Below, piece by piece: positions 1-64,000 of a DNA stretch of 64,000 nt (its first letter is position 1; each line of letters starts with the position of its first letter). Below the pieces are notes generated by a model that was not told the origin of the DNA, ran no database searches, and saw only the letters and a list, made by a program, of their open reading frames with translations. Both the position numbers and the translations under genes were made by a program. The stretch lies in the NCBI RefSeq assembly GCF_900170035.1, contig NZ_LT828548.1, forward strand, positions 116,227 to 180,226, written 5' to 3'. Source of the DNA: Desulfamplus magnetovallimortis (lineage in GTDB: Bacteria; Desulfobacterota; Desulfobacteria; Desulfobacterales; Desulfobacteraceae).

Positions 1-79
1 TTAGGGTACAATTATTTATCCTAATTAACACATACAGATGGTGGATTAAAAGAATATTTGGCTGCTTACTATCAATATT

Positions 80-254
80 CTCAAAGTCGATACATATGAT
101 TTTGTAAGCAATGTCAACACTGTCTGAATCAGGATTCCCAAGATTAACAAAGATAAGGCAGGATTATCTATCCTGAGCATCCTATCCATCCTGGTTATCC
201 TGGTTCAGATAACTGCAATAACTTCTGAAAAAGCAATAAGATGTCTATTTTGAG
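80..254. repeat. Family A MITE-like element, copy 1
   Basis: A 175-bp element with no ORF. It begins CTCAAAGTCGA, ends TTTTGAG, and has an inner inverted repeat built on TCTGAATCAGGAT / ATCCTGGTTCAGA. A 6-bp direct repeat AATATT lies on both sides (74-79 and 255-260), as expected of a target-site duplication. The rest of 1-463 holds no gene that I can support. Confidence 0.85.
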
Positions 255-329
255 AATATTACTGTGGTTTGCCATGGGCGTTTTAAATGAAAGTCGCTCT
301 CTTTTAAGCCTACCCGGAGTTTTATTCTT

Positions 330-372
330 CGTTGTGGCAGATGAGTTATTCTTCGTTGTGGCAGATGCGTTT
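330..372. repeat. Family D fragment with short duplication
   Basis: CTTCGTTGTGGCAGATG occurs twice about 24 bp apart. The same string is part of the family D repeats found elsewhere in the window. It lies in the leader of the aminotransferase gene. Confidence 0.5.
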
Positions 373-463
373 ACCATGACTGTCATTAAAAACACTTGAA
401 TAATTCCCATGTTTAAATGTAATGTCTGATTTTTACAAAATTAATTTTGAGGAGATATAAAAT

Positions 464-1312
464 ATGGATACCTACTATGTTGATGGTGATTATGTTGATG
501 ATGAAAAGGCCATGATATCTGTAAAAGATATTATTGTATTGAGAGGTTTTGGGATTTTTGATTTTATGATCACCTATAATAAGCGACCTTTTTATCTTAA
601 TGATCATGTGAGACGCTTTGAAAACTCGGCAATGGCCATTGGTCTGAAGTTAAATTACAGTGGGCAGGAAATTTGTGAGATTGTCAAAAGAACCATTGAG
701 AAAAATCCCCACCATGATGAATCCTCTGTAAGGATTGTCCATAGCGGGGGAGTCAGCTTAGATGGTGTTACTCCCGAGGGAAACGGTATATTAATGGTTA
801 TGGTAACTCCCAAAAAGTGTCCACCTGCATGGTGGTACCAAAAAGGGGCATCAATAATTACCGTTGAAATGGAAAGGTGTCTGCCTGTTGCCAAAAGTAC
901 AAATTATCTTTCTGCTGTTTTTGCCCAGCAGCAGGCACGTAAAGTAGGGGCTGTTGAGGCAGTTTATGTTGATCGCAGCAACAGGGTGCTTGAAGGCACA
1001 ACCTCAAATATTTTCTGTTTCAAAGGCTCTACACTCATAACTCCCTCTGATGATATTCTTGATGGAATTACCCGAAAAGTTGTCCTTAATAAGATAGCAG
1101 GTAATTTTGATCTTGAGATGCGGGATATTGATTTTTCTGAACTTATGGGTATGGATGAGATATTTTTGTCATCTTCAAACAAGGAGATTCTTCCTGTTGT
1201 AAGGGTTAATGATATGACTATTGGTTCAGGGGAACCAGGCGCAGGTACAAAGAAAATCATGCAGCTTTTCAGGGACTACACCCAAGCCTGGGGAAGGGGG
1301 GAAGTTGCCTGA
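464..1312 (+). CDS. Class IV aminotransferase (D-amino-acid / branched-chain type)
   Basis: PLP-dependent fold-type IV transaminase of 282 residues, the usual family length. The probable Schiff-base lysine is K144 in AKSTNYL, and the conserved LEGTTSN phosphate-binding loop is at about 176-182. GAGGAG lies 8-13 bases upstream of the ATG. The stop codon overlaps the start of alanine racemase by one base (TGATG), so the two are probably translationally coupled. That partner suggests handling of D-alanine or other D-amino acids, for example transamination of racemised alanine, but class IV members also act on branched-chain amino acids or aminodeoxychorismate. Family assignment is secure; the substrate is inference. 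Confidence 0.85.
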   Translation: MDTYYVDGDYVDDEKAMISVKDIIVLRGFGIFDFMITYNKRPFYLNDHVRRFENSAMAIGLKLNYSGQEICEIVKRTIEKNPHHDESSVRIVHSGGVSLDGVTPEGNGILMVMVTPKKCPPAWWYQKGASIITVEMERCLPVAKSTNYLSAVFAQQQARKVGAVEAVYVDRSNRVLEGTTSNIFCFKGSTLITPSDDILDGITRKVVLNKIAGNFDLEMRDIDFSELMGMDEIFLSSSNKEILPVVRVNDMTIGSGEPGAGTKKIMQLFRDYTQAWGRGEVA

Positions 1313-2643
1313 TGGGGGCGGAAGTTTATAAAAACAGTTATGATTCTCTTGTGCCTTTGACAAAAGTTTATGTGGATCTTAATGCAATTGCCCACAATGT
1401 TTCTGCCCTTAAAGCTCTTTGTGCCCCTGGTACAGCCATGATGGCTGTGGTTAAAGCCAATGGTTATGGACATGGCTCTGTGGCTATTGCACGTACTGCA
1501 CTTGAAAACGGTGCATCTTTTCTTGGGGTGGCACGTATTTCCGAGGCTGTTGTATTAAGAGAGGCATCCATTGATGCTCCCATGCTGCTTTTTGGTGATG
1601 CGCATCCCTCCCAGATCCCCTGGCTTTCAGCCCATGACGTCAGGGTCACAGTGACCTCCCTTGAAAACGCCCGCCTGATTGCACACACAGCCTCTGGAAT
1701 GGGCAAAAAAATAAAGGTTCATGTAAAAGTAGATACCGGAATGGGACGGTTTGGTTTCATGTCAATTTCATCAAGGTTAGATCAAACTATTGATGAGATA
1801 ATGAAAATTATGGAACTTGATGCCATTTTTGTTGAAGGTATCTATACACATTTTGCAAATGCTGATTCAAAAGAGATCACTCATGCAGGTGTGCAGATTG
1901 GTCGTTTTAATGCCATACTTGATGAGCTTGAATCTCGGGGAAAAAAGCCTGCAATATCTCATGCGGCAAACAGCGCTGCCACAATCGGGCATCCTGATTC
2001 TCATTTTAATATGGTTCGCCCGGGAATATCTATCTATGGATTGTGGCCATCCCATGATATGAAACTCAACAAAGTTTTTCTTGATCGTAAGGATACTGTT
2101 CTTAATCTTGATGCTGCTGATATGGGACGTAACGCTACTGCTCTTGACTTTGATGCTGTTGATGTGGAAGGAGGGGCTGCTGCTTTTGATCCCAAATCTT
2201 TTTATCTTGAGCCTGCCATGTCCATTGTGTCAAAAATAATTCATCTTAAGTCTGTTCCCGCTGGCTTTGAAGTAAGTTATGGTTCAACCTATGTGACATC
2301 CATACCCACAAAGATAGCAACCGTACCCATAGGATATGCAGACGGTTACAGCAGGCTGCTCTCTTCAAGGGGGCATATGCTGGTAAGGGGAAAAAGAGCT
2401 TTTGTTGCAGGACGTGTATGCATGGATTTTACAATGATAGATGTTGGCCATATTCCTGATGTTGCAAGTGGAGATGAAGTTGTAATCATGGGAAAACAGG
2501 ATAAAGAGGAGATTTCAGCAGACGAGATTGCTTCCCATACAGGCACCATAAACTATGAAGTTGTGGCATCTCTGACCGGCAGGATGCCTGTCAAATATTT
2601 GAGGGGTGACTCTATGGTTGGCAATTTGTCTGAACCAGAATAA
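1312..2643 (+). CDS. alr: Alanine racemase
   Basis: PLP enzyme interconverting L- and D-alanine for peptidoglycan. The cofactor lysine is K48 in AVVKANGYGHG, the TGMGRFGF motif is at 142-149, and the catalytic tyrosine is Tyr342 in PIGYADGY. At 443 residues it is about 60-70 longer than usual. Most of the excess is an Asp/Ala-rich insert at about 250-297, between the end of the TIM barrel (IYGLWPS) and the beta domain (LEPAMS). The last codons, LSEPE and stop, are read from a fragment of repeat family A, so the native C-terminus may have been replaced. It is in one operon with the aminotransferase upstream. Confidence 0.95.
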   Translation: MGAEVYKNSYDSLVPLTKVYVDLNAIAHNVSALKALCAPGTAMMAVVKANGYGHGSVAIARTALENGASFLGVARISEAVVLREASIDAPMLLFGDAHPSQIPWLSAHDVRVTVTSLENARLIAHTASGMGKKIKVHVKVDTGMGRFGFMSISSRLDQTIDEIMKIMELDAIFVEGIYTHFANADSKEITHAGVQIGRFNAILDELESRGKKPAISHAANSAATIGHPDSHFNMVRPGISIYGLWPSHDMKLNKVFLDRKDTVLNLDAADMGRNATALDFDAVDVEGGAAAFDPKSFYLEPAMSIVSKIIHLKSVPAGFEVSYGSTYVTSIPTKIATVPIGYADGYSRLLSSRGHMLVRGKRAFVAGRVCMDFTMIDVGHIPDVASGDEVVIMGKQDKEEISADEIASHTGTINYEVVASLTGRMPVKYLRGDSMVGNLSEPE

Positions 2644-2918
2644 CCAGGATGGATAGGATGCCCAGGATGAATACTCAAAATCGACATCTATAACATCTTG
2701 AGCCTTGTCAATACTGTCTGAATCAGGATTCCCAAGATTAACAGGATAAGGCAGGATTATCTATCCTGAACATCTTGTTTATCCTGGTTATCCTGATTCA
2801 GACAAATTCAGTAAATGGAAAAAAAGCAATAAGATGTCGATTTTGAGTGAATAGGATGCTCAGGATATAATAATCCAGCCTTCTCTTTGTTAATCTCGGG
2901 TAATCAGATTCAGACAAC
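2628..2918. repeat. Degenerate family A copy interrupted by a younger copy
   Basis: The left half (2628-2673) and right half (2848-2918) of an old family A element flank a complete copy. The left half provides the alr stop codon. Outside the repeats, 2919-3066 has nothing recognisable except the leader and Shine-Dalgarno (GGGAG, 3056-3060) of the next gene. Confidence 0.7.
2674..2847. repeat. Family A MITE-like element, copy 2 (nested)
   Basis: A complete 174-bp copy, CTCAAAATCGACATC to GATGTCGATTTTGAG, with the direct repeat TGAATA at 2668-2673 and 2848-2853. It sits inside an older copy of the same family. Confidence 0.9.
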
Positions 2919-3066
2919 AGCGTAACAGCTCCCTTTGTCAAGATAGATGCGGCTGAAATTAGAACCCAGTCCAATAAATACTTTGAGTTTAATTTTCAAA
3001 ATTGCTATTGTGAATCCCTGATTTGAAATTGATAATATCCCTCACCTGCAAAGATGGGAGTTTTAC

Positions 3067-5688
3067 ATGAAATTCAAAGTGTTAAATCTTATACTTTCTG
3101 TTTGTATTATATGCATTGTCTTCATTTGTTCCGGTAGTGGGTTGTGCGTTGAATATCCTGACACATTAACAGATGATGAGGTAAAGTGGCTTGAAAGTAT
3201 GTCAGATAAGCCCATACATTATCTGGTACCACCAAAATTTGCACCGGTATCCTTTATCGAAGATGGAGCTGTACAAGGCATTGTAAAAGAGTACCTTGGT
3301 ATCATTGAAGAGTTTCTTGGTGTTCGGTTTGAGTTGGTTGATGTCCCCTGGAAACAGGGACTTGAGCTTGCCAGGCAGGGGGAGATGGATCTTTTTCCAT
3401 GCATTGCCAGGTCATCAGAAAGGGAGGAATATCTTGAATTTTTAAGTGGCTCCTATCTTTCATTTCCCCTTGTGATTGTTACAAGAAAGGATGTTGAAGG
3501 CGTAAGGGAGATTGATGATCTTGCCAACAGACGGGTCGCTGTTGACAAAAGGCTTGTTGCTTACAGTAAACTTTCAAATGAGCATTCCTATCTTAATATT
3601 GAATATGTATTTGTCGAGGGCAACGTAAATGCCATGAGGGCTGTTTATCTCAATGAGGCAGATGTTGCACTTACAAGTTCTGCTGTGGCAGGTTACACTA
3701 TTGTTCAAAATGGCTGGAACAATCTTCAGATTGCCGGAGAAACAGGCTGGCCTGAGGTTGAACTTACAATGGGTGTCAGAAAAGACTGGCCACAGCTTGT
3801 CTCAATTCTTGAAAAGACAATAGCCGTCATTCCTGAATCCACACGCACATCAGTAAATAATAAATGGATTCCTGTACATTTTGAGCACAGTTTTGACAGT
3901 GTCTATGTTTTAAAGCGTATTCTTCCTTTTCTGGCAGGAATTTTAGCTGTTACTCTTGGTGTATCATTTTTTCTTTTTATTGTGATGAAGAAAAATCGTC
4001 AGCTAAGAGAGGCTGATGAAAAAATACAAAGCGCCTACAAAGAGCTTGAACATGCCTGGAAAATTGCACGGGATGCATATCGTGCAAAGAGTGAATTCCT
4101 TGACAATTCCGGTCAGGCATTTCTCTCGTTTGGCGAGGACTTTCTGGTTGATCTTGAATACAGTCGCGAGTGTGAGGTTGTTTTTGGGCAACCTGTTGGG
4201 GGCAAAGACATAAGAGAGCTTCTTTTTTCAGATAAAGAAACTTGTGCAAAAGAGACCTTTCAGAGGGCAATCACTCTGCTTCTTAATGAAACTCTTGATT
4301 TAAAACAGGATATCTACCTATCTCTTCTGAAGAAATCTTACACTGTTAAGGGGCACTTTATTAATGCTGACTATAAGCTTATCAGCGATAACAAGATAAT
4401 GTTGATTTTAACGGATGTTACAAGAGAGAGGCTGCTTGAGCAGGATGTAAAAAATGAGAGATGTCGCTTGAAATTTGTTATAACTGCTGTAAGGGAAAAT
4501 AAGGATTTCTTTGATATTATTGATGATTTTAATCAATTCAAATTTAAAACCCTGCCGGAGCTTGCTTCACCTTTCAAGGAGATTACTCCTGATAAGGAGA
4601 AGCCATCAGATTTAAACTCTTCTAAAAGAGAAATTCTATCTCAAATTTACAGGAGCGTACACACATTCAAGGGTGTTTTTGCACAGCAGGAATTTATAAC
4701 TTTTCCCGGGTGGCTGCATGGAATGGAGAGCCGAATAGCGGAGATACTCTCAGTTGAAACACTTAACCCTGGACTGATTGAACAATTTGTCACTGATTTT
4801 GGTGCTGAAAATGCCCTTGAAAAGGATCTTGATATTATAAAGGATGTCCTTGGAGAATCCTTTATGGAGCGTAAAGGCAGTGTTCTTATTTCGCCGGAAC
4901 TTGCATTGGGTATTGAGAGAATATCCCGAAAATTGCTTGAAGGCTTTGTCTATTCTGACAGCCATGGCAGAACTGCAAAAAATTCCGGTAAAAGTATTCA
5001 GGGCATATATGAGGAAGAGTCAGGAAAAAAAGAGCAGTTGATGGTCATGCTGAAGGAAATAAGGTCTCTTTCTCTGGAGTTTGCCGATATGCTGAAACAG
5101 GCAACAGAGATTCGTTATGTGGATATAAAATCTTTGCTTGAATTCCATGTGGATGGTGCAATGAGACTGTCACGGCGTCTTGGAAAACAGATTGCTCCAT
5201 TTGAGGTTGAAGGGGATGAAATCAAAATTGATCCAGATGTTTTTGCTCACTTTATACGTTCCCTTGTAAATATATTCCGAAATTGTGTGGATCATGGCAT
5301 TGAAACTCCTGAAGAGCGTGTTGAGCTTGGTAAGCCGGAACTTGCAAAACTTTCCTGTTCTGTCAGAAAACTGAATGGCGCGGATAATTCATTTGAACTC
5401 TCTATTTCTGATGATGGAAGGGGTATTGATATTGATGCTGTAAAGAAAAAAGCTTTTGAAAATGGTTTTATTTCATCACAGAGCCAGATTGAAGATGCTT
5501 CTGATGATGAGATTCTCAATCTTGTTTTTGAAAGCGGGTTCACTACATGCAGTAATGTGACAGCCATGTCAGGAAGGGGCATGGGGCTCAGTGCTGTAAG
5601 GGAGGAACTTGAAAAAATTGATGGAAAAGTTGAAATAAAAAGCAGAAATGGAGAGGGAACAGAATTTCTGTTTCACATCCCGTTATAA
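3067..5688 (+). CDS. Membrane CheA-like kinase with periplasmic SBP_bac_3-type sensor
   Basis: 873 residues. Order: signal peptide (about 1-25), amino-acid-type periplasmic binding domain (48-268), one membrane span (285-306), coiled coil, PAS-like segment (349-455), HPt-like domain with the motif VHTFKG (probable phospho-His532), and a CheA-type ATPase (about 725-873) with N box NIFRNCVDHGIE, DDGRGID and GRGMGLSAV. There is no CheW-like SH3 domain, so it is not a canonical chemoreceptor-array CheA; it appears to bind ligand directly. The next genes encode CheX-like and CheY-like proteins, the likely phosphatase and receiver. The TAA stop lies in TATAACGG, the start of a family D repeat. Domain calls are firm; ligand and output are unknown. 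Confidence 0.85.
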   Translation: MKFKVLNLILSVCIICIVFICSGSGLCVEYPDTLTDDEVKWLESMSDKPIHYLVPPKFAPVSFIEDGAVQGIVKEYLGIIEEFLGVRFELVDVPWKQGLELARQGEMDLFPCIARSSEREEYLEFLSGSYLSFPLVIVTRKDVEGVREIDDLANRRVAVDKRLVAYSKLSNEHSYLNIEYVFVEGNVNAMRAVYLNEADVALTSSAVAGYTIVQNGWNNLQIAGETGWPEVELTMGVRKDWPQLVSILEKTIAVIPESTRTSVNNKWIPVHFEHSFDSVYVLKRILPFLAGILAVTLGVSFFLFIVMKKNRQLREADEKIQSAYKELEHAWKIARDAYRAKSEFLDNSGQAFLSFGEDFLVDLEYSRECEVVFGQPVGGKDIRELLFSDKETCAKETFQRAITLLLNETLDLKQDIYLSLLKKSYTVKGHFINADYKLISDNKIMLILTDVTRERLLEQDVKNERCRLKFVITAVRENKDFFDIIDDFNQFKFKTLPELASPFKEITPDKEKPSDLNSSKREILSQIYRSVHTFKGVFAQQEFITFPGWLHGMESRIAEILSVETLNPGLIEQFVTDFGAENALEKDLDIIKDVLGESFMERKGSVLISPELALGIERISRKLLEGFVYSDSHGRTAKNSGKSIQGIYEEESGKKEQLMVMLKEIRSLSLEFADMLKQATEIRYVDIKSLLEFHVDGAMRLSRRLGKQIAPFEVEGDEIKIDPDVFAHFIRSLVNIFRNCVDHGIETPEERVELGKPELAKLSCSVRKLNGADNSFELSISDDGRGIDIDAVKKKAFENGFISSQSQIEDASDDEILNLVFESGFTTCSNVTAMSGRGMGLSAVREELEKIDGKVEIKSRNGEGTEFLFHIPL

Positions 5689-5735
5689 CGGCCACGGCAG
5701 AGCCATCTACCACAACAATGCCTGAAAGCCTTTAT
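5686..5735. repeat. Family D fragment at stop codon
   Basis: TATAACGGCCACGGCAGAG followed by a partly paired arm and CAATGCCTGAAAGCC matches the family D pattern. Its first bases supply the stop codon of the kinase upstream. Confidence 0.6.
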
Positions 5736-5803
5736 ATATCAGCATGCTATGAAGGTTTTTTTTAATGGATTGTTGATGTTACCAGAAAGGAGCTGAGAAA
5801 TTA

Positions 5804-6337
5804 ATGGCTATCAGCATGAACGAATTAATAAATATTATTTCAGAACGTTTAGAAGGTTTTTTTAAGGATGAACTTGATATAATTGTTGATGACAGGGAAA
5901 AGGGCATAATCCCCATGCATCGGCTGGGATTGCGATATCTTACAACTGTAATTAATATCAGTGGAAGTATTAATATTAATGTTATTTTCAGCTATGAAAA
6001 GAGATTGATAGAAAAGATTTTTGAGATTTATACAGAGGATGTGGAGATATTACCGGAAGAGCGCCTTGAGTACATAGAGGAGACAGCCGGAGATATTATC
6101 AATATTATTGTGGGAAATTCAACCGCAGATTTTGAGTCCTCGTCATCTCTTACTCTCTCTCCGCCAATCATGATTTCTGAGGCAAAAAGCATTGCCAAAA
6201 GCAAAACATCTGAGTTTTTTGTGAATCATCTGCACACCTCATATGGAACCATGACTATATTTTGCGTAGGTCCAAAAAATGTTACAGAAGGTTTTGTTTT
6301 GCCGGAGTGTGAAGATAAGAATCTGGAGGAAAATTAA
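5804..6337 (+). CDS. CheX-like phosphatase domain protein
   Basis: 177 residues, a stand-alone CheX/CheC-type domain. These proteins dephosphorylate CheY-type receivers through an E-x-x-N signature. Here the corresponding helix reads AGDIINIIVGN, so the acidic position is Asp97 rather than Glu, with Asn100 kept; whether activity survives is open. The stop overlaps the start of the downstream CheY-like gene by one base (TAATG), which fits a phosphatase-receiver pair fed by the kinase at 3067-5688. AAAGGAG lies 10-16 bases upstream of the ATG. Confidence 0.75.
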   Translation: MAISMNELINIISERLEGFFKDELDIIVDDREKGIIPMHRLGLRYLTTVINISGSININVIFSYEKRLIEKIFEIYTEDVEILPEERLEYIEETAGDIINIIVGNSTADFESSSSLTLSPPIMISEAKSIAKSKTSEFFVNHLHTSYGTMTIFCVGPKNVTEGFVLPECEDKNLEEN

Positions 6338-6717
6338 TGACATCTCTTAATATAATGGTAGTTGATGATTCTGCTATCACCATAAAAAAATTGACTAAAA
6401 TTTTAGAAGAACTTGGACATACTGTGGTTGCTGTTGCAAGAACAGGCAGGGATGCCGCAGCTATGTATGGAAGTGTGAATCCCGATTTGGTTACAATGGA
6501 TATAACAATGCCGGATATGGATGGTATTGAAGCTACCAAACTTATCAGAAAGGAGTTTCATGATGCACTGATAATAATGGTTACTTCCCATGGTCAGGAA
6601 CAGATGGTCATTGATGCCATTGAGGCAGGGGCATTGGGGTATGTTATCAAACCTGTAAAAAAAGAGAAACTCCAGGAGTCTATTGACCGGATTCTGGATA
6701 AATTCTGGAAATCCTGA
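6337..6717 (+). CDS. CheY-like single-domain response regulator
   Basis: 126 residues, a receiver domain only. Acidic pair VDD at the N-terminus, phospho-acceptor Asp in VTMDITMP (about residue 54), Thr in VTSHG and Lys in IKPVK. There is no output domain, so it acts by protein contact or as a phosphorelay intermediate. Translational coupling to the CheX-like gene and position after the CheA-like kinase suggest a three-protein module. No flagellar or pilus gene is nearby to reveal the target. Confidence 0.9.
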   Translation: MTSLNIMVVDDSAITIKKLTKILEELGHTVVAVARTGRDAAAMYGSVNPDLVTMDITMPDMDGIEATKLIRKEFHDALIIMVTSHGQEQMVIDAIEAGALGYVIKPVKKEKLQESIDRILDKFWKS

Positions 6718-6756
6718 CCTTGATACGCCAGAGTCAAAAGCGTTTTAAGCTTCTTT

Positions 6757-6820
6757 ACCGTTAACATGACTATCATTTTTATGATTGAGGGTGACTTTTG
6801 CATTCGGCCATGAAGCTTTT
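6757..6820. repeat. Family B repeat, degenerate unit
   Basis: TTTACCGTTAACATGACTAT, then GAGGGTG and CGGCCATGAAG, follow the layout of family B units. It lies between the CheY-like gene and the hybrid kinase. Confidence 0.5.
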
Positions 6821-6873
6821 GCCCCAAAAACAACAAATACGGAACTTAAAAACTAAAACAGTCAGGTATAGCC

Positions 6874-9800
6874 ATGCAGTTGAATGAAAACAATCTCATC
6901 GAAACCATGTTTGATGTCATGCCTTTTTCTGTGTATGTGGTGGATGTCAATACCATGGAGATCATTCATATGAATAGGGCAATGATTGGTCGCAGAGGAG
7001 GTAATTTTACAGGCCGTATATGCTACGAAGCTCTTTATGAAGCAGAGTCCCCATGTATTTTCTGCAAAATGAACGAGATTCTCGGGCAAAACCGCAAACC
7101 CAACGGCGTAAGCGTGACCCATGACCATTTTGATGATATGGATGATTGCTGGTATCAGATTCAGGACAAGGCTATTACCTGGCCTGACGGAAGGGTTGTT
7201 AAATGTTCTATTGCCGTTGACATTTCTGAACTAAAAGATATGCAGAATCACCTTGCTGAAGCCCATGCACAGCTTGCCCTTAAAAACAGGGAACTTGAGG
7301 ATGCCACTCGCCATAAAAGTGAATTTCTGGCAAATATAAGCCATGAAATAAGAACTCCCCTAAATGCAATCATTGGCTTAAGCGATCTTGCAATAAAAAC
7401 CGAGTTAACTCTAAAACAGCGGGATTATATTAAAAAGATCAACAGGTCATCCACTTCTCTTCTGCGTATTCTTAACGATATTCTTGATTTTTCAAAAATT
7501 GAGGCCGGACGTATAGATCTTGAGCATCTGCCGTTTGATCTGCCACAGATGCTTGATGAAGTTTCCGGAATGTTTTATCACGCAGCATCAAAAAAATTCA
7601 TAGAACTTCTTTTATCACTTGATAGCAAGGTACCCTGGTTTGTTATTGGTGATCCCTTCAGATTGGGGCAGATTCTTTCCAATCTTATAAGTAATGCAGT
7701 TAAATTTACAGATTCTGGTCAGATTCTCATCAAAGTCAATCTTATTGATAAAAGAGATGATGAAGTCACAATAAGATTTGCTGTTTCAGATACTGGTATC
7801 GGTATTCCGGAAGATGTTATCCCTTTACTTTTTAAATCATTTACCCAGGCAGATGCTTCAACAACAAGAAGATATGGAGGTACAGGACTTGGATTGACCA
7901 TCTGCAAGAAGATGGTGGAGCTTATGAATGGTACCATCTGGGTTGAAAGTGTCAGGGGAGAAGGTGCAACATTTACATTTGAAGTAAAGTTGAAGCTTCA
8001 GGAGCGGGAGTTAAAACGCAAATCTTTCAGAAGCTCACAAATTGATGGCATAAATGTCCTGCTGGCTGATGATAACCCTGTCTCACTGGGGGTAATGGTA
8101 AAGATTCTGGAAAGTTTTGGTTGCAGCATAACACCGGTTGATTCCGGAGAAAGTGCACTTGAACTATTGCGTAACTTTCCGGATGATAAACCTTTTTTTG
8201 ATCTTTTGATCACTGACTGGCATATGAAACAGATTAACGGTATTGAGCTTGCTGCAATTCTGAAAAAGGATTTGCGTTTGGCTAAGCTTCCAATTATTCT
8301 TATTTCAGCCTTTGATAAGGATGGGCTTCTGATGGGTCTGTCTGGCAATGCAGGCATTGATGCGTTTATTGCCAAACCTGTAAATCACAGTATTCTTTTT
8401 GAAACAATTATGGATGTTATCCGAAATGTTGATAAATCAGGAAATATTACCAGGGTGGCAAAAACAGAAATTACATCTGACGAAATAACAGTAAAAGAGA
8501 ATCTTCAAAACAGACATATTCTTGTTGTTGATGATAACTCCATCAACCTTCAGATTGCAAGGGAACTTCTGGAACGTGTGGGGGTGGTTGTTGATACTGA
8601 ACAAAATGCAGCTAATGCTGTTGCAAGGGCATTGAGCTGCCCTTATGATATTATACTGATGGACGTGAACATGCCTGACTTGGATGGTCATGAAGCAACA
8701 AAAAAGATGCGTAGCCATTTTGTAAAAAGTCCTATTATAGCGATGACAGCTCATTCCACATCCCAGGAGCGTAGCAAGGCTGTTAATTCCGGAATGGATG
8801 ATTTTATCAGTAAGCCCATTGATTCCAATGTGTTATATCATGTTCTGTTGAAATGGATCTCTCCTGAAAACACATTGGGTAAGAGCTATCCTGACATTGA
8901 ATCTGGGCAATTGGGTAAGAGCCATCATGATATTGAATCTGGGCAATTGGGTAAGAGCCATCATGATATTGAATCTGATCAATTAAATGAACCAGAGATT
9001 TTAATTGAATCTGAACCATCAAATGAGCCGGAACACTTAATAGAATCTGAGCCATCAAATGGGTCAGAACATTTAATTGAATCAGATCCTTTGAGTGGAC
9101 CCGATCCTTTATTGGAATACTTTAAATCACATGGTACCTGTGATTCTTCGGCAGTTGCAAGATCTGTTTCGTCGGAATTTGATGAAATCATTGACGACGA
9201 TAATGTGGAGATAAGTGATGTAGCTTCTGATGCCATCGCAGATGATTCTGTCTCTGGGGCAAACTCAGTTGACTCCTCTTCTGGTTCCAAAGCAATTGGC
9301 TCCTCTTCTGGTTCCAAAGCAGTTGGCTCTTCATCTGGTTCCAAGGCACTTGACTCTTCATCTGCTACTAAGGCAGTTGATTTCTCTTCATCTGGTTTCA
9401 GGGAAAATGGCTCTTATTCCGATTTTACAAAAACTGAATCTCCTTTAACTTCTAAAATATTCAAAAAAGTTTCGGATGATGTTAAAGTTCTTGACACGGC
9501 TTCAGGTATCAACCGGTTGGCAGGCAATAAAGCGCTATATCGGGAGCTTTTGGCTCAATATCTTAATGAGAATGTCTCAAAGCTTACGGAACTGAAACAT
9601 ACAATGGAGTCAGGCGGTTTTGAACATGCTTCAAAAATTGCTCATTATATTAAGGGTGTCAGTGGCAATATTTCACTGGACAGGGTTTTTTATTACTCGG
9701 GCATTCTTGAAACAGCTCTTCTTTGTTACAGTTCAGGTGAAAAGATCTGCAAGGGAGAAGGTGAATATCTGTGCGGGTTATGGGAACTTTATCTCTCCTT

Positions 9801-10104
9801 GGAGTCAGAAACCTGTACAGGTGTTCAGGTCATTGAAAAATGGCTTGAAAATGAAAGTAGTGATGCTGTGAAAGAAGATGTAAAAAAGTCCTTTGATCTT
9901 GAAACAGAATTGAGGAATCTCCTTTTTATGTTAAAGGAGAATAATTCCAAGGCATTGGATCAGGTTAAAGTTGTGATGTCATCAGATATTTTTGGTGAAA
10001 TGGAGCACGCCCGTCAGATTGAAATGAATATTAACTCTCTTGATTTTGAGGCAGCAATAGATCTTGTCCGGCGTGTTGCATCAGACCTCTCAATTGTTTT
10101 ATAA
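6874..10104 (+). CDS. Hybrid histidine kinase: PAS-HisKA-HATPase-REC-REC-HPt
   Basis: 1076 residues, no membrane span, so probably cytoplasmic. Order: PAS-like (10-120), HisKA with phospho-His157 in ANISHEIRTP, ATPase (about 255-372; GGTGLGL), REC1 (Asp448 in ITDWHM), REC2 (Asp597 in LMDVNMP), a long linker (665-865), and an HPt with His924 in AHYIKG. REC1 has Trp-His after the Asp, unlike the usual xMP. The linker has two low-complexity blocks, Glu/Ser-rich repeats around IESGQLGKSHHD and copies of SSSGSKA, which look like expanded DNA repeats. The complete His-Asp-Asp-His set suggests an internal phosphorelay. The stop codon lies at the edge of a family D copy. Confidence 0.9.
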   Translation: MQLNENNLIETMFDVMPFSVYVVDVNTMEIIHMNRAMIGRRGGNFTGRICYEALYEAESPCIFCKMNEILGQNRKPNGVSVTHDHFDDMDDCWYQIQDKAITWPDGRVVKCSIAVDISELKDMQNHLAEAHAQLALKNRELEDATRHKSEFLANISHEIRTPLNAIIGLSDLAIKTELTLKQRDYIKKINRSSTSLLRILNDILDFSKIEAGRIDLEHLPFDLPQMLDEVSGMFYHAASKKFIELLLSLDSKVPWFVIGDPFRLGQILSNLISNAVKFTDSGQILIKVNLIDKRDDEVTIRFAVSDTGIGIPEDVIPLLFKSFTQADASTTRRYGGTGLGLTICKKMVELMNGTIWVESVRGEGATFTFEVKLKLQERELKRKSFRSSQIDGINVLLADDNPVSLGVMVKILESFGCSITPVDSGESALELLRNFPDDKPFFDLLITDWHMKQINGIELAAILKKDLRLAKLPIILISAFDKDGLLMGLSGNAGIDAFIAKPVNHSILFETIMDVIRNVDKSGNITRVAKTEITSDEITVKENLQNRHILVVDDNSINLQIARELLERVGVVVDTEQNAANAVARALSCPYDIILMDVNMPDLDGHEATKKMRSHFVKSPIIAMTAHSTSQERSKAVNSGMDDFISKPIDSNVLYHVLLKWISPENTLGKSYPDIESGQLGKSHHDIESGQLGKSHHDIESDQLNEPEILIESEPSNEPEHLIESEPSNGSEHLIESDPLSGPDPLLEYFKSHGTCDSSAVARSVSSEFDEIIDDDNVEISDVASDAIADDSVSGANSVDSSSGSKAIGSSSGSKAVGSSSGSKALDSSSATKAVDFSSSGFRENGSYSDFTKTESPLTSKIFKKVSDDVKVLDTASGINRLAGNKALYRELLAQYLNENVSKLTELKHTMESGGFEHASKIAHYIKGVSGNISLDRVFYYSGILETALLCYSSGEKICKGEGEYLCGLWELYLSLESETCTGVQVIEKWLENESSDAVKEDVKKSFDLETELRNLLFMLKENNSKALDQVKVVMSSDIFGEMEHARQIEMNINSLDFEAAIDLVRRVASDLSIVL

Positions 10105-10227
10105 CTACCATGGTAGATTAATTTATCACAATTGAAAAGGTGAAAATTATTTTAAAAACAGCCACTTACTGAGATTTTTCAATAAACACCCGTTCCCTGG
10201 CGGGCACAACGAAGCATGAAAGTCCTT
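10102..10227. repeat. Family D repeats, diverged
   Basis: The element starts with TATAAC at the stop codon of the hybrid kinase. It runs through a weak hairpin and AAAACAGCCACTTACTGAGA, then a second fragment ending GAAGCATGAAAGTCC. The gap 10105-10455 holds only this repeat, the following family A copy and the leader of the next gene. Confidence 0.6.
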
Positions 10228-10231
10228 AATA

Positions 10232-10405
10232 CTCAAAGTCGAAATCTATGGTCTTGTAAGCCTTGTCAACACTGTCTGAATCAGGATTCCCAAGATTAAC
10301 AAGATAAGGCAGGATTATATATCCTGAGCATCCTATCAATCCTGGTTATCCTGGTTCAGACAACTGCAATAACTTCTGAAAAATCAATAAGATGTCGATT
10401 TTGAG
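10232..10405. repeat. Family A MITE-like element, copy 3
   Basis: A 174-bp complete copy, CTCAAAGTCGAAATC to GATGTCGATTTTGAG, bounded by the 6-bp direct repeat TTAATA (10226-10231 and 10406-10411). Confidence 0.9.
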
Positions 10406-10455
10406 TTAATAGCCTTATAAAATGAGGACTTTATTATAAAAAAAATGAGAATAGT

Positions 10456-11433
10456 ATGGATCAAGATAGTCGCTATAAAGTATTGATTGTGGATGATGCA
10501 CTGGATAACATAAAAATCCTGATTGACCTTCTACATCATGATTATACCACTTTTTTTGCAAAAAGCGGCAAAAAGGCCATTGAACTGGCACGTTCAATAA
10601 GGCCGGATATTATTCTTCTGGATATTGTCATGCCAGAGATGGATGGTTATGAGGTTTGTGAGAGATTGAAAAGTGAAAAATCCCTTTCCGATATTCCGGT
10701 TATATTTATTTCTGCAAAAAATCAGGTTGGGGATGAGACAAGGGGACTTGATCTTGGAGCAGTGGATTATATTACAAAACCTGTTAGTCCTCCCATATTA
10801 AAGGCAAGAATAAGAAACCATCTTAAGTTGAGCAATGCCATGAAGGAGCTTAAGCTTCTGTACAGCATGGCACTTGATGCAAGCCCCCTTACCGGCCTTC
10901 CTGGCAACAACAGCATTGCAAAGCGTATTGAGTCTGCCCTTGCAAAGAATGAGAAAATATGTGTGGTCTATACCGATCTTGATAATTTCAAGGCATATAA
11001 TGACAAGTATGGATTTGCAAAGGGAGATGAGGTGATTCTCTTTAACAGCTATATTCTACAGAGTGGATTAAAATCCAATGGTCTTGATGACTGTTTTATA
11101 GGGCATATCGGCGGAGACGATTTTGTAATTACACTGCCTGTTGACAAAGTAAATGATGTTATGGATACCATTATATGTAGTTTTGATGAGGGAATTACAA
11201 ATTTCTATAACTCCGAAGATCTTGCAAATAAGGCCATTGTCTCATGCAACAGATGTGGAGAGAAACAGCAATTTCCACTGATAACCATAAGCATGGCAGG
11301 TGTGGATATAACAGCACCGAAATATGAAAAGTATATACAGGTAAATGATGCTTGTTCCGAAGGTAAAAAGAGAGCAAAGGCAATTGAAGGCAGTGTATTT
11401 GTGATGGAACGCCGTAAAGGTAATGGAGTGTAG
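10456..11433 (+). CDS. Response regulator with GGDEF domain (GGDDF variant)
   Basis: 325 residues: receiver (1-122) with phospho-acceptor Asp56 in LLDIVMP, then a GGDEF-family domain (about 140-320). The signature reads HIGGDDF at 217-223, so the usual Glu is Asp. The metal-binding stretch YTDLDNFKAYND is present. No RxxD inhibitory site is seen in front of the signature. GGDDF is rare among proven cyclases, so this may be a weak cyclase or a c-di-GMP/GTP-binding effector. A short direct repeat (GCAAAGGCAATGGAGT-like) overlaps its 3-prime end. It is convergent with the HD-GYP kinase. Confidence 0.85.
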   Translation: MDQDSRYKVLIVDDALDNIKILIDLLHHDYTTFFAKSGKKAIELARSIRPDIILLDIVMPEMDGYEVCERLKSEKSLSDIPVIFISAKNQVGDETRGLDLGAVDYITKPVSPPILKARIRNHLKLSNAMKELKLLYSMALDASPLTGLPGNNSIAKRIESALAKNEKICVVYTDLDNFKAYNDKYGFAKGDEVILFNSYILQSGLKSNGLDDCFIGHIGGDDFVITLPVDKVNDVMDTIICSFDEGITNFYNSEDLANKAIVSCNRCGEKQQFPLITISMAGVDITAPKYEKYIQVNDACSEGKKRAKAIEGSVFVMERRKGNGV

Positions 11434-11547
11434 CAAAAGCAATAGAATGTCGCAAAGGCAATGGAGTGCCGCAAAGGTAGTCCGGACTATGAGCCAATAA
11501 TATTTAAACAGGCTTAAAACCCTTGCTCTAATTGATTTTTTTTGCAT

Positions 11548-14500
11548 TCAACTTTTCAGAGTTTTCCCGATTTTGGTGAACTCCTCGATATTCTTAAAAA
11601 ATAGACGAATAAGCTCTGGATCAAAATGAGTTCCTGACTCGGCATTGAGGATATCTGCTGTTTTTTCCATGGAAAATGCAGGTTTGTAGCTTCTGGGGGT
11701 TGTCAGGGCGTCATAGACATCTGCCACAGCCACAATTCTTGCTTCAATTGGTATGTTTTCACCTTTAAGCCCCATGAGGTATCCATTTCCGTCCCATCTT
11801 TCATGGTGATAAAGAGCAATATTTTTTGCAACCTTGTCAAAACCATCACCACTGAGCATCTTTCCCCCTATGGCAACATGCTGCTTCATTAATTCAAACT
11901 CTTCAGTAGTATATCTTCCTGGTTTTTTAAGGATGTTATCAGGAATACCCACTTTGCCAACATCATGCAGTGGAGAGTAAAGTTTTATTTTTCCTGCCAT
12001 TTCGCTGTCAAGCCCTGCTTTTTCTGCAAGAAGTGCAGAGTAGAGGGCAACTCTGCGGATATGAAGTCCTGTATCATTGTCATTATAAAGGTTTGCATTT
12101 TCAAGTGCGCTGACCATGCAGAGGGTCATGTGTTCAATTTTTCGGGTTTTCTCATCCACAAGAATCTGAAGATGTGCTTTCCTGTCCTCAAGAAGGCGAT
12201 TTTGCTCCTTGAGCTTTTCTGTGATCACCTTTAATGACAGATGGACATTAATCCTTGCCAGAAGTTCATGCTGATTAAAAGGTTTTGTAATAAAATCAAC
12301 TCCTCCGGAGCTAAAAGCCCTTATTTTATCTCCGGCGGAGTTCATGGCTGTGATAAAGAGTATCGGGATGTCCACTGCTTCCGGAACATTTTTGATCTTT
12401 TCGGCAGTCTCATAGCCGTTCATCAAAGGCATCATTATATCAAGAAGTATAATGGATGGCATATCAATTGTTGTGTCTGAAATTATCTCAATTGCCTCTT
12501 GTCCGCTTTTTGCAAGGATTATGTGACAATGTAATGTGGATTGTATCAATGTTGCAAGTAGTTTTCTATTCTCTTCAATGTCATCCACTATCAGGATTGA
12601 TAGATTTTCAGGAAGATTTGTATTGTTAATAAATGCTGGAATGTCAGATTTATTAATCTCATCTGTATTGAGGTTCTGCTCATATTTATCAGATTGTGTA
12701 TCTGGATCTTCAAAGGTAGTCTCTCTAAATGCATCAGGAATTAGCTTATGTATTGTTGACTCCAAAGCCTCCTTTGTAAAAGGTTTTGCAATGTATGCAT
12801 CGCATCCGGCCTGGTGGTATTTGTCCTTGTGCCCCTTTATTGCATCGGCAGTAAGCGCGATGACAGGTATTGTTCGCAACCTGGTATCCTTTCTTATTGC
12901 TTCGATAGTCTCAAGGCCATTCATAACCGGCATATGCATGTCAAGAAGGACTATATCGTACTTATTGCTTTTCATCTTCTCTAATGCAATTTTGCCGTTT
13001 TCAGCAGAGTCACTTGCGATATTCATGCTTTTAAGGCGGGTTTTTGCAAGTACAATATTGACAGGGTTATCCTCCACAACAAGGCATTTAATTGGCTTGG
13101 AGTTGCGGCAGATTAAAGATTTAGAAAAAGAGTCTCCTTTGGTAGCAAATTCTCCGTTTTGAGCATCATCAGGAATGGTGTCTGTTATTGCCATGGGCAG
13201 TTTTACCATAAAAACAGAGCCTTTGTTCAGGGTGCTTTCAACCTGGATATCACCCCCCATAAGACGAACAAGAGATAGCGATATGGAAAGCCCAAGCCCT
13301 GTTCCTCCATAGTTTCTTTCAGTGGAGTTATCAGCCTGTTCAAATGCTTTAAATATGCTTTGAATACGATCTTTTGGGATGCCTGAGCCTGTATCATGTA
13401 CCTCAATTAAAAATTCTGGTTCACTGTAATGACATTTTATTGTAATGCCACCCTCTTTTGTGAATTTGATTGCATTGGCGGTGAGGTTTACAAGAATCTG
13501 TCTTACCCTCAGCTCATCTCCTACTGCATATTCAGGAGTGCCTTCTTCAATTATTACATCAATGGTAAGGCTTTTTTCACGTGCAGATACAAGAAACATG
13601 GATGAGAGGTGGTTCAGAAGGTTTTTCATGGAGAAAGGAGCATTTCTGATTTCAATTTTGCCGGCTTCAATTTTGGAGAAATCAAGGATTTCATTGATAA
13701 GATTCATGAGTACATGGGCAGACTGGGATATCATTCTCAGATGCTCTTTTTGTACGGGGCGGGTTTCACCTGAAAGCAGTATATCAGAAAAGCCGATTAT
13801 TGCGTTCATCGGGGTTCTTATCTCATGGCTCATGTTTGCAAGAAATTCAGATTTTGCCCTGTTGGCTGATTCGGCTGCATTTTTACCCTCAAGAATGGCC
13901 ATTTCCGCTTTTTTGAGGGCAGAAAGATCCATAAAAGCCTCCAGCAGAACCTTTTCACCCTTTAATTTAATGGGAATAACACTTTTAAGTATATGGGCAA
14001 TGGAGCCATCTTTTTTAAGTGCGTTGCGCTCTTTTAACACTATCTTATTTTTGTGATGGTCATATATTGGGCAGTCGTTGAGATCAAGGGTGCAGAAGTT
14101 GTTATGACAAATTTTATTTTTAAGAAGGGTTGTCCCTTCATCTTTTTCGTATCCAAGTATCTTTTCAGCCTCGGTATTTAGCTGTATGATGCGTTTTTCC
14201 GAAGAGATAAGTACAACACCCACAGGCAGATTGGTAAATATCTCCTGAAATATGGCATTTGACTCTTCATAGGATTTTAGAAGGTTGATTTTTTCTGTCA
14301 TATCCTCTTTTATGGCAACATATCCTGTTATTTCGCTATTTGAATCTGTTACAGGTATTATGGTGGCACTTTCCCAGAAAAGCTCTCCGTTTTTCTTGCG
14401 GTTTTGAACTTCATTGTGCCAGACCTCTTTTGAGATCAGGGTATTCCACATATTTTCATAAAATGCGGCATCGTGGTATCCAGAGTTTAAAATTGAGCTT

Positions 14501-15555
14501 TTCTTACCCATTACTTCACTGTGGGAATAGCCGGTTATGGTTTCAAATGCAGGATTGACATACTCAATATTGTTATCCCTGTCTGTAATCACAACGCTTA
14601 AAGGGCTCTGTTTAATTGCAGAGAGAAGTTTTCTGTTCTCCTCTTCAGCCGCAGTGACAGATTTAAGGATGCGGGTTATTCTGATAAAGATCAGCAAAAA
14701 CATTATTGTGATCATAACCTGGAATGCCAGATAGAAATATTTGCGGATTGTGTCAAATTGATTGAGCAGTGACTTTCTGCTGGCAAGTAGTTTTTCCAGT
14801 TCAGATGTGGTGTCAAAAAAGATCTTGTTGCTGTTTTCCCTGCATCTTAAAAGCAGTGTGTCTGATTCAAGAAGATATTGCTGGAGGGTATTTTCAAAGG
14901 ATTTTGTTCGTGCCTGGCTCCATTCATTATTCTCATGGGCTTTCTCCATAATGTAACGGGTTGCACGAATGGTTGAAAGAAGGCTTTGCAGTTCATCTAT
15001 TTTGGGGAGAATGGAAATTATCTCAATAATGGAATCATATTCCATGTTGTAAGAGTTTTTCAGATAAGCAATGCCATCCTCTTTAAATTGCTTTATATCT
15101 TCAGTATTGATATCCTCATTAATGGGAGTGTTTTTTATATATCTTATCTCTTCTGATATCTCATCTTCAGTATTAAGGTTTACAATAATCTTGTGGGTGA
15201 AACTTCCTCCCTTGTTGAGAATGGGAAGCAGTTTTTTCAAGGACTCCATCTCATCATTTGCCTGTCGGAACAGAAGTTCCCTTGCATGCCTGTTAGGAGA
15301 AGCAATAGTTTTCTGGAAATATAGCTCAAGGAGAATTATTTTTTCCTTGATAAGTATCCCGATCTCCCTTTTTGCCCGCTGATTGGCAACAATGGTGTTT
15401 TGCTGCCTGATTCTCTTGATGAGAATATGTTCAACAATAATTTGGGTTGTTGAGTAGGTGATCAGGATTATCATGAAAAAAGCAAGAAAACGGATTATCA
15501 GTTCGGAAAAAAAATGTCTGCTTCGGTTTCTCTTTTTTGATGGTCTATATTCCAT
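11548..15555 (-). CDS. Hybrid sensor kinase: 2TM-PAS-PAS-HisKA-HATPase-REC-REC-HD-GYP
   Basis: 1335 residues. Two membrane spans (about 19-42 and 273-293) enclose a helical periplasmic domain. Then follow PAS1 (312-425), PAS2 (432-545), HisKA with His577 in ANMSHEIRTP, ATPase (to about 790; GGTGLGL), REC1 (Asp872 in LLDMHMP), REC2 (Asp1039 in LLDIMMP) and an HD-GYP domain (about 1125-1320) with the HD pair in SPLHDVGKVGIPD. The GYP motif itself reads GYL (DGNGYLMGL), so c-di-GMP phosphodiesterase activity is likely but not certain. It combines phosphorelay and second-messenger turnover in one chain. The ModA-like lipoprotein gene is 143 bp upstream on the same strand and may supply its ligand input. 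Confidence 0.9.
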   Translation of the reverse strand: MEYRPSKKRNRSRHFFSELIIRFLAFFMIILITYSTTQIIVEHILIKRIRQQNTIVANQRAKREIGILIKEKIILLELYFQKTIASPNRHARELLFRQANDEMESLKKLLPILNKGGSFTHKIIVNLNTEDEISEEIRYIKNTPINEDINTEDIKQFKEDGIAYLKNSYNMEYDSIIEIISILPKIDELQSLLSTIRATRYIMEKAHENNEWSQARTKSFENTLQQYLLESDTLLLRCRENSNKIFFDTTSELEKLLASRKSLLNQFDTIRKYFYLAFQVMITIMFLLIFIRITRILKSVTAAEEENRKLLSAIKQSPLSVVITDRDNNIEYVNPAFETITGYSHSEVMGKKSSILNSGYHDAAFYENMWNTLISKEVWHNEVQNRKKNGELFWESATIIPVTDSNSEITGYVAIKEDMTEKINLLKSYEESNAIFQEIFTNLPVGVVLISSEKRIIQLNTEAEKILGYEKDEGTTLLKNKICHNNFCTLDLNDCPIYDHHKNKIVLKERNALKKDGSIAHILKSVIPIKLKGEKVLLEAFMDLSALKKAEMAILEGKNAAESANRAKSEFLANMSHEIRTPMNAIIGFSDILLSGETRPVQKEHLRMISQSAHVLMNLINEILDFSKIEAGKIEIRNAPFSMKNLLNHLSSMFLVSAREKSLTIDVIIEEGTPEYAVGDELRVRQILVNLTANAIKFTKEGGITIKCHYSEPEFLIEVHDTGSGIPKDRIQSIFKAFEQADNSTERNYGGTGLGLSISLSLVRLMGGDIQVESTLNKGSVFMVKLPMAITDTIPDDAQNGEFATKGDSFSKSLICRNSKPIKCLVVEDNPVNIVLAKTRLKSMNIASDSAENGKIALEKMKSNKYDIVLLDMHMPVMNGLETIEAIRKDTRLRTIPVIALTADAIKGHKDKYHQAGCDAYIAKPFTKEALESTIHKLIPDAFRETTFEDPDTQSDKYEQNLNTDEINKSDIPAFINNTNLPENLSILIVDDIEENRKLLATLIQSTLHCHIILAKSGQEAIEIISDTTIDMPSIILLDIMMPLMNGYETAEKIKNVPEAVDIPILFITAMNSAGDKIRAFSSGGVDFITKPFNQHELLARINVHLSLKVITEKLKEQNRLLEDRKAHLQILVDEKTRKIEHMTLCMVSALENANLYNDNDTGLHIRRVALYSALLAEKAGLDSEMAGKIKLYSPLHDVGKVGIPDNILKKPGRYTTEEFELMKQHVAIGGKMLSGDGFDKVAKNIALYHHERWDGNGYLMGLKGENIPIEARIVAVADVYDALTTPRSYKPAFSMEKTADILNAESGTHFDPELIRLFFKNIEEFTKIGKTLKS

Positions 15556-15698
15556 AAAAGGATGTGTGCCTTAAAAATGTGTAGAGTACCTTAGGGAGTC
15601 ATCTGTTTTTAATATACCGGATATCGCTTTGATGAGGTCTATCAAAAGGTATTTTAAAACGCTATTTGGGTAAATCAGACTATGTTGTGTCCCTTATT

Positions 15699-16550
15699 TC
15701 AGGGATTGGAGTTCATCTCCTGGAAGAACAAACCATATTTTTTGAAAATTTTATGTCCTTCTTCAGATGCTGCAAAAGCCATGAATTTACGAGCAGTGTC
15801 CATGTTTCGTGAAAATTTTAAAAGGCCAAGCACAAGATTGTTTACTTCTGAAAATTGAGGGTCAATATCAAGGACATCCATGTAGTCTCTGTTCTCCTCC
15901 CATGTTGATACTGCATGCCAGTTTATAACAAGATCAGCCTCTTTGTTGACAATAACCCTTGCAAGATCCTTTGAGTCAGTTGTCAAAAGCATTGCATTCT
16001 GAAGCACCAGGTCATAGATTCCTCGTTTTTCAAGGATCTTCTGGGTCTCTTTGCCTATGCTGCCGCTTTTGGCATTGCCGATTACAACGGCATATTCCTT
16101 TTTCGCAAGATTTGCAAGATCGTTTGTTATTCCAAGGGGATTGCCTTTTTGAACCATAATGGATGCTCTGTTGTGCCCGACATGTACAGTTTCAAGGATG
16201 GTACAGGGATAGTCACTGCTAATTGTCTTGTAATATTGGTCCGAGCCTGGGAGATAAAGATCTCCGGTTTTTGTATAAATTATTGATTTCAGAAGATTTC
16301 CTGAACCACCTTTGGTAATGGTGATGTTTACGTTTTCTTCTTTTTCAATGATTTTTGCAATTTCAAGCATGGGCTTTATCATTGTGATACCACAGAAAAT
16401 CAACAGCTCTTTTTTTTCGGGCAGGTCTGCTGTATGTTCCTTTTCACATCCGGTAACAAGTAGAGAGGAAATCAGAATCACGGCAATAAGTATATGGCGT
16501 GATATTGATGATCTTACGGTAAGGTCATATATTGATTTATTAAAAGACAT
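15699..16550 (-). CDS. ModA-like periplasmic substrate-binding lipoprotein
   Basis: 283 residues. N-terminal hydrophobic stretch with a lipobox-like LVTGC. The rest resembles type II periplasmic binding proteins of the molybdate/phosphate group (LLIFCGITMIKPMLEIA, then ITKGGSGNLLKSI). No permease or ATPase gene is adjacent. The next gene on the strand is the membrane-bound hybrid kinase, so a role as ligand-presenting sensor component is plausible (inference). An orphan transport protein is the alternative. Confidence 0.7.
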   Translation of the reverse strand: MSFNKSIYDLTVRSSISRHILIAVILISSLLVTGCEKEHTADLPEKKELLIFCGITMIKPMLEIAKIIEKEENVNITITKGGSGNLLKSIIYTKTGDLYLPGSDQYYKTISSDYPCTILETVHVGHNRASIMVQKGNPLGITNDLANLAKKEYAVVIGNAKSGSIGKETQKILEKRGIYDLVLQNAMLLTTDSKDLARVIVNKEADLVINWHAVSTWEENRDYMDVLDIDPQFSEVNNLVLGLLKFSRNMDTARKFMAFAASEEGHKIFKKYGLFFQEMNSNP

Positions 16551-16691
16551 TTTATTTTGGCCTTGTCATTTCAGGAAGGTATAAATCTGTGAATGAATGG
16601 TGCCGATAAAAGATTGCTTTTTTTTATCCTCAGGTTTATTATAGCCCCTATTCCTTTATATAGACAAGTTTAAAATTAAGGACAAAAGACA

Positions 16692-18005
16692 ATGCAGATA
16701 TTTAGATATCCTTCAGATGAGGGAGATAAAAGGGTTATCCAGACCATTGAAAGAGGACTTGGTTTTTCAGAATCAGATTACAAAAATGTGGATTCCTACA
16801 TTCAGGATGTGCGAAAAAGAGGTGATGAGGCTGTAATTGATTACACCCGCAGGTTTGATTCAGCCAAAGTAACATATGAAAACTTCAGGGTTTCTACCCT
16901 TGAGTTTGAAAGTGCAGAAAAACTTGTTGATGCAGGTTTTTTAAAGGCGCTTGACCGTGCTGTTGATCAGCTTGAAGCTTTTCATATTCGTCAGAAACAG
17001 AACTCATGGATAGATAACCCAAGGGATGGGGTTATGGTGGGACAGCTTGTAAGAGCTGTATCTGCTGCCGGCATCTATGCCCCTGGTGCAAAGGGTGGAA
17101 AAACACCTCTTGTATCATCTGTCTTGATGGGCGCGGTTCCTGCAAGGGTGGCAGGTGTTGACTCCATTACGCTCATGACACCGCCCATGGAAGATGGCAC
17201 AATTAATCCCTATATGCTTGTTGCTGCAAGGCGGGTTGGTATTGATGCTGTTTTCAAGGCCGGAAGTGCCTGGGCAATTGCAGCAATGGCCTATGGTACC
17301 GAGCAGATTAAAAAGGTGGATGTCATTGTAGGACCTGGCAACATCTATGTGACCCTTGCCAAAAAGATTGTATCCGGAACAGTGGGAATTGACATGATTG
17401 CAGGTCCAAGCGAAATTCTTGTGATTGCAGACAAGGGTGCAAATCCTGACTTTCTGGCAGCAGATCTGCTCTCCCAGGCCGAGCATGATCCAATTGCATC
17501 TTCTATTCTTGTCACAGATTCACAGGAACTTGCAAAAAAGGTTTCCGATGCTGTTGGCCGGCAGCTTGAATCCCTTCCGAGAAAAGAGATTGCCGCTCAA
17601 TCCATCCGTGATTTTGGCGCAATAATGGTTGTACCTGATATTGATACTGCCATTGATCTCTCCAACAGGCTTGCTCCGGAGCATCTTGAACTTGTGGTGG
17701 AAGAGCCCTTCCAATATACAGGTAAGATCAGAAATGCCGGAGCCTTGTTCATTGGCCCCTATACGCCGGAACCTGTGGGGGATTATATAGCCGGCCCCAA
17801 CCATGTTCTGCCCACTGCCGGAACAGCACGTTTTTCATCTGCTCTTTCTGTTGATGTTTTCACGAAAAAAACAAGCCTTATCAACTACTCTAAGGCTGCC
17901 TTTGAAAAGGAGGCCAATGATATAATAACCCTTGCAGAAATTGAAGGGCTTGGTGCCCATGCCAATTCTATAAAGGTTAGAATGGAAAAAAGTTACAGTA
18001 AATAG
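16692..18005 (+). CDS. hisD: Histidinol dehydrogenase
   Basis: 437 residues. It catalyses the last two steps of histidine synthesis, histidinol to histidine with two NAD. Recognisable motifs are GIYAPGAKGG, VIVGPGNIYV, the zinc-site stretch QAEHDP, and GPNHVLPT. Length and motif order are normal for the family. No other his gene is in the window, so it is apparently unlinked from a his operon. The next gene, a Cys-rich small protein, starts 12 bp after its stop and is probably co-transcribed. Confidence 0.95.
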   Translation: MQIFRYPSDEGDKRVIQTIERGLGFSESDYKNVDSYIQDVRKRGDEAVIDYTRRFDSAKVTYENFRVSTLEFESAEKLVDAGFLKALDRAVDQLEAFHIRQKQNSWIDNPRDGVMVGQLVRAVSAAGIYAPGAKGGKTPLVSSVLMGAVPARVAGVDSITLMTPPMEDGTINPYMLVAARRVGIDAVFKAGSAWAIAAMAYGTEQIKKVDVIVGPGNIYVTLAKKIVSGTVGIDMIAGPSEILVIADKGANPDFLAADLLSQAEHDPIASSILVTDSQELAKKVSDAVGRQLESLPRKEIAAQSIRDFGAIMVVPDIDTAIDLSNRLAPEHLELVVEEPFQYTGKIRNAGALFIGPYTPEPVGDYIAGPNHVLPTAGTARFSSALSVDVFTKKTSLINYSKAAFEKEANDIITLAEIEGLGAHANSIKVRMEKSYSK

Positions 18006-18017
18006 ATGGAGCCATGA

Positions 18018-18242
18018 ATGACAGATCAGAAAACAACCATTAGTCGCAGGGATAAACGTCGCAGAAAGAGAGCTACGCTCTGTCACTGCTGCAAGGGAGA
18101 GTTTTCCTTCTGCTGGAGCTGCCGATGCGGATTTGCCATCTGCCAGGAGTGCATGTATGAAAATCAGTGGGGTATGACCTGTAACGGTATCACCTGGGAG
18201 TGTCCCGATTGCAGTGAGCAGAATTCCTACTGTAACCAGTAG
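18018..18242 (+). CDS. Small cysteine-rich (zinc-ribbon-like) protein
   Basis: 74 residues with 12 cysteines. A basic N-terminus (RRDKRRRKR) is followed by CHCC, CWSCRC, CQEC, a single Cys, CPDC and a last Cys. The CxxC-type pairs suggest one or two structural zinc or metal sites; the basic start would suit nucleic-acid contact. I do not recognise the family. It follows hisD by 12 bp. The strong composition argues that this is a real gene. Confidence 0.7.
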   Translation: MTDQKTTISRRDKRRRKRATLCHCCKGEFSFCWSCRCGFAICQECMYENQWGMTCNGITWECPDCSEQNSYCNQ

Positions 18243-18480
18243 AGGAAGTGTAATCTTTCATTTCTCAGTTAAAACTTTAGTGAATAATATTCCCATTAAT
18301 TAAACATTGTCAAAAAAATTGTAAAGTATTTTTGGATGATATGAAATATGACAAAAAAATAAGGTGCATATCTGAAATAACATGGCCACTTACATCCCCA
18401 TTCGCAGACTTGCGAGGGGAAGTTAGGTTAATTTTATTTCGGCCTCATACCTTAAAAGGTCAAACAGGGGGTTGTGTTGT

Positions 18481-19347
18481 ATGCCTGAGTTGTGGACAAA
18501 AGATAAAGAATTTGAATTTTTTGAAATTTCATCAAATCTTGTAACCATTCAACAGTTGTTTTATTATGGAGAAGATTTTCGTTATTACGCGTATTGGCCT
18601 AAAAGCTATAAAGGCGGCAAATCTACATTGCAGAGTAGAAATGCGTTAATTGGAAATTTTACTGAAAAGTTTGTAGTTGATTTATTGCAGGATTTTGCAA
18701 AATCCAGAAATCTTTACGCTATTCAGGGCGCAATATGTGATCAAATTGGATTAACTTCCAAATCACCGGCGGATGTTGTTCTTTGCAGGGAAAATAAAAC
18801 AGAACAGAGAATAGAAGATATTATAGCTATCTTTGAAGTTAAAATGTCAATTGTCTGGAATTGGGAATATACAACTAATGGGTTGAAATGTTTAGGAGAT
18901 TTTAAGACACATCAAGGCAATCCAGGATTGTTGCGCTCAGATTCAATGTTAAAAGCAATTGGAAAAAGTATAAATATTCGAGTTTCAGGTTATGGTGCTT
19001 CACATATTCCTATTGTAATATTGGGCAACACTCCAATAACTGAGTACTATACGGAAAAAGTAGATCATTTATTGATAGCAGGAATAATACAGGGTTTTTG
19101 GTCACTTAATACAAAACCTTTGGATGATAACATTGAGACTTTAAAACAAACTGATAAAAAAGGTTTTGTTCGCATTGATTCTTACTGCGAATTTCTTGAT
19201 ATGCTTGATAAGTTGTTGATTGAAAAACAGAACTTTTTTTCTGCCATGAAAACAAAAAATCAACTGGGGAAAATTATTGAGATAGCAAGTCAGGAAAGAA
19301 GTTTGGAATCAAAAGCAGAAAAGTTTCTTGAATTAATAAAGGTATAG
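18481..19347 (+). CDS. Probable type II restriction endonuclease
   Basis: 288 residues from the ATG at 18481, preceded by AGGGGG; a TTG nine bases upstream is possible but poorly placed. A PD-(D/E)xK-like core is visible: Asp98 in SPADVVL, Glu119-x-Lys121 in IFEVKMS. The gene is visibly more A+T-rich than its neighbours and is followed after 6 bp by a DNA methyltransferase, so the pair is a mobile restriction-modification unit. I do not recognise the endonuclease subfamily or its recognition site. The function rests on the catalytic pattern and the methyltransferase partner. Confidence 0.75.
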   Translation: MPELWTKDKEFEFFEISSNLVTIQQLFYYGEDFRYYAYWPKSYKGGKSTLQSRNALIGNFTEKFVVDLLQDFAKSRNLYAIQGAICDQIGLTSKSPADVVLCRENKTEQRIEDIIAIFEVKMSIVWNWEYTTNGLKCLGDFKTHQGNPGLLRSDSMLKAIGKSINIRVSGYGASHIPIVILGNTPITEYYTEKVDHLLIAGIIQGFWSLNTKPLDDNIETLKQTDKKGFVRIDSYCEFLDMLDKLLIEKQNFFSAMKTKNQLGKIIEIASQERSLESKAEKFLELIKV

Positions 19348-19353
19348 AAAAAT

Positions 19354-20268
19354 ATGCTTAAAAATGAACAAAATTATAATCGGGTGGGAACAAAAACAAG
19401 TTCTTTCGGGACTTCTGGTCGAATAAATCATGATTCAACAAAATTCTATAACAGTAAACTTTATAGAGATTTTAAAAAAAATAAAAAAATTGTTTACACA
19501 GAAAACAATATACATACGCAATATTTAAATCGAATGTTTTGTAAGTCCAGCGAAAAAATGGATGAGCTGCCAGATAATAGTATTCATTTGATGATCACGT
19601 CGCCTCCATATAATGTCTCAAAAGAATATGATAATGATTTAAGCCTGAAAGAGTATATTGAGCTTCTGAATCGTGTTTGGCAGGAAACATATCGGGTGAT
19701 GGTTCCTGGTGGTAGAGTTTGTATTAATATTGCCAATTTGGGACGAAAACCATATATACCTCTCCATAGTTATATTATTGAAAGTATGCAAAAGATCGGA
19801 TTTCTTATGAGAGGCGAAATTATCTGGAACAAAGCATCAAGTGCAAGTCCATCCTGTGCATGGGGCAGTTGGATGTCAGCTTCAAATCCTGTCTTAAGGG
19901 ATATCCACGAATACATTCTGGTTTTTTCAAAAGATATTTATTCAAGAAACAGAAAGAACAAGGAAAGTACAATAAAAAAGGAGGATTTCCTTGAATGGAC
20001 AAAAAGCGTCTGGACATTTTCGGCGGTGTCTGCAAAAAAAATAGGACACCCTGCGCCTTTTTCTGAAGAGCTTCCACACAGACTTATCCAATTATATTCT
20101 TTTGCGGGTGATATTGTTTTAGATCCATTTGCAGGAAGTGGCACTACATGTTTATCTGCTGTAAAAAATAAACGTAACTATATTGGCTATGATATTAATG
20201 AGCAATATATAGAATTGGCGGAAAAACGAATATTTGGTTTTGTAAGTCAGATGGATCTTTTTTATTAA
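19354..20268 (+). CDS. Type II DNA methyltransferase, beta class (N4-cytosine or N6-adenine)
   Basis: 304 residues. Catalytic motif IV TSPPYN (82-87) comes before the AdoMet motif DPFAGSGTT (257-265), the order of beta-class enzymes. A TSPPY core is most common in N4-cytosine enzymes, though adenine modification cannot be excluded. It protects host DNA from the endonuclease encoded immediately upstream. Like its partner it is A+T-rich, a sign of horizontal transfer. Confidence 0.9.
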   Translation: MLKNEQNYNRVGTKTSSFGTSGRINHDSTKFYNSKLYRDFKKNKKIVYTENNIHTQYLNRMFCKSSEKMDELPDNSIHLMITSPPYNVSKEYDNDLSLKEYIELLNRVWQETYRVMVPGGRVCINIANLGRKPYIPLHSYIIESMQKIGFLMRGEIIWNKASSASPSCAWGSWMSASNPVLRDIHEYILVFSKDIYSRNRKNKESTIKKEDFLEWTKSVWTFSAVSAKKIGHPAPFSEELPHRLIQLYSFAGDIVLDPFAGSGTTCLSAVKNKRNYIGYDINEQYIELAEKRIFGFVSQMDLFY

Positions 20269-20404
20269 TGCTTTCCTTGATAATCGACACAGACCAGGCT
20301 TTGAGTCTGTTAAATGTTCTGAATTAGAATCAGAAGCTTACTCTTCTTATTAGCAGTGGTGATAATGAGATTATACATTTGGCTCACTAACAATGGAGGA
20401 TGTT

Positions 20405-20536
20405 ATGGCTTTAATTCACGTTACTGTGTCAGTAAATAATTTACGCAACGATGGCAAAGCCTTTGAATCTCAATTTCTGGTAGATATCCTGGTTATCTTG
20501 ATTCAGACAAATTCAGCAACTGCAAAAAAGCAATAA
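20405..20536 (+). pseudogene. Clan AA aspartic protease, N-terminal fragment
   Basis: A 43-codon frame with a good Shine-Dalgarno (GGAGG, 20395-20399). The first 27 residues, MALIHVTVSVNNLRN then DGKAFESQFLVD, match the start of retropepsin-like clan AA proteins, in which FLVDTGA holds the catalytic Asp. Here the sequence stops matching right after that Asp: the next bases (ATCCTGGTTATC...) are the right half of a family A repeat, and the frame ends 16 codons on. The protease is therefore truncated at its active site. The rest of 20269-20625 has no other gene. Confidence 0.6.
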
Positions 20537-20549
20537 TATGGCTCTTTTG
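20485..20549. repeat. Family A half copy
   Basis: It contains only the right half of the element (ATCCTGGTTATCTTGATTC through AAAAAAGCAATA). It is fused to the truncated aspartic protease and overlaps its 3-prime end. Confidence 0.75.
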
Positions 20550-20625
20550 ACTAAGGAATTGCTCAGTCTAAATTCAACCCTTAAATGTTACACATATGAT
20601 CTTTTGAGCTTGGAGATTCACTTTA

Positions 20626-23346
20626 ATGACGAAATCCAGAACACTTTATCTTATCGACGGCACAGCCTATCTTTATCGGGCTTTCCATGCAATCCGAAAT
20701 CTTTCAAACTCAAAGGGGCTTCCCACAAACGCCACATATGGCTTTACAATGATGCTGCTTAAGTTGATCAGGGATAAGGAGCCTGACTATGCAGCCATGT
20801 TTTTTGACATGAAAGGCCCCACATTTCGCCATGAAATATATGATCAATACAAGGCTAATCGTCCACCCATGCCGGAGGAGATGGCAGTTCAGATACCCTG
20901 GATCAAGAAGATTGTGGCTGCAATGAATATTCCGGTTGTGGAAAAACAGGGCTATGAAGCAGATGATCTGATTGGAACCTATACCAGAATTGCAAAGGCC
21001 CAGGGTTTTTTCTCGGTTATGGTAACCGGAGACAAGGATTTCATGCAGCTTGTGGATAGGGATTGCGTAATATGGGATCCCATGAAAGACAAGACAATGG
21101 ATGTGGATTCTATCCGCAATGATCTTGGAATTGAGCCTATTCAGGTTATTGATATGCTGGGACTTGCAGGGGATACATCAGATAATATTCCCGGGGTTCC
21201 GGGTGTTGGACCCAAGACAGCCTTGAAGCTTATCAGTGAATATGGAAATATTCAGGAGATCTATGATAATCTTGATAATTTGAAGTCAAAGAAAGCAATG
21301 CACAAAAAGTTGCTGGATAATAGGGAACAGGCCTTTTTAAGTCGCCGTCTTGTAACCATTGAGAGATCTGTAGAGGTCAGCCACGATCTTGGGGAGTTCA
21401 AGATGGAAAAACCTGACAATGAAGCACTTGCAGAGCTATTTAAGAACCTTGAATTTAGAAAGTTGCAGCAGGAGTATTTTGAGGCTTTGCCTGTTCCGGA
21501 GAAGGATTACAGGTGCCTTACAAAAATTGATGATATTAAAAAGGTGTTGGATGAACTGAAAATCCCCTTTGCAATTGACACGGAAACAACCTCACAGCAT
21601 CCAATGCTTGCCGAACTTGTTGGTATATCTTTTTCCTGTCAGCCCCACAGGGCATTTTATATTCCACTTGCCCATGTTCGCCCAGATTTGGATGAACTTT
21701 TACTCAACTCTTCAGATGTCTCATCTGATCTTCTTGAAAGCCAGCCCGATATCGGGGAAGTTCTTGCAATGTTAAAACCAATTCTTGAGGATCCTTTAAT
21801 TCCAAAAGTCGGGCAGAATATCAAGTATGACTATATTGTGCTTGCAAAGTATGGCATTGAGATGCAGGGAATGGTTTTTGATACAATGATTGCATCATAT
21901 CTTCTCAATCCATCCCTTCGCGGCCATGGACTTGATCAGATCGCCATGGATCTTCTTGGTCATAAAACCATAAAATATGAAGATGTTACAGGCAAAGGCA
22001 AAAAACAGATTCTATTCAGTCAGGTGGATATTGAAACTGCTGTACCCTATGCCTGCGAAGATGCGGATATTACCTTGCAGGCCCATGGGATTTTGAAGAA
22101 GCGTATTGAAAAAGAGGGGCTTTTAAATCTCATGGAGACAATTGAAATGCCCCTTGTTCCGGTTCTTGCAAAGATGGAGATGCAGGGAATCAAAGTTGAT
22201 GTTGCAAAACTTCATGATCTTTCCAAATCCTTCCAGCAGGAGATGGATAAAATTGAAAAAGAGATTTTTGCAGTTGCAGGTGAGACGTTTAACATAAATT
22301 CCTCCCAGCAACTGGGGAACATTCTGTTTGAAAAACTCAAACTGCCGGTACAGAAAAAGACCAAAAAAAAGACAGGATACTCAACGGATATTGATGTACT
22401 CACAAAACTTGCTGAACAGCATGAACTTCCCGCACTTATTTTAAGATTCAGATCCCTTGGCAAGCTAAAATCAACATATACAGATGCTCTTCAGCAGCTT
22501 GTCCATCCATCTACCTTCCGGATTCACACATCCTTTAACCAGACAATTACAGCCACTGGCCGCTTGAGCAGTTCAGACCCCAATCTTCAGAATATACCCA
22601 TCAGAAATGAAGAGGGAAAGAGTATAAGAGAGACATTCATACCCGAAAAAGGATGGAAACTTCTTGCAGCAGATTATTCACAGATTGAGCTGCGGATACT
22701 TGCCCATTGTGCCGAAGACAAAATTCTTATTGAAGCATTCACAAATGATGAGGATATTCACACAAGAACTGCCGCAGAGGTGTTCCATGCCCTGCCGGGG
22801 TTTATTACAGATGAGCTTCGGCGCCAGGCCAAGGCCATAAATTTTGGTATTGTATATGGCATGGGTGCATTTAAACTTGCAAAGGAGCTTTCCATAAGCC
22901 GTAAGATGGCACAGACATATATAGATAACTATTTTGCAAGGTACTCAGGTGTTAGAAGTTATATTGATGACACAATTGCCCAGGCCCGTGAAAAAGGGGA
23001 GGTTCAAACCCTGCTTGGCAGAAGAAGAAGGCTTGATGATATCAATGCATCCAACGCCAATGTCCGTGGCTTTGCAGAGAGAATGGCCATCAATACTCCC
23101 ATACAGGGTAGTGCTGCTGATTTTATAAAACTTGCCATGATTAATATGGATAAAGCTTTAAGAGAAGAGAGTATGAAGAGCCGGATGTTGCTGTCGGTGC
23201 ATGACGAGATTCTGTTTGAGGTACCTGAAAACGAAATTGACGCTTTGACAGCACTTGCAAAAAAGGAGATGGAAGGGGTGTTTGATCTCAAGGTTCCCCT
23301 CAAGGTCAATATCGACTGCGGAGATAACTGGGCAGAGGCTCATTAA
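20626..23346 (+). CDS. polA: DNA polymerase I
   Basis: 906 residues with all three domains. 5-prime nuclease (about 1-290; YLIDGTAYLYRAFHA, GYEADDLIGT, GDKDFMQL); 3-prime to 5-prime exonuclease (about 310-490) with the active DxE in AIDTETT, GQNIKYD and YACEDADIT, so proofreading looks intact; and family A polymerase (about 530-906) with LLAADYSQIELRILAH, RRQAKAINFGIVYG and LSVHDEILFE. Role: Okazaki-fragment maturation and repair synthesis. The final codons CAT TAA form the first bases of an inverted repeat (family H), so the stop codon lies at the repeat border. Confidence 0.97.
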   Translation: MTKSRTLYLIDGTAYLYRAFHAIRNLSNSKGLPTNATYGFTMMLLKLIRDKEPDYAAMFFDMKGPTFRHEIYDQYKANRPPMPEEMAVQIPWIKKIVAAMNIPVVEKQGYEADDLIGTYTRIAKAQGFFSVMVTGDKDFMQLVDRDCVIWDPMKDKTMDVDSIRNDLGIEPIQVIDMLGLAGDTSDNIPGVPGVGPKTALKLISEYGNIQEIYDNLDNLKSKKAMHKKLLDNREQAFLSRRLVTIERSVEVSHDLGEFKMEKPDNEALAELFKNLEFRKLQQEYFEALPVPEKDYRCLTKIDDIKKVLDELKIPFAIDTETTSQHPMLAELVGISFSCQPHRAFYIPLAHVRPDLDELLLNSSDVSSDLLESQPDIGEVLAMLKPILEDPLIPKVGQNIKYDYIVLAKYGIEMQGMVFDTMIASYLLNPSLRGHGLDQIAMDLLGHKTIKYEDVTGKGKKQILFSQVDIETAVPYACEDADITLQAHGILKKRIEKEGLLNLMETIEMPLVPVLAKMEMQGIKVDVAKLHDLSKSFQQEMDKIEKEIFAVAGETFNINSSQQLGNILFEKLKLPVQKKTKKKTGYSTDIDVLTKLAEQHELPALILRFRSLGKLKSTYTDALQQLVHPSTFRIHTSFNQTITATGRLSSSDPNLQNIPIRNEEGKSIRETFIPEKGWKLLAADYSQIELRILAHCAEDKILIEAFTNDEDIHTRTAAEVFHALPGFITDELRRQAKAINFGIVYGMGAFKLAKELSISRKMAQTYIDNYFARYSGVRSYIDDTIAQAREKGEVQTLLGRRRRLDDINASNANVRGFAERMAINTPIQGSAADFIKLAMINMDKALREESMKSRMLLSVHDEILFEVPENEIDALTALAKKEMEGVFDLKVPLKVNIDCGDNWAEAH

Positions 23347-23472
23347 TGAGCCCGTTGATTTAGTCGATTCTTGAAAAAATCACCACAATATGATGTGTTT
23401 CTTGATTGCTTCAAAATCATTATATTGTGACGAAATCAAATATGTAAATACTTAATCAACAGAGTCATTAAT
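23341..23472. repeat. Inverted-repeat element H at the polA stop
   Basis: About 130 bp bounded by an imperfect 24-bp inverted repeat beginning CATTAATGAGCCCGTTGATT and answered on the right by its near reverse complement. There is a second, inner inverted repeat (CACAATATGAT / ATTATATTGTG). No ORF. Its left end contains the polA stop codon. Confidence 0.6.
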
Positions 23473-23512
23473 GGAAAATTAATCTTTTCAGATTATACCT
23501 TGAATTCTCAAT

Positions 23513-23698
23513 CTATTTTGGTTCTTCCTGTGTCATTTGAGATGATGCGGATTCATTGCTCTTCACAGTCTCGCTGACAGTGGCGTAGATATCCCTGAAA
23601 GATTCATGGATAGAAGATGGAGAAAGTCGTCCCATCTCAATGAATTTCACCACAATCTCTTTTGTGACTCTGAGTATTTGTTCGTCAATTGATTTCAT
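23513..23698 (-). CDS. Conserved small protein, 61 aa
   Basis: An acidic/amphipathic protein of 61 residues with a core EIVVKFIEMGRLSPSSIHES. I have seen similar short proteins in delta-proteobacterial genomes, without known function. AGGAG lies 8 bases before the ATG. It is divergent from the TraB-family gene. The Ser/Gln/Glu-rich tail looks unstructured. I do not assign a function. Confidence 0.65.
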   Translation of the reverse strand: MKSIDEQILRVTKEIVVKFIEMGRLSPSSIHESFRDIYATVSETVKSNESASSQMTQEEPK

Positions 23699-23868
23699 AA
23701 TGCACTCCTGATACCAAAGAATTTTATCAAGGTCAACAATATGTTAAGCTCCCCAATATTTATTCTTGTTGCCATGCAGTGGAAAATGCTTATAATTGCT
23801 CCGATGTTTTTCTCTTTTTGCTTTTTTGTGTTTTTTAAACAGCTATAATTTAAGGAAAATAGCCTCCC

Positions 23869-25161
23869 ATGGAAGATGAAACCAGGTTGAAAAATATTTC
23901 ACATGACCAAATTCCCACTTTTGACGATACTCCAGATTCTTCTCGCCCCAATCATGCAAAATTATCTCTTTCCAATGATATAATTGAGAATTGGAATGGA
24001 GATAAAATGGTGGAGACACTTGTTGTTGACGGCAAAAATATCACTCTTGTCGGAACTGCACATGTCTCAAAGGACAGTGCCCGTCTTGTCAAGGATATAA
24101 TCCATCACCAGAAGCCCGATACCGTATGTGTCGAGCTTTGCGCATCCCGCATGAAATCCATTAAAGACACCGACAGTTGGCGTAATATGGATATTGTAAA
24201 GATCATTAAAGAGAAAAAGGCAATGCTGCTTCTGATCAATCTCATGCTTGCTGCTTTTCAGAAAAAAATTGCAGAAAAGTTTGACATAAAGCCTGGCCAG
24301 GAGATGATCAATGCCATTGAGGCTGCCGAGGAGGAGGGGGCAGCAGTTGTGCCGGCAGATCGTGAAATCCAGACAACACTTGCAAGGGTCTGGCGCAGTA
24401 TGGGGCTTTGGGAGAAGCTTAAACTGATGTTTCAGTTGCTCATGTCTGTTGGAAGTTCCGAAGAGATTACAGAAGAGGACATAGAGGAGATGAAGAAGGA
24501 GGATATACTCCAGACCCTTCTTGCAGATGTGAAAAAATCCCATCCCATAATGGAGAAGGTACTTATAGATGAACGGGATCAATATCTTTCCGCTAAGATA
24601 AGAAATGCCCCGGGCAATACCATTGTTGCAGTTGTTGGGGCAGGACATCTTGCAGGAATAAAGAGATACATGGCATCTGAAAAAGAGATATCTACTTCGG
24701 AACTTGATGCTCTTCCGCCAGGAGGGAATCTTGGAAAGATGCTGAAATGGGCAATACCCACATTGATTCTTGTGCTTTTTGTTGCAGGTTTTTTCATGAA
24801 GGGAAAGGATGCCGGAGCTGACATGATCTGGCTGTGGATAGGGGCCAATGGCTTTTTTGCAGGCCTTGGAGCCTTGATTGCCTTGGCACATCCCTATACA
24901 ATAATATCATCCATTGTGGCAGCGCCTTTGACCTCCCTGAATCCTATGATTGCAGCAGGCTGGGTATCAGGGCTTGTGGAGGCCATATTCAGAAAACCAA
25001 AAGTTAGAGATCTTGAGGCCATTCCAGTGGATATTCTCTCTGTCAGAGGCTTTTGGCGTAATAATGTAACAAGAATTTTGCTGGTTGTGGTATTTACCAA
25101 TCTTGGAAGCACAATAGGTACAATGACAGCTATTCCCTTGATGCTCAAGGTTATGCAGTAA
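23869..25161 (+). CDS. TraB/PrgY-family membrane protein
   Basis: 430 residues. The N-terminal TraB domain contains the signature VGTAHVSKDSARLV and TVCVELCASR, and later VVGAGHLAGI. The C-terminal part has about four hydrophobic spans (from about 300 on). PrgY/TraB members limit pheromone signalling in enterococci, and the fold is related to Tiki/GumN metalloproteases, so a membrane peptidase or peptide-quenching role is possible; function in this organism is unknown. The stop codon TAA is the first bases of a family B repeat (TAAACGATCATGG). Confidence 0.85.
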   Translation: MEDETRLKNISHDQIPTFDDTPDSSRPNHAKLSLSNDIIENWNGDKMVETLVVDGKNITLVGTAHVSKDSARLVKDIIHHQKPDTVCVELCASRMKSIKDTDSWRNMDIVKIIKEKKAMLLLINLMLAAFQKKIAEKFDIKPGQEMINAIEAAEEEGAAVVPADREIQTTLARVWRSMGLWEKLKLMFQLLMSVGSSEEITEEDIEEMKKEDILQTLLADVKKSHPIMEKVLIDERDQYLSAKIRNAPGNTIVAVVGAGHLAGIKRYMASEKEISTSELDALPPGGNLGKMLKWAIPTLILVLFVAGFFMKGKDAGADMIWLWIGANGFFAGLGALIALAHPYTIISSIVAAPLTSLNPMIAAGWVSGLVEAIFRKPKVRDLEAIPVDILSVRGFWRNNVTRILLVVVFTNLGSTIGTMTAIPLMLKVMQ

Positions 25162-25377
25162 ACGATCATGGCTGATGATCAGCCACCCCCGACCATGGAA
25201 ATTGTATCCATTTCCACGGTAAACGGTCATGGCTGCCATCCAGCCACCCCCGAATATGGAAATTTGTATCCATTCCCACGGTAAAAACAAAATTAATTTT
25301 TATGCTAAACGGGCATGATTGATTACGTATCACTCACCCCCACAAATATAAAAAACAGGAGTCATTTTCACGGTAAA
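25159..25377 (-). repeat. Family B array, three units
   Basis: Three units in reverse orientation, each running TAAACG(G)-CATG-hairpin-CACCCCC-CACGGTAAA. Two have arms GGCTGATgATCAGCC and GGCTG/CAGCC; the third has GATTGAT/ATCACTC. The first base of the array is the first base of the traB stop codon, and the last unit leaves AAAGGA as the ribosome site of the next gene. Confidence 0.8.
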
Positions 25378-25387
25378 GGAAAAAAAT

Positions 25388-26845
25388 ATGGAAAGACCGG
25401 AACTTATCAACCCCTCTGTCTGCTTGAAAATTCTGAATGAAAATGAACTGGATCAGGTTTATGAGGCAGCAATTACAGTGCTTGAAAAAACAGGTTTCAA
25501 GATGACACATAAAGATGCTGTTGCACTATGCCAAAAATCCGGTTGCAAAATCGAAGGAGACCGGATTCGTGTCCCCCGTGAAGTAATTGAACAGTGTATA
25601 GAAACAGCACCCAAAGGTTTTACAGTTTATGACCGTCTTGGTAATCCTGCCCTTGATCTGAGTGGCCGGAACAGCTATTATGGATGTTCCACAGGCTCTC
25701 CCCACACCAGAGATTATGAAACCGGTGAGATAAGACCAACTACATACAGAGATCTTGAAATCGGTGCTCACCTTTCAGATGCCCTTCCAAACATTGACTG
25801 GGTAATGCCATTTGGTACAACACAGGACACCCCCCAGGATGCATCTTTTCTGTATGATTTTGAAGCATGTGTTAAAAATACAACAATGCCTGTTATGTTT
25901 TTAAGCGAAAGTGTTAAGGATTCATTTTATATCCAGTCCATGGCAGCAGCATGTGTGGGCGGAAAGGATGCTTTGAGAGAAAAGCCTTTTTTGATGGCAT
26001 ACCCGGAACCCATAACCCCACTTTTCTATCCTGATGAAGTTGTGAGCCGATCTCTTTTGGCAGCAGACTGGGGGCTTCCACAGTGCCCAGGTACATCCCA
26101 GCTCATGGGGGCAACAAGTCCTGTTACCCTTGCAGGAGGTGTGGTGCTGTGGCTTTCCGAAGCATTGATGAGTCTTGTTGTGCTCCAGCTTTATAAACCT
26201 GGTTCCCCCACATTCCTGAGTGGTAATTTTGGAACATTTGATATGAAAACATCGGTAAGTGCAGTGGCATCTCCGGAGGTCAGCATGTGCCTTGCAGCAC
26301 AGGCTCAGATGGGGCAAAGGCTTGGACTTCCAACCTGGGGACTTGCAGGAGCTTCGGATTCCATGATAGTTGATGGACAGGCCGGTGCTGAAAGTGCATT
26401 TGGCATACTTGCCCAGGGACTTGCAGGACTCAATCTCATTCATGATGTTGGATATCTTGGTGCCGGCATGGTGTGCTCTCCGGAAATGCTTGTGATGGGT
26501 GACGAAATTTGCGGAATGACTCGTCATTTTCTCAAAGGTATAACAATTAACGCTGAAACACTTGCCACAGAAGTAATAGACAAAGTAGGCCCTGGTGGTA
26601 ACTTTATTCCGGAAGTTCATACTTTCAGGCATTTCCGTAAAGAGACATGGTTTCCCACTATAATGGATCGAAGTCATCTTCATAACTGGGTAAGCAAGGG
26701 AAAACCAGACATCAACCACAGGGTCAGGGAAAAAATTAATCACCTTATGGCAAACCATAAACCGGTTCCCCTTGGAGATCATGAAATATCAGAGATTGAA
26801 AGAATAAGATCAGAGGGAGAAAAAGCCCTCATGAAGGATAAATAA
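25388..26845 (+). CDS. MttB-superfamily corrinoid methyltransferase (non-pyrrolysine)
   Basis: 485 residues, the full length of the trimethylamine methyltransferase (MttB) superfamily, with the typical LEKTGFKMTHKDA start and the LAGASDSMIVDGQAGAES segment. The frame has no in-frame TAG, so it is not a pyrrolysine enzyme; known members of this kind demethylate quaternary amines such as glycine betaine and pass the methyl group to a corrinoid protein. No corrinoid protein or reactivase gene is adjacent, so the partner is elsewhere. The substrate is unknown. The ribosome site AAAGGA is the edge of a family B repeat. Confidence 0.85.
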   Translation: MERPELINPSVCLKILNENELDQVYEAAITVLEKTGFKMTHKDAVALCQKSGCKIEGDRIRVPREVIEQCIETAPKGFTVYDRLGNPALDLSGRNSYYGCSTGSPHTRDYETGEIRPTTYRDLEIGAHLSDALPNIDWVMPFGTTQDTPQDASFLYDFEACVKNTTMPVMFLSESVKDSFYIQSMAAACVGGKDALREKPFLMAYPEPITPLFYPDEVVSRSLLAADWGLPQCPGTSQLMGATSPVTLAGGVVLWLSEALMSLVVLQLYKPGSPTFLSGNFGTFDMKTSVSAVASPEVSMCLAAQAQMGQRLGLPTWGLAGASDSMIVDGQAGAESAFGILAQGLAGLNLIHDVGYLGAGMVCSPEMLVMGDEICGMTRHFLKGITINAETLATEVIDKVGPGGNFIPEVHTFRHFRKETWFPTIMDRSHLHNWVSKGKPDINHRVREKINHLMANHKPVPLGDHEISEIERIRSEGEKALMKDK

Positions 26846-26850
26846 GATTT

Positions 26851-27046
26851 CTTGCCATATTTCATTTATCAATTACATTTTTTGAACCATGATTTTCATG
26901 ATTAAGGGATTATCCTGATTTTTCAACATGTTAATCCTTTACCTTGAAAATGACTATCATTTTTGTATTTGGGGATGATTGATACGTAGTCAATCATGTC
27001 TGTTAAATCCTTTAATCATGGTTCAAATTTTTCAGAAATTGGCAAG
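26851..27046. repeat. Inverted-repeat element F with an inserted B unit
   Basis: Outer ends CTTGCCATATTTC / GAAATTGGCAAG and an inner perfect 14-bp inverted repeat TTTGAACCATGATT / AATCATGGTTCAAA (26881-26894, 27014-27027). A family B unit (26938-27006) sits between the arms. It starts six bases after the stop codon of the MttB gene. Confidence 0.6.
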
Positions 27047-27070
27047 GAACCAATGAAAATAAAAAAAATA

Positions 27071-27176
27071 GGGCATGCTTCATTTACAGGTTTACACTTT
27101 CTGGGATACATGTCCATTTATCGGGAATTTCCATCAAAAAAGTGTAAACTACTTTTGGGATGATATGAAGGATGTC
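27071..27176. repeat. Family C MITE-like element, copy 1
   Basis: A 106-bp element GGCATGCTTCAT ... ATGAAGGATGTC with inner arms TTTACACTTT / AAAAGTGTAAA and no ORF. It is flanked by an exact 8-bp direct repeat AAAAATAG (27063-27070 and 27177-27184). Confidence 0.9.
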
Positions 27177-27251
27177 AAAAATAGCACGAATTACCGCTTT
27201 GATATGGCTTATAACTCTTGCTTCATCGCTTTATATTACCCTTGAAGATGA

Positions 27252-27329
27252 GAAAGAAAGCGGAAACATGGCATTTGTCCTGATTGTGCAAAAAAACTTT
27301 ATCCTGATATAGAAATGTACGAAGATTGA
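27252..27329 (+). pseudogene. Relic of a sensor/response-regulator C-terminus
   Basis: The open stretch reads HGICPDCAKKLYPDIEMYED before TGA. HGICPDCAKKLYP is a familiar C-terminal motif of PAS-linked bacterial sensor proteins. The frame is closed by TGA at 27249-27251, so only about 25 codons remain. Its stop overlaps the start of the glycosyltransferase gene (TGATG), a sign of a former coupled operon. The rest of 26846-27328 is repeats F and C. Confidence 0.45.
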
Positions 27330-28993
27330 TGCTCTTTCAAAAAATTCATAAAAACAAAAATTTTTGCTGGAATATCCGAAAGATTTTTCATTGTGAACCT
27401 CGTCGTCAGGACTATCTTGTTATTTTTGGTCGTTATCCCATTCCTGGAAAAACCAAAACCCGCCTGATTCCTGCCCTGGGAAGTACAGGCGCAGCAGAGT
27501 GCCACCGAATCCTTACAGAAAAAACAGTTGCTACTGTTCGCATGTTTGAGAATAAGTACAATCGTCAAACGCAATTTGATGGCCAACGTCAATCTTTAGG
27601 CATTAAGTTTTACCATTTTGGTGGAACTTCTTTGCAATACAGACAATGGCTTGGTGAGGGGATTGACTTTCACCAACAGGCTTTCGGAGATCTTGGGGCT
27701 AAAATGTTCAGTGCTTTTTCCGAAGCTTTCAAACTCGGAGCTCAAAGAGTTGTCCTTATAGGAACTGATTTGCCGGATCTATCGGTTCACCACCTTTGTG
27801 AAGCTTTTGATGCACTTAAGCAGTATGATATTGTTCTTGGGCCTGCCCAAGATGGCGGCTACTGGCTTGTGGGTATGTCCCGGCCATATAATCTATTCAG
27901 CAATATCCCATGGGGAGAAGATACCGTTTTTTCCAGAACCCTTGAGGTTGCCTACAAATTGAACCTCAATCTATTTTTTCTTGAGACTCTTAGGGATATT
28001 GATCGCCCTTGTGATCTTTTTTTAACTGCTAATAAAGAAGTTGAAGACTTAAAGAAGGAGCCTGAAGGCTTGCAACAGGAGACTTTACAAAAGGAAGGCT
28101 TTCAGCAGGATGTTTCACAGCAGGATGTCTTACAGCAGGATGTTTCACAGCAGGATGTTTCACAGCAGGATGTCTTACAGCAGGATGTTTTGCAGCAGGA
28201 TGTTTTGCAGCATGATGTCTCGCAACAAGAACTCTTTCAACAAAAAAGTTGGGATAAAAAATACGCTTTTAAAAAAGATAATATTATTACCATGGGTTTA
28301 AAATGTAATCAAAACTGGCAAAAACCATTGATTTCAGTTATTATTCCTGCTCTTAACGAAGAATCCCGAATTGCCTCTGCCATTGAGTCTGCAAAAAATA
28401 TCAACACCGAGATCATAGTAGTTGATGGCGGAAGCTTTGATGACACTGTGGAAGTTGCAAAAAAATGTGGCGCCAAGGTTTTAACAGCTTCAGGGGGAAG
28501 GGCAAACCAGCAAAATAGGGGAGCTGATGTTGCACGTGGAAAAATTCTTGTTTTTCTACACGCGGACACACAGCTTCCCTCCGACTATGTTGTGCCTCTT
28601 TTTGCTGCATTTCTTGATAAAAAATGTGTGGCAGGGGCTTTTTCTTTTAAGACAAGCTCCAGCCATAAAGTTATGAACATTGTTGAATTTGGTGTTAATC
28701 TGCGAAGCCGTTTATTTAAGCTTCCCTATGGTGATCAGGCTCTTTTTTTCAGAAGCTCTTGTTTCAGAAAAGAAGATGGTTTTCCTCTAACTCCCATTGC
28801 CGAGGATTTAATTATGGTTCAAAAGATTAAAAAGAGAGGAAGATTTGCTATTCTCAGAGAGTCTGTCACTACCTCAGCAAGGCGATGGAACCGGATTGGT
28901 ATTTTGCGTACAACAGTTGTTAACCTTGTGATAGTTGCAGGAATATTAATGGGTTTCTCCCCTGATCGTTTTGCTAAACTGTACACACGGTAA
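27329..28993 (+). CDS. Fused double glycosyltransferase (rSAM/selenodomain-associated types 1 and 2)
   Basis: 554 residues from the ATG at 27329 (a TTG is in frame just before). The N-terminal half (about 25-235) is a DUF2064/TIGR04282-like transferase (LVIFGRYPIPGKTKTRLIP, LIGTDLPDL, GPAQDGGYWLVG). The C-terminal half (about 330-554) is a GT2-like TIGR04283 enzyme (SVIIPALNEESRI, EIIVVDGGSFDDT, VFLHADTQLP). These two are usually separate neighbouring genes; here they are one chain joined by about nine QQDVx pentads. Substrate unknown; relatives often sit beside radical-SAM arsenosugar-type genes, none of which is here. Confidence 0.85.
   Translation: MLFQKIHKNKNFCWNIRKIFHCEPRRQDYLVIFGRYPIPGKTKTRLIPALGSTGAAECHRILTEKTVATVRMFENKYNRQTQFDGQRQSLGIKFYHFGGTSLQYRQWLGEGIDFHQQAFGDLGAKMFSAFSEAFKLGAQRVVLIGTDLPDLSVHHLCEAFDALKQYDIVLGPAQDGGYWLVGMSRPYNLFSNIPWGEDTVFSRTLEVAYKLNLNLFFLETLRDIDRPCDLFLTANKEVEDLKKEPEGLQQETLQKEGFQQDVSQQDVLQQDVSQQDVSQQDVLQQDVLQQDVLQHDVSQQELFQQKSWDKKYAFKKDNIITMGLKCNQNWQKPLISVIIPALNEESRIASAIESAKNINTEIIVVDGGSFDDTVEVAKKCGAKVLTASGGRANQQNRGADVARGKILVFLHADTQLPSDYVVPLFAAFLDKKCVAGAFSFKTSSSHKVMNIVEFGVNLRSRLFKLPYGDQALFFRSSCFRKEDGFPLTPIAEDLIMVQKIKKRGRFAILRESVTTSARRWNRIGILRTTVVNLVIVAGILMGFSPDRFAKLYTR
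28103..28237 (+). repeat. In-frame 15-bp tandem repeat in the glycosyltransferase linker
   Basis: About nine units of CAGCAGGATGTYTYR encode QQDVS or QQDVL. The unit is a multiple of three, so gain or loss of units would change linker length without breaking the frame. Confidence 0.85.
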
Positions 28994-29101
28994 GTAATAT
29001 CTACTTTTCGATCATTTTAAAAATGTTTTGTAATTACAGATAAAATAAGTATTTGATTAAATATTTTGTCTGCTGATGATTACCCTACACTGAATACATA
29101 G

Positions 29102-29170
29102 TAAACAGGCATGATTGATTGCGTATCAATCACCCCCAAATATAAAAATAATAGCCATTTTCACGGTAAA
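29102..29170 (-). repeat. Family B repeat, single unit
   Basis: TAAACAGGCATGATTGATTG ... CACCCCC ... CACGGTAAA, with hairpin GATTGAT/ATCAATC. It lies in the gap 28994-29339 before the restriction-modification pair. Confidence 0.75.
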
Positions 29171-29206
29171 AGAGTAAAAGATAGCCGCTTGATTTTGGTT
29201 ACACTC

Positions 29207-29230
29207 AAACACTATTAGGACATAGTGTTT
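29207..29230 (+). terminator. Perfect hairpin before restriction-modification operon
   Basis: A 9-bp stem AAACACTAT / ATAGTGTTT with loop TAGGAC, followed by TTG. It may be a weak terminator or a binding site for a controller; no C-protein gene is seen. It immediately precedes a family E repeat. Confidence 0.4.
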
Positions 29231-29232
29231 TT

Positions 29233-29318
29233 GCAAGGTTTGATTGACGGGTATAAAAAGCTTTGAAGATTTGAAATGTCTTAAATAATCACCCGATGAT
29301 TTAAACTTGAAGAAACAA
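29233..29318. repeat. Family E inverted-repeat element
   Basis: CAAGGTTTGATTGACGGGT ... CACCCGATGATTTAAACTTG, ends forming an imperfect inverted repeat. ATAGT occurs just outside both ends (29223-29227 and right after the element), a possible 5-bp target duplication. It lies in the leader of the next gene. Confidence 0.6.
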
Positions 29319-29339
29319 TAGTAGAGGAGGACTATATAT

Positions 29340-30830
29340 TTGGCATCAGAAATTGAACAAATAAGATTGGCTGTATCAAGAAATATAGGTGCTAAAAAAA
29401 AGTCGCAGCTTGGTCAATTTTTTACATCAGCATCAATATCTAAATTCATGGCAGAGATGTTTGCTAATAATGAAAAAAGTATTTGTCATCTGTTAGATGC
29501 TGGTGCAGGTATTGGCTCGCTTTCGGATGCTTTTCTTGAGCGATGGGTATCTGGTGGTTTAAATTTTCAATGTGTAAAACTTGATGCTTATGAAATAGAT
29601 ACCTCTTTGAAATCTCATTTGGCTCAAACGTTAAGTAGGTATAATGAATGCCCTGGTTTTGATCTGATTATCCGAAGTACTGATTTTATTCAAGTTGCCT
29701 CAGATTATCTTTCTGGAGGTCTTTTTGCTGATAAAATACCAAAATATACCCATGCCATTTTAAATCCTCCTTATAAGAAAATACAAAGCAAATCTGTACA
29801 TCGTGCTGCATTAAGGGAAGTCGGTATTGAAACAGTAAATTTGTATTCTGCTTTTGTTGCTTTGTCATTGTCATTACTTGATGATCAAGGGCAACTTGTT
29901 GGAATTATACCGAGAAGCTTTTGTAATGGATTATATTACCGTCCATTTCGTAAATTCATGATGAGGCATGCTGCCATTAAACACATACATTTGTTTAAGT
30001 CACGGAATAAAGCATTCAAGGATGATGACGTGCTACAGGAAAATATTATAATTCGCCTTGAACGTGCTGGTAAGCAGGGAACAGTTATTATTTCAACATC
30101 AACAGATGATAGTTTTAAGGATTTGAGCATCCAGGAATATCCATTTGAGCGTATAGTATTTCCAGAAGATAAAGAACAATATATCCATGTTCCAACATCG
30201 TCCGAAATAAATGCTCTTGATCTATCTCCTTCAATCAGCAATACATTATCGGATATAAAAATCAATGTTTCCACTGGTCCGGTGGTAGATTTTCGAGTCA
30301 AAGAGCATCTATGTAAGATGCCTGAATCAAGTAGTGTTCCTCTACTATATCCAATTCATTTCATAAATAATGGTTGTGAATGGCCTAAACAGGATATCAA
30401 AAAACCAAATGCTATTAAACGCAATCAAGATACAGAAAAATGGCTATATCCAAATGGTTTTTACTGTGTTGTGCGCCGTTTTTCATCAAAAGAAGAAAAA
30501 CGTCGTGTTGTCGCAAAAGTTGTTGACCCTTCTAAATTTCCTGATGCATCTGCACTGGGATTCGAGAATCACCTCAATGTTTTTCATGCCGGCAAAAAAA
30601 GCTTACCAAAAGAGTTAGCCTTTGGAATAGCTTTGTTTTTAAACACAACCGCTGTTGATGACTATTTCCGAACATTTAACGGGCATACTCAAGTTAATGC
30701 GACAGATCTTAAGCGAATGAAATATCCTGATCGTGCTACTTTAATCAATTTTGGAGAGTGGGCAATAGCTAAGGGCGAACTCACTCAAAAGATGATTGAT
30801 GATAAATTGGAGATATTATTTAATGAGTGA
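29340..30830 (+). CDS. BsuBI/PstI-type adenine DNA methyltransferase
   Basis: 496 residues, beginning at TTG nine bases after a strong GAGGAGG; no ATG is available at that point. Gamma-class N6-adenine enzyme: GQFFTS motif X (25-30), AdoMet motif LDAGAGIGS (52-60), catalytic NPPY (142-145), then a long target-recognition half. Length and the RE partner match the M.BsuBI/M.PstI group (about 500 residues), which modifies the adenine in CTGCAG. The recognition site is inferred from family, not shown by the sequence. The 3-prime end overlaps the endonuclease gene by 8 bases. Confidence 0.9.
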   Translation: MASEIEQIRLAVSRNIGAKKKSQLGQFFTSASISKFMAEMFANNEKSICHLLDAGAGIGSLSDAFLERWVSGGLNFQCVKLDAYEIDTSLKSHLAQTLSRYNECPGFDLIIRSTDFIQVASDYLSGGLFADKIPKYTHAILNPPYKKIQSKSVHRAALREVGIETVNLYSAFVALSLSLLDDQGQLVGIIPRSFCNGLYYRPFRKFMMRHAAIKHIHLFKSRNKAFKDDDVLQENIIIRLERAGKQGTVIISTSTDDSFKDLSIQEYPFERIVFPEDKEQYIHVPTSSEINALDLSPSISNTLSDIKINVSTGPVVDFRVKEHLCKMPESSSVPLLYPIHFINNGCEWPKQDIKKPNAIKRNQDTEKWLYPNGFYCVVRRFSSKEEKRRVVAKVVDPSKFPDASALGFENHLNVFHAGKKSLPKELAFGIALFLNTTAVDDYFRTFNGHTQVNATDLKRMKYPDRATLINFGEWAIAKGELTQKMIDDKLEILFNE

Positions 30831-31770
30831 AATAAATGATCACGTAAAATCAGCACTTAAAATTATCATTTCGCTTGGACTCCCTCGGGCACAGCAGAAT
30901 GAGCGTTCCGCTTTGTCTTTGTTGGCTTTGCTTAATCTTACACCAGACAAAACATGGGCAGAGGCTGATAATCACTTAATTGGCATCACCCCAATCATGG
31001 ATTGGATACGTCAACATTATCAAAAAGATTATGCACCTAACACACGGGAGACAATACGGCGCCAAACAATGCACCAATTTATGGATGCAGGAATTGTTCT
31101 ATACAATCCAGATCAACCTGATCGATCAGTTAACAGTCCCAAGGCAGTCTATCAAATTGAACCTGCTGCATTAACATTATTACGTAGTTTTTATACAAAT
31201 GAATGGCATGATAATTTGACGAATTATTTATCCCAACGCGAAACGATTGCTTCTCGCTATGCTAAGGAGCGAGAAAAAAACCGTGTTCCTGTTCAAATCA
31301 GACATGGAGAAAAAATTACTCTTAGCCCTGGTGAACATAGTGAACTGATACGAGCCATTATAGAAGAATTCTCACCGCGTTTTGCACCTGGGTGTCTATT
31401 GCTTTATGTAGGTGACACAGGAGATAAATGGGCTTATTTTGATGCTGCGCTACTTTCTGGGTTAGGTGTAGATATTGATTCCCATGGTAAAATGCCAGAT
31501 GTTGTATTACACTACACTAAAAAAAACTGGCTGCTCTTAATCGAATCTGTAACAAGTCATGGGCCGGTTGACGGGAAAAGGCATTCAGAGCTGACACAAC
31601 TGTTTTCGGGTGCAAAAATTGGGCTCGTTTATGTAACGGCTTTTCCTAACCGTAGGGTAATGGCTCGCTACCTTACAGATATTGCATGGGAAACTGAAGT
31701 GTGGGTTGCTGATGCACCATCTCATTTAATTCACTTTGATGGAGAACGATTTCTCGGACCTTTTATGTGA
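30823..31770 (+). CDS. BsuBI/PstI-family type II restriction endonuclease
   Basis: 315 residues from the ATG at 30823 (TTGGAG 10-15 bases upstream), matching the 316-residue length of BsuBI. Highly conserved family strings are visible: SPGEHSELI, YVGDTGDKWAYFD, and DSHGKMPDVV with ESVTSHGPV, the PD-(D/E)xK-like core (Asp226, Glu241). Expected cut site CTGCAG by homology. The stop codon falls in TTATGTGAAAATC, a degraded edge of family D. CTGCAG occurs in this window (near 36016 and 52424), so protection must be by methylation rather than site loss. Confidence 0.92.
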   Translation: MSEINDHVKSALKIIISLGLPRAQQNERSALSLLALLNLTPDKTWAEADNHLIGITPIMDWIRQHYQKDYAPNTRETIRRQTMHQFMDAGIVLYNPDQPDRSVNSPKAVYQIEPAALTLLRSFYTNEWHDNLTNYLSQRETIASRYAKEREKNRVPVQIRHGEKITLSPGEHSELIRAIIEEFSPRFAPGCLLLYVGDTGDKWAYFDAALLSGLGVDIDSHGKMPDVVLHYTKKNWLLLIESVTSHGPVDGKRHSELTQLFSGAKIGLVYVTAFPNRRVMARYLTDIAWETEVWVADAPSHLIHFDGERFLGPFM

Positions 31771-31795
31771 AAATCTCCACAATCGCTTGTTTTTT

Positions 31796-32074
31796 TATAT
31801 GAAAGTCTCAGTAAGTGGCTGTTTTTAAAACGACTTTCATCTCTTCGATTGTGGCGGCTATCCGCCATGTACGTTATATGAAAGTCTCTGTAACAGCCTG
31901 TTTTAAAAAACGACTTTCACTCCTTAGATTGTGGCAGGTATCCGCCATGTACATTTTATATGAAAGTCCCCGTAGTTTGGGGATTTTCATCCATTCGATT
32001 GTGGCGGTAATGCCGCCATGGCCGTTATAAAGACTTTCATCATTTAGATTGTGGCGAGAATTCGCCATGTACGT
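31796..32074. repeat. Family D tandem array, four units
   Basis: About 70-80-bp units TGAAAGTC-(30)-GACTTTCA, then GATTGTGGC-hairpin-GCCATG-ACGTTATA. The four hairpins are GGCGG/CCGCC, GGCAG/CCGCC, GGCGG/CCGCC and GGCGA/TCGCC. The gap 31771-32316 contains only this array and the following family A copy. Confidence 0.85.
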
Positions 32075-32080
32075 TATAAA

Positions 32081-32254
32081 CTCAAAATCGACACCTTATT
32101 GCTTTTTGATCAATTATTGAATTTGTCTGAATCAGGATAACCAGGATGAAAAGGATGCTCAGGATAAATAATCCTGCCTTATCTTGTTAATCTTGGACAT
32201 CCTGATTCAGACAATTTTGACAAGGCTCAAAAGATCATAGGTGTCGGCTTTGAG
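32081..32254. repeat. Family A MITE-like element, copy 4 (inverted)
   Basis: A 174-bp complete copy in the opposite orientation to copies 1-3, CTCAAAATCGACACC to GTGTCGGCTTTGAG. The 6-bp direct repeat TATAAA is at 32075-32080 and 32255-32260. It abuts the family D array. Confidence 0.9.
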
Positions 32255-32316
32255 TATAAAAAAAACAACCAAATCAAATGTAATAGGTGTCGGATTTAAA
32301 TATATCAGGAGAAAGT

Positions 32317-33183
32317 ATGAAATTGTTTCCATTGAAAAACCAGAAATTTTGGAAAGACTTGTGGCACAATGCAATTGACAATGCCTCTGAAGAAAAGAGC
32401 TGCACAGAAAATGTAAAACGCTGGGACAAACGTGCTGACAGTTTTGCGAAACGTACATCATCTCCAGAGGCCATCCGTCGTAAGGAAGATATCTTTTCTA
32501 TGCTTTTCAGTGCAGGTGCCTTGAAATCCGGAAGCAGGGTTCTTGATATTGGTGCAGGGCCTGGTAACTGGGCAATTCCAATGGTGGAAGCAGGTGCTTA
32601 TGTCACAGCACTTGAGCCTTCTGCCGGTATGGTTGATGTGTTGAAAAAAAAGATGGCTGCAAAGAATATTTCACCGGTTCAGATCAAGATCGACCAGAGA
32701 GCCTGGCAGGATGTTAATGTGGAAAAAGAGGATATGATTGGGCACTTTGATCTTGTGTTTGCCTCCATGAGTCCCGGGGTGAGAGATCCTGAAACCCTGG
32801 ATAAGGCTATGAAAGCTTCAAGGGGGTTTTGTTATCTGAGTACCTTTTCCGGTGGAGGATGGCGAAGCTGTTACAATGATATGTGGAAAGAGATAACAGG
32901 GGAAGAGCTTGAATCATCTTCATGGGATTTTATCTATCCTTTTACATATGTCTATTCACTTGGATATCGCCCACGGGTGGCATTTAATGTCTGGTCACAT
33001 GACAGGGAAGAGTCCATAGAGGATGCAATCCAGAATATTCTTTTTTTTGTGGAAGGTGCAACAGAGATAACTACGGAGGCGCGTGAAAATTTGGCTGATT
33101 ATGTTCAGAGCCATTCAGTTGATGGCATGTTCAGGCAGAAGCAGACCATATGCCAGGGGGTGATGTTGTGGCAGGTGGCTTGA
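32317..33183 (+). CDS. Class I SAM-dependent methyltransferase
   Basis: 288 residues from the ATG at 32317, six bases after AGGAGA; an upstream GTG in frame is less likely. Motif I is VLDIGAGPGNW (75-85), followed by an acidic residue in ALEPSAGM. The C-terminal part has no membrane span. The substrate cannot be told from sequence. The same strand continues with a Rossmann-fold protein 90 bp downstream. In anaerobes such genes often accompany cofactor or metal-related enzymes, but nothing here shows it. Confidence 0.8.
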   Translation: MKLFPLKNQKFWKDLWHNAIDNASEEKSCTENVKRWDKRADSFAKRTSSPEAIRRKEDIFSMLFSAGALKSGSRVLDIGAGPGNWAIPMVEAGAYVTALEPSAGMVDVLKKKMAAKNISPVQIKIDQRAWQDVNVEKEDMIGHFDLVFASMSPGVRDPETLDKAMKASRGFCYLSTFSGGGWRSCYNDMWKEITGEELESSSWDFIYPFTYVYSLGYRPRVAFNVWSHDREESIEDAIQNILFFVEGATEITTEARENLADYVQSHSVDGMFRQKQTICQGVMLWQVA

Positions 33184-33272
33184 TTATTGAGTTAAACCTT
33201 CATGGACAGACTCCGGCAACACCTGATCATGAAAATGATAAGGGATTTTTACGGTAAAGGTTGGCTCAAATC

Positions 33273-33986
33273 ATGGAAATCATATGGATAATTGGTGCAG
33301 GAAAATTTGGAAAGCACGCTTTACAGGGACTTTCAGGTAATTCGGCTGTTAAAAAGCTTGTTATGGTCGATATGGTTGAACCAGGCTCTTTTCTTCATGC
33401 AGAAGGTATAGAAAAAAAAGTTGAGTTTATCCGTATGGATGGGGTCACTTTTTTAAAGGAGTATCTTAAACCTGATGGTCAACCCCCTGCCAGGATAGAT
33501 TCTGATGATACTATCAATGGTCGTAAAGTTTATGAAGATTATGCCCCTGACTGGATTATACCTGCTCTGCCTGTCCATCTTGCTGCAAGATGGTGTCAGG
33601 CTATGATTGAACCAAATACCATATCTTCCTGTGAGCTGCCTTCGGAAGTGGACTGCATGCTGCCAAACACCATGCGGGGTGCAAATGGGGATATGTATGT
33701 CAGTCATGCCGATTTTTATTGTCCTTCCAGTTGTAATGAGCCTGATAAATTTTGTACCGTAACAGGAAAACCACGAAAACAGGATATGCATAACCTAATT
33801 GCAGAGACAAAAATTGAAGGGTTCCATAATTTTGTAATTCAAAGCAGGCAACTTGGCCCGGGGATCGGAGGTTTTCGTCCTAAAACCCTTTTTGAACTTT
33901 TGAAAAAGGTTCAGAACGTTAAGGGGAAACTTGTTATTACTACTGCATGCCGGTGTCATGGGGTATTGACAGGTCTTAAAAAATAA
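33273..33986 (+). CDS. Rossmann-fold NAD(P)-binding protein with Cys cluster
   Basis: 237 residues from the ATG at 33273; a TTG 12 bases upstream is an alternative. N-terminal nucleotide motif IIWIIGAGKFGKHA. In the second half there is a Cys-rich stretch CPSSCNEPDKFC and a C-terminal TACRCHG, possible metal ligands. I do not recognise the family. A strong hairpin 4 bases after its stop ends the transcript. It may be co-transcribed with the methyltransferase upstream. Confidence 0.65.
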   Translation: MEIIWIIGAGKFGKHALQGLSGNSAVKKLVMVDMVEPGSFLHAEGIEKKVEFIRMDGVTFLKEYLKPDGQPPARIDSDDTINGRKVYEDYAPDWIIPALPVHLAARWCQAMIEPNTISSCELPSEVDCMLPNTMRGANGDMYVSHADFYCPSSCNEPDKFCTVTGKPRKQDMHNLIAETKIEGFHNFVIQSRQLGPGIGGFRPKTLFELLKKVQNVKGKLVITTACRCHGVLTGLKK

Positions 33987-33990
33987 AAAC

Positions 33991-34022
33991 AGGGGAGAAG
34001 CAGTAAATCATGCTTCTCCCCT
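33991..34022 (+). terminator. Hairpin terminator after the Rossmann-fold gene
   Basis: A perfect 12-bp stem AGGGGAGAAGCA / TGCTTCTCCCCT with an 8-base loop. The U-rich tract is not immediate (TATGG, then ACTTTTTTG), so it may need a factor or act as an RNA-stabilising end. Confidence 0.65.
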
Positions 34023-34063
34023 TATGGTATTAAAATTACTTTTTTGTTATGGTATCTGAGTGT

Positions 34064-34151
34064 TCTTTCAAGGTTTGATTGTGGGGTAGAAAATGCCTTT
34101 AACCTTTGAAAAGCCTTAAAAGTCTCCCGACAGTTTAAACTTGAAGAAGCA
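34064..34151. repeat. Family E inverted-repeat element
   Basis: TTTCAAGGTTTGATTG ... CCCGACAGTTTAAACTTG, the same layout as the copies at 29233, 38013 and 45945 (the last inverted). Confidence 0.65.
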
Positions 34152-34180
34152 CTGTGTCTGCCATGTGCGTTTAACTTGTT

Positions 34181-34324
34181 TTATCCTGCAACATCAATAC
34201 CAAGATCGCATCCAAGATTTTTATCCGGGTTTTCACATTCAAAATTGTGGTGTCTGGTATCTACATGACCTTCTTCTCTCTCAAGCTCTGACTCAATGTG
34301 ATTTTCAATTCTGTTCTCGCTCAT
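34181..34324 (-). CDS. Small acidic protein, 47 aa
   Basis: The frame begins MSENRIENHIESELEREEG and ends in CDLGIDVAG, 47 residues. GAGGTGA lies 4 bases before the ATG, the best ribosome site in this stretch. It has two cysteines (CENPDKNLGC) and is rich in Glu/Asp/His. I do not recognise it. It is upstream of icmF's 3-prime end and on the same strand as icmF. It is kept because of its ribosome site and composition. Confidence 0.5.
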   Translation of the reverse strand: MSENRIENHIESELEREEGHVDTRHHNFECENPDKNLGCDLGIDVAG

Positions 34325-34474
34325 AGTTCACCTCATATGTTTTTCACTAAAAAGTGTTATTATTTATTTTGCCTTTAACTACTGGCCATTTGAAAACAAA
34401 GTAAGGCACATCAAACTTTTGTCAATGGCAATACACAAAAAAAATAACTCAACTCTCAAGCAGCATTGTCTCCA

Positions 34475-37400
34475 TCACATATTCCTTCGATAACGCCCAC
34501 CCACATCATAAAGAGCCTGGGTAATGCTTCCAAGGGAGCAGTGTTGAACTGTACTCATAAGCTCTTCAAACATGTTGCCACCTTGTAACGCTGTCTCCTG
34601 AAGCTTTCTCAATGCCTTTTCTGAAACGGTTTCATGTTTTTCATTAAAATTTGAAAGCCTTCTGAGCTGCTCGTTTTTCTGCTCCTCGGTTGAGCGGGAA
34701 AGCTCAAGGCAGGACATCATCTCCTCATAGTCTGCATTTGGATCCTCAAAGGTGTTGACTCCTATTATGGGATATTGGCCGGAGTGCTTCAGGTGTTCAT
34801 AATACATTGACTCTTCTTGTATTCTGCTTCTCTGGTATCCTGACTCCATGGCGCCCAGAACACCGCCCCTTTCGGTGATTCTTTCAAACTCCACAAGCAC
34901 TGCCTCCTCAACAAGGTCTGTTAGTTCATCCACAATGAAACTTCCCTGAAGGGTATTTTCATTTTTGGCAAGGCCCCACTCTCTATTGATAATAAGCTGA
35001 ATTGCAAGGGCTCGTCTTACAGACTCTTCAGATGGAGTTGTGATGGCTTCATCAAATGCATTTGTATGAAGACTGTTGCAATTGTCATACACAGCACAGA
35101 GAGCCTGGAGGGTTGTGCGGATATCATTGAACTGTATCTCCCTGCTGTGAAGGGATCTGCCCGAAGTTTGTATATGATATTTAAGTCTCTGGGATTGTCC
35201 ATTTCCCTTGTAGAGGTACTTCATGGCCACAGCCCATATTCTTCTGGCAACCCTTCCTATTACGGTGTATTCCGGATCCATTCCGTTTGAGAAGAAAAAG
35301 GAGAGAGAAGGAGCAAAGCTGTCAATATCCATTCCCCGTGAAAGATAATACTCCACATAGGTAAAACCATTGGCCAGTGTCAACGCAAGCTGGGTTATTG
35401 GATTTGCACCGGCCTCGGCAATATGATAGCCAGAAATAGATACTGAATAAAAATTGCGGATGGCGTTATTGATGAAAAACTGCTGAATGTCTCCCATCAT
35501 TTTCAGGGCAAACTCTATGGAGAAGATACAGGTGTTCTGACCCTGATCCTCTTTTAAAATATCTGCCTGTACAGTACCCCTGACACTTGACAGTGCCTTT
35601 TGCCTTATGGTGGCAAGTTCATCTTCCCGTGGCTCTTTTCCATGTTCATCTTTGAAACGCTCCACCTGCTGGGATATTGCTGTATTCATGAACATGGCAA
35701 GCATTATGGGTGCAGGCCCGTTTATGGTCATGGATACCGATGTGTTGGAAGCACAAAGATCAAAGCCGCCGTAAAGAACCTTTACGTCATCAAGGGTACA
35801 GATGCTGACTCCTGAATTGCCGATTTTTCCATAGATGTCAGGCCGGATATCAGGATCGCATCCATAAAGTGTCACAGAGTCAAATGCAGTTGAAAGGCGC
35901 TTGGCCGGATATGAACCAGAGAGCATTTTAAAACGCTTGTTGGTATCAGCAGGACCGCCTTCTCCGGCAAACATTCTTGTGGGATCCTCATCGGTTCGTT
36001 TAAGTGGAAAAACTCCTGCAGTGTATGGGAAACGCCCTGGAACATTCTCTTTTCTCATCCATTTGTAGAGTTCTCCGGGATCACTGTATCCTGGAATACA
36101 AACTTTGGGAATCTTTGAATGGCTTAAGGATTTAGTGTGAAGAGGCACCCGAATCTCTTTGTCCCTTACATTATAGACAAGTTCGTCACCGGAATACGAG
36201 GATTTCAGATTTTCCCACTGATCAATTGTCTCCCTTGTCTCTTTGTCAATACTCTTCTGTGCTTCTGCAATGGCATCTTTGAGCCGGTCAAGGATATTGT
36301 GGGATGAAACAGAAGCAGAGGAGGATGATGCTGATGTGGATGCAGTTTCGCAGGATTGGCTATCTCTATCGCCTGATGAGTGTTCAATAATATCCCTTGA
36401 GACCTCAAGGTGCCAAAGTTGTCTTAATGCCTCGGCTTGTGCCTGGGTGGTCTGGTGATAATTGCGTACAGTATCAGCAATTTCTGCAAGATAACGGACT
36501 CGCTCCGGTGGAATGATTATGGTCTTTGAACTTGATGCTCTTATGTCAGATCTTGGAATGGCGGTTTCAAAAGCGCACCCTGCATTGCTGTTGAGCATAT
36601 CTATTAGGCCGTGATAAAAAGCTGTTACACCGTCATCATTGAATTTTGATGCAATTGTTCCATAAACCGGCATTTTGTCAGGTGGGGTATCCCATGCTTT
36701 GCGGTTACGCTGCACCTGTTTTCTGACATCCCTTAAAGCATCTTCACTGCCTCGTTTTTCAAACTTGTTTAGCACCACAATATCGGCATAATCAAGCATA
36801 TCAATCTTTTCAAGCTGGGATGGAGCACCAAATTCTGCTGTCATAACATATATTGAAAGATCCACAAGATCAATGATACGGGAATCACCCTGGCCAATAC
36901 CTGCTGTCTCTGCAATTACAAGATCATAACCGGCAGCCTTGACAACATCAATGGCTTCTGGCAGAGATGCAGGAAGCTCTGATTGAGATTCCCTTGTGGC
37001 AAGGGAGCGCATGTAAACACGGCCAGTCTCAATGGAGTTCATCCTGATGCGGTCACCAAGAAGAGCTCCTCCTGTCTTTCGGCGGGAAGGGTCACAGCTT
37101 ATGATTGCAATGTGAATATCGGGAAAATCCCTTAAAAATCTCAGGATAAGTTCATCTGTCAATGATGATTTACCAGCTCCTCCTGTTCCTGTAAGGCCGA
37201 TAACCGGAATTTTCCGATCTCCTTTTTTGCCGGAAAGCATATCCATAATGGATGACAGTGATGAATCATTTCTCTCCTTTGCCTCAAGTACTGCTGTGAT
37301 GCAGTTTGCTGTTATGTATTTATCCTCAATACTTAAGTTGGAAAAATCAGCGCCTCTCTTTTCCACAGTGGAAAAATCCATTCTCTCCATCATATCGTTT

Positions 37401-37810
37401 ATCATACCCTGAAGCCCCATGGAGGCGCCATCTTCAGGGGAGTAGATGCGGGCAACGCCATACTCATGAAGCTCTTTTATTTCAGTAGGGATAATAACCC
37501 CACCACCACCGCCAAAAACCCTTATTTCAGGAGCATTTTTCTCCCTGAGCAGATCCACAATATATTTAAAGAACTCCATATGACCGCCCTGGTAGCTTGA
37601 TACGGCAATTCCCTGGGCATCCTCTTCAATGGCTGCATCCACAATTTCACCGGCAGAACGGTTATGGCCTATGTGAATCACTTCAGCGCCGGTATCCTGA
37701 AGGATTCTGCGCATAATATTAATGGATGCATCATGGCCGTCAAAAAGAGAGGTGGCAGTAACCACCCTTATACGGTTTTGAGGTTTGTAAATCTGTACAG
37801 GCATCGTCAT
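34475..37810 (-). CDS. icmF: Fused acyl-CoA mutase IcmF (B12 domain - G-protein chaperone - mutase)
   Basis: 1111 residues. Order: adenosylcobalamin-binding domain (about 12-145) with the lower-ligand motif DGHDAS (His26); MeaB-like GTPase (about 200-450) with P-loop [12 protein letters not shown]; large mutase domain (about 560-1111) with [16 protein letters not shown] and [17 protein letters not shown], typical of IcmF rather than methylmalonyl-CoA mutase. IcmF interconverts isobutyryl- and butyryl-CoA and in some strains pivalyl- and isovaleryl-CoA. The nearby leucine-type operon makes the isovaleryl/pivalyl reaction worth testing. GGAG is 8 bases before the ATG. The TetR gene lies upstream on the same strand. 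Confidence 0.93.
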
Positions 37811-37825
37811 GAAAATATCTCCTTA

Positions 37826-37890
37826 TTATAACATGGCGGATCACCGCCATAATCCACATAGAGGCGAAAGTCTTTTAAAAACAAGCCTTT
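37826..37890. repeat. Family D unit upstream of icmF
   Basis: TATAACATGGCGGATCACCG, then ATAATCC and GCGAAAGTC, the family D layout with stem GGCGG/CCGCC. Confidence 0.65.
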
Positions 37891-38012
37891 ACCTAAAAAT
37901 TTTTCAAATTTTACCCATATTTATTAAGAACTTAGCGCCCTTGGGGCGGGTTTCCCCATAACCCTCTGCTTTTGCAGAAGATAAAATGGAAAATCCTATA
38001 CTATTATTTTTT

Positions 38013-38095
38013 TAAGGTTTGATTGTCGGGTGGAAAATGCCTTGAGCCTTTGAAATTCCTGAAAAGTCACCCGACAGTTTAAACTTGAAGAAGCG
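38013..38095. repeat. Family E inverted-repeat element
   Basis: TTAAGGTTTGATTGTCGGGT ... CACCCGACAGTTTAAACTTG; inner stem CGGGTG/CACCCG. CTATT and CTATG lie near the two ends. The gap 37811-38308 has only D and E repeats and an unassigned G+C-rich stretch near 37930-37975. Confidence 0.65.
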
Positions 38096-38104
38096 CTATG
38101 ATCT

Positions 38105-38270
38105 TTTATAAGAAAGTCCCCGTCTTTTAAGGAGCTATAGGACTTTCATGCTTCGTTGTGACAGATGGATCTGCCATGGCCGTTTTATATGAAAGTCTCC
38201 TTAACAGACTGTTTTAAAAATGACTTTCATCCCTTCGATTGTGGCGGTAATCCGCCATGTCCGTTATAAA
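38105..38270. repeat. Family D repeats, two units
   Basis: Stems GGCAGAT/ATCTGCC and GGCGG/CCGCC, each followed by CATGGCCGTT or CATGTCCGTT. They lie between the TetR and icmF genes. Confidence 0.75.
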
Positions 38271-38308
38271 AAAAATCACATTGATTTGTTGAGAAGTGTC
38301 TTCAAAAT

Positions 38309-38968
38309 TCAACTTTCAAAAACAAGTCCCAGTATGAAACGGGTCTGATATTCAATATATTCATCAATGGTAAATTGACTTGCAAGGTACCAGCGTCTGA
38401 ATGCCCACATCTGACCAAGAACAGAGATGTTATGGCCCACAAGAGAAGCGGTTCTCTTATCAAATTCAGGAAATTCCCCCCTGCCGGAAAGTTTCAAAAG
38501 GGTCTGTATAAATATATCGGTAATGCGAAGCTCGTTTTCAAGAACTTTGCTTTTCCACTGAAGCGGCAAAAACTGGGTAACCTGATACATGAGAAGAACG
38601 TGATCATTCATTTTATCACAGACATGAAAATACTCGCGTATTATGCCTGCAATGGTGGCCTTGCCATTTTCAGATGCGTCAAGGGCATCTTCCACGGCAC
38701 TCTCCACCTCGGAATGGATAGCTTCGCAGACAAGATAGAGCACATCTTCCTTGGAACCGACATACTCATAAAGAGAACCTATTGAGAATCCGGAAGCTTT
38801 AGCGATCATACGTGTTGTTGTTTTATGATATCCATGCTCCACAAACAGATGAACAGTGGCATCCACGATCTGTCTGCGTCTCTCCCTCACAAGATCAGGA
38901 TTCTTTATCTGGGTGGGAACTCCTTCAGAATTGAATTCACTTTTTAACTCAGCAGTCTTTTTTTTCAC
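38309..38968 (-). CDS. TetR-family transcriptional regulator
   Basis: 219 residues, GTG start after GAGGAG. The N-terminal helix-turn-helix (about 29-75) contains ATVHLFVEHGYHKTTTRMIA and SIGSLYEYVGSKED. The C-terminal ligand domain is variable, as usual. Just upstream lie a promoter and a 16-bp palindromic site; the same 16 bp occurs in inverted orientation by the promoter facing the acyl-CoA operon. It is therefore the likely acyl-CoA-responsive repressor of that operon and of itself, possibly also of icmF downstream. Confidence 0.9.
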   Translation of the reverse strand: MKKKTAELKSEFNSEGVPTQIKNPDLVRERRRQIVDATVHLFVEHGYHKTTTRMIAKASGFSIGSLYEYVGSKEDVLYLVCEAIHSEVESAVEDALDASENGKATIAGIIREYFHVCDKMNDHVLLMYQVTQFLPLQWKSKVLENELRITDIFIQTLLKLSGRGEFPEFDKRTASLVGHNISVLGQMWAFRRWYLASQFTIDEYIEYQTRFILGLVFES

Positions 38969-39046
38969 AGGCTCCTCGTTTCCAGTGCACTTTTATTCCA
39001 GTCGCCATAACTGAAATTTAAATTCATTCATATGGTTATCAATGTT

Positions 39047-39062
39047 GAACGAGCGCTCAGTC
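39047..39062. promoter_or_regulatory. Operator copy 1 (TetR gene side)
   Basis: GAACGAGCGCTCAGTC, with palindromic core GAGCGCTC. It is 9 bases downstream of the -10 element of the TetR promoter, so binding would block initiation. The identical 16-mer is found inverted at 39312-39327. Confidence 0.75.
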
Positions 39063-39071
39063 AAATAGACA

Positions 39072-39099
39072 TTTACACCTAATATAATTCCTTTGTCAA
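39072..39099 (-). promoter_or_regulatory. Promoter for the TetR gene
   Basis: Minus strand TTGACA (39094-39099), 16-base spacer, TGTAAA (39072-39077), placed about 100 bases before the GTG start. Confidence 0.6.
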
Positions 39100-39124
39100 G
39101 GCATTATGAGTAAACTGACATGCC

Positions 39125-39164
39125 CTGATGATACTTCAGCTTCCCCCGATTACGACCTCAGCTT
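39125..39164. repeat. Short direct repeat between the divergent promoters
   Basis: CAGCTTNCCCCGATTACGA occurs twice in tandem, about 20 bases apart, between the two operators. Function unknown. Confidence 0.6.
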
Positions 39165-39270
39165 ACCCCGATTACGAAATCGGCTTCCTCATATTTAAGA
39201 AAAAGGGAGCTGGTAAGTAGTTTCTTGGGAAATGAATGATGCCCTTTTTTTATAGAAAACAAAAAAACAT

Positions 39271-39298
39271 TTGACAAAATAGTTTTATAGAATATAGT
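39271..39298 (+). promoter_or_regulatory. Promoter toward the acyl-CoA operon
   Basis: TTGACA (39271-39276), 16-base spacer, TATAGT (39293-39298), a near-consensus sigma-70 site. Operator copy 2 starts 13 bases further on. The transcript would have a leader of over 800 bases full of repeats before the first gene at 40134. Confidence 0.7.
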
Positions 39299-39311
39299 AT
39301 CCAAAATAATA

Positions 39312-39327
39312 GACTGAGCGCTCGTTC
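39312..39327. promoter_or_regulatory. Operator copy 2 (acyl-CoA operon side)
   Basis: GACTGAGCGCTCGTTC, exact inverted copy of operator 1, positioned over the expected transcription start. Confidence 0.75.
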
Positions 39328-39607
39328 GGAAAATGGTTTGTATTGCAGGCACCCTTTATTTTTCTCTTTATGCTTTTAAAAATTACAATCAAAATACAAT
39401 CAGCAAATAGTGGAAAAATCTTCATGAGAAAAGTGTAAAGTTTTTTCTGAAGTGCATGAAGGATACCTGTATTTCCCCAAAAAGTTCATATTTCATAAAA
39501 AAATTCAAAATCGACATCTTATTGCTTTTTCAGCAGATATTGCATTTGTCTGAATCAGGATAACCAGGATGGATAAAGATGTTCAGGATATACAGTCCTG
39601 CCTTAGT

Positions 39608-39690
39608 AATTGGGTTTAATTAACTTACCCAAGCTCCCCATCGCAACCCTGTAAGAGATGGCTGGGGGTGAGATGAATGGGCAACTTATT
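39608..39690. repeat. Family I fragment
   Basis: TTAATTAACTTACCCAAGC ... GGGCAACTTATT, an imperfect inverted repeat shared with 53153-53256 and 59098-59205. Confidence 0.4.
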
Positions 39691-39702
39691 AAAAATCAAT
39701 TC

Positions 39703-39889
39703 GCCATCCTTCATATCAGATTAAACGGGCATGATTGTGTATCAATCATCCCCAACTATCAAAATGATAGTCATTTTCACGGTAAAGTAGTTTACACTTA
39801 TTGTCTGGAGTAGAGACGCAATGCATTGCCTCTCTACGGTTGGGTTATTTTGGCATTTAAAACGTGTAAGCCGGCAAATGAAGGATGCC
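39703..39889. repeat. Family C MITE-like element interrupted by a B unit
   Basis: Ends GCCATCCTTCATATC and AATGAAGGATGCC. Exact 8-bp flanking repeat ATCAATTC at 39695-39702 and 39890-39897. A reverse family B unit (39722-39786) sits near the left end, before GTAGTTTACAC. Confidence 0.8.
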
Positions 39890-39905
39890 ATCAATTCCTT
39901 ATCTT

Positions 39906-39971
39906 TTTACCGTGGAAATGGATACAATTTTCCATATTCGGGGGTGGCTGAATGCCGGCCATGACCGTTTA
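39906..39971 (+). repeat. Family B repeat, single unit
   Basis: TTTACCGTGGAAATGGATAC ... GGGGGTGGCTG ... CCGGCCATGACCGTTTA, abutting the right half of the split A element. Confidence 0.75.
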
Positions 39972-40133
39972 ATCTTGGATATCCTGATTCAGACAGTATT
40001 GACAAAGCTCAAAAGATCATACGACAGCTTAAACTTGAAGAACCATTATGGGGGTATCAACTTTGAAAGAATAGTTGTGATTTTACGGATATCCCCCCGC
40101 AACCTGTCACACTATAAGCAGAGGAGGAAAAGG

Positions 40134-41282
40134 GTGAATTTCGACCTTACAAAAGAGCAGGAGATGATCCGCAGGGAGGTAAGAAAGTTTGCCTTGAAAG
40201 AGATTGAACCCATTGCAGGAGAATTGGACGAAAATGAACAATTTTCGTCTGATTTAACCCGTAAAATGGGTGATATTGGTCTTTTTGGCATGTTTGTCTC
40301 TGAAAAGTATGATGGTCAGGCCATGGATTACCTTTCCTATATTATCGCGGTTGAAGAAATAGCGCGGATTGACGGTTCCCAGGCTGCAACAATCGCCGCA
40401 GGAAACTCACTTGGCATTGGGCCTTTGTACTATTTTGGCTCTGAAGAGCAGAAGAAAAAATATCTGCCTCCACTTTGTCGTGGGGAGGCCTTGTGGGGAT
40501 TTGGACTTACAGAACCGACAGCAGGTTCAGATGCAGGTGGAAGCAAGACAACAGCAGTTCCTGACGGAGATGATTGGATAATTAATGGCTCCAAGATTTT
40601 CATCACAAATGCAGCATGCGAAATGACACTTGGAGTAACAGTTCAGGCAATTACAGGAACCCGTGCAAATGGAAAACCTGAATATACCTGTTTTATTGTT
40701 GAAAAGGGAACCCCTGGATTTAAAGCTGTTCCCATGCATAAAAAGATGATGTGGCGGGCATCCAATACAGCCGAGCTATATTTTGACAATGTACGGGTTC
40801 CAAAGGAGAATATCCTTGGAAAACAGGGTGACGGATTTCACCAGATGCTTAAAACACTTGACGGCGGAAGGCTCTCCATAGGCTCCATGGGCCTTGGCGG
40901 TGCCCAGGGTGCTTATGATCTTGCACTAAAATATGCAAAGGAGCGCAAGCAGTTTGGCCAACCCATCTCAAAATTTCAGGCTGTTGCATTCAAACTTGCG
41001 GATTGTGCAATGGAAATAGAATGTGCCAGAAATCTTCTCTATAAAGCATGCTGGCTCAGAAATGAAAAGCGTCCATTTGAAAAGGAAGCTGCCATGGCAA
41101 AACTCTACTGCTCTGAACTAATGGGGCGTGTTGCCAATCATGCGGTTCAGATTCATGGTGGTTATGGCCTGATGAAGGAGTACAATGTTGAGCGATTCTA
41201 CCGAGATCAGAAACTTCTTGATATTGGAGAAGGCACATCTGAGGTGCAAAGGATCGTCATTTCGAGATATATTGGTTGTTAG
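40134..41282 (+). CDS. Acyl-CoA dehydrogenase (short/branched-chain type)
   Basis: 382 residues from the GTG at 40134, six bases after GAGGAGG; the frame extends upstream only through repeat DNA. FAD enzyme that makes the 2,3-double bond of an acyl-CoA. FAD/substrate strings WGFGLTEPTAGSDAGG and FITNA are present. The catalytic base is Glu366 in DIGEGTSEVQ, the position used by short- and medium-chain enzymes, not that of classical isovaleryl-CoA dehydrogenase. As first gene of a leucine-type operon it should act on isovaleryl- or another branched acyl-CoA. The stop is followed two bases later by a family B repeat. Confidence 0.92.
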   Translation: MNFDLTKEQEMIRREVRKFALKEIEPIAGELDENEQFSSDLTRKMGDIGLFGMFVSEKYDGQAMDYLSYIIAVEEIARIDGSQAATIAAGNSLGIGPLYYFGSEEQKKKYLPPLCRGEALWGFGLTEPTAGSDAGGSKTTAVPDGDDWIINGSKIFITNAACEMTLGVTVQAITGTRANGKPEYTCFIVEKGTPGFKAVPMHKKMMWRASNTAELYFDNVRVPKENILGKQGDGFHQMLKTLDGGRLSIGSMGLGGAQGAYDLALKYAKERKQFGQPISKFQAVAFKLADCAMEIECARNLLYKACWLRNEKRPFEKEAAMAKLYCSELMGRVANHAVQIHGGYGLMKEYNVERFYRDQKLLDIGEGTSEVQRIVISRYIGC

Positions 41283-41284
41283 AC

Positions 41285-41416
41285 TTTGACCGTGGAAATG
41301 GATACAATTTTTCATATTCGGGGGTGGCTGGATGGTAGCCATGACCGTTTACTGTGAAAATGACTATCATTTTTATATTTAGGGATGATTGATACGCAAT
41401 CAATCATGCCTGTTTA
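41285..41416 (+). repeat. Family B pair, two units
   Basis: A GGATAC-type unit with a GGCTGGATGGTAGCC arm is followed by a GACTAT-type unit with GATTGAT/ATCAATC. A family C right end (AAAAGTGTAAA ... ATGAAGGGTGCC) follows at about 41435-41482. Confidence 0.75.
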
Positions 41417-41534
41417 CCGTGAAAGGGTCTTTCCCCAAAAAAAGTGTAAAATAATTTTTTTGATGCGATATGAAGGGTGCCAAAATCTCCCTCACTATTT
41501 TTTAAAAACAGAAATATCAAAATGGAGAACCACA

Positions 41535-42320
41535 ATGGCTGATGAACCAGTTCTGATAAAAAAAGAAGAAGGCACAACTGCTGTTTTGACCCTTAACCGC
41601 CCTAAAGCCATGAACTCCCTTAATTTTGAAATGCTCCATGCAATAAAAGATGAGATAGAGAATCTTCAGTATCGAACAGATATCAGAAGCGTAATTATAA
41701 CAGGAGCCGGAGAAAAAGCATTCTGCGCCGGAGCGGATCTCAAGGAGCGGGCAACACTTAAAGAGGAAGATGTCAAAAAATTTATATTTACAATCAGAAA
41801 TCTTATGACATCAATTCAGAATCTTAACAAACCTGTCATTGCCGCGGTTAACGGAATTGCACTTGGCGGGGGAACAGAACTTGCGCTGGCATCTGATATC
41901 AGGGTGGCATCATACAGGGCTGTCATGGGGCTTACAGAGACGCGCCTTGCCATCATACCAGGAGCCGGAGGTACCCAGCGCCTTCCCAGGATAATTGGGG
42001 TTGCAAAAGCCAAGGAGCTTATCTTTACAGGGCGCAGGGTTGATGCAGATGAAGCCCTTTCCATTGGGCTTGTAAACAGGATATGTGCCCCTGAAGCTCT
42101 TATGAGTGAATGCATGGCAATTGCAGATATGATAAATGAGACAGGCCCCATTGCAGTTGAAATGGCAAAATATGCCATTAACCAGGGAATTGATACCAAT
42201 CTTACGACCGGTCTTGCCATTGAATCCAATGCCTATCGTGTTACCATTCCCACCGAAGACAGGATTGAAGGTCTCACCGCTTTCAGGGAAAAACGAAAAC
42301 CTGTGTATAAAGGAAAATAA
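41535..42320 (+). CDS. Enoyl-CoA hydratase, methylglutaconyl-CoA hydratase (AUH/LiuC)-like
   Basis: 261 residues from the ATG at 41535 (GGAG 7-10 bases upstream). Crotonase fold: oxyanion-hole strings FCAGADLKERA and GIALGGGTELALA, and the Glu of GLTETRLAIIPGAGGTQRLPR. That last string and the C-terminus (AINQGIDTNLTTGLAIE, then DRIEGLTAF) closely match human AUH as I recall it. Reaction: 3-methylglutaconyl-CoA plus water to HMG-CoA. It comes directly before the carboxyltransferase with a 1-base gap, so the two are coupled. Confidence 0.88.
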   Translation: MADEPVLIKKEEGTTAVLTLNRPKAMNSLNFEMLHAIKDEIENLQYRTDIRSVIITGAGEKAFCAGADLKERATLKEEDVKKFIFTIRNLMTSIQNLNKPVIAAVNGIALGGGTELALASDIRVASYRAVMGLTETRLAIIPGAGGTQRLPRIIGVAKAKELIFTGRRVDADEALSIGLVNRICAPEALMSECMAIADMINETGPIAVEMAKYAINQGIDTNLTTGLAIESNAYRVTIPTEDRIEGLTAFREKRKPVYKGK

Positions 42321-42321
42321 C

Positions 42322-43911
42322 ATGACTGAAAACAGATCTTTCTGGGAACACGAAGAGTCACTGCTTGAAGAGCGTCAGCAGATGGCAATCTGGCCAGGGG
42401 GCCAAAAGGCTGTTGATCGCCTTGCTGCAAAAAACAAAAGGCCTGTGCGGGAACTTATACAGGATATGATAGATCCCGGGACATATTTTTTTGAACTTTC
42501 ACTGCTTGCTGGTTTTGGCATGGGTTACCCGGGTGTTGATGATGTCCCTTGCGGGGGTATTGTCACAGGTCTTGGGAAAATCCATGGTAACTGGACAATG
42601 ATTGTAGGTCATGACTCAAGGGTCAAGGCTGGTACCTATTTTCCCATTACACTAAAAAAACATATGAGGGCTCAGGCCATTGCTGACCAATGCGGAATCA
42701 ACTCTGTCTATATTGCCGATTCAGGTGGGGTGTTTCTTCCCATGCAGGCAGAAGTTTTTCCGGATGACCAGCATTTTGGAACTATCTTTTATAATATGGC
42801 AAGAATGTCTGCCAAAGGCTTGAAACAGATTACAATGAGTACCGGTGGCAATACCGCAGGTGGTGCTTATATAGTATTCATGGCATGTCAATCCATCATG
42901 ATTGACCAGCAGTCATTTTCATTTCTGGGCGGCCCCCCCCTTGTGAAGATGGCAACAGGAGAGACCATTTCCGCTGAAAACTTGGGAGGAGCAGAAGTTC
43001 ATACTGCGACATCTGGTGGAGCCGACCATTTATGCGAGGATCAGGCAGATGCTGTGGCAAGGGTAAGAGCGATTTTATCACTTGACAGACCCCAGTCAAT
43101 CCACCTGCACCGTTATCAGGAACAGGAGCCTGCAATACCTGCTGATACCATATATGACAGGATTCCCATGTCGGTTCACCAGGGCATTGATGTAAGATCC
43201 ATCATTGAATGCATTGCTGATGGAAGCGTTTTTGATGAATCAAAGCAAAATTATGCCCGGGGAAGGGGTGATAACATTGTGGTGGGGAAAATGCGCATCA
43301 AGGGATTTCCCGTAGGTGTCATTGCATCCAACAGGGTGGGAATCATATTTCATGAAGCTGCCAAAAAGGCAACTGAATGGATTGTTAGATGCTCCCAGGA
43401 AAAGATTCCGCTGCTTTTTATTCAGAATTCCCCTGGCTTTATGGTGGGTTCTGAATCAGAGCATGCCGGTATCGGAAAATATGGTGCTGATCTTGTACGT
43501 GCTGTATCATGTGCCCAGGTACCAAAAATTCAGCTTGTGATAGGACCTGACAATGGTGCTGCAAACTACGGCATGTGCGGCAGGGCATATCGTCCACACT
43601 TTTTATTCTCCACCATGAGAGCAAGAACATCTGTCATGAGCGGCAAAAGCGCCGGCGGCGTTATGCTCTCCATTGAAGAGGCAAAGCGCAAAAAAAGCGG
43701 CAAGCCCATGTCACAGGAAGAAAAAGATGCATTCCAGCAGAAAATGATTGAAAGCTATGATGGCGAAGCCCATCCGTTTTACTGTGGAGCAAGGCTTCTT
43801 AATGACAGGGTACTTAAATTTTCGGAAATAAGGCAGTGGCTTGGAATGGCCTTTGAGGTTAGTCTTCTCAAAAAAATTGAAGAACCATCTTTTGGAAATT
43901 TCAGGTTTTAG
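42322..43911 (+). CDS. Carboxyltransferase, methylcrotonyl-CoA carboxylase beta-like
   Basis: 529 residues from the ATG at 42322. Two crotonase-like halves with acyl-CoA and carboxybiotin sites: IADSGGVFLPMQAEVFPDD, GNTAGGAYIVFMA, FLGGPPLVKMATGE, and in the second half QNSPGFMVGSESE. Strings fit the beta subunit of methylcrotonyl-CoA carboxylase better than propionyl-CoA carboxylase. It should carboxylate 3-methylcrotonyl-CoA, or run in reverse like the glutaconyl-CoA decarboxylase alpha subunit. No biotin carboxylase or biotin carrier gene lies in the window. Eleven bases after the stop a family D hairpin begins. Confidence 0.85.
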   Translation: MTENRSFWEHEESLLEERQQMAIWPGGQKAVDRLAAKNKRPVRELIQDMIDPGTYFFELSLLAGFGMGYPGVDDVPCGGIVTGLGKIHGNWTMIVGHDSRVKAGTYFPITLKKHMRAQAIADQCGINSVYIADSGGVFLPMQAEVFPDDQHFGTIFYNMARMSAKGLKQITMSTGGNTAGGAYIVFMACQSIMIDQQSFSFLGGPPLVKMATGETISAENLGGAEVHTATSGGADHLCEDQADAVARVRAILSLDRPQSIHLHRYQEQEPAIPADTIYDRIPMSVHQGIDVRSIIECIADGSVFDESKQNYARGRGDNIVVGKMRIKGFPVGVIASNRVGIIFHEAAKKATEWIVRCSQEKIPLLFIQNSPGFMVGSESEHAGIGKYGADLVRAVSCAQVPKIQLVIGPDNGAANYGMCGRAYRPHFLFSTMRARTSVMSGKSAGGVMLSIEEAKRKKSGKPMSQEEKDAFQQKMIESYDGEAHPFYCGARLLNDRVLKFSEIRQWLGMAFEVSLLKKIEEPSFGNFRF

Positions 43912-43923
43912 AAACTGACGTGG

Positions 43924-43975
43924 TTAACCACCATGTACGTTATTAAAAAAAGCGTTAAAACAGCCATTTGGAGGT
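43924..43975. repeat. Family D unit carrying the next gene's ribosome site
   Basis: Stem GTGGT/ACCAC, then CATGTACGTTATT, then AAAACAGCCATTTGGAGG. The GGAGG that serves the lyase gene lines up with GCGGAGA of other D copies, so the repeat appears to provide the Shine-Dalgarno. Confidence 0.6.
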
Positions 43976-43980
43976 GTATG

Positions 43981-45114
43981 ATGACTGAATATGATATGTG
44001 GAAAATTTTCCCAAGAATGCCCAAAAAAGTAATAATAGGTGATATAACCGTACGTGATGGATTCCAGCATGCTGAAAAATTCATTTCCACTGAGGCCAAA
44101 AAGTTTTACCTTGAGGAGCTGATTTTTGCCGGTTGCCGTCATATTGAGGTGACAAATCTTGGAAATCCCTACAGTATGCCCCAGTTCAGCGATGCTGAAG
44201 AGCTTTTCACCTATCTGCGCGGTGATCTTTTCAGGAAAAAATGTGCAAAAAGAGGTATTGATGTTGATGATATCTGCTTTACAGCCATAACAATACGTGA
44301 ACCTTCTGTTGACAGAGCTATTGAATTAAAGCAGAAAGGGATAGGTCCTGACAGGGTACTTATGATGGTGTCCACAGAAGAAGAGCACCATTTTGCAAAT
44401 TCCGGCACAACCCTTCCCAACTACTGGAAAGAGGCAGAAAGGTGCATAAAAAAATGTACGGATGCAGGCATTAAAATGTGCGGGACAGTAAGCACAATAT
44501 GGGGCAGTCCCATAGGTGGTGCCACTGATATGAAGGATGCTGTTAAGTTTACAAAAAGATGGTTAGATATAGGCGCTAATGATGTTGAACATGCAGACCA
44601 CGACGGCAGCGCATCGGCGGCTGATGTTTACCGTTACTTTTCAATGGTGCTTGATGAGCTTCCGGATGTAAATCTCCATATAGCGCATTTTCATGAGACC
44701 AAACGTGTGGCTTCTGCATCTGTTCTGGCATCACTTCAGGCAGGAATCAGAAATTTTGAGGCAACCCTTGGCGGACTTGGAGGGCAGCCTGCAAACTTCA
44801 TGGATGATAGACCCATTAAGGGTACAGGAGAGTACTATTACGACGATCCCCGATATGTAGGTCTAATATGCCTTGAAGATACCCTTGTCCAGGTTGATGA
44901 GATGGGCATTGAACATGGCTGGGATGTTGACAGGGTTCTCTGGCTGGGAAAACAGATGGAAAGAACCATGGGAAAACGCCTCAGAAGTGAAGCCATGATA
45001 AACGGCAGAACCCTTAAGGAGGGGCATATGCATTATGCACGTCCGGGCCTTAAGAAGCTTAAAGAAAAGCTGGGTGAAAAACCTGATCAGCTTCTGCCGG
45101 AAGGCTGGGAATAA
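43981..45114 (+). CDS. HMG-CoA lyase-like (pyruvate carboxyltransferase family)
   Basis: 377 residues from the second of two adjacent ATGs, six bases after GGAGG. TIM-barrel of the DRE metallolyase group: GDITVRDGFQ (Arg25, Asp26) and metal ligands in HIAHFHETK. By context it would split HMG-CoA into acetyl-CoA and acetoacetate. However, the usual lyase loop GGCPYA reads GGLGGQPANF here, so the conserved catalytic-loop cysteine is absent, and RDGLQ is RDGFQ. It may be a divergent lyase or act on a related acyl-CoA. Activity should be regarded as inferred. Confidence 0.75.
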   Translation: MTEYDMWKIFPRMPKKVIIGDITVRDGFQHAEKFISTEAKKFYLEELIFAGCRHIEVTNLGNPYSMPQFSDAEELFTYLRGDLFRKKCAKRGIDVDDICFTAITIREPSVDRAIELKQKGIGPDRVLMMVSTEEEHHFANSGTTLPNYWKEAERCIKKCTDAGIKMCGTVSTIWGSPIGGATDMKDAVKFTKRWLDIGANDVEHADHDGSASAADVYRYFSMVLDELPDVNLHIAHFHETKRVASASVLASLQAGIRNFEATLGGLGGQPANFMDDRPIKGTGEYYYDDPRYVGLICLEDTLVQVDEMGIEHGWDVDRVLWLGKQMERTMGKRLRSEAMINGRTLKEGHMHYARPGLKKLKEKLGEKPDQLLPEGWE

Positions 45115-45237
45115 CAGATTCGGGATAAGGGGCTTTGTAAAAAATCATTGTCCCATTCTCTTCTTGCTATTCATGCAGAAGTGTTTTAGATGATGTGAGT
45201 GGGTATTGATTTTTTTGAGTCCCTAATGCCAACAACG

Positions 45238-45256
45238 GGACGGCAAAATGCCGTCC
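45238..45256. promoter_or_regulatory. Perfect palindrome before the XRE-cupin gene
   Basis: GGACGGCA-AAA-TGCCGTCC, an 8-bp stem with 3-base spacer, 17 bases before the start codon. It may be an operator for the regulator itself or an mRNA hairpin. Confidence 0.5.
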
Positions 45257-45273
45257 AATCCAAGGAAAAAGAT

Positions 45274-45933
45274 ATGCAGAATGATGATATTACACCTCAT
45301 ATCAATGTGGACTACTTTGAGGATCTAACTGGCAATATTGAAGACGGAGAGAAGATCGACAATCTCAGTGGAAAAAAGAGGGAAACTGAAGATATCGGTA
45401 CAAAGATCAGGAAACTGAGAGAGAAAAAAGGGATCACCATTGAAGAGCTTTCCAATCTTACAGGATTTGAAAAGGAGAGACTGGAAAAAATTGAAAAAGG
45501 AGTGGTGAAACCCCAGCTTGGTACTGTTATGAAACTTTCAAGATCTCTTGACAGCGCACTGAGTCGCCTTGTTTCAGATGTGGGTTCACAGCTCTACTCA
45601 ATTACGAGAAAATCAGAAAGAAAATATATATCCCGTTCAACTTCACCGGAAGGGGAGAAGAAATTATACACATACATGAGCCTTGCTCCGGAAGTTAAGG
45701 GTCGCCACATGGAGGCCCTTATTGTGCAACTTGAGGAGAACCCTGCCAAAGATGTATCAATACATGACGGTGAGGAGTTTATATATGTACTTGAAGGTGT
45801 TGCCTCACTTGAAATTGACGGTGAGACCCATGAGCTCAATCCTGGGGACAGTGCCTACTACCTCTCCACAACACCCCATCTTATAAAGGCAAAAGAGGAG
45901 AGAGCAACAATCCTGGCTGTACTTTATGAATAA
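45274..45933 (+). CDS. XRE-family regulator with C-terminal cupin
   Basis: 219 residues from the ATG at 45274, seven bases after AAGGA; an upstream GTG frame is less likely. Helix-turn-helix at about 45-100 (KIRKLREKKGITIEELSN). Cupin at about 140-219 (HDGEEFIYVLEGVASLEIDG), a small-molecule sensor fold. Such proteins often sit next to acyl-CoA or CoA-ligase genes and control them. Here it is inside the leucine-type operon, just before acetoacetyl-CoA synthetase, so it may tune that last step. Confidence 0.88.
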   Translation: MQNDDITPHINVDYFEDLTGNIEDGEKIDNLSGKKRETEDIGTKIRKLREKKGITIEELSNLTGFEKERLEKIEKGVVKPQLGTVMKLSRSLDSALSRLVSDVGSQLYSITRKSERKYISRSTSPEGEKKLYTYMSLAPEVKGRHMEALIVQLEENPAKDVSIHDGEEFIYVLEGVASLEIDGETHELNPGDSAYYLSTTPHLIKAKEERATILAVLYE

Positions 45934-45944
45934 TGTAGCGCTTC

Positions 45945-46029
45945 TTTAAGTTTAAACTGTCGGGTATTTTTTTAGACAACTCAAAGACTCAAGGCTTTTT
46001 CCACCCGCCAGTCAAACCTTGAAAGAACA
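45945..46029. repeat. Family E element, inverted
   Basis: CTTCTTTAAGTTTAAACTGT ... CCGCCAGTCAAACCTTGAAAG, opposite orientation to the other E copies. It lies between the regulator and the synthetase genes. Confidence 0.65.
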
Positions 46030-46057
46030 GTATCTAAATAAGGAGCTGGAGACACAT

Positions 46058-48007
46058 ATGACAAAACCATTATGGACACCAACAGATGAGCGTGTGAAGC
46101 AAACCAATATGTATCGCTTCATGCAGGCTGTAAATGCAAAATATGGAAAAAATTTTACAGACTATGACGCCCTTTATGAGTGGTCCATTGAAAATCTTTC
46201 GGAATTTTGGGCATTCATGTGGGATTTTGCAGAGATCCGTTTTTCCAGATCCTATGACAAGGTGCTTGATGACCCATGCAAAATGCCAGGAGCAAAATGG
46301 TTTCAGGGAGCACAGCTAAACTTTGCCGAAAACCTTCTCCGCCTGAGAAACGATAAGATTGCCCTTGTTTTCAGGGGAGAAGATCAAGTGAGACGAACCC
46401 TCACATACAAGGATCTTTACGATGAGACTTCAAGGGTTGCAAAGGGACTGAAATCCTTGGGTATAAAGCCTGGAGACAGGGTTGTGGGCTTTGTACCCAA
46501 CATGCCGGAGTCCATTATTGCCATGCTTGCTGCCACAAGCATTGGTGCTGTATGGTCATCATGCTCCCCTGATTTCGGTATAAAAGGGGTTTTGGACAGA
46601 TTTGGGCAGACACGTCCAAAAGTTCTTTTTACAGCAGATGGATATTTTTTTAAGGGTAAACCCATTGACAGCCTGCAAAAAATTAAGGGCATTATTGAAG
46701 AGCTTCCCTCAATTGAAAAAATTGTGGTTATTCCCTATGCAGATGAAGATCCCCCTGTAAAAACCCTTCCCAGTGCTATTTTATGGGACAGGTTCAAAAA
46801 CTCAAGGGCCGGAGAGATCGAATTTGAACAGCTTCCATTTGATCATCCCCTATATATCATGTACTCATCAGGTACCACAGGGCTTCCCAAATGTATGGTA
46901 CAAAGTGCAGGTGGTGTTTTGATGCACCAGATAAAGGAGCTTATGCTCCACACTGATCTCAAGGAAAATGATACAATTTTTTATTTCACAACATGCGGAT
47001 GGATGATGTGGAACTGGCTTGTGACATCTCTTTCTGTTGGTGCAACCCTTGTACTCTATGACGGCAATCCATTTCATCCGGGCCCGGATGCTCTGTGGCA
47101 GATGGCTCAGGATGAAAAAATAACTGTATTTGGAACCAGTGCCGGATATATTGCGGCTCTTAAAAACGCCGGTGTAAAACCAGCCCAGCAATTTGATCTT
47201 TCACCCTTGAAGGCACTTTTATCAACTGGATCTCCTTTGTCAAAGGAAGATTTTAAGTTCATATATGACGAGGTCAAATCTGACCTTCAGCTTGCATCAA
47301 TTTCAGGTGGTTCAGATCTTAACGGATGCTTTGCCCTTGGTAACCCCATGGGGTCTGTCTATTCCGGTGAACTTCAGTGCAGAGGGCTTGCAATGAAGGT
47401 GTTTGCTTATGATGAAGATGGAAAACCTGTTGTCGGAGAGCAGGGCGAACTTGTCTGTACAGCACCATTTCCTTCCATGCCCATATATTTCTGGAACGAT
47501 GAAGATGGATCTCGCTACCACTCTGCCTATTTTGACCACTATCCTGGTGTCTGGGCACATGGGGATTTCATTGAGGTTACTGAGCGCGGTGGAGTTATAA
47601 TGTACGGCAGATCAGATGCTACATTGAATCCCGGAGGTGTCAGAATCGGCACGGCAGAAATCTACCGCCGTATTGAACAGATGGAAGAGATAGCAGACAG
47701 CGTAGTTGTGGGTCAGAACTGGAATAACGATGTCAGGATAATTCTATTTGTAACCATGCCTGAAGGGGTCAAACTGACAGACGGGATAAGAGAAAAGATA
47801 AGAAATGATATTCGCACCCATGCATCCCCAAGACATGTTCCAGCAAAAATCATAGAAGTGCCTGACATCCCCTACACATTGAATATGAAGAAGGTTGAGC
47901 TTGCTGTCAAAAAGATGATTCACGGCCAAGAGGTTAAAAATAAAGATGCTCTCAAAAATCCGGAAGCGTTGGATTTTTTCAGCAATATCAAAGAATTGAA
48001 GGAGTGA
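46058..48007 (+). CDS. Acetoacetyl-CoA synthetase
   Basis: 649 residues from the ATG at 46058, after GGAGA; the frame upstream is repeat DNA. ANL-superfamily ligase: YIMYSSGTTGLPKCMVQ, SGGSDLNGCF, and YGRSDATLNPGGVRIGTAEIYR, the last typical of acetoacetate-CoA ligase. Reaction: acetoacetate + ATP + CoA to acetoacetyl-CoA + AMP + PPi. It would recover the acetoacetate produced by the lyase upstream. Length fits the family (about 650). A family D array begins within ten bases of its stop. Confidence 0.9.
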   Translation: MTKPLWTPTDERVKQTNMYRFMQAVNAKYGKNFTDYDALYEWSIENLSEFWAFMWDFAEIRFSRSYDKVLDDPCKMPGAKWFQGAQLNFAENLLRLRNDKIALVFRGEDQVRRTLTYKDLYDETSRVAKGLKSLGIKPGDRVVGFVPNMPESIIAMLAATSIGAVWSSCSPDFGIKGVLDRFGQTRPKVLFTADGYFFKGKPIDSLQKIKGIIEELPSIEKIVVIPYADEDPPVKTLPSAILWDRFKNSRAGEIEFEQLPFDHPLYIMYSSGTTGLPKCMVQSAGGVLMHQIKELMLHTDLKENDTIFYFTTCGWMMWNWLVTSLSVGATLVLYDGNPFHPGPDALWQMAQDEKITVFGTSAGYIAALKNAGVKPAQQFDLSPLKALLSTGSPLSKEDFKFIYDEVKSDLQLASISGGSDLNGCFALGNPMGSVYSGELQCRGLAMKVFAYDEDGKPVVGEQGELVCTAPFPSMPIYFWNDEDGSRYHSAYFDHYPGVWAHGDFIEVTERGGVIMYGRSDATLNPGGVRIGTAEIYRRIEQMEEIADSVVVGQNWNNDVRIILFVTMPEGVKLTDGIREKIRNDIRTHASPRHVPAKIIEVPDIPYTLNMKKVELAVKKMIHGQEVKNKDALKNPEALDFFSNIKELKE

Positions 48008-48016
48008 TTTTATATA

Positions 48017-48244
48017 ACGGCCATGGCGGCTAACCGCCACAACGAAGCATGAAAGTCCTGAGAAGCCTTGAATCACGGGGACTTTCTTATAAACGTACAT
48101 GGCGGATTACCGCCACAATCGAAAGGTTGAAAGTCTTTATAAAAACAGCCACTTGCGGAGACTTTCATATAAACTGTCCAGGCAGACTCATCTGTCATAA
48201 AGAAGTATGAAAGTCCTTAAAAACATTAAAATACGGGGACTTTT
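48017..48244. repeat. Family D tandem array, three units
   Basis: Units TATAACGGCCATGGCGG..., then GAAGCATGAAAGTCC, then GGGGACTTTC; stems GGCGG/CCGCC, GGCGG/CCGCC and GGCAGA/TCTGTC. The last unit is interrupted by a family C element. The gap 48008-48427 has no gene. Confidence 0.8.
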
Positions 48245-48341
48245 GGCATGTTTCATTTATCGGGTTACACTTTTTTGTGAGAGATTCCCGCCACACAGAG
48301 TTTTCTCTCCGGAAAGTGTAAACTGGGAAATGAAGCATGCC
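48245..48341. repeat. Family C MITE-like element, copy 2
   Basis: 97 bp, GGCATGTTTCATTT ... AAATGAAGCATGCC, with near-perfect terminal inverted repeats and inner arms ending AAAGTGTAAA. The exact 8-bp repeat GGACTTTT at 48237-48244 and 48342-48349 comes from the family D unit it entered. Confidence 0.9.
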
Positions 48342-48427
48342 GGACTTTTTTATGAAAAGTACTTTTAGGACATAATGAAGGATGTCGTATATTGACGACT
48401 GTAATGGCATCCATTATAATGCTATCC

Positions 48428-48721
48428 ATGATAAAGTCGTTTAAAAATAGCGGAACGAAGGATATTTTTGATGGAACAGTCTCAAAGTCAGCCAGAAAGT
48501 GCTGTCCTAAATCTATTTGGTCTGTTGCTCAACGCAAATTGGACCAAATTAACCGCGTACAAGATATCACTGAGCTTATGATTCCCCCAGGAAACAGACT
48601 TGAACAATTAAAAGGTGACAGAGATAATCAATTCAGTATCCGAATAAATCAACAATATCGTGTTTGCTTTATTTGGGAGGAAGGCCAGGCATATGAAGTT
48701 GAAATCACAGATTACCACTGA
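48428..48721 (+). CDS. higB: HigB-family toxin (RelE/ParE fold)
   Basis: 97 residues from the ATG at 48428, where homologues start (MIKSFKNSGTKDIFDG); no clear Shine-Dalgarno. C-terminal strings LEQLKGDRDNQFSIRIN and YRVCFIW are typical of HigB, a ribosome-dependent mRNA endonuclease. It overlaps the antitoxin gene by 29 bases, toxin first, the usual hig order. A C-family element and D array lie directly upstream. Confidence 0.92.
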   Translation: MIKSFKNSGTKDIFDGTVSKSARKCCPKSIWSVAQRKLDQINRVQDITELMIPPGNRLEQLKGDRDNQFSIRINQQYRVCFIWEEGQAYEVEITDYH

Positions 48722-49052
48722 TAATATCTCGAGGAAGCTCCCTAAACATCGTCCTCCAACTCATCCAGGAGAAATGCTTTTGGAGGAGTTTGTGAAACCA
48801 CTCAAAATTACCCAGACAGAACTTGCTCAAAAGTTAGGTGTCTCCTATCCTCGTCTTAACCAAATCATCAAAGGTTATAGATCAGTAACACCAGACACTG
48901 CACTAAGGTTATCTCAAGTTGTAGGAATGTCGGCAGACTTTTGGCTTGGGTTACAACAAGACTGGGACTTGTGGCATGCAATTAATAGCTCAAAATTTAT
49001 CGAGATTAAAAAGTTACAACCAATATTAATAGACACAGAAAATTTAGCATAA
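48693..49052 (+). CDS. higA: HigA-family antitoxin (XRE helix-turn-helix)
   Basis: 119 residues from the ATG at 48693, after GGGAGGAAGG, which is inside higB. PPTHPGEMLLEEF is the hallmark HigA start, followed by an HTH (ITQTELAQKLGVSYPRLNQI) and SADFWLGLQQDWDLW. It should bind HigB and repress the operon. The strong internal ribosome site compared with weak initiation of higB would favour antitoxin excess. Confidence 0.93.
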   Translation: MKLKSQITTDNISRKLPKHRPPTHPGEMLLEEFVKPLKITQTELAQKLGVSYPRLNQIIKGYRSVTPDTALRLSQVVGMSADFWLGLQQDWDLWHAINSSKFIEIKKLQPILIDTENLA

Positions 49053-49134
49053 CATTTCGTTCATTATATCAGGCCATAGGGCTTCATAAAAAAAACCAGT
49101 AAAAAATTAATCCAGATAACAGAGAGTTATACTG

Positions 49135-49372
49135 TTCCAGATAATTAAATTGGCAAGCAGTGTAGGGGCAATCCCTTGTGGTTGCCCTTCAGAATTGAGA
49201 ATGCCAAAATATTTTTCTGGAAATCTATAGACTTTTCGGCATCTTTCATATCTCCACAAAAGTAGTTTACACTTTTTGGAGAAAGCCCCTGAAAAACGGA
49301 GCTTGGCCTCAGAAAGTGTAAAGTGGTCATGAAGGATGCCGACTTTTCCATTATCAATTTAATTATCTGGAA
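49135..49372. repeat. Inverted-repeat element G, interrupted by a C element
   Basis: A perfect 18-bp inverted repeat, TTCCAGATAATTAAATTG (49135-49152) and CAATTTAATTATCTGGAA (49355-49372). A complete family C copy lies inside near the right arm. No ORF. The stretch 49053-49134 shows nothing. Confidence 0.75.
49238..49340. repeat. Family C MITE-like element, copy 3
   Basis: 103 bp, GGCATCTTTCATATC ... CATGAAGGATGCC; exact 8-bp flanking repeat GACTTTTC at 49230-49237 and 49341-49348. Confidence 0.9.
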
Positions 49373-49385
49373 TACTATATATAAA

Positions 49386-49558
49386 CTCAAAATCGACATC
49401 TTATTGCTTTTTTGCAATTGCGGAATTTGTCTGAATCAGGATAACCAGGATAAAAAGGATGTTCAGGATAGAAAATCCTGCCTTATCCTGTTAATCTTGG
49501 TAATCATGATTCAGACAGTTTTAATAAGGCTCTGAAGATCATAGGTGTCGAATTTGAG
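49386..49558. repeat. Family A MITE-like element, copy 5
   Basis: 173 bp, CTCAAAATCGACATC ... GGTGTCGAATTTGAG, same orientation as the 32081 copy. Flanks TATAAA (49380-49385) and CATAAA (49559-49564), a 5-of-6 match. Confidence 0.85.
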
Positions 49559-49596
49559 CATAAATCCGAATCGTATGGCGTCTGGTCAAAGATTAT

Positions 49597-50562
49597 CTAT
49601 TTTTCCCTTTCAATCAATCCCTTCACAAACCATCTCTGCATAAAAAGCACCACAAGCACAGGCGGAAGCATTACAAGAACCGCAGCCCCAAGGGCAAGGT
49701 TCCACTCGGGAAGATCATCTGCCTGGGGAATGAGGTTCTGAAGCCCTATTACAGCCGTTGTCATCTTGGGGTTTGTTGTAATCAGAAGAGGCCACAGATA
49801 CTGGTTATAGCCATAGACAAACTCAATAACCACAAGGGCAGCAATATTTGTCCTTGAAAGGGGCAGCAGAATTTTCCTGAAAAATGTCATAGGAGATGCA
49901 CCGTCCATCTTGGCTGCCTCGCAAAGCTCTTCAGGTACTGTAAGAAAAAACTGGCGGAACAAAAATGTACATGTGGCAGAGGCAACAAGCGGTAATATCA
50001 AACCTGTGTAGCTGTCAAGAAGACTCCAGTTAAGGCTTATTTCAAAATCATTCCCCGTGAACCACGATACTATATCGTTTAGATGACAAAATTCCCATAT
50101 TGACTGCACAGGCCCAAGTACATTAGCTGCAACCTCATAGGTTGGCATTATTCTAACTTCCACAGGCAGCATAAGGGTACAAAATACAGAGGCAAATGCC
50201 ACTGCCCGAAAACGATAGTCAAAATATACAATTGAAAATGCTCCAAGAATGGAAACAGCAATTTTGCCCACTGTTATGCCTGTTGCCATTAAAAAGGAGT
50301 TCATGATCTGGGTGCCAAGATCCCCCCTTGACCATGCCTGTTTCATGTTGACAAAAAACTGGTCACCAGGAACAAGAGGCATGGGAACCCTTGAAACATC
50401 CTCAAGTGTCTGGGTTGCTGCTATAAGACTGTATATAATGGGGAATCCTACAATCAGGATACCTGTAATCAAAAATATATATGTAAAAAAATCTAATATC
50501 GGTGTTTTTTCAACCATAACGTTTAACCATTTATCCCGTATATTGTACTTTGTTCTTCTCAC
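49597..50562 (-). CDS. ugpE: Glycerol-3-phosphate-type ABC permease, UgpE-like
   Basis: 321 residues, six membrane spans expected. MalG/UgpE-type inner-membrane permease with the coupling motif EELCEAAKMDGASPMTFFRKILLPLS. It begins 32 bases after the ugpA stop. It pairs with UgpA; the ATPase gene is divergent. The N-terminus is longer than in most members (MRRTKYNIRDKWLN), consistent with the family otherwise. Confidence 0.88.
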   Translation of the reverse strand: MRRTKYNIRDKWLNVMVEKTPILDFFTYIFLITGILIVGFPIIYSLIAATQTLEDVSRVPMPLVPGDQFFVNMKQAWSRGDLGTQIMNSFLMATGITVGKIAVSILGAFSIVYFDYRFRAVAFASVFCTLMLPVEVRIMPTYEVAANVLGPVQSIWEFCHLNDIVSWFTGNDFEISLNWSLLDSYTGLILPLVASATCTFLFRQFFLTVPEELCEAAKMDGASPMTFFRKILLPLSRTNIAALVVIEFVYGYNQYLWPLLITTNPKMTTAVIGLQNLIPQADDLPEWNLALGAAVLVMLPPVLVVLFMQRWFVKGLIEREK

Positions 50563-50594
50563 GATACATAGTCGGAGACAGTTCTCTTTTTAAT

Positions 50595-51485
50595 TTACCC
50601 CGTATATTGTACTTTTTTCTCAACAAACCTGAACTGGATTACAGTGATTAAAATGATCAGGGACATGAGGATAACAGACTGTGCTGATGAAGAGCCCATA
50701 TTAAGTCCTACAAAGCCATCCTGATAAACCTTGTACACCAGAATATTTGTGGAACCCCCAGGTCCGCCCTGTGTCACTGTGTGGATAACACCAAAGGTTT
50801 CAAAAAAAGAGTAGATGATGTTCATCACCGAAAGAAAAAAGAAAGTTGGAGAGAGGAGCGGAAATGTTATGCTCCAGAAACGTCTCAAAGGGCTTGCTCC
50901 GTCAATGGCAGCAGCCTCAATAAGGGATTTTGGAATGGCCTGCATTCCGGCCATAAAGAAAACAAAGTTATAGCTTATCTGTTTCCAGGCACTTGCCATT
51001 GTTATCATTACCATTGCATCTGTGCCGTTGAGAACCGGGTTCCAGTTCATACCAAATACATTTTTTATTCCAAGGGCTACAATACCGTAGGATGGATGAA
51101 GCAGAAAGAGCCACAGAATACCTGATATTGCAGGAGCAACTGCATATGGCCAGATAAGAAGGGTTCTTACAAGTGCTGTTGCTCTGAGGGCACGGTTGGC
51201 CATGGTTGCAATAAAAAGCCCAAGAGACAACGATACAATGGCCACAGAAAGGCTGAACACAAAGGTAATAAGTATTGACTTAAGATAGAGCGGATCTGAA
51301 AACAGCTCAATATAATTATAGAACCAGACAAATTTGCTCTGTCTTCCAAACGGGTCGCTTAAAAGAAATGACTGCATCAATCCCTGAAATGCCGGCCAGT
51401 AAAAAAAGGTGAGGGTTACTATCACCTGCGGCAGGATAAGAAAATAAGGCAGATATCTGGATTTAAAAAAGGATCGTTTAATCAT
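50595..51485 (-). CDS. ugpA: Glycerol-3-phosphate-type ABC permease, UgpA-like
   Basis: 296 residues, six membrane spans. Coupling motif KSLIEAAAIDGASPLRRFWSITFPLLSP and QGGPGGSTNILVYKVYQDGF are typical of UgpA/MalF-type sugar permeases. It follows ugpB after 161 bases containing a terminator-like hairpin, so it should be made in lower amount than the binding protein. Confidence 0.88.
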   Translation of the reverse strand: MIKRSFFKSRYLPYFLILPQVIVTLTFFYWPAFQGLMQSFLLSDPFGRQSKFVWFYNYIELFSDPLYLKSILITFVFSLSVAIVSLSLGLFIATMANRALRATALVRTLLIWPYAVAPAISGILWLFLLHPSYGIVALGIKNVFGMNWNPVLNGTDAMVMITMASAWKQISYNFVFFMAGMQAIPKSLIEAAAIDGASPLRRFWSITFPLLSPTFFFLSVMNIIYSFFETFGVIHTVTQGGPGGSTNILVYKVYQDGFVGLNMGSSSAQSVILMSLIILITVIQFRFVEKKVQYTG

Positions 51486-51498
51486 GTCATCAATAAAA

Positions 51499-51523
51499 AC
51501 ATCAGGTGGCTGGCACCTGATGT
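51499..51523 (-). terminator. Intercistronic attenuator between ugpB and ugpA
   Basis: On the minus strand a perfect 10-bp stem ACATCAGGTG / CACCTGATGT with a 5-base loop is followed directly by TTTTTATTG. It is a classical intrinsic terminator shape placed 13 bases before the ugpA start codon. Confidence 0.75.
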
Positions 51524-51646
51524 TCTTTTATCCTTGAAAATTGATAGAACTTGTAAAAAGTTGGCTCTCAAGACTTTCTAACAATGATCTGTTGAAATTG
51601 TTAATAGCGATTTTGGAATTTCCGACTTTTTACAGGAGTATTAAAT

Positions 51647-52975
51647 TTATTTATAGGTCTTTTCAAAGGTTCTCAACTGTTCATTGCTACGTTTTGCGGC
51701 ATTGTCTAAGGCTTCCTGGGGAGTTTTGCTGCCGTTCCACACAAGTTCCAGCTCTTCATTTATGATATTTCTGATCTGTACGAAATATCCAAGTCTCAAG
51801 CCCCTTGAAATTGTTGTTGGTATGGCACGGTTAAGCTGACTTATACCTACCTCCTGAAGTGGATTCTCATCGTAGTAGCCTTTGGATTTCAGGTCATTAT
51901 ATGCATTGAGGGTAATTGGGAAGTATCCGGTTTCCATGTGCCAGTACTCTTGCATTTCGTTTGTGGCAAGAAATTTCAGAAATGTTGCAACGCCCTTGTA
52001 CTCTTCCTTTGTGTGGCCTTGAAGTACCCACAGAGAAGCGCCGCCTATGATGCTGTTCTGGGGTTTTTCCATCCATGCTTCAACAGGAAGTGGAGCTGCG
52101 TCCCATTTAAAATCCTTGGCAGACTCTTTAAGTTTTGCAATACCACTTATGGAATCAATATAAAAAGCTGCATTCTGTGCTAAAAACTCTGCTTTTGGTC
52201 CCTGATATTTCTGTCCGCCATACATAAAGCGTTTATCAGCTATCCAATCTTTAAGGCGGGTAATATGGGCAACCACCTTTGGATTGTTGATCATAAGTTC
52301 GCAGTCAAGTCCCTCATAGCCATTGGCTTTACTTGCAAACTCAAGATTATGGATGGCACTGTAATTTTCAATCTGTGTCCATGACTGCCAGGCTGTAACC
52401 ATTCCTGCAGGAGCGATCCCTTGATCAACAAGGGTTTTGCAGATTTCACCAAGTTTATCCCATGTAACAGGCTCTGTTTTTGACAGAGGGGCAATCCCCG
52501 CCTTTTCCAGCATATCCACATTATAGAACATGATGGGAGTTGATGAGTTAAAGGGCATTGACATAAGTTTACCATCAGAGTTCATGTAGTATGAAAGTAC
52601 AGCCTGAAGATAACTTGACCAGTCAATATTCATTCCCGCATCTTCCATCAGCTTGAATACAGGATAAACAGCACCGGAGAGCATCATTGTCTGGGTACCG
52701 ACTTCAAACACCTGAAGAATATGTGGCTGTTTGTGTGCCCTGAAAGCAGCAACACCCGCATTCATTGTTTCATCATAATTGCCCTTGTTTGTTCCCACAA
52801 CAACATAATCTGACTGGGATGCATTGAACTTTTCAATCATTGTGTCAACAACTTTACCCCTGGCACTTCTCATGGCATGCCACCAGTTTATGGTAACAGG
52901 TTTTGCAAATATTGAAGCCGGCAGTGCCATACCGACCACTATAACAGTTATGAAAAACATCTTTTTCAATTTCAT
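51647..52975 (-). CDS. ugpB: Glycerol-3-phosphate-type substrate-binding protein, UgpB-like
   Basis: 442 residues with a signal peptide (KKMFFITVIVVGMALPASIFA). Strings NWWHAM, NKGNYDETMNAGVAAFRA, QVFEVGTQTMM, PFNSSTPIMFYN and IIGGASLWVLQG closely follow E. coli UgpB, so the ligand is probably sn-glycerol-3-phosphate or a glycerophosphodiester. First gene of ugpBAE; divergent from ugpC. Confidence 0.9.
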   Translation of the reverse strand: MKLKKMFFITVIVVGMALPASIFAKPVTINWWHAMRSARGKVVDTMIEKFNASQSDYVVVGTNKGNYDETMNAGVAAFRAHKQPHILQVFEVGTQTMMLSGAVYPVFKLMEDAGMNIDWSSYLQAVLSYYMNSDGKLMSMPFNSSTPIMFYNVDMLEKAGIAPLSKTEPVTWDKLGEICKTLVDQGIAPAGMVTAWQSWTQIENYSAIHNLEFASKANGYEGLDCELMINNPKVVAHITRLKDWIADKRFMYGGQKYQGPKAEFLAQNAAFYIDSISGIAKLKESAKDFKWDAAPLPVEAWMEKPQNSIIGGASLWVLQGHTKEEYKGVATFLKFLATNEMQEYWHMETGYFPITLNAYNDLKSKGYYDENPLQEVGISQLNRAIPTTISRGLRLGYFVQIRNIINEELELVWNGSKTPQEALDNAAKRSNEQLRTFEKTYK

Positions 52976-53334
52976 TTAAGATTCCCCCTATCATAATAAA
53001 AGATTAAAAAAATCTGCATACACCTTCCATTAAAAAGCAGTGTATAGTTCTGATGAAGGTTTATTAATAAACAGAAACAGAGTCAAGATTAATATGCAAT
53101 TCTCAAAAAAACAGTTGCACATTTGTCTGATTTATTGTTTTGTGAAGTGTTTTTAGGAATCGGATTTAAATAACTTCCCCACTTACCTCACCCCCTATCC
53201 ATGACTGGAGAGGGGGGAAATGGGACAGTTATTTCGGACTCATTCCTTAATGTTATCTGCTGCAAATTTAAAACAAGGGGATATTCTGAAGATATTCCCA
53301 TTATTATTTGTAAAATTCAGGAACAAGATAAAAA
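52976..53334. promoter_or_regulatory. Divergent intergenic region ugpB / ugpC with family I repeat
   Basis: It must hold both promoters; I see no clear -35/-10 pair or Pho-box array. 53153-53256 is a family I inverted repeat: AGGAATCGGATTTAAATAAC on the left, answered on the right by GTTATTTCGGACTCATTCCT, with CACCCCCTATCC / GGAGAGGGGGG inside. Confidence 0.45.
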
Positions 53335-54438
53335 ATGACAGAACTAAAGTTCAATAATGTAATTAAAAGATATGGCAAAACAGAAGTAGTTCACGGAATA
53401 AATCTTGATGTACGGGACAAGGAATTTCTTGTACTTGTAGGACCTTCTGGATGTGGCAAATCAACACTTTTGAGGATGGTGGCAGGTCTTGAGGCCATAT
53501 CCGACGGGACAATATCCATTGGAGGCAAGGTTGTAAATGATCTGGCGCCAAAGGAGCGGGGGCTTGCCATGGTGTTCCAGAACTATGCTCTTTATCCCCA
53601 TATGAATGTATATGAAAATATGTCGTTTGGATTGCGCCTCAATAAAACCCCAAAGGATGAAATAGACAGAAGAGTTCAGGAGACAGGTCAGATTCTGGGA
53701 CTTGAAAATCTGCTCCACAGAAAACCCCATGAGTTGTCAGGTGGGCAGCGCCAGAGGGTTGCCATGGGCCGGGCAATGGTTAGAAAGCCTTCGATATTTC
53801 TTTTTGACGAACCCCTGTCAAACCTTGATGCAAAACTTCGCATACAGATGAGAGCTGAAATCAAACTTCTTCATCAGCGTGTCAACTCTACAATTATATA
53901 TGTTACCCATGATCAGGTGGAAGCCATGACCCTTGCTGACAGAATCGTGGTGCTAAGGGATGGATATATTGAGCAGGTGGGTAGTCCCATGGAGCTTTTT
54001 TCAAAACCTGCAAATACTTTTGTTGCAGGCTTTATAGGCACGCCTCCAATGAATCTTTTGGATGCTGTTATAAAATTCAGGGGAGATAACGCTTTTTTGA
54101 TATTTGACGGTGGTCTTGAGATACCTGTGCCTCCCGGAGACACCCATTTGAATGGTTTTAGGGATGGTCAATCTGTGGTTATGGGACTTCGGACAGAAGA
54201 GATAACTCCCTCAGATCTCAATCCATCTCTTCCTGCATCATGGAAGTTTGACGGACTGGTTGAGGTTGTTGAGCCCCTTGGCAATGAGACCCATGTCCAC
54301 GTTAACATAAAAGGTGTCAAAATGATTGCCAGAAGCGAAGGCAGAAGAAGCATCAAATATGGAGATTCCCTTAAATTTGCCATGAATCTCAACCAGATGC
54401 ATATTTTTGATGCTGAGACAACCCTTTCTATATATTGA
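53335..54438 (+). CDS. ugpC: ABC transporter ATPase, UgpC/MsmK-like
   Basis: 367 residues. Walker A GPSGCGKST, Q-loop VFQNYALYPHMNV, signature LSGGQRQRVAMGRA, Walker B FLFDEPLSNLD, and a C-terminal TOBE/MalK-like regulatory domain (from about 240). It energises the UgpAE permease. It is transcribed away from ugpBAE, unlike E. coli where all four genes are together. A degenerate family C element starts 17 bases after the stop. Confidence 0.92.
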   Translation: MTELKFNNVIKRYGKTEVVHGINLDVRDKEFLVLVGPSGCGKSTLLRMVAGLEAISDGTISIGGKVVNDLAPKERGLAMVFQNYALYPHMNVYENMSFGLRLNKTPKDEIDRRVQETGQILGLENLLHRKPHELSGGQRQRVAMGRAMVRKPSIFLFDEPLSNLDAKLRIQMRAEIKLLHQRVNSTIIYVTHDQVEAMTLADRIVVLRDGYIEQVGSPMELFSKPANTFVAGFIGTPPMNLLDAVIKFRGDNAFLIFDGGLEIPVPPGDTHLNGFRDGQSVVMGLRTEEITPSDLNPSLPASWKFDGLVEVVEPLGNETHVHVNIKGVKMIARSEGRRSIKYGDSLKFAMNLNQMHIFDAETTLSIY

Positions 54439-54454
54439 AATGTATTATTATTTA

Positions 54455-54556
54455 GGCTTACTTAATGACCACTTTACACTTTATGAAACCAAACTACGTT
54501 TTTCAGGATATCCCTCCCCAAAAAGTATAAAATACCCATGTTGGGATATGAAGGAT
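54455..54556. repeat. Family C element, diverged
   Basis: GGCTTACTTAATGACCACTT ... AAAAAGTATAAAA ... GATATGAAGGATGAC. The 8-bp flanks (ATTATTTA, TATTTTTA) match only in part, so it is an older copy. Confidence 0.6.
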
Positions 54557-54629
54557 GACTATTTTTACGATTTGTGTTGCCTCAAGAGAATACAATTTTA
54601 TTTTGGGCATCTTTCATATCAAATAACGG

Positions 54630-54705
54630 CCATGGCAAAACCATCTTGCCACAACGAAGCATGAAAGCCCTGAAAAAAACCTTGAAATACGGGGACTTTC
54701 TTATA
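54630..54705. repeat. Family D unit in the leader of the ATPase gene
   Basis: TAACGGCCATGGCAAAACCA, stem GGCAA/TTGCC, then CACAACGAAGCATGAAAGCC and GGGGACTTTCTTATAAA, ending 5 bases before the ATG. Confidence 0.75.
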
Positions 54706-54710
54706 AAAAT

Positions 54711-56615
54711 ATGGAGAATAATCCCATTGATTCGTTTTTTCACATACAGGAGTATATTGTGAATCCCTTCGGTACCAGCAGAGTAGATAGTCCTTTTCAG
54801 GAACATACAGATCTTAAATCACTTTTTTCTGAACAATTTATGAGGCTTAAGTCGCTTGTAAGAGAGATTGCCTCTGACCCAAATCATCAATCAACAGGTG
54901 TTGTCCTGGCAGGTAACCCTGGCTCAGGCAAGACACATCTTATCATGCGTCTTGCAAGGGAGATGATTGCAGCTAACCGTATTCTATTTATACGACAGCC
55001 CAACAACCCTGAATCCATTCTATACCACATCTACTCAAGAATGCTTGAATCCCTTGTTGAAAGGGTTCCCGGTACCTCCTATACGCAGATTCAATATCTT
55101 CTTGCCAGAAGTTTTTCCAATATTATAATAAATGTTATAAAACAGCTTAAAAACCCCAGCGAAAATATGAAATCCATGGAGGCTCTCCTATCCCAGAGTC
55201 ATCTTAATATCTACAGGGGACTTGGTGGGGACGACACTGAAACCAGAAGAAAAAACTGGAAGTTCATTGAGAAGAGAACCCTTGAATGGTGGGGAGACAC
55301 CCATGGTTTCGGCGGGCAAGGCTCTTCCATTGTCAAGGCTTTGATAAAATACTGCTCTTACTCTGACATAGGCCGGCGGGAGATGATAAGAAAATGGCTT
55401 GCCGGACATGAGCTTTCCGAAACAGAACTTAAAAGCACTGGCCTTGAAAACAGAGGAGAATCAACTGGGTTTGAGGCTTTTGCCATTGAAGCCATAAGGG
55501 TTCTTGGAAAGCTCTCCATTGAAGATGAGCCATTGATTGTTGTTTTTGATCAGCTTGAAGGGCTGAAATACAATGAAGAGCTGCTGATAAGCTTTGGAGA
55601 GGCAGTCAAGGAGCTGTTTACACATATTCCAAATACTCTTATGATTTTCAATCTCTTTCCTGAGCGTTGGGAAGCTTACTCTGCTGTTTTTAATCCTTCA
55701 GTGGTGGAACGTATAGGGCAAAACACGGTCTTTCTCAATACACCTTCAAAAAACGAGATGAAAGAGATACTTGCATGTCGTGCCAGGGAAGCTTCAATAG
55801 ATATAAGCTCTCTTTTTACTGAAGAGGAGATGGATAAAATCAGCAACGGAGAGAGCATCCGTAAAGTGCTAAACAATGCCTCGGACTATTTCAGGTTTAA
55901 AAAGGACAAAATTCCTCTGCCCCAGCCATTAAGCTCCTTCAAGGATCAGATTCTCATGGAGATCCGTCATATCAAGGAGGAGATATCATGGCTTAAAAAA
56001 CATCTTAACCTCTCTGTGCCTGCATTTCAGGAGACAGGTAACACTGAAAAAATTAAAAAAATACTTGAATCCTATAGAAAATACGAAGCATCTGAATATG
56101 AAAAACATTCAATTATAAATGATGCTGATGATGCAGGAAAACTTCAGGTAATGCTAAGGGCAATGGGCAGAGGTACTCAACTTAAGGCAGGGCCAATGAA
56201 AAAGGGAAGAAAGGCTGTGCCTGAAAATATCATGGTGAGAACAAGCTCCAGAAAGACAACTGTAACAGGATTTCTTCATATAAAGGGAAACTCCTTTACA
56301 AGCCGCCTTAAAAATTTCAATGACCTTGCTGAAAACCATCCTGAATCATGGTTTCAGCTTTTCAGGGACGAGCGTCAGGAGAAAATTACGTCAAAGGTGG
56401 CCATGCAGGAGATCTTAAGGCTTAACAACCATGAAAAAGGTTCATTTATCATCATGGAAAGGGAAAACAGAATTCTTTTTGAATCATTGTACCGACTTGT
56501 AACCGATATCCAGAATCGTGATGTGGATATGGATATAGAAGATGCCATAAAAGTTATAAAAAAGCTTTATAGCGATTACTGGCTGATAAGACTTCTTGAT
56601 GCCGGACAAAAATAG
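54711..56615 (+). CDS. P-loop ATPase of unknown function
   Basis: 634 residues. Walker A GNPGSGKTH (69-77), Walker B PLIVVFDQLEGL (274-285), and a WLAGHELSETELKSTGL segment (229-245) between them, a pattern I associate with STAND/AAA-like NTPases including some in phage-defence islands. A coiled region (about 410-460) leads to a basic C-terminal domain (RTSSRKTTVTGFLHIKG) without a recognised fold. No effector or partner gene is on its strand; the next gene is convergent after 9 bases. There is no clear ribosome site, only a family D repeat before the ATG. Function unknown. Confidence 0.7.
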   Translation: MENNPIDSFFHIQEYIVNPFGTSRVDSPFQEHTDLKSLFSEQFMRLKSLVREIASDPNHQSTGVVLAGNPGSGKTHLIMRLAREMIAANRILFIRQPNNPESILYHIYSRMLESLVERVPGTSYTQIQYLLARSFSNIIINVIKQLKNPSENMKSMEALLSQSHLNIYRGLGGDDTETRRKNWKFIEKRTLEWWGDTHGFGGQGSSIVKALIKYCSYSDIGRREMIRKWLAGHELSETELKSTGLENRGESTGFEAFAIEAIRVLGKLSIEDEPLIVVFDQLEGLKYNEELLISFGEAVKELFTHIPNTLMIFNLFPERWEAYSAVFNPSVVERIGQNTVFLNTPSKNEMKEILACRAREASIDISSLFTEEEMDKISNGESIRKVLNNASDYFRFKKDKIPLPQPLSSFKDQILMEIRHIKEEISWLKKHLNLSVPAFQETGNTEKIKKILESYRKYEASEYEKHSIINDADDAGKLQVMLRAMGRGTQLKAGPMKKGRKAVPENIMVRTSSRKTTVTGFLHIKGNSFTSRLKNFNDLAENHPESWFQLFRDERQEKITSKVAMQEILRLNNHEKGSFIIMERENRILFESLYRLVTDIQNRDVDMDIEDAIKVIKKLYSDYWLIRLLDAGQK

Positions 56616-56624
56616 CAGATAAGT

Positions 56625-57557
56625 CTATAAGTATTGCTCTTGGTTACTTTTTTTCATTATTTCAATGATCTCATCAATATTCTTCTGGGCAACACTTTTT
56701 TCCATGCTGCACCCGCCAGCGCCTGCATGACCGCCACCACCGTAACGCGCAAGAAGCTTTCCTATATTGATATTAAAGCCGTCTTTAAAAATACTTTTGC
56801 CTATACTTACAAGCACAATATTTTTATCACGATGGTCATATCTTATTTTCATGCTTGCCACACAGTCGGAAAATATGGAATATGGTAAAAAACGGTTGCC
56901 TGAAGGGGCTTTCTCAAGTGATCGAAAATCTGTAACGCATATATTGCCGTGAATTTGTGTGTACTTTTTCAGGATATCTTCATAAAGACGATTCTCTTCA
57001 ATGACTTTTTGACAACGTTTTGTCACCTCATTATCTTTATGTATATTCTCAATTGATGAAGAGCGCAGCAAATCCACAAGTCTCATCCAGTAGGGTGGAT
57101 CTGAATCATTACGGTTTTTCACGGTCATGGACAAAAGAACATAAGGGTAAGCTTCTGGATAGAGTACCTGGTCACGGGACAAAAGTGCTGCATCTATGAT
57201 GTCAGTCTCCTTTATTAATTCATCAAAATCACGGTTTATCATCCCTTTTTCTTTGTAATATTCATACACAAGACCCGCTGCTGAGGGTGCAATCCTGAAA
57301 AGCCCTTCAACATCATGATTTCTGTCATTGGAGACATGGTGATCAAACCACACCGAGCATCGTGGATCAAAGGGAAGGTTTGCCATGATATCCCCTTCTT
57401 TAATATCAGCATCACCATGCTGAACCTGGCTTGGCTCCAGCCATAAAATCGGAATATTTTCACTGTCAGTGGTATTGATTTCAGATTCAAGGGCTTCAAG
57501 TATCATTGCCGCACAGACAATTCCATCAAAATCAGGCCTCGTTACAATTCTTGTCAT
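56625..57557 (-). CDS. DHH-family phosphoesterase
   Basis: 310 residues. Metal-site motifs of the DHH superfamily: RPDFDGIVCAA (N-terminus), SVWFDHHVSND (DHH at 72-74) and the C-terminal RYGGGGHAGAGG (DHHA1 type). Members hydrolyse nanoRNA, pAp, cyclic dinucleotides or polyphosphate. Overlap of 26 bases with the upstream diguanylate cyclase gene suggests co-expression, so a role in turnover of linear or cyclic dinucleotides is attractive but unproven. Confidence 0.85.
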   Translation of the reverse strand: MTRIVTRPDFDGIVCAAMILEALESEINTTDSENIPILWLEPSQVQHGDADIKEGDIMANLPFDPRCSVWFDHHVSNDRNHDVEGLFRIAPSAAGLVYEYYKEKGMINRDFDELIKETDIIDAALLSRDQVLYPEAYPYVLLSMTVKNRNDSDPPYWMRLVDLLRSSSIENIHKDNEVTKRCQKVIEENRLYEDILKKYTQIHGNICVTDFRSLEKAPSGNRFLPYSIFSDCVASMKIRYDHRDKNIVLVSIGKSIFKDGFNINIGKLLARYGGGGHAGAGGCSMEKSVAQKNIDEIIEIMKKSNQEQYL

Positions 57558-58488
57558 TTAATAATTTCCCTTTTGATTTTTTCTTTTTTTTCAATATTGC
57601 TCCTGAAGAGCATGGCGGACAAATTTCAAAAAATATATTTCCCTTTTCCACTGCACGATCCAGATTAGAGCAAACAGATTTAACGGTCTCAATATTATCT
57701 GAATCCCGCTCCCTGCATCTTACTCTGACACACATGTTTCTGCCATTTTCTTTTGCATGGTAAAGAGCTTTATCTGAAAGCGAAATCATCTGCTCAAATG
57801 TCATGCTCATTGGGAATTTTGAAAAAAACGGATAAAAAACATAACCAACAGAAGTTGTGATGTTTATTTTTCTGCCCTGTGTAATGCTGAACATATACTC
57901 TTCAATAGATGTTCTGATTTTTTCGGCAAATCTGTCAATATATCTCTCTTCGGCAAGTTTCAGAATTACAACAAACTCTTCTCCGCCCATCCTTACTACA
58001 GCATCGTCACTTCTAACCTGATCTGTCAATTTTGTGCTGAATTGCCGGAGAATCATGTCACCAGAGTCATGACCATATGTATCATTGACACGTTTGAATT
58101 TATCAATATCCATCATAAAAATGCCATAACCATAGTTGATGGAATTAGTTTTGTCATGAAAATCAAACATATCATCTTCATTATTTGTAAGAATTGGTTC
58201 CAGTGGATTTTGTGAGGCATGTTGTTTAAAGCGTCTGTTTGTACCTTTTTCATCAAGCAGATAATCTTTCATAAGCCTTGTATTTTCAGGAGTGAACACC
58301 TCAAAAAGATAGCGCCTGTTCTTAAGACCTGTCAAGGGGTCAATGCGGGTAAGGGATTTAAGTTCCCTGTTTTTTGACATTAGCTGCTCATTTAGGCGTT
58401 CAGTATTCTTTTTTTCAATATGAAGGTTTTTTACAAGCTGATTGTTGTCATATCTGAGTGCAAGTGCTTCACTTAAATCTCTGTTCAT
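57532..58488 (-). CDS. Diguanylate cyclase (GGDEF domain)
   Basis: 318 residues. After a coiled-coil start, DPLTGLKNRRY (50-60), a roughly 50-residue Asn/Asp-rich insert (68-118), MMDIDKFKRVNDTYGHDSGD, and the active signature GGEEF (168-172) preceded by an RxxD inhibitory site (RSDD, 159-162). It should make c-di-GMP with product inhibition. A Lys-rich tail ends the protein. Its start ATG overlaps the TGA of the membrane-protein gene (ATGA) at an A8 run; one extra A would fuse the two frames. Confidence 0.88.
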   Translation of the reverse strand: MNRDLSEALALRYDNNQLVKNLHIEKKNTERLNEQLMSKNRELKSLTRIDPLTGLKNRRYLFEVFTPENTRLMKDYLLDEKGTNRRFKQHASQNPLEPILTNNEDDMFDFHDKTNSINYGYGIFMMDIDKFKRVNDTYGHDSGDMILRQFSTKLTDQVRSDDAVVRMGGEEFVVILKLAEERYIDRFAEKIRTSIEEYMFSITQGRKINITTSVGYVFYPFFSKFPMSMTFEQMISLSDKALYHAKENGRNMCVRVRCRERDSDNIETVKSVCSNLDRAVEKGNIFFEICPPCSSGAILKKKKKSKGKLLNDKNCNEA

Positions 58489-59033
58489 TTTTTTTGCATG
58501 AACCGAAAGAAGAAGAAAAAAACAATACCCATGGCTGACATTGCAGAAGTTGTGGATGTATGTATATTATAAATTGCAACTGTTGGAAGTAGAAAGACAG
58601 TTATGGAATATACATAAAAAACAGGCAAATGGTTATGGTAGGCTCCAAGGGCTCCGGCCATCATGCCTCCGCACACAAAATAGAGAAAAACAGTGTGTTC
58701 AGGGTATTGTGGTGAAATCAGGAAAAAGCCTGAACTTCCAAAGAGTGTTCCTGAAATGAAAAAGGAGAACAACAGAAGCGTTTTCCAGAACTTATAATTA
58801 TGCTCTTTAAAACCTTTTTTGTACATCCAAAGACCGGTATATCGAATCAAAACAAAAATGATATTGACCATCACCCAGATAATGATATTCTTCTCAGGGA
58901 TAATATCCCAAAGGACTGCTCCTATAATAAGGCAGTTTATAATTGTCCCAATCATGCTTGATGCCAGATTTGTTACAAGGAGTGTTATTTTTTTATCTTC
59001 AATATAGGCTGCTCGCTTATCTGATTCATTCAT
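58485..59033 (-). CDS. Integral membrane sensor domain (MASE-like)
   Basis: 182 residues with about six membrane spans. This is the kind of N-terminal membrane sensor that normally continues into a coiled coil and GGDEF or kinase domain on the same chain (here FRFMQKK then MNRDLSEALALRY in the next frame). It ends at TGA directly after CAAAAAAAA. Either the domains are made as two coupled proteins, or slippage at the A8 run makes the fusion. Confidence 0.75.
   Translation of the reverse strand: MNESDKRAAYIEDKKITLLVTNLASSMIGTIINCLIIGAVLWDIIPEKNIIIWVMVNIIFVLIRYTGLWMYKKGFKEHNYKFWKTLLLFSFFISGTLFGSSGFFLISPQYPEHTVFLYFVCGGMMAGALGAYHNHLPVFYVYSITVFLLPTVAIYNIHTSTTSAMSAMGIVFFFFFRFMQKK
58488..58495 (-). 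other. A8 slippery run at the sensor/GGDEF junction
   Basis: Eight A residues on the coding strand immediately before TGA. Reading one additional A gives CAA AAA AAA ATG AAC and joins both frames. Slippage during transcription, phase variation or a sequencing/mutation event are all possible. Confidence 0.6.
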
Positions 59034-59061
59034 TTCGGACCCTGACTAAACCTTGATGTGT

Positions 59062-59095
59062 TTTTCTATTGTGGCGGTAAGTCGCCATTTAGTTT
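59062..59095. repeat. Family D fragment
   Basis: CTATTGTGGCGGTAAGTCGC, then CATTTAGTTTA, the hairpin part of family D. Confidence 0.55.
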
Positions 59096-59097
59096 AT

Positions 59098-59205
59098 TTA
59101 GGAATGAGCACGAAAAAAGATGTTCAATTAGAATTCTTAAAGCATACGGCCTACAATGGCTGGATGTTTTGAAATGGGCAAGTTGTTTAAAACTCATTCC
59201 TTGAA
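59098..59205. repeat. Family I inverted repeat
   Basis: AGGAATGAG on the left and CTCATTCCT on the right, with GGGCAAGTTGTTTAAAA inside, as in the copies at 39608 and 53153. Confidence 0.5.
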
Positions 59206-59248
59206 GACAGCTTTTTGATCATATGAAAAAGGAGATATTCATATAATT

Positions 59249-61672
59249 GTGAAAAGTTCTGAAAAAGGGATCCCCTCACTCGGACAGCTTGCATTGAGAT
59301 ACGGGACGATCAATAAAACCCAGTTTAAAACAGTTGCAGCATTTATGCAACAAAAAGCCTTAAAAGGTGAGCAATACGAGTTTGGTGCATTGCTGATTGA
59401 AAAAAAACTGGCCACAAGATATCAGGTTAACCTTCTCCAGATTATCCGTGATTTTCTGGTTCTTAAAAAAAAGGGTGAGCAGTTCGGCCAGATTGCCGTT
59501 GACAAAGGATATGCCACAAGTGAAGAGGTTGAACTTGCCCTTACACGTCAACAGCAGCTTTTCCGTGAAGCAAAGATTCAGAAAATGCTTGGTGATCTTC
59601 TTGTTGAATACGGTGTTATTACCGAAGAACAGCGGGATATTATCACAGAAGAGCAGAAAAGACTTGAAAAAATTGATTTTGATAAACCTGGCCCTAACAA
59701 CGATAATTATGAAAAATCTCAATCTTTCACGGAACAAGATGATGAATCTGCGGCCAAGCATGAAAAACCCAATGAGGAGAATGAAGAAGATAGTCAATCT
59801 TCAGAAGAGATATCATTCAGGGAGGCAGAAAGAGAGTTTATCCAGCTTAAGGCTCTTGATGATGACTTTGCATTAAGGGTGCTTGAAAAAGGCTTTTCCA
59901 CACCGGAAGTTGTGGAAGCTGCCATGGAAAAACAGAATGAGTGGTTTGAAAAATTCCGGAAGCTTCATATGCTTGGCGACATCATGGTCTCTGAAGGCAT
60001 ATTGACAGACATGCAGAAAAATTTGATTTTAAAAGAGCAAAAACGTATTCACTCATCTGCTACGGATAACAGTCAAAACACTCATGAAATATCTAAATCA
60101 GAAAGATTAAATGGCTCTGATAATCTAAATGAATCACAAGAGCTAAAAGAGCCAAATGAAGTTAAAGAAAAAATTGAGATCACTATATCTGATTCACAAA
60201 TGGAGGCGTGGGTAAATATCCCTGCCGCTTTAGATAAAATGGAAGAGATAATAACACCAGAAGAGATCATCAGCATACTCAATGAAAATGCCATTACATA
60301 TGGAATATGCAGTGATGCCATTATTAAGTCTCACCTTGACGCAAAAGATAGCTCTTTTCCGGTTGCCCTTGGAGAATATCTCTACAGCTCAATACCACAT
60401 TATAATTTTGATATACATAAAAGGGATAAAAACAATCTCCTGAAAAAAAACAATGTGCTGGCATCCCTTGATACAAAGAAAGTAAAAATTGAACTACTTG
60501 ATATTACTGGCAAAAAAGTCAATACCATACCAATAAACCCCAACCATGCAGTACTTAGATGTGGCAGAGGAGTTACCCTTTCTGAAGATTCAACCCATGT
60601 TGTGGCTGCAATGGGGGGATATCCTGCAATGTCGGTGGAGGGCAGGTTTTTTATTTTTCCTGTTGTAAACATTCTTGGGGATGCAGATATAAAGTATGGG
60701 CCTATAGATCCATATGCAAGTGTCAATATCGCAGGGATTTTGACAGGTGCGTACAGGATTCAGGCAGGAGATGTAAAGGCCCGGGAGATACGTGGTTGCA
60801 GGCTTGATGCTGTGGGTGATGTTACAGCAGAGATGGGCATCATGAATTGTACAATAATCACGCAAGGCAACATCAAGGCAAAATATATTCATAACTCCAG
60901 AATAGAATCCTTTGGAGATGTTACTGTTGAACATGAGATAATTGATTCAACACTTCTCTTAAGCGGTAAATGCATTGCTGAAAAAAGCCGTGTGATTGCA
61001 TCCTCTGTCTGTGCAAGAAAAGGAATAAAAGCAGCCGGCATAGGCAGTGACGTCACAGAACCATGCAGATTAAAGGTTGGAGCGCAGGATCATATAATAC
61101 GGCAATCTCTTTATATTACAAAGAAGATAAGTGCAAGCAGACAAAGTCTTGATGAAGCTATTGAAAAAAAGGAAAAACTTGGCAAAAAAAGCGAGTTTAT
61201 CTTTAATAAAATGGTGGATTTGAAGCTTCTACATGATAGAGCCATGGCAAAATCACTTCGCTTTAATAAGGAGATTGAAAAGGGCAGGATATCAGAAGAC
61301 TCTGCCTCATATGAAAAAACTATGTGTTTAATTGACGCACTCAAAGAGAAAATGTCATCAGCTATTTCAACCCTTAGAAAGTATAATAATCAGAAAAAAG
61401 AGATTGACGCCCGTATTGATAAAATGGAAAGTACGATAAAGACACTTGCTGAAAGATCACGAAGAAAGATATTTTCCCTTGAAATGGATCGTAACCGTTT
61501 TTTCCAATGGGCAGAATCACAGCCATCTGTTCCGGAAATAACTGTCTCCGGACGCATTGTAGAGGGTACAGTCATTAATGGAGCCTTTGCTTCAATAACC
61601 CTTGATGATGATTATCAGAACGTAAAATTTACAGAAAAGTTAAAAAAAATACCAGTGCAGAAGATCGTTTAG
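59249..61672 (+). CDS. FapA-like (DUF342) protein with N-terminal repeats
   Basis: 807 residues from a GTG 14 bases after GGAG, a long spacing. The N-terminal third has two related helical repeats (MLGDLLVEYGVITEEQRDI and MLGDIMVSEGILTDMQKNL) of the kind seen before type II secretion/pilus ATPase domains, separated by acidic low-complexity stretches. The middle (about 385-620) is the FapA beta-helix with GDADIKYGPIDPYASVNIAG and GDVTAEMGIMNCTI, then a coiled coil (about 640-735). FapA proteins are polymer-like and of debated role. It is monocistronic as far as can be seen. Confidence 0.82.
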   Translation: MKSSEKGIPSLGQLALRYGTINKTQFKTVAAFMQQKALKGEQYEFGALLIEKKLATRYQVNLLQIIRDFLVLKKKGEQFGQIAVDKGYATSEEVELALTRQQQLFREAKIQKMLGDLLVEYGVITEEQRDIITEEQKRLEKIDFDKPGPNNDNYEKSQSFTEQDDESAAKHEKPNEENEEDSQSSEEISFREAEREFIQLKALDDDFALRVLEKGFSTPEVVEAAMEKQNEWFEKFRKLHMLGDIMVSEGILTDMQKNLILKEQKRIHSSATDNSQNTHEISKSERLNGSDNLNESQELKEPNEVKEKIEITISDSQMEAWVNIPAALDKMEEIITPEEIISILNENAITYGICSDAIIKSHLDAKDSSFPVALGEYLYSSIPHYNFDIHKRDKNNLLKKNNVLASLDTKKVKIELLDITGKKVNTIPINPNHAVLRCGRGVTLSEDSTHVVAAMGGYPAMSVEGRFFIFPVVNILGDADIKYGPIDPYASVNIAGILTGAYRIQAGDVKAREIRGCRLDAVGDVTAEMGIMNCTIITQGNIKAKYIHNSRIESFGDVTVEHEIIDSTLLLSGKCIAEKSRVIASSVCARKGIKAAGIGSDVTEPCRLKVGAQDHIIRQSLYITKKISASRQSLDEAIEKKEKLGKKSEFIFNKMVDLKLLHDRAMAKSLRFNKEIEKGRISEDSASYEKTMCLIDALKEKMSSAISTLRKYNNQKKEIDARIDKMESTIKTLAERSRRKIFSLEMDRNRFFQWAESQPSVPEITVSGRIVEGTVINGAFASITLDDDYQNVKFTEKLKKIPVQKIV

Positions 61673-61833
61673 GTAAAAAAGAGATTGCGGATAAAAAAGA
61701 GTTTGGTGATATAAAAAGGGAATATATAGATGAGTATCGTATCCATATTCAAATCTTAAAATGATAACTTAATGGCCGGAAAAGATTAAAACAGATCCTT
61801 TACAAGGAGAAACATAAGGAGAAAACAAATACA

Positions 61834-62637
61834 ATGATAATTATTGCACCTTCAATACTGTCCGCAGATTTTACAAAACTTGGCAAAGAACTCAAAGATG
61901 TTGAAAAAGCAGGAGCAGACTGGATTCACATTGATGTTATGGATGGCCATTTTGTCCCCAACATTACTTACGGACCAATCATTGTTGATGCATGCAGAAG
62001 GGCAACTTCCCTTGTGCTTGACGTACATCTGATGATAGAAAAGCCTGACTTGCTGATTCCGGAGTTTGCAAAAGCAGGGGCAGATTACATATCTGTACAT
62101 GCAGAGGCTTGTACCCACCTTCACCGAACCATACAGCTTATAAAATCCCAGGTAAAGCAAAACAGCCAAGATAAAAGGGATGAAAAAGATAAGAGCAAAA
62201 AAGATCAGCTTAAGTCCGGTTATCATGAGGCAAATGCCTCCACAAACTGCAATAGCGGGGAAGCAAACACAAAACCAACTAATGTGAAAGCAGGTGTCGC
62301 CCTTAATCCTGCAACACCTTTGAGTGCGATAGAATGGGTGCTTGGGGATCTTGATTTTGTACTGATCATGAGTGTAAATCCAGGATTTGGTGGCCAGAAG
62401 TTCATCCCCTCAACTCTTGAAAAAATAAAACTTCTCTCTGATATGATAAAATCAAAAAACTCCAGTGCCATTATTCAGGTGGATGGAGGTGTGGGGCCAA
62501 AGACAATAGAAGATGTGGCAAAGGCAGGAGCAACTTCCTTTGTGGCAGGCTCTGCAATATTCAATACACCCGATTATACTGAAACAATAGAAGGTTTCAG
62601 ACGGCAGATTGCAGGCGTATGCTCCTGTAAAAGGTAG
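61834..62637 (+). CDS. rpe: Ribulose-phosphate 3-epimerase with hydrophilic insert
   Basis: 267 residues against the usual 215-225. Catalytic motifs are intact: [22 protein letters not shown] (Asp), [19 protein letters not shown] (Asn-Pro loop) and VDGGVGPKT. The excess is a Lys/Asp/Asn-rich insert at 107-150 between helix HRTIQLIKS and strand [11 protein letters not shown], a surface loop position. Interconverts ribulose-5-phosphate and xylulose-5-phosphate. AAGGAG is 14-19 bases upstream and a second GGAGAA closer. mqnB follows after 4 bases. Confidence 0.95.
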
Positions 62638-62641
62638 AATC

Positions 62642-63442
62642 ATGAGAGTTCTTCTTGTTGCAGCAACAGAGATGGAAATAATGCCATTGATTGAACAAGG
62701 CATTTATCAACACACGAATGTGACAGTAATCATAACAGGGGTTGGTGTTATCAATACAGCCCATTCTCTGACAAAGGCAATTGAGGCTCAAAAAACTGAT
62801 ATTATTATACAGGCAGGCATTGGCGGGGCTTTTGAAAGTGCAGGTATTGACGTTGGAGATATTGCAGTTGCAAAAAGTGACAGATATATCCATACAGGTG
62901 TGGAGCATCATGATTTTCGGTTGTCTTCAAACATACATGGTCATACCCCACGCCCTGGAGAATTTTACAACTCTCCACTGCCATTTCCACACACGGGAGG
63001 ATACGACAACTCTCCACTCTCATTTACACAGCATGTAGGCTATCCAAATGATCCTTTGCCATTTGACCTTGTTAAAGATCAACCTGAATCAAGGGAAGGG
63101 CTTTTTTTCCTGGACAGTGACCTTACGGGAAAATCTAAATACATAATCAAAAACAACCTGTCAAAAAAGAGTTTAAGATATAAAATAATATCAGGAGATT
63201 TTTTAACTGTCTCAACCATAACTGCAACATCACGCACAAAAGATGCTCTAATACAAGCTTTTTTGCCGTGTATGGAATCCATGGAAGGAGCGGCAGCGGC
63301 TCATGTGGCATCTCTTTACAATATCCCTTTTATTGAAATCAGAGCAGCTTCAAACCTTGTCGGAATAAGGAACAAGTCAGACTGGAATATCCCTCTTGCT
63401 GTTGAAAGAGTCTGTCTGGCTTTAAATGCTCTTTTACCGTGA
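62642..63442 (+). CDS. mqnB: Futalosine hydrolase
   Basis: 266 residues from the ATG at 62642, four bases after rpe. Purine-nucleosidase fold: LLVAATEMEIMPLIE, QAGIGGAFES, and the active-site string MESMEGAAAAHV with FIEIRAASNLVG. It cleaves futalosine to hypoxanthine and dehypoxanthine futalosine in menaquinone synthesis. An insert at about 101-145 carries three imperfect copies of a Pro-Leu-x-Phe motif (NSPLPF, NSPLSF, NDPLPF). The last codons LLP and stop are the first bases of a family B repeat (TTTTACCGTGA). Confidence 0.88.
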   Translation: MRVLLVAATEMEIMPLIEQGIYQHTNVTVIITGVGVINTAHSLTKAIEAQKTDIIIQAGIGGAFESAGIDVGDIAVAKSDRYIHTGVEHHDFRLSSNIHGHTPRPGEFYNSPLPFPHTGGYDNSPLSFTQHVGYPNDPLPFDLVKDQPESREGLFFLDSDLTGKSKYIIKNNLSKKSLRYKIISGDFLTVSTITATSRTKDALIQAFLPCMESMEGAAAAHVASLYNIPFIEIRAASNLVGIRNKSDWNIPLAVERVCLALNALLP

Positions 63443-63756
63443 AAATGGATACATATTTTCATATTCGGGGGTGGCAGAAATTTCATTTGGCCATGGGAGT
63501 TTACCGTGAAAATGACTATCATTTTTATTTTTGGGGGTGATTGATACGCAATCATGCCCGTTTACCGTGAAAATGGATACAAATTTTCATATTCGGGGGT
63601 GGCTGGATGACAGCCATGACCGTTTACCGTGAAAATGACTATCATTTTTATATTTGGGGGTGATAGATATGTAATCAATCATGCCTGTTTACTGTGGGAC
63701 TATATACATAATTCTATGTTCCGGGGTGGCCGAAACTTGGCCATGATCGTTTACCG
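63436..63756 (+). repeat. Family B tandem array, five alternating units
   Basis: Five units of about 60-68 bp start TTTACCGTG or TTTACTGTG at about 63436, 63500, 63560, 63622 and 63686. GGATAC-type units with GGCTG/CAGCC-like arms alternate with GACTAT-type units with GATTGAT/ATCAATC-like arms. The first unit supplies the mqnB stop codon. Confidence 0.85.
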
Positions 63757-63771
63757 TTTAAACACCGCATG

Positions 63772-63919
63772 CTTCATGATCACTTTACACTTTCTGAAAG
63801 CAAGAGCAGTTTTTCAGGTTTTTAAGCAAAAAAGGGCATGTTTCATTGAGCACTTTACACTTTCCAGGGATGCAGCCCCTTTTTTAGGGTGTATTCTTCA
63901 GAAAAGTGTAAAGTAGTTT
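63772..63919. repeat. Family C copies, tandem and incomplete
   Basis: Two left ends (GCATGCTTCATGATCACTTT and GCATGTTTCATTGAGCACTT) are followed by one right arm GAAAAGTGTAAAGTAG; the outer right end is missing and runs into a family A half. Confidence 0.65.
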
Positions 63920-63922
63920 GAG

Positions 63923-63982
63923 GATATCCTGATTCAGACAAATGCAATAACTGCTGAAAAACAGTAAGGTGTCGATTGTGAG
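63923..63982. repeat. Family A half copy
   Basis: Right half only, ATATCCTGATTCAGACAAAT ... GGTGTCGATTGTGAG. It lies at the window end. 63443-64000 has no gene apart from these repeats. Confidence 0.7.
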
Positions 63983-64000
63983 TATCGTAAGGGGGGGCTT

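Follow-up and report, generated by a model that had tools for sequence, protein, structure and literature searches.

Four copies of a short repeat in the window

The window (the whole stretch of 64,000 nucleotides of Desulfamplus magnetovallimortis DNA that was analyzed) contains four copies of a repeat with matching 12-bp ends, here called Family C. Copy 1 (27072-27176, plus strand, 105 bp) consists of an L arm (27072-27100), a core, and an R arm (27139-27176), and it is flanked by the 8-bp target duplication AAAAATAG at 27064-27071 and 27177-27184. Copy 2 (39703-39889, minus strand, 187 bp) belongs to the 126-bp class. Its R arm lies at the left and is interrupted by an inserted 61 bp of a different repeat (39726-39786), its L arm occupies 39861-39889, and its duplication is ATCAATTC (39695-39702 and 39890-39897). 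Copy 3 (48245-48341, no strand assigned) lies between two copies of GGACTTTT (48237-48244 and 48342-48349), and both of its arms (48245-48273 and 48313-48341) are of the L type with the short spacer. It is the sole case of this kind among 114 copies, and its length is therefore only 97 bp. Copy 4 (49238-49340, minus strand, 103 bp) has an R arm at 49238-49275, a core, and a short-spacer arm at the right, and is bordered by GACTTTTC (49230-49237 and 49341-49348). All four duplications are free of mismatches. The initial annotation had named the same four copies with exact 8-bp flanks; only the start of copy 1 had to be moved, from 27071 to 27072.

The window also contains decayed and partial copies, all on the plus strand where a strand is given. 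A lone decayed R arm with 11 mismatches (48349-48386) adjoins copy 3. Three decayed copies are found at 18250-18352, 39348-39467, and 54455-54559, the last one with the flanks ATTATTTA and TATTTTTA; inspection of the flanks of these three revealed no clear 8-bp duplication. Another decayed copy (63835-63933) lacks the right tip, a further decayed or partial copy lies near 63766, and at 41400-41481 only the right part is present, the left part apparently having been replaced by another repeat.

Census of ends and duplications

The census covered 2.46 Mb of the 6.68-Mb genome, and end pairs with identical flanks at 7 or 8 of the 8 positions were selected. It yielded 115 duplicated end pairs of 90-700 bp, 96 with exact duplications and 19 that match at 7/8, and arms without a partner are also present. 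Further copies thus carry duplications as well, as the proposal of a MITE-like element demanded. That they are not due to chance, as had been claimed, is borne out by contig C1 (1.09 Mb), where 54 of the 1116 end pairs obtained with the true end carry a duplication, compared to 0/274, 0/109, 0/257, 0/14, and 0/18 for five scrambled ends. Genome-wide, the tip sequence GGCATCCTTCAT occurs 822 times with at most one mismatch, compared to 7 occurrences of the reversed pattern. Not every member of the genus is rich in the end: it is rare in G005, G007, and G009, with 5, 9, and 4 matches, compared to 2, 4, and 1, respectively, for the reversed pattern.

Three features of a MITE were found: terminal inverted repeats with 12-bp tips at both ends, a constant 8-bp duplication, and a small size at high copy number. 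The lengths of 113 of 120 end pairs are 97-298 bp, and these copies are therefore too short to contain a transposase gene; four of the 120 exceed 700 bp and, with their interiors unread, were regarded as chance. The four repeats of the window are thereby confirmed as genuine insertions of a non-coding mobile element, about 106 bases long, with a very high copy number in the genome of this sulfate reducer.

An asymmetric scaffold with variable cores

The copies share an asymmetric scaffold, which comprises a 12-bp tip, 6 bp, the 11-bp inner box GTTTACACTTT, a variable core, a second inner box, 15 bp, and the other tip. The spacers of 6 bp and 15 bp were found in 95/114 copies. The most common length, 105-106 bp (72/120 pairs), is constant although the middle diverges; smaller classes have lengths of 126, 157-160, and 184 bp. 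In 59 copies of 106 bp the conservation was 1.76 and 1.71 bits for the inner boxes, 1.73 and 1.81 bits for the tips, and 0.87 bits for the core. The inner boxes had served only to orient the pairs, not to find them. Six groups of identical copies reside at different places, one of them comprising five 158-mers. Like copy 2, the copy at C2:308636 carries an insertion of another repeat.

Genomic setting and evidence for transposition

Only 11 of 114 copies lie within ORFs of at least 100 residues, compared to 84% of random positions. This strong intergenic bias, the foldability, and the fixed length would also be expected if the repeats were kept as functional intergenic hairpins, i.e. terminators or protein-binding sites, with mobility being secondary. 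However, purifying selection also yields an intergenic bias, and the neighboring genes occur in all four arrangements (33 end-start, 33 start-end, 22 start-start, and 15 end-end). When the folding of the cores was compared with shuffled sequences, two of the five multi-copy core classes, including the most common one, did not fall below a z of -2. In addition, the conserved parts are the tips and inner boxes, and the cores are variable. For 12/115 pairs, an ungapped empty site was found within another repeat of this genome. As to conserved positions in distant relatives, which would have spoken against the proposal, the comparison covered the loci already retrieved and showed no empty site of a window copy. 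Transposition is evident from the duplications, from the empty sites, and from identical copies that reside at new places, and a primary function as hairpins is very improbable.

The same arms in other bacteria

The same arms surround other cores in Desulfobacter, in Desulfamplus, and in a Campylobacteraceae bin; in a Nitrosomonas bin the arms are present with no confirmed duplication. A multicopy repeat of Desulfobacter latus AcRS2 has both arms, including their unequal spacing. Of the 11 left ends examined, 9 have a flank equal to one of the 14 right-end flanks over 8 bp (8/10 when counted as distinct 8-mers), and 5 of the 14 right ends have no left partner among the retrieved ones. In two of the 14 right ends, the outer arm, as far as TTTACA, is that of the local MITE. 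These TTTACA-bounded arms point to exchange, but may stem from a single event.

Viral contigs yielded no match to the arms or to two proteins, plasmids gave none to the D. latus fragment or to an arm of 40 bases, and phages gave none. A 66-bp match in genome G061 (L231) was considered as a parent locus and rejected, as no transposase-sized ORF lies beside it.

A transposase gene by the right arm in relatives

The D. latus repeat is accompanied by a transposase gene, the end of which lies 115 bp inward of the right end of the repeat. Relatives of this gene in G008 and G002, both of the window's genus, occupy the same position by the right arm, and the distance from the stop codon to the right tip is 113-128 bp in D. 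latus, at three G008 loci, and at one G002 locus. The stop codon of the Campylobacteraceae copy is in the same range, with a decayed tip. When 18 genomes with the element were searched with a profile, a relative was retrieved in only 4. The stretches retrieved from these 4 contain no tip with up to two mismatches; a decayed right arm is present in one of the four. The transposase gene of D. latus, with its matching ends, is probably the parent, and its full ORF is estimated from the relatives at about 490-510 residues. A complete parent on one contig was not encountered, because the assemblies break inside the element.

The transposase does not pass any Pfam or NCBIfam cut-off and fits no curated family among the models tested. 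Weak signals were obtained with Transposase_mut (E 0.005, 16.2 of 21 bits), an IS256 model (15.5 of 150 bits), and ISL3. In NCBIfam, ISL3 ranked first for the Campylobacteraceae protein (E 0.0022, 17.2 bits versus a cut-off of 180), and in Pfam it gave a weak match for an Acaryochloris relative (E 0.033, 14.4 versus 23). As a positive control, a true ISL3 protein scored 7e-36 in Pfam. The full-length Acaryochloris relative (WP_012167171.1) is annotated as a hypothetical protein. D2, DxxH, and E are seen in the Acaryochloris and the Campylobacteraceae proteins, with an E at the D1 position of the latter. The weak profile signals hint at Mutator/ISL3-type DDE enzymes.

Search for an autonomous copy in the window's genome

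The window's genome, which is listed as 97.3% complete, contains no match to the D. latus fragment, and six family proteins retrieved nothing credible from 2.46 Mb of it; a weak tblastn match at C3:49525 is a histidine kinase by sequence. The models PF01609, PF12762, PF01610, PF03050, and PF00872 were also applied. PF01609 gave six matches, none with a fitting end pair within 1.5 kb, the IS1595, ISL3, and IS256 models gave none, and IS66 gave one weak match without ends. Several longer pairs were considered as candidates. Pairs with duplicated flanks of 1831, 3312, 3952, and 6770 bp were dismissed as chance, their interiors unread, on account of poor ends or distance. A 674-bp pair with exact duplication and a 633-bp arm pair contain no open frame of more than 57 residues, and a 2214-bp arm pair spans host genes, as judged by reading. 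Arm pairs of 3703, 5376, 6283, and 6315 bp have unlike flanks, and their interiors, like that of a 465-bp pair, were not read. In summary, no autonomous copy was found within these 2.46 Mb. The search that the initial annotation envisaged, for a complete insertion sequence sharing these ends, thus succeeded in relatives, where pieces were seen, and not in the window's own genome.

Some copies in this genome look recent, and that no transposase relative was retrieved from the 2.46 Mb counts against the proposed partner, as do the break-up of the parent over contigs, the low yield of the profile search, the right ends of D. latus with no retrieved left partner, and the rarity of the end in certain members of the genus.

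That these searches retrieved no D. latus-type relative from a nearly complete genome would fit with movement by a different transposase of similar end preference, which has been lost or is still unrecognized in this genome. This is an improbable explanation, because the D. latus repeat shares both arms and their unequal spacing, transposase relatives are likewise placed in G008 and G002 of this genus, and the searches of the window's genome with the five models gave no candidate with ends.

Proposed mechanism

With high confidence, we regard Family C as a non-autonomous cut-and-paste element (MITE) with an insertion sequence of D. latus and the window's genus as its autonomous partner. A DDE transposase would recognize the two-part ends, with a tip-box distance of 6 bp at one end and 15 bp at the other, and would generate 8-bp target duplications, preferably at symmetric A/T-rich sites of the type CAAATTTG. 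The left arm, the gene, and the right arm, which were seen in pieces in D. latus and the window's genus, would form one element, and its D. latus-type transposase would move the copies of the window's genome. The fixed length and spacing may mirror the tolerance of the transpososome. The cores might change through recombination within the inner boxes, or when other palindromic repeats insert.

It is nearly an even bet that insertion of other palindromic repeats into one ancestral element accounts for the core diversity on its own, making recombination between arms unnecessary. The insertions of another repeat in copy 2 and C2:308636 are in line with this, as is the resemblance, by eye, of some cores to dispersed REP-type palindromes; the two TTTACA-bounded right ends of D. 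latus, which point to exchange, possibly in a single event, argue against it. A broader and rather doubtful extension of the MITE reading is that one unclassified DDE lineage could serve as a platform that mobilizes a pool of unrelated palindromic repeats, with cores swapped by inner-box recombination, and that has been passed between Desulfobacterota, Campylobacterota, and Betaproteobacteria.

Comparison with known systems

Normally, a MITE resembles a shrunken copy of one parent. In Family C the arms are constant, the middle differs by class and host, and the most common length is fixed. This makes it possible to ask what a transposase needs in addition to terminal repeats. Moreover, many orphan intergenic repeats of sulfate reducers would be linked to a transposase that is unnamed in the annotation libraries searched.

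According to PMC2229807, Correia/NEMIS elements are about 107 bp long, a longer Correia form of about 155 bp contains 50 additional internal bp, and RUP elements (107 bp) have 108 intergenic copies. Like Family C, both have a length of about 107 bp, terminal inverted repeats, and target duplications. They differ in having TA at the termini, whereas Family C has an 8-bp duplication, unequal two-part arms, and class-specific cores. The Chunjie MITE of Geobacter uraniireducens shares conserved ends, direct repeats, and a mostly intergenic location; at 178-235 bp it is longer than the roughly 106-bp Family C, and the likeness is one of description (PMC10969869).

For the transposase, PMC3942029 describes prokaryotic Mutator-like elements (p-MULT) that share 8- or 9-bp duplications and ends with a terminal cytosine. 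In p-MULT, the second aspartate (D2) is followed at 11-19 residues by a C/D(2)H motif; the DVFH or DTFH seen here, a partial likeness, begins 21 residues after D2. The helical insert of p-MULT has 99-138 residues, compared to 224-237 residues from D2 to E here. ISL3, in spite of being the best NCBIfam signal of the Campylobacteraceae protein, stayed below the cut-off, and hhalign against a true ISL3 protein gave a probability of 0.3%. MITEs as such are a known kind of element; the partner, judged against Pfam and NCBIfam, and the exchangeable cores look new.

Family C copies in the window and in the genome

All four copies of family C that the initial annotation had named in the window were found (27072-27176, 39703-39889, 48245-48341, and 49238-49340), each bounded by 12-bp ends and flanked by an exact 8-bp repeat; the start of copy 1, placed at 27071, was corrected to 27072. 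Copy 2 is a member of a 126-bp class, one arm of which bears a 61-bp insert of another repeat. Copy 3 is only 97 bp long because both of its arms have the short spacer. The window also contains several decayed copies, and 9 of its 13 arms are partnerless.

The span of copies 3 and 4 (48245-49340) encloses a gene pair for a HigB-like toxin and an HTH antitoxin (48392-49052). The duplications of these two copies, GGACTTTT and GACTTTTC, have the 7-mer GACTTTT in common. As each copy has a complete duplication of its own, they were read as independent insertions. Another dispersed repeat, of the GTTTACCGTGAAAATGACTATCATTTTTATATTTGGGGGTGATTGATACGCAATCAATCATGCC type (window 39726-39786, ~26950-27010, 41370-41415, and 63640-63700; also G000:C2:308636 on a further contig of the genome), enters family C arms at TAAA or GTAAAC sites and is accompanied by a short direct repeat. 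A third long repeat, of the CTGAATCAGGATAACCAGGATAAA type, lies at window positions 39550-39612 and 49430-49500 and in the fetched stretch L002 (14950-15040). It is also present within a 633-bp arm pair (L101 9464-10096, G000:C3:269464-270096), which carries seven tandem units with GATCATAGTAGTCAAC between the arms.

The window, at G000:C9:116227-180226, is part of a 6.68-Mb genome, in which the 12-mer GGCATCCTTCAT had 822 matches with at most one mismatch, compared with 7 for the reversed 12-mer. End pairs were scanned in 2.46 Mb, window included, and 120 had flanks that agreed over at least 7 of 8 bases (97 over all 8). One pair of 54 bp and four of more than 700 bp were left out. Among the 115 pairs kept, the duplication was exact in 96, so that the duplications described for the first copies recur at others. 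On contig C1, 54 of 1116 end pairs were duplicated with the true end, whereas five scrambled ends yielded 0/274, 0/109, 0/257, 0/14, and 0/18. Arms without a partner numbered 40 of 161 in C1 and 18 of 75 in the scanned part of C2. Extrapolation suggests about 310 complete copies in the whole genome.

Anatomy, cores, and folding

Of the 120 pairs, 72 were 105-106 bp long, with minor groups at 126, 157-160, and 184 bp. In 59 copies of 106 bp, the information content per position was 1.7-1.8 bits in tips and inner boxes and 0.87 in the core. The conservation of the tips is partly selected because they were used to find the copies; the inner boxes were used solely for orientation. Mean identity was 85% for the arms and 53% for the cores (106 copies, 97-200 bp). 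Spacers of 6 and 15 bp were present in 95 of 114 copies; 16 deviated, mostly by one base, and three could not be assigned. A single-link threshold of 72% yielded 12 core classes, five of them multi-copy and the biggest with 76 copies. The representatives of the 158-bp (z -5.7), 126-bp (z -3.1), and 184-bp (z -10.6) classes folded much better than their shuffles, and that of the 106-bp class did not (z -1.4); z was below -2 in 5 of the 12 classes.

Movement and target sites

Family C has transposed, apparently not long ago for some of its copies. Identical copies form six groups, one comprising five 158-mers, and the members of a group occupy separate places. For 12 of the 115 elements, removing the element together with one duplication and joining the flanks gave a sequence that matched ungapped at 85% or more elsewhere in the genome; such matches occur within the same genome because the target itself was a repeat. 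A looser count, admitting gapped and partial matches, gave 35. The 96 exact duplications show a symmetric target preference, like CAAATTTG, and an A+T content of 77%, above that of nearby flanks (66%) and of the genome (59%).

Occurrence in other genomes

End counts in nine other genomes of the same GTDB genus ranged from 4 (G009) to 247 (G001), with 0-4 for reversed controls. A right-arm pattern scan of named genomes matched at least 80 stretches. Those listed came from Desulfobacter latus, D. vibrioformis, several Desulfamplus bins, Desulfococcaceae HSG9, other Desulfobacterales/Deltaproteobacteria bins, one Campylobacteraceae bin, and one Nitrosomonas bin. The 80 listed stretches held 48 duplicated end pairs, 43 of them exact; at least two (54 bp and 738 bp, each 7/8) are probably accidental. 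For 40 right-arm matches in these stretches, many close to contig ends, a partner with a duplication was absent. The cores were unlike from host to host.

In the Campylobacteraceae bin, 5 of 12 stretches examined had one duplicated pair each. G+C contents were 31-36% in the stretches of this bin and 37-41% in five Desulfamplus stretches, which makes mis-binning from Desulfamplus unlikely. The Nitrosomonas bin, assigned by label and gene content, is the weaker case: it had 18 exact 14-mer matches (0 reversed) and three right arms, and none of the three right-arm stretches contained a duplicated pair, which makes transfer across phyla slightly less likely.

A probable autonomous parent

The search for a full insertion sequence with the same ends, proposed in the initial annotation, uncovered pieces in relatives and none in the window's genome. 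In D. latus AcRS2, many contigs have an end about 127 bp into a repeat bearing family C tips, the left and right interiors of which are unlike. On one contig, the right interior contains a 188-residue open frame with its stop 115 bp before the tip. For 9 of 11 left ends, hand-chosen from the list of end matches, the flank was identical over 8 bases to that of one of 14 right ends; pairing is ambiguous at GAAAATTT, common to two left and two right ends, and five right and two left ends had no partner. The two kinds of end were taken as belonging to one multicopy element.

Among 86 genomes of the window's taxonomic family, homologues of the D. latus fragment were found in four (D. latus, G008 with three loci, G002, and, as a short remnant, G003) and not in the window's genome. 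The distance from stop codon to right tip was 113-128 bp in D. latus, all three G008 loci, G002, and the Campylobacteraceae copy, whose tip is decayed. A profile search of 18 further element-bearing genomes gave four matches: one in Campylobacteraceae (E 1.7e-45), an N-terminal fragment from Desulfamplus (1.0e-42), and two that each contain a stop, namely a short piece in G131 (3.2e-13) and a weak match in G132 (2.3e-5). The fetched stretches contained no tip with two or fewer mismatches near these four. The other 14 genomes, including the Nitrosomonas bin, were without a match. An N-terminal fragment of the transposase family at L274 1-492 (G136:C173) adjoins an epimerase-like gene, and the fetched 1.9 kb contained no tips near it; upstream lies a short piece presumably similar to the beginning of an Rpn-type protein.

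Of the 14 right ends in D. latus, twelve bear the arm ATAAGTTCAAAAGTA; the other two bear instead the outer arm of a local MITE class, ATCACCCCCAAAGTA, fused to the common interior at TTTACA. Such junctions are what inner-box exchange would leave, in two copies that possibly stem from one event. Foreign repeats also insert into existing family C copies, so both exchange and insertion are possible routes to new cores. Among the papers listed by the literature searches, none names family C in its title or abstract opening; its novelty is provisional because most subscription papers, and ISfinder as a whole, lay outside the search.

Class of the transposase

Six transposase-family proteins or fragments had no Pfam match above the cut-off, and five of them no such NCBIfam match; the Pfam controls, a true ISL3 and a true IS66 transposase, scored 7e-36 and 1.4e-89. 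Sub-threshold signals included Transposase_mut (E 0.005), IS256 (0.0065 and 0.028), ISL3 (0.0022), and ISLre2 (0.035). By themselves these prove nothing, because unrelated families scored alike (for instance, sigma-70 region 4, 0.0043; CNOT11, 0.024; FliS, 0.045). The hhalign probability against a single ISL3 protein was 0.3%.

Acaryochloris marina encodes a full-length relative of 491 residues, labelled a hypothetical protein, which is 34-36% identical to the Desulfobacteraceae fragments over about 90 residues. Its candidate catalytic residues, read from the alignment, are D157, D197, DVFH, and E421; the Campylobacteraceae protein aligns an E with the first D. On a Burkholderia latens plasmid (L269 2501-3478), the N-terminal 316 residues of a relative, 50% identical to the Acaryochloris protein, break off beside an IS66 copy.

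We leave the transposase of the probable parent unclassified, leaning towards the Mutator/ISL3 side. The duplication length of 8 bp, the terminal C, and the presence of DxxH are consistent with the prokaryotic Mutator-like (p-MULT) group described in PMC3942029, but in the present family D2-E is much longer and DxxH slightly more distant.
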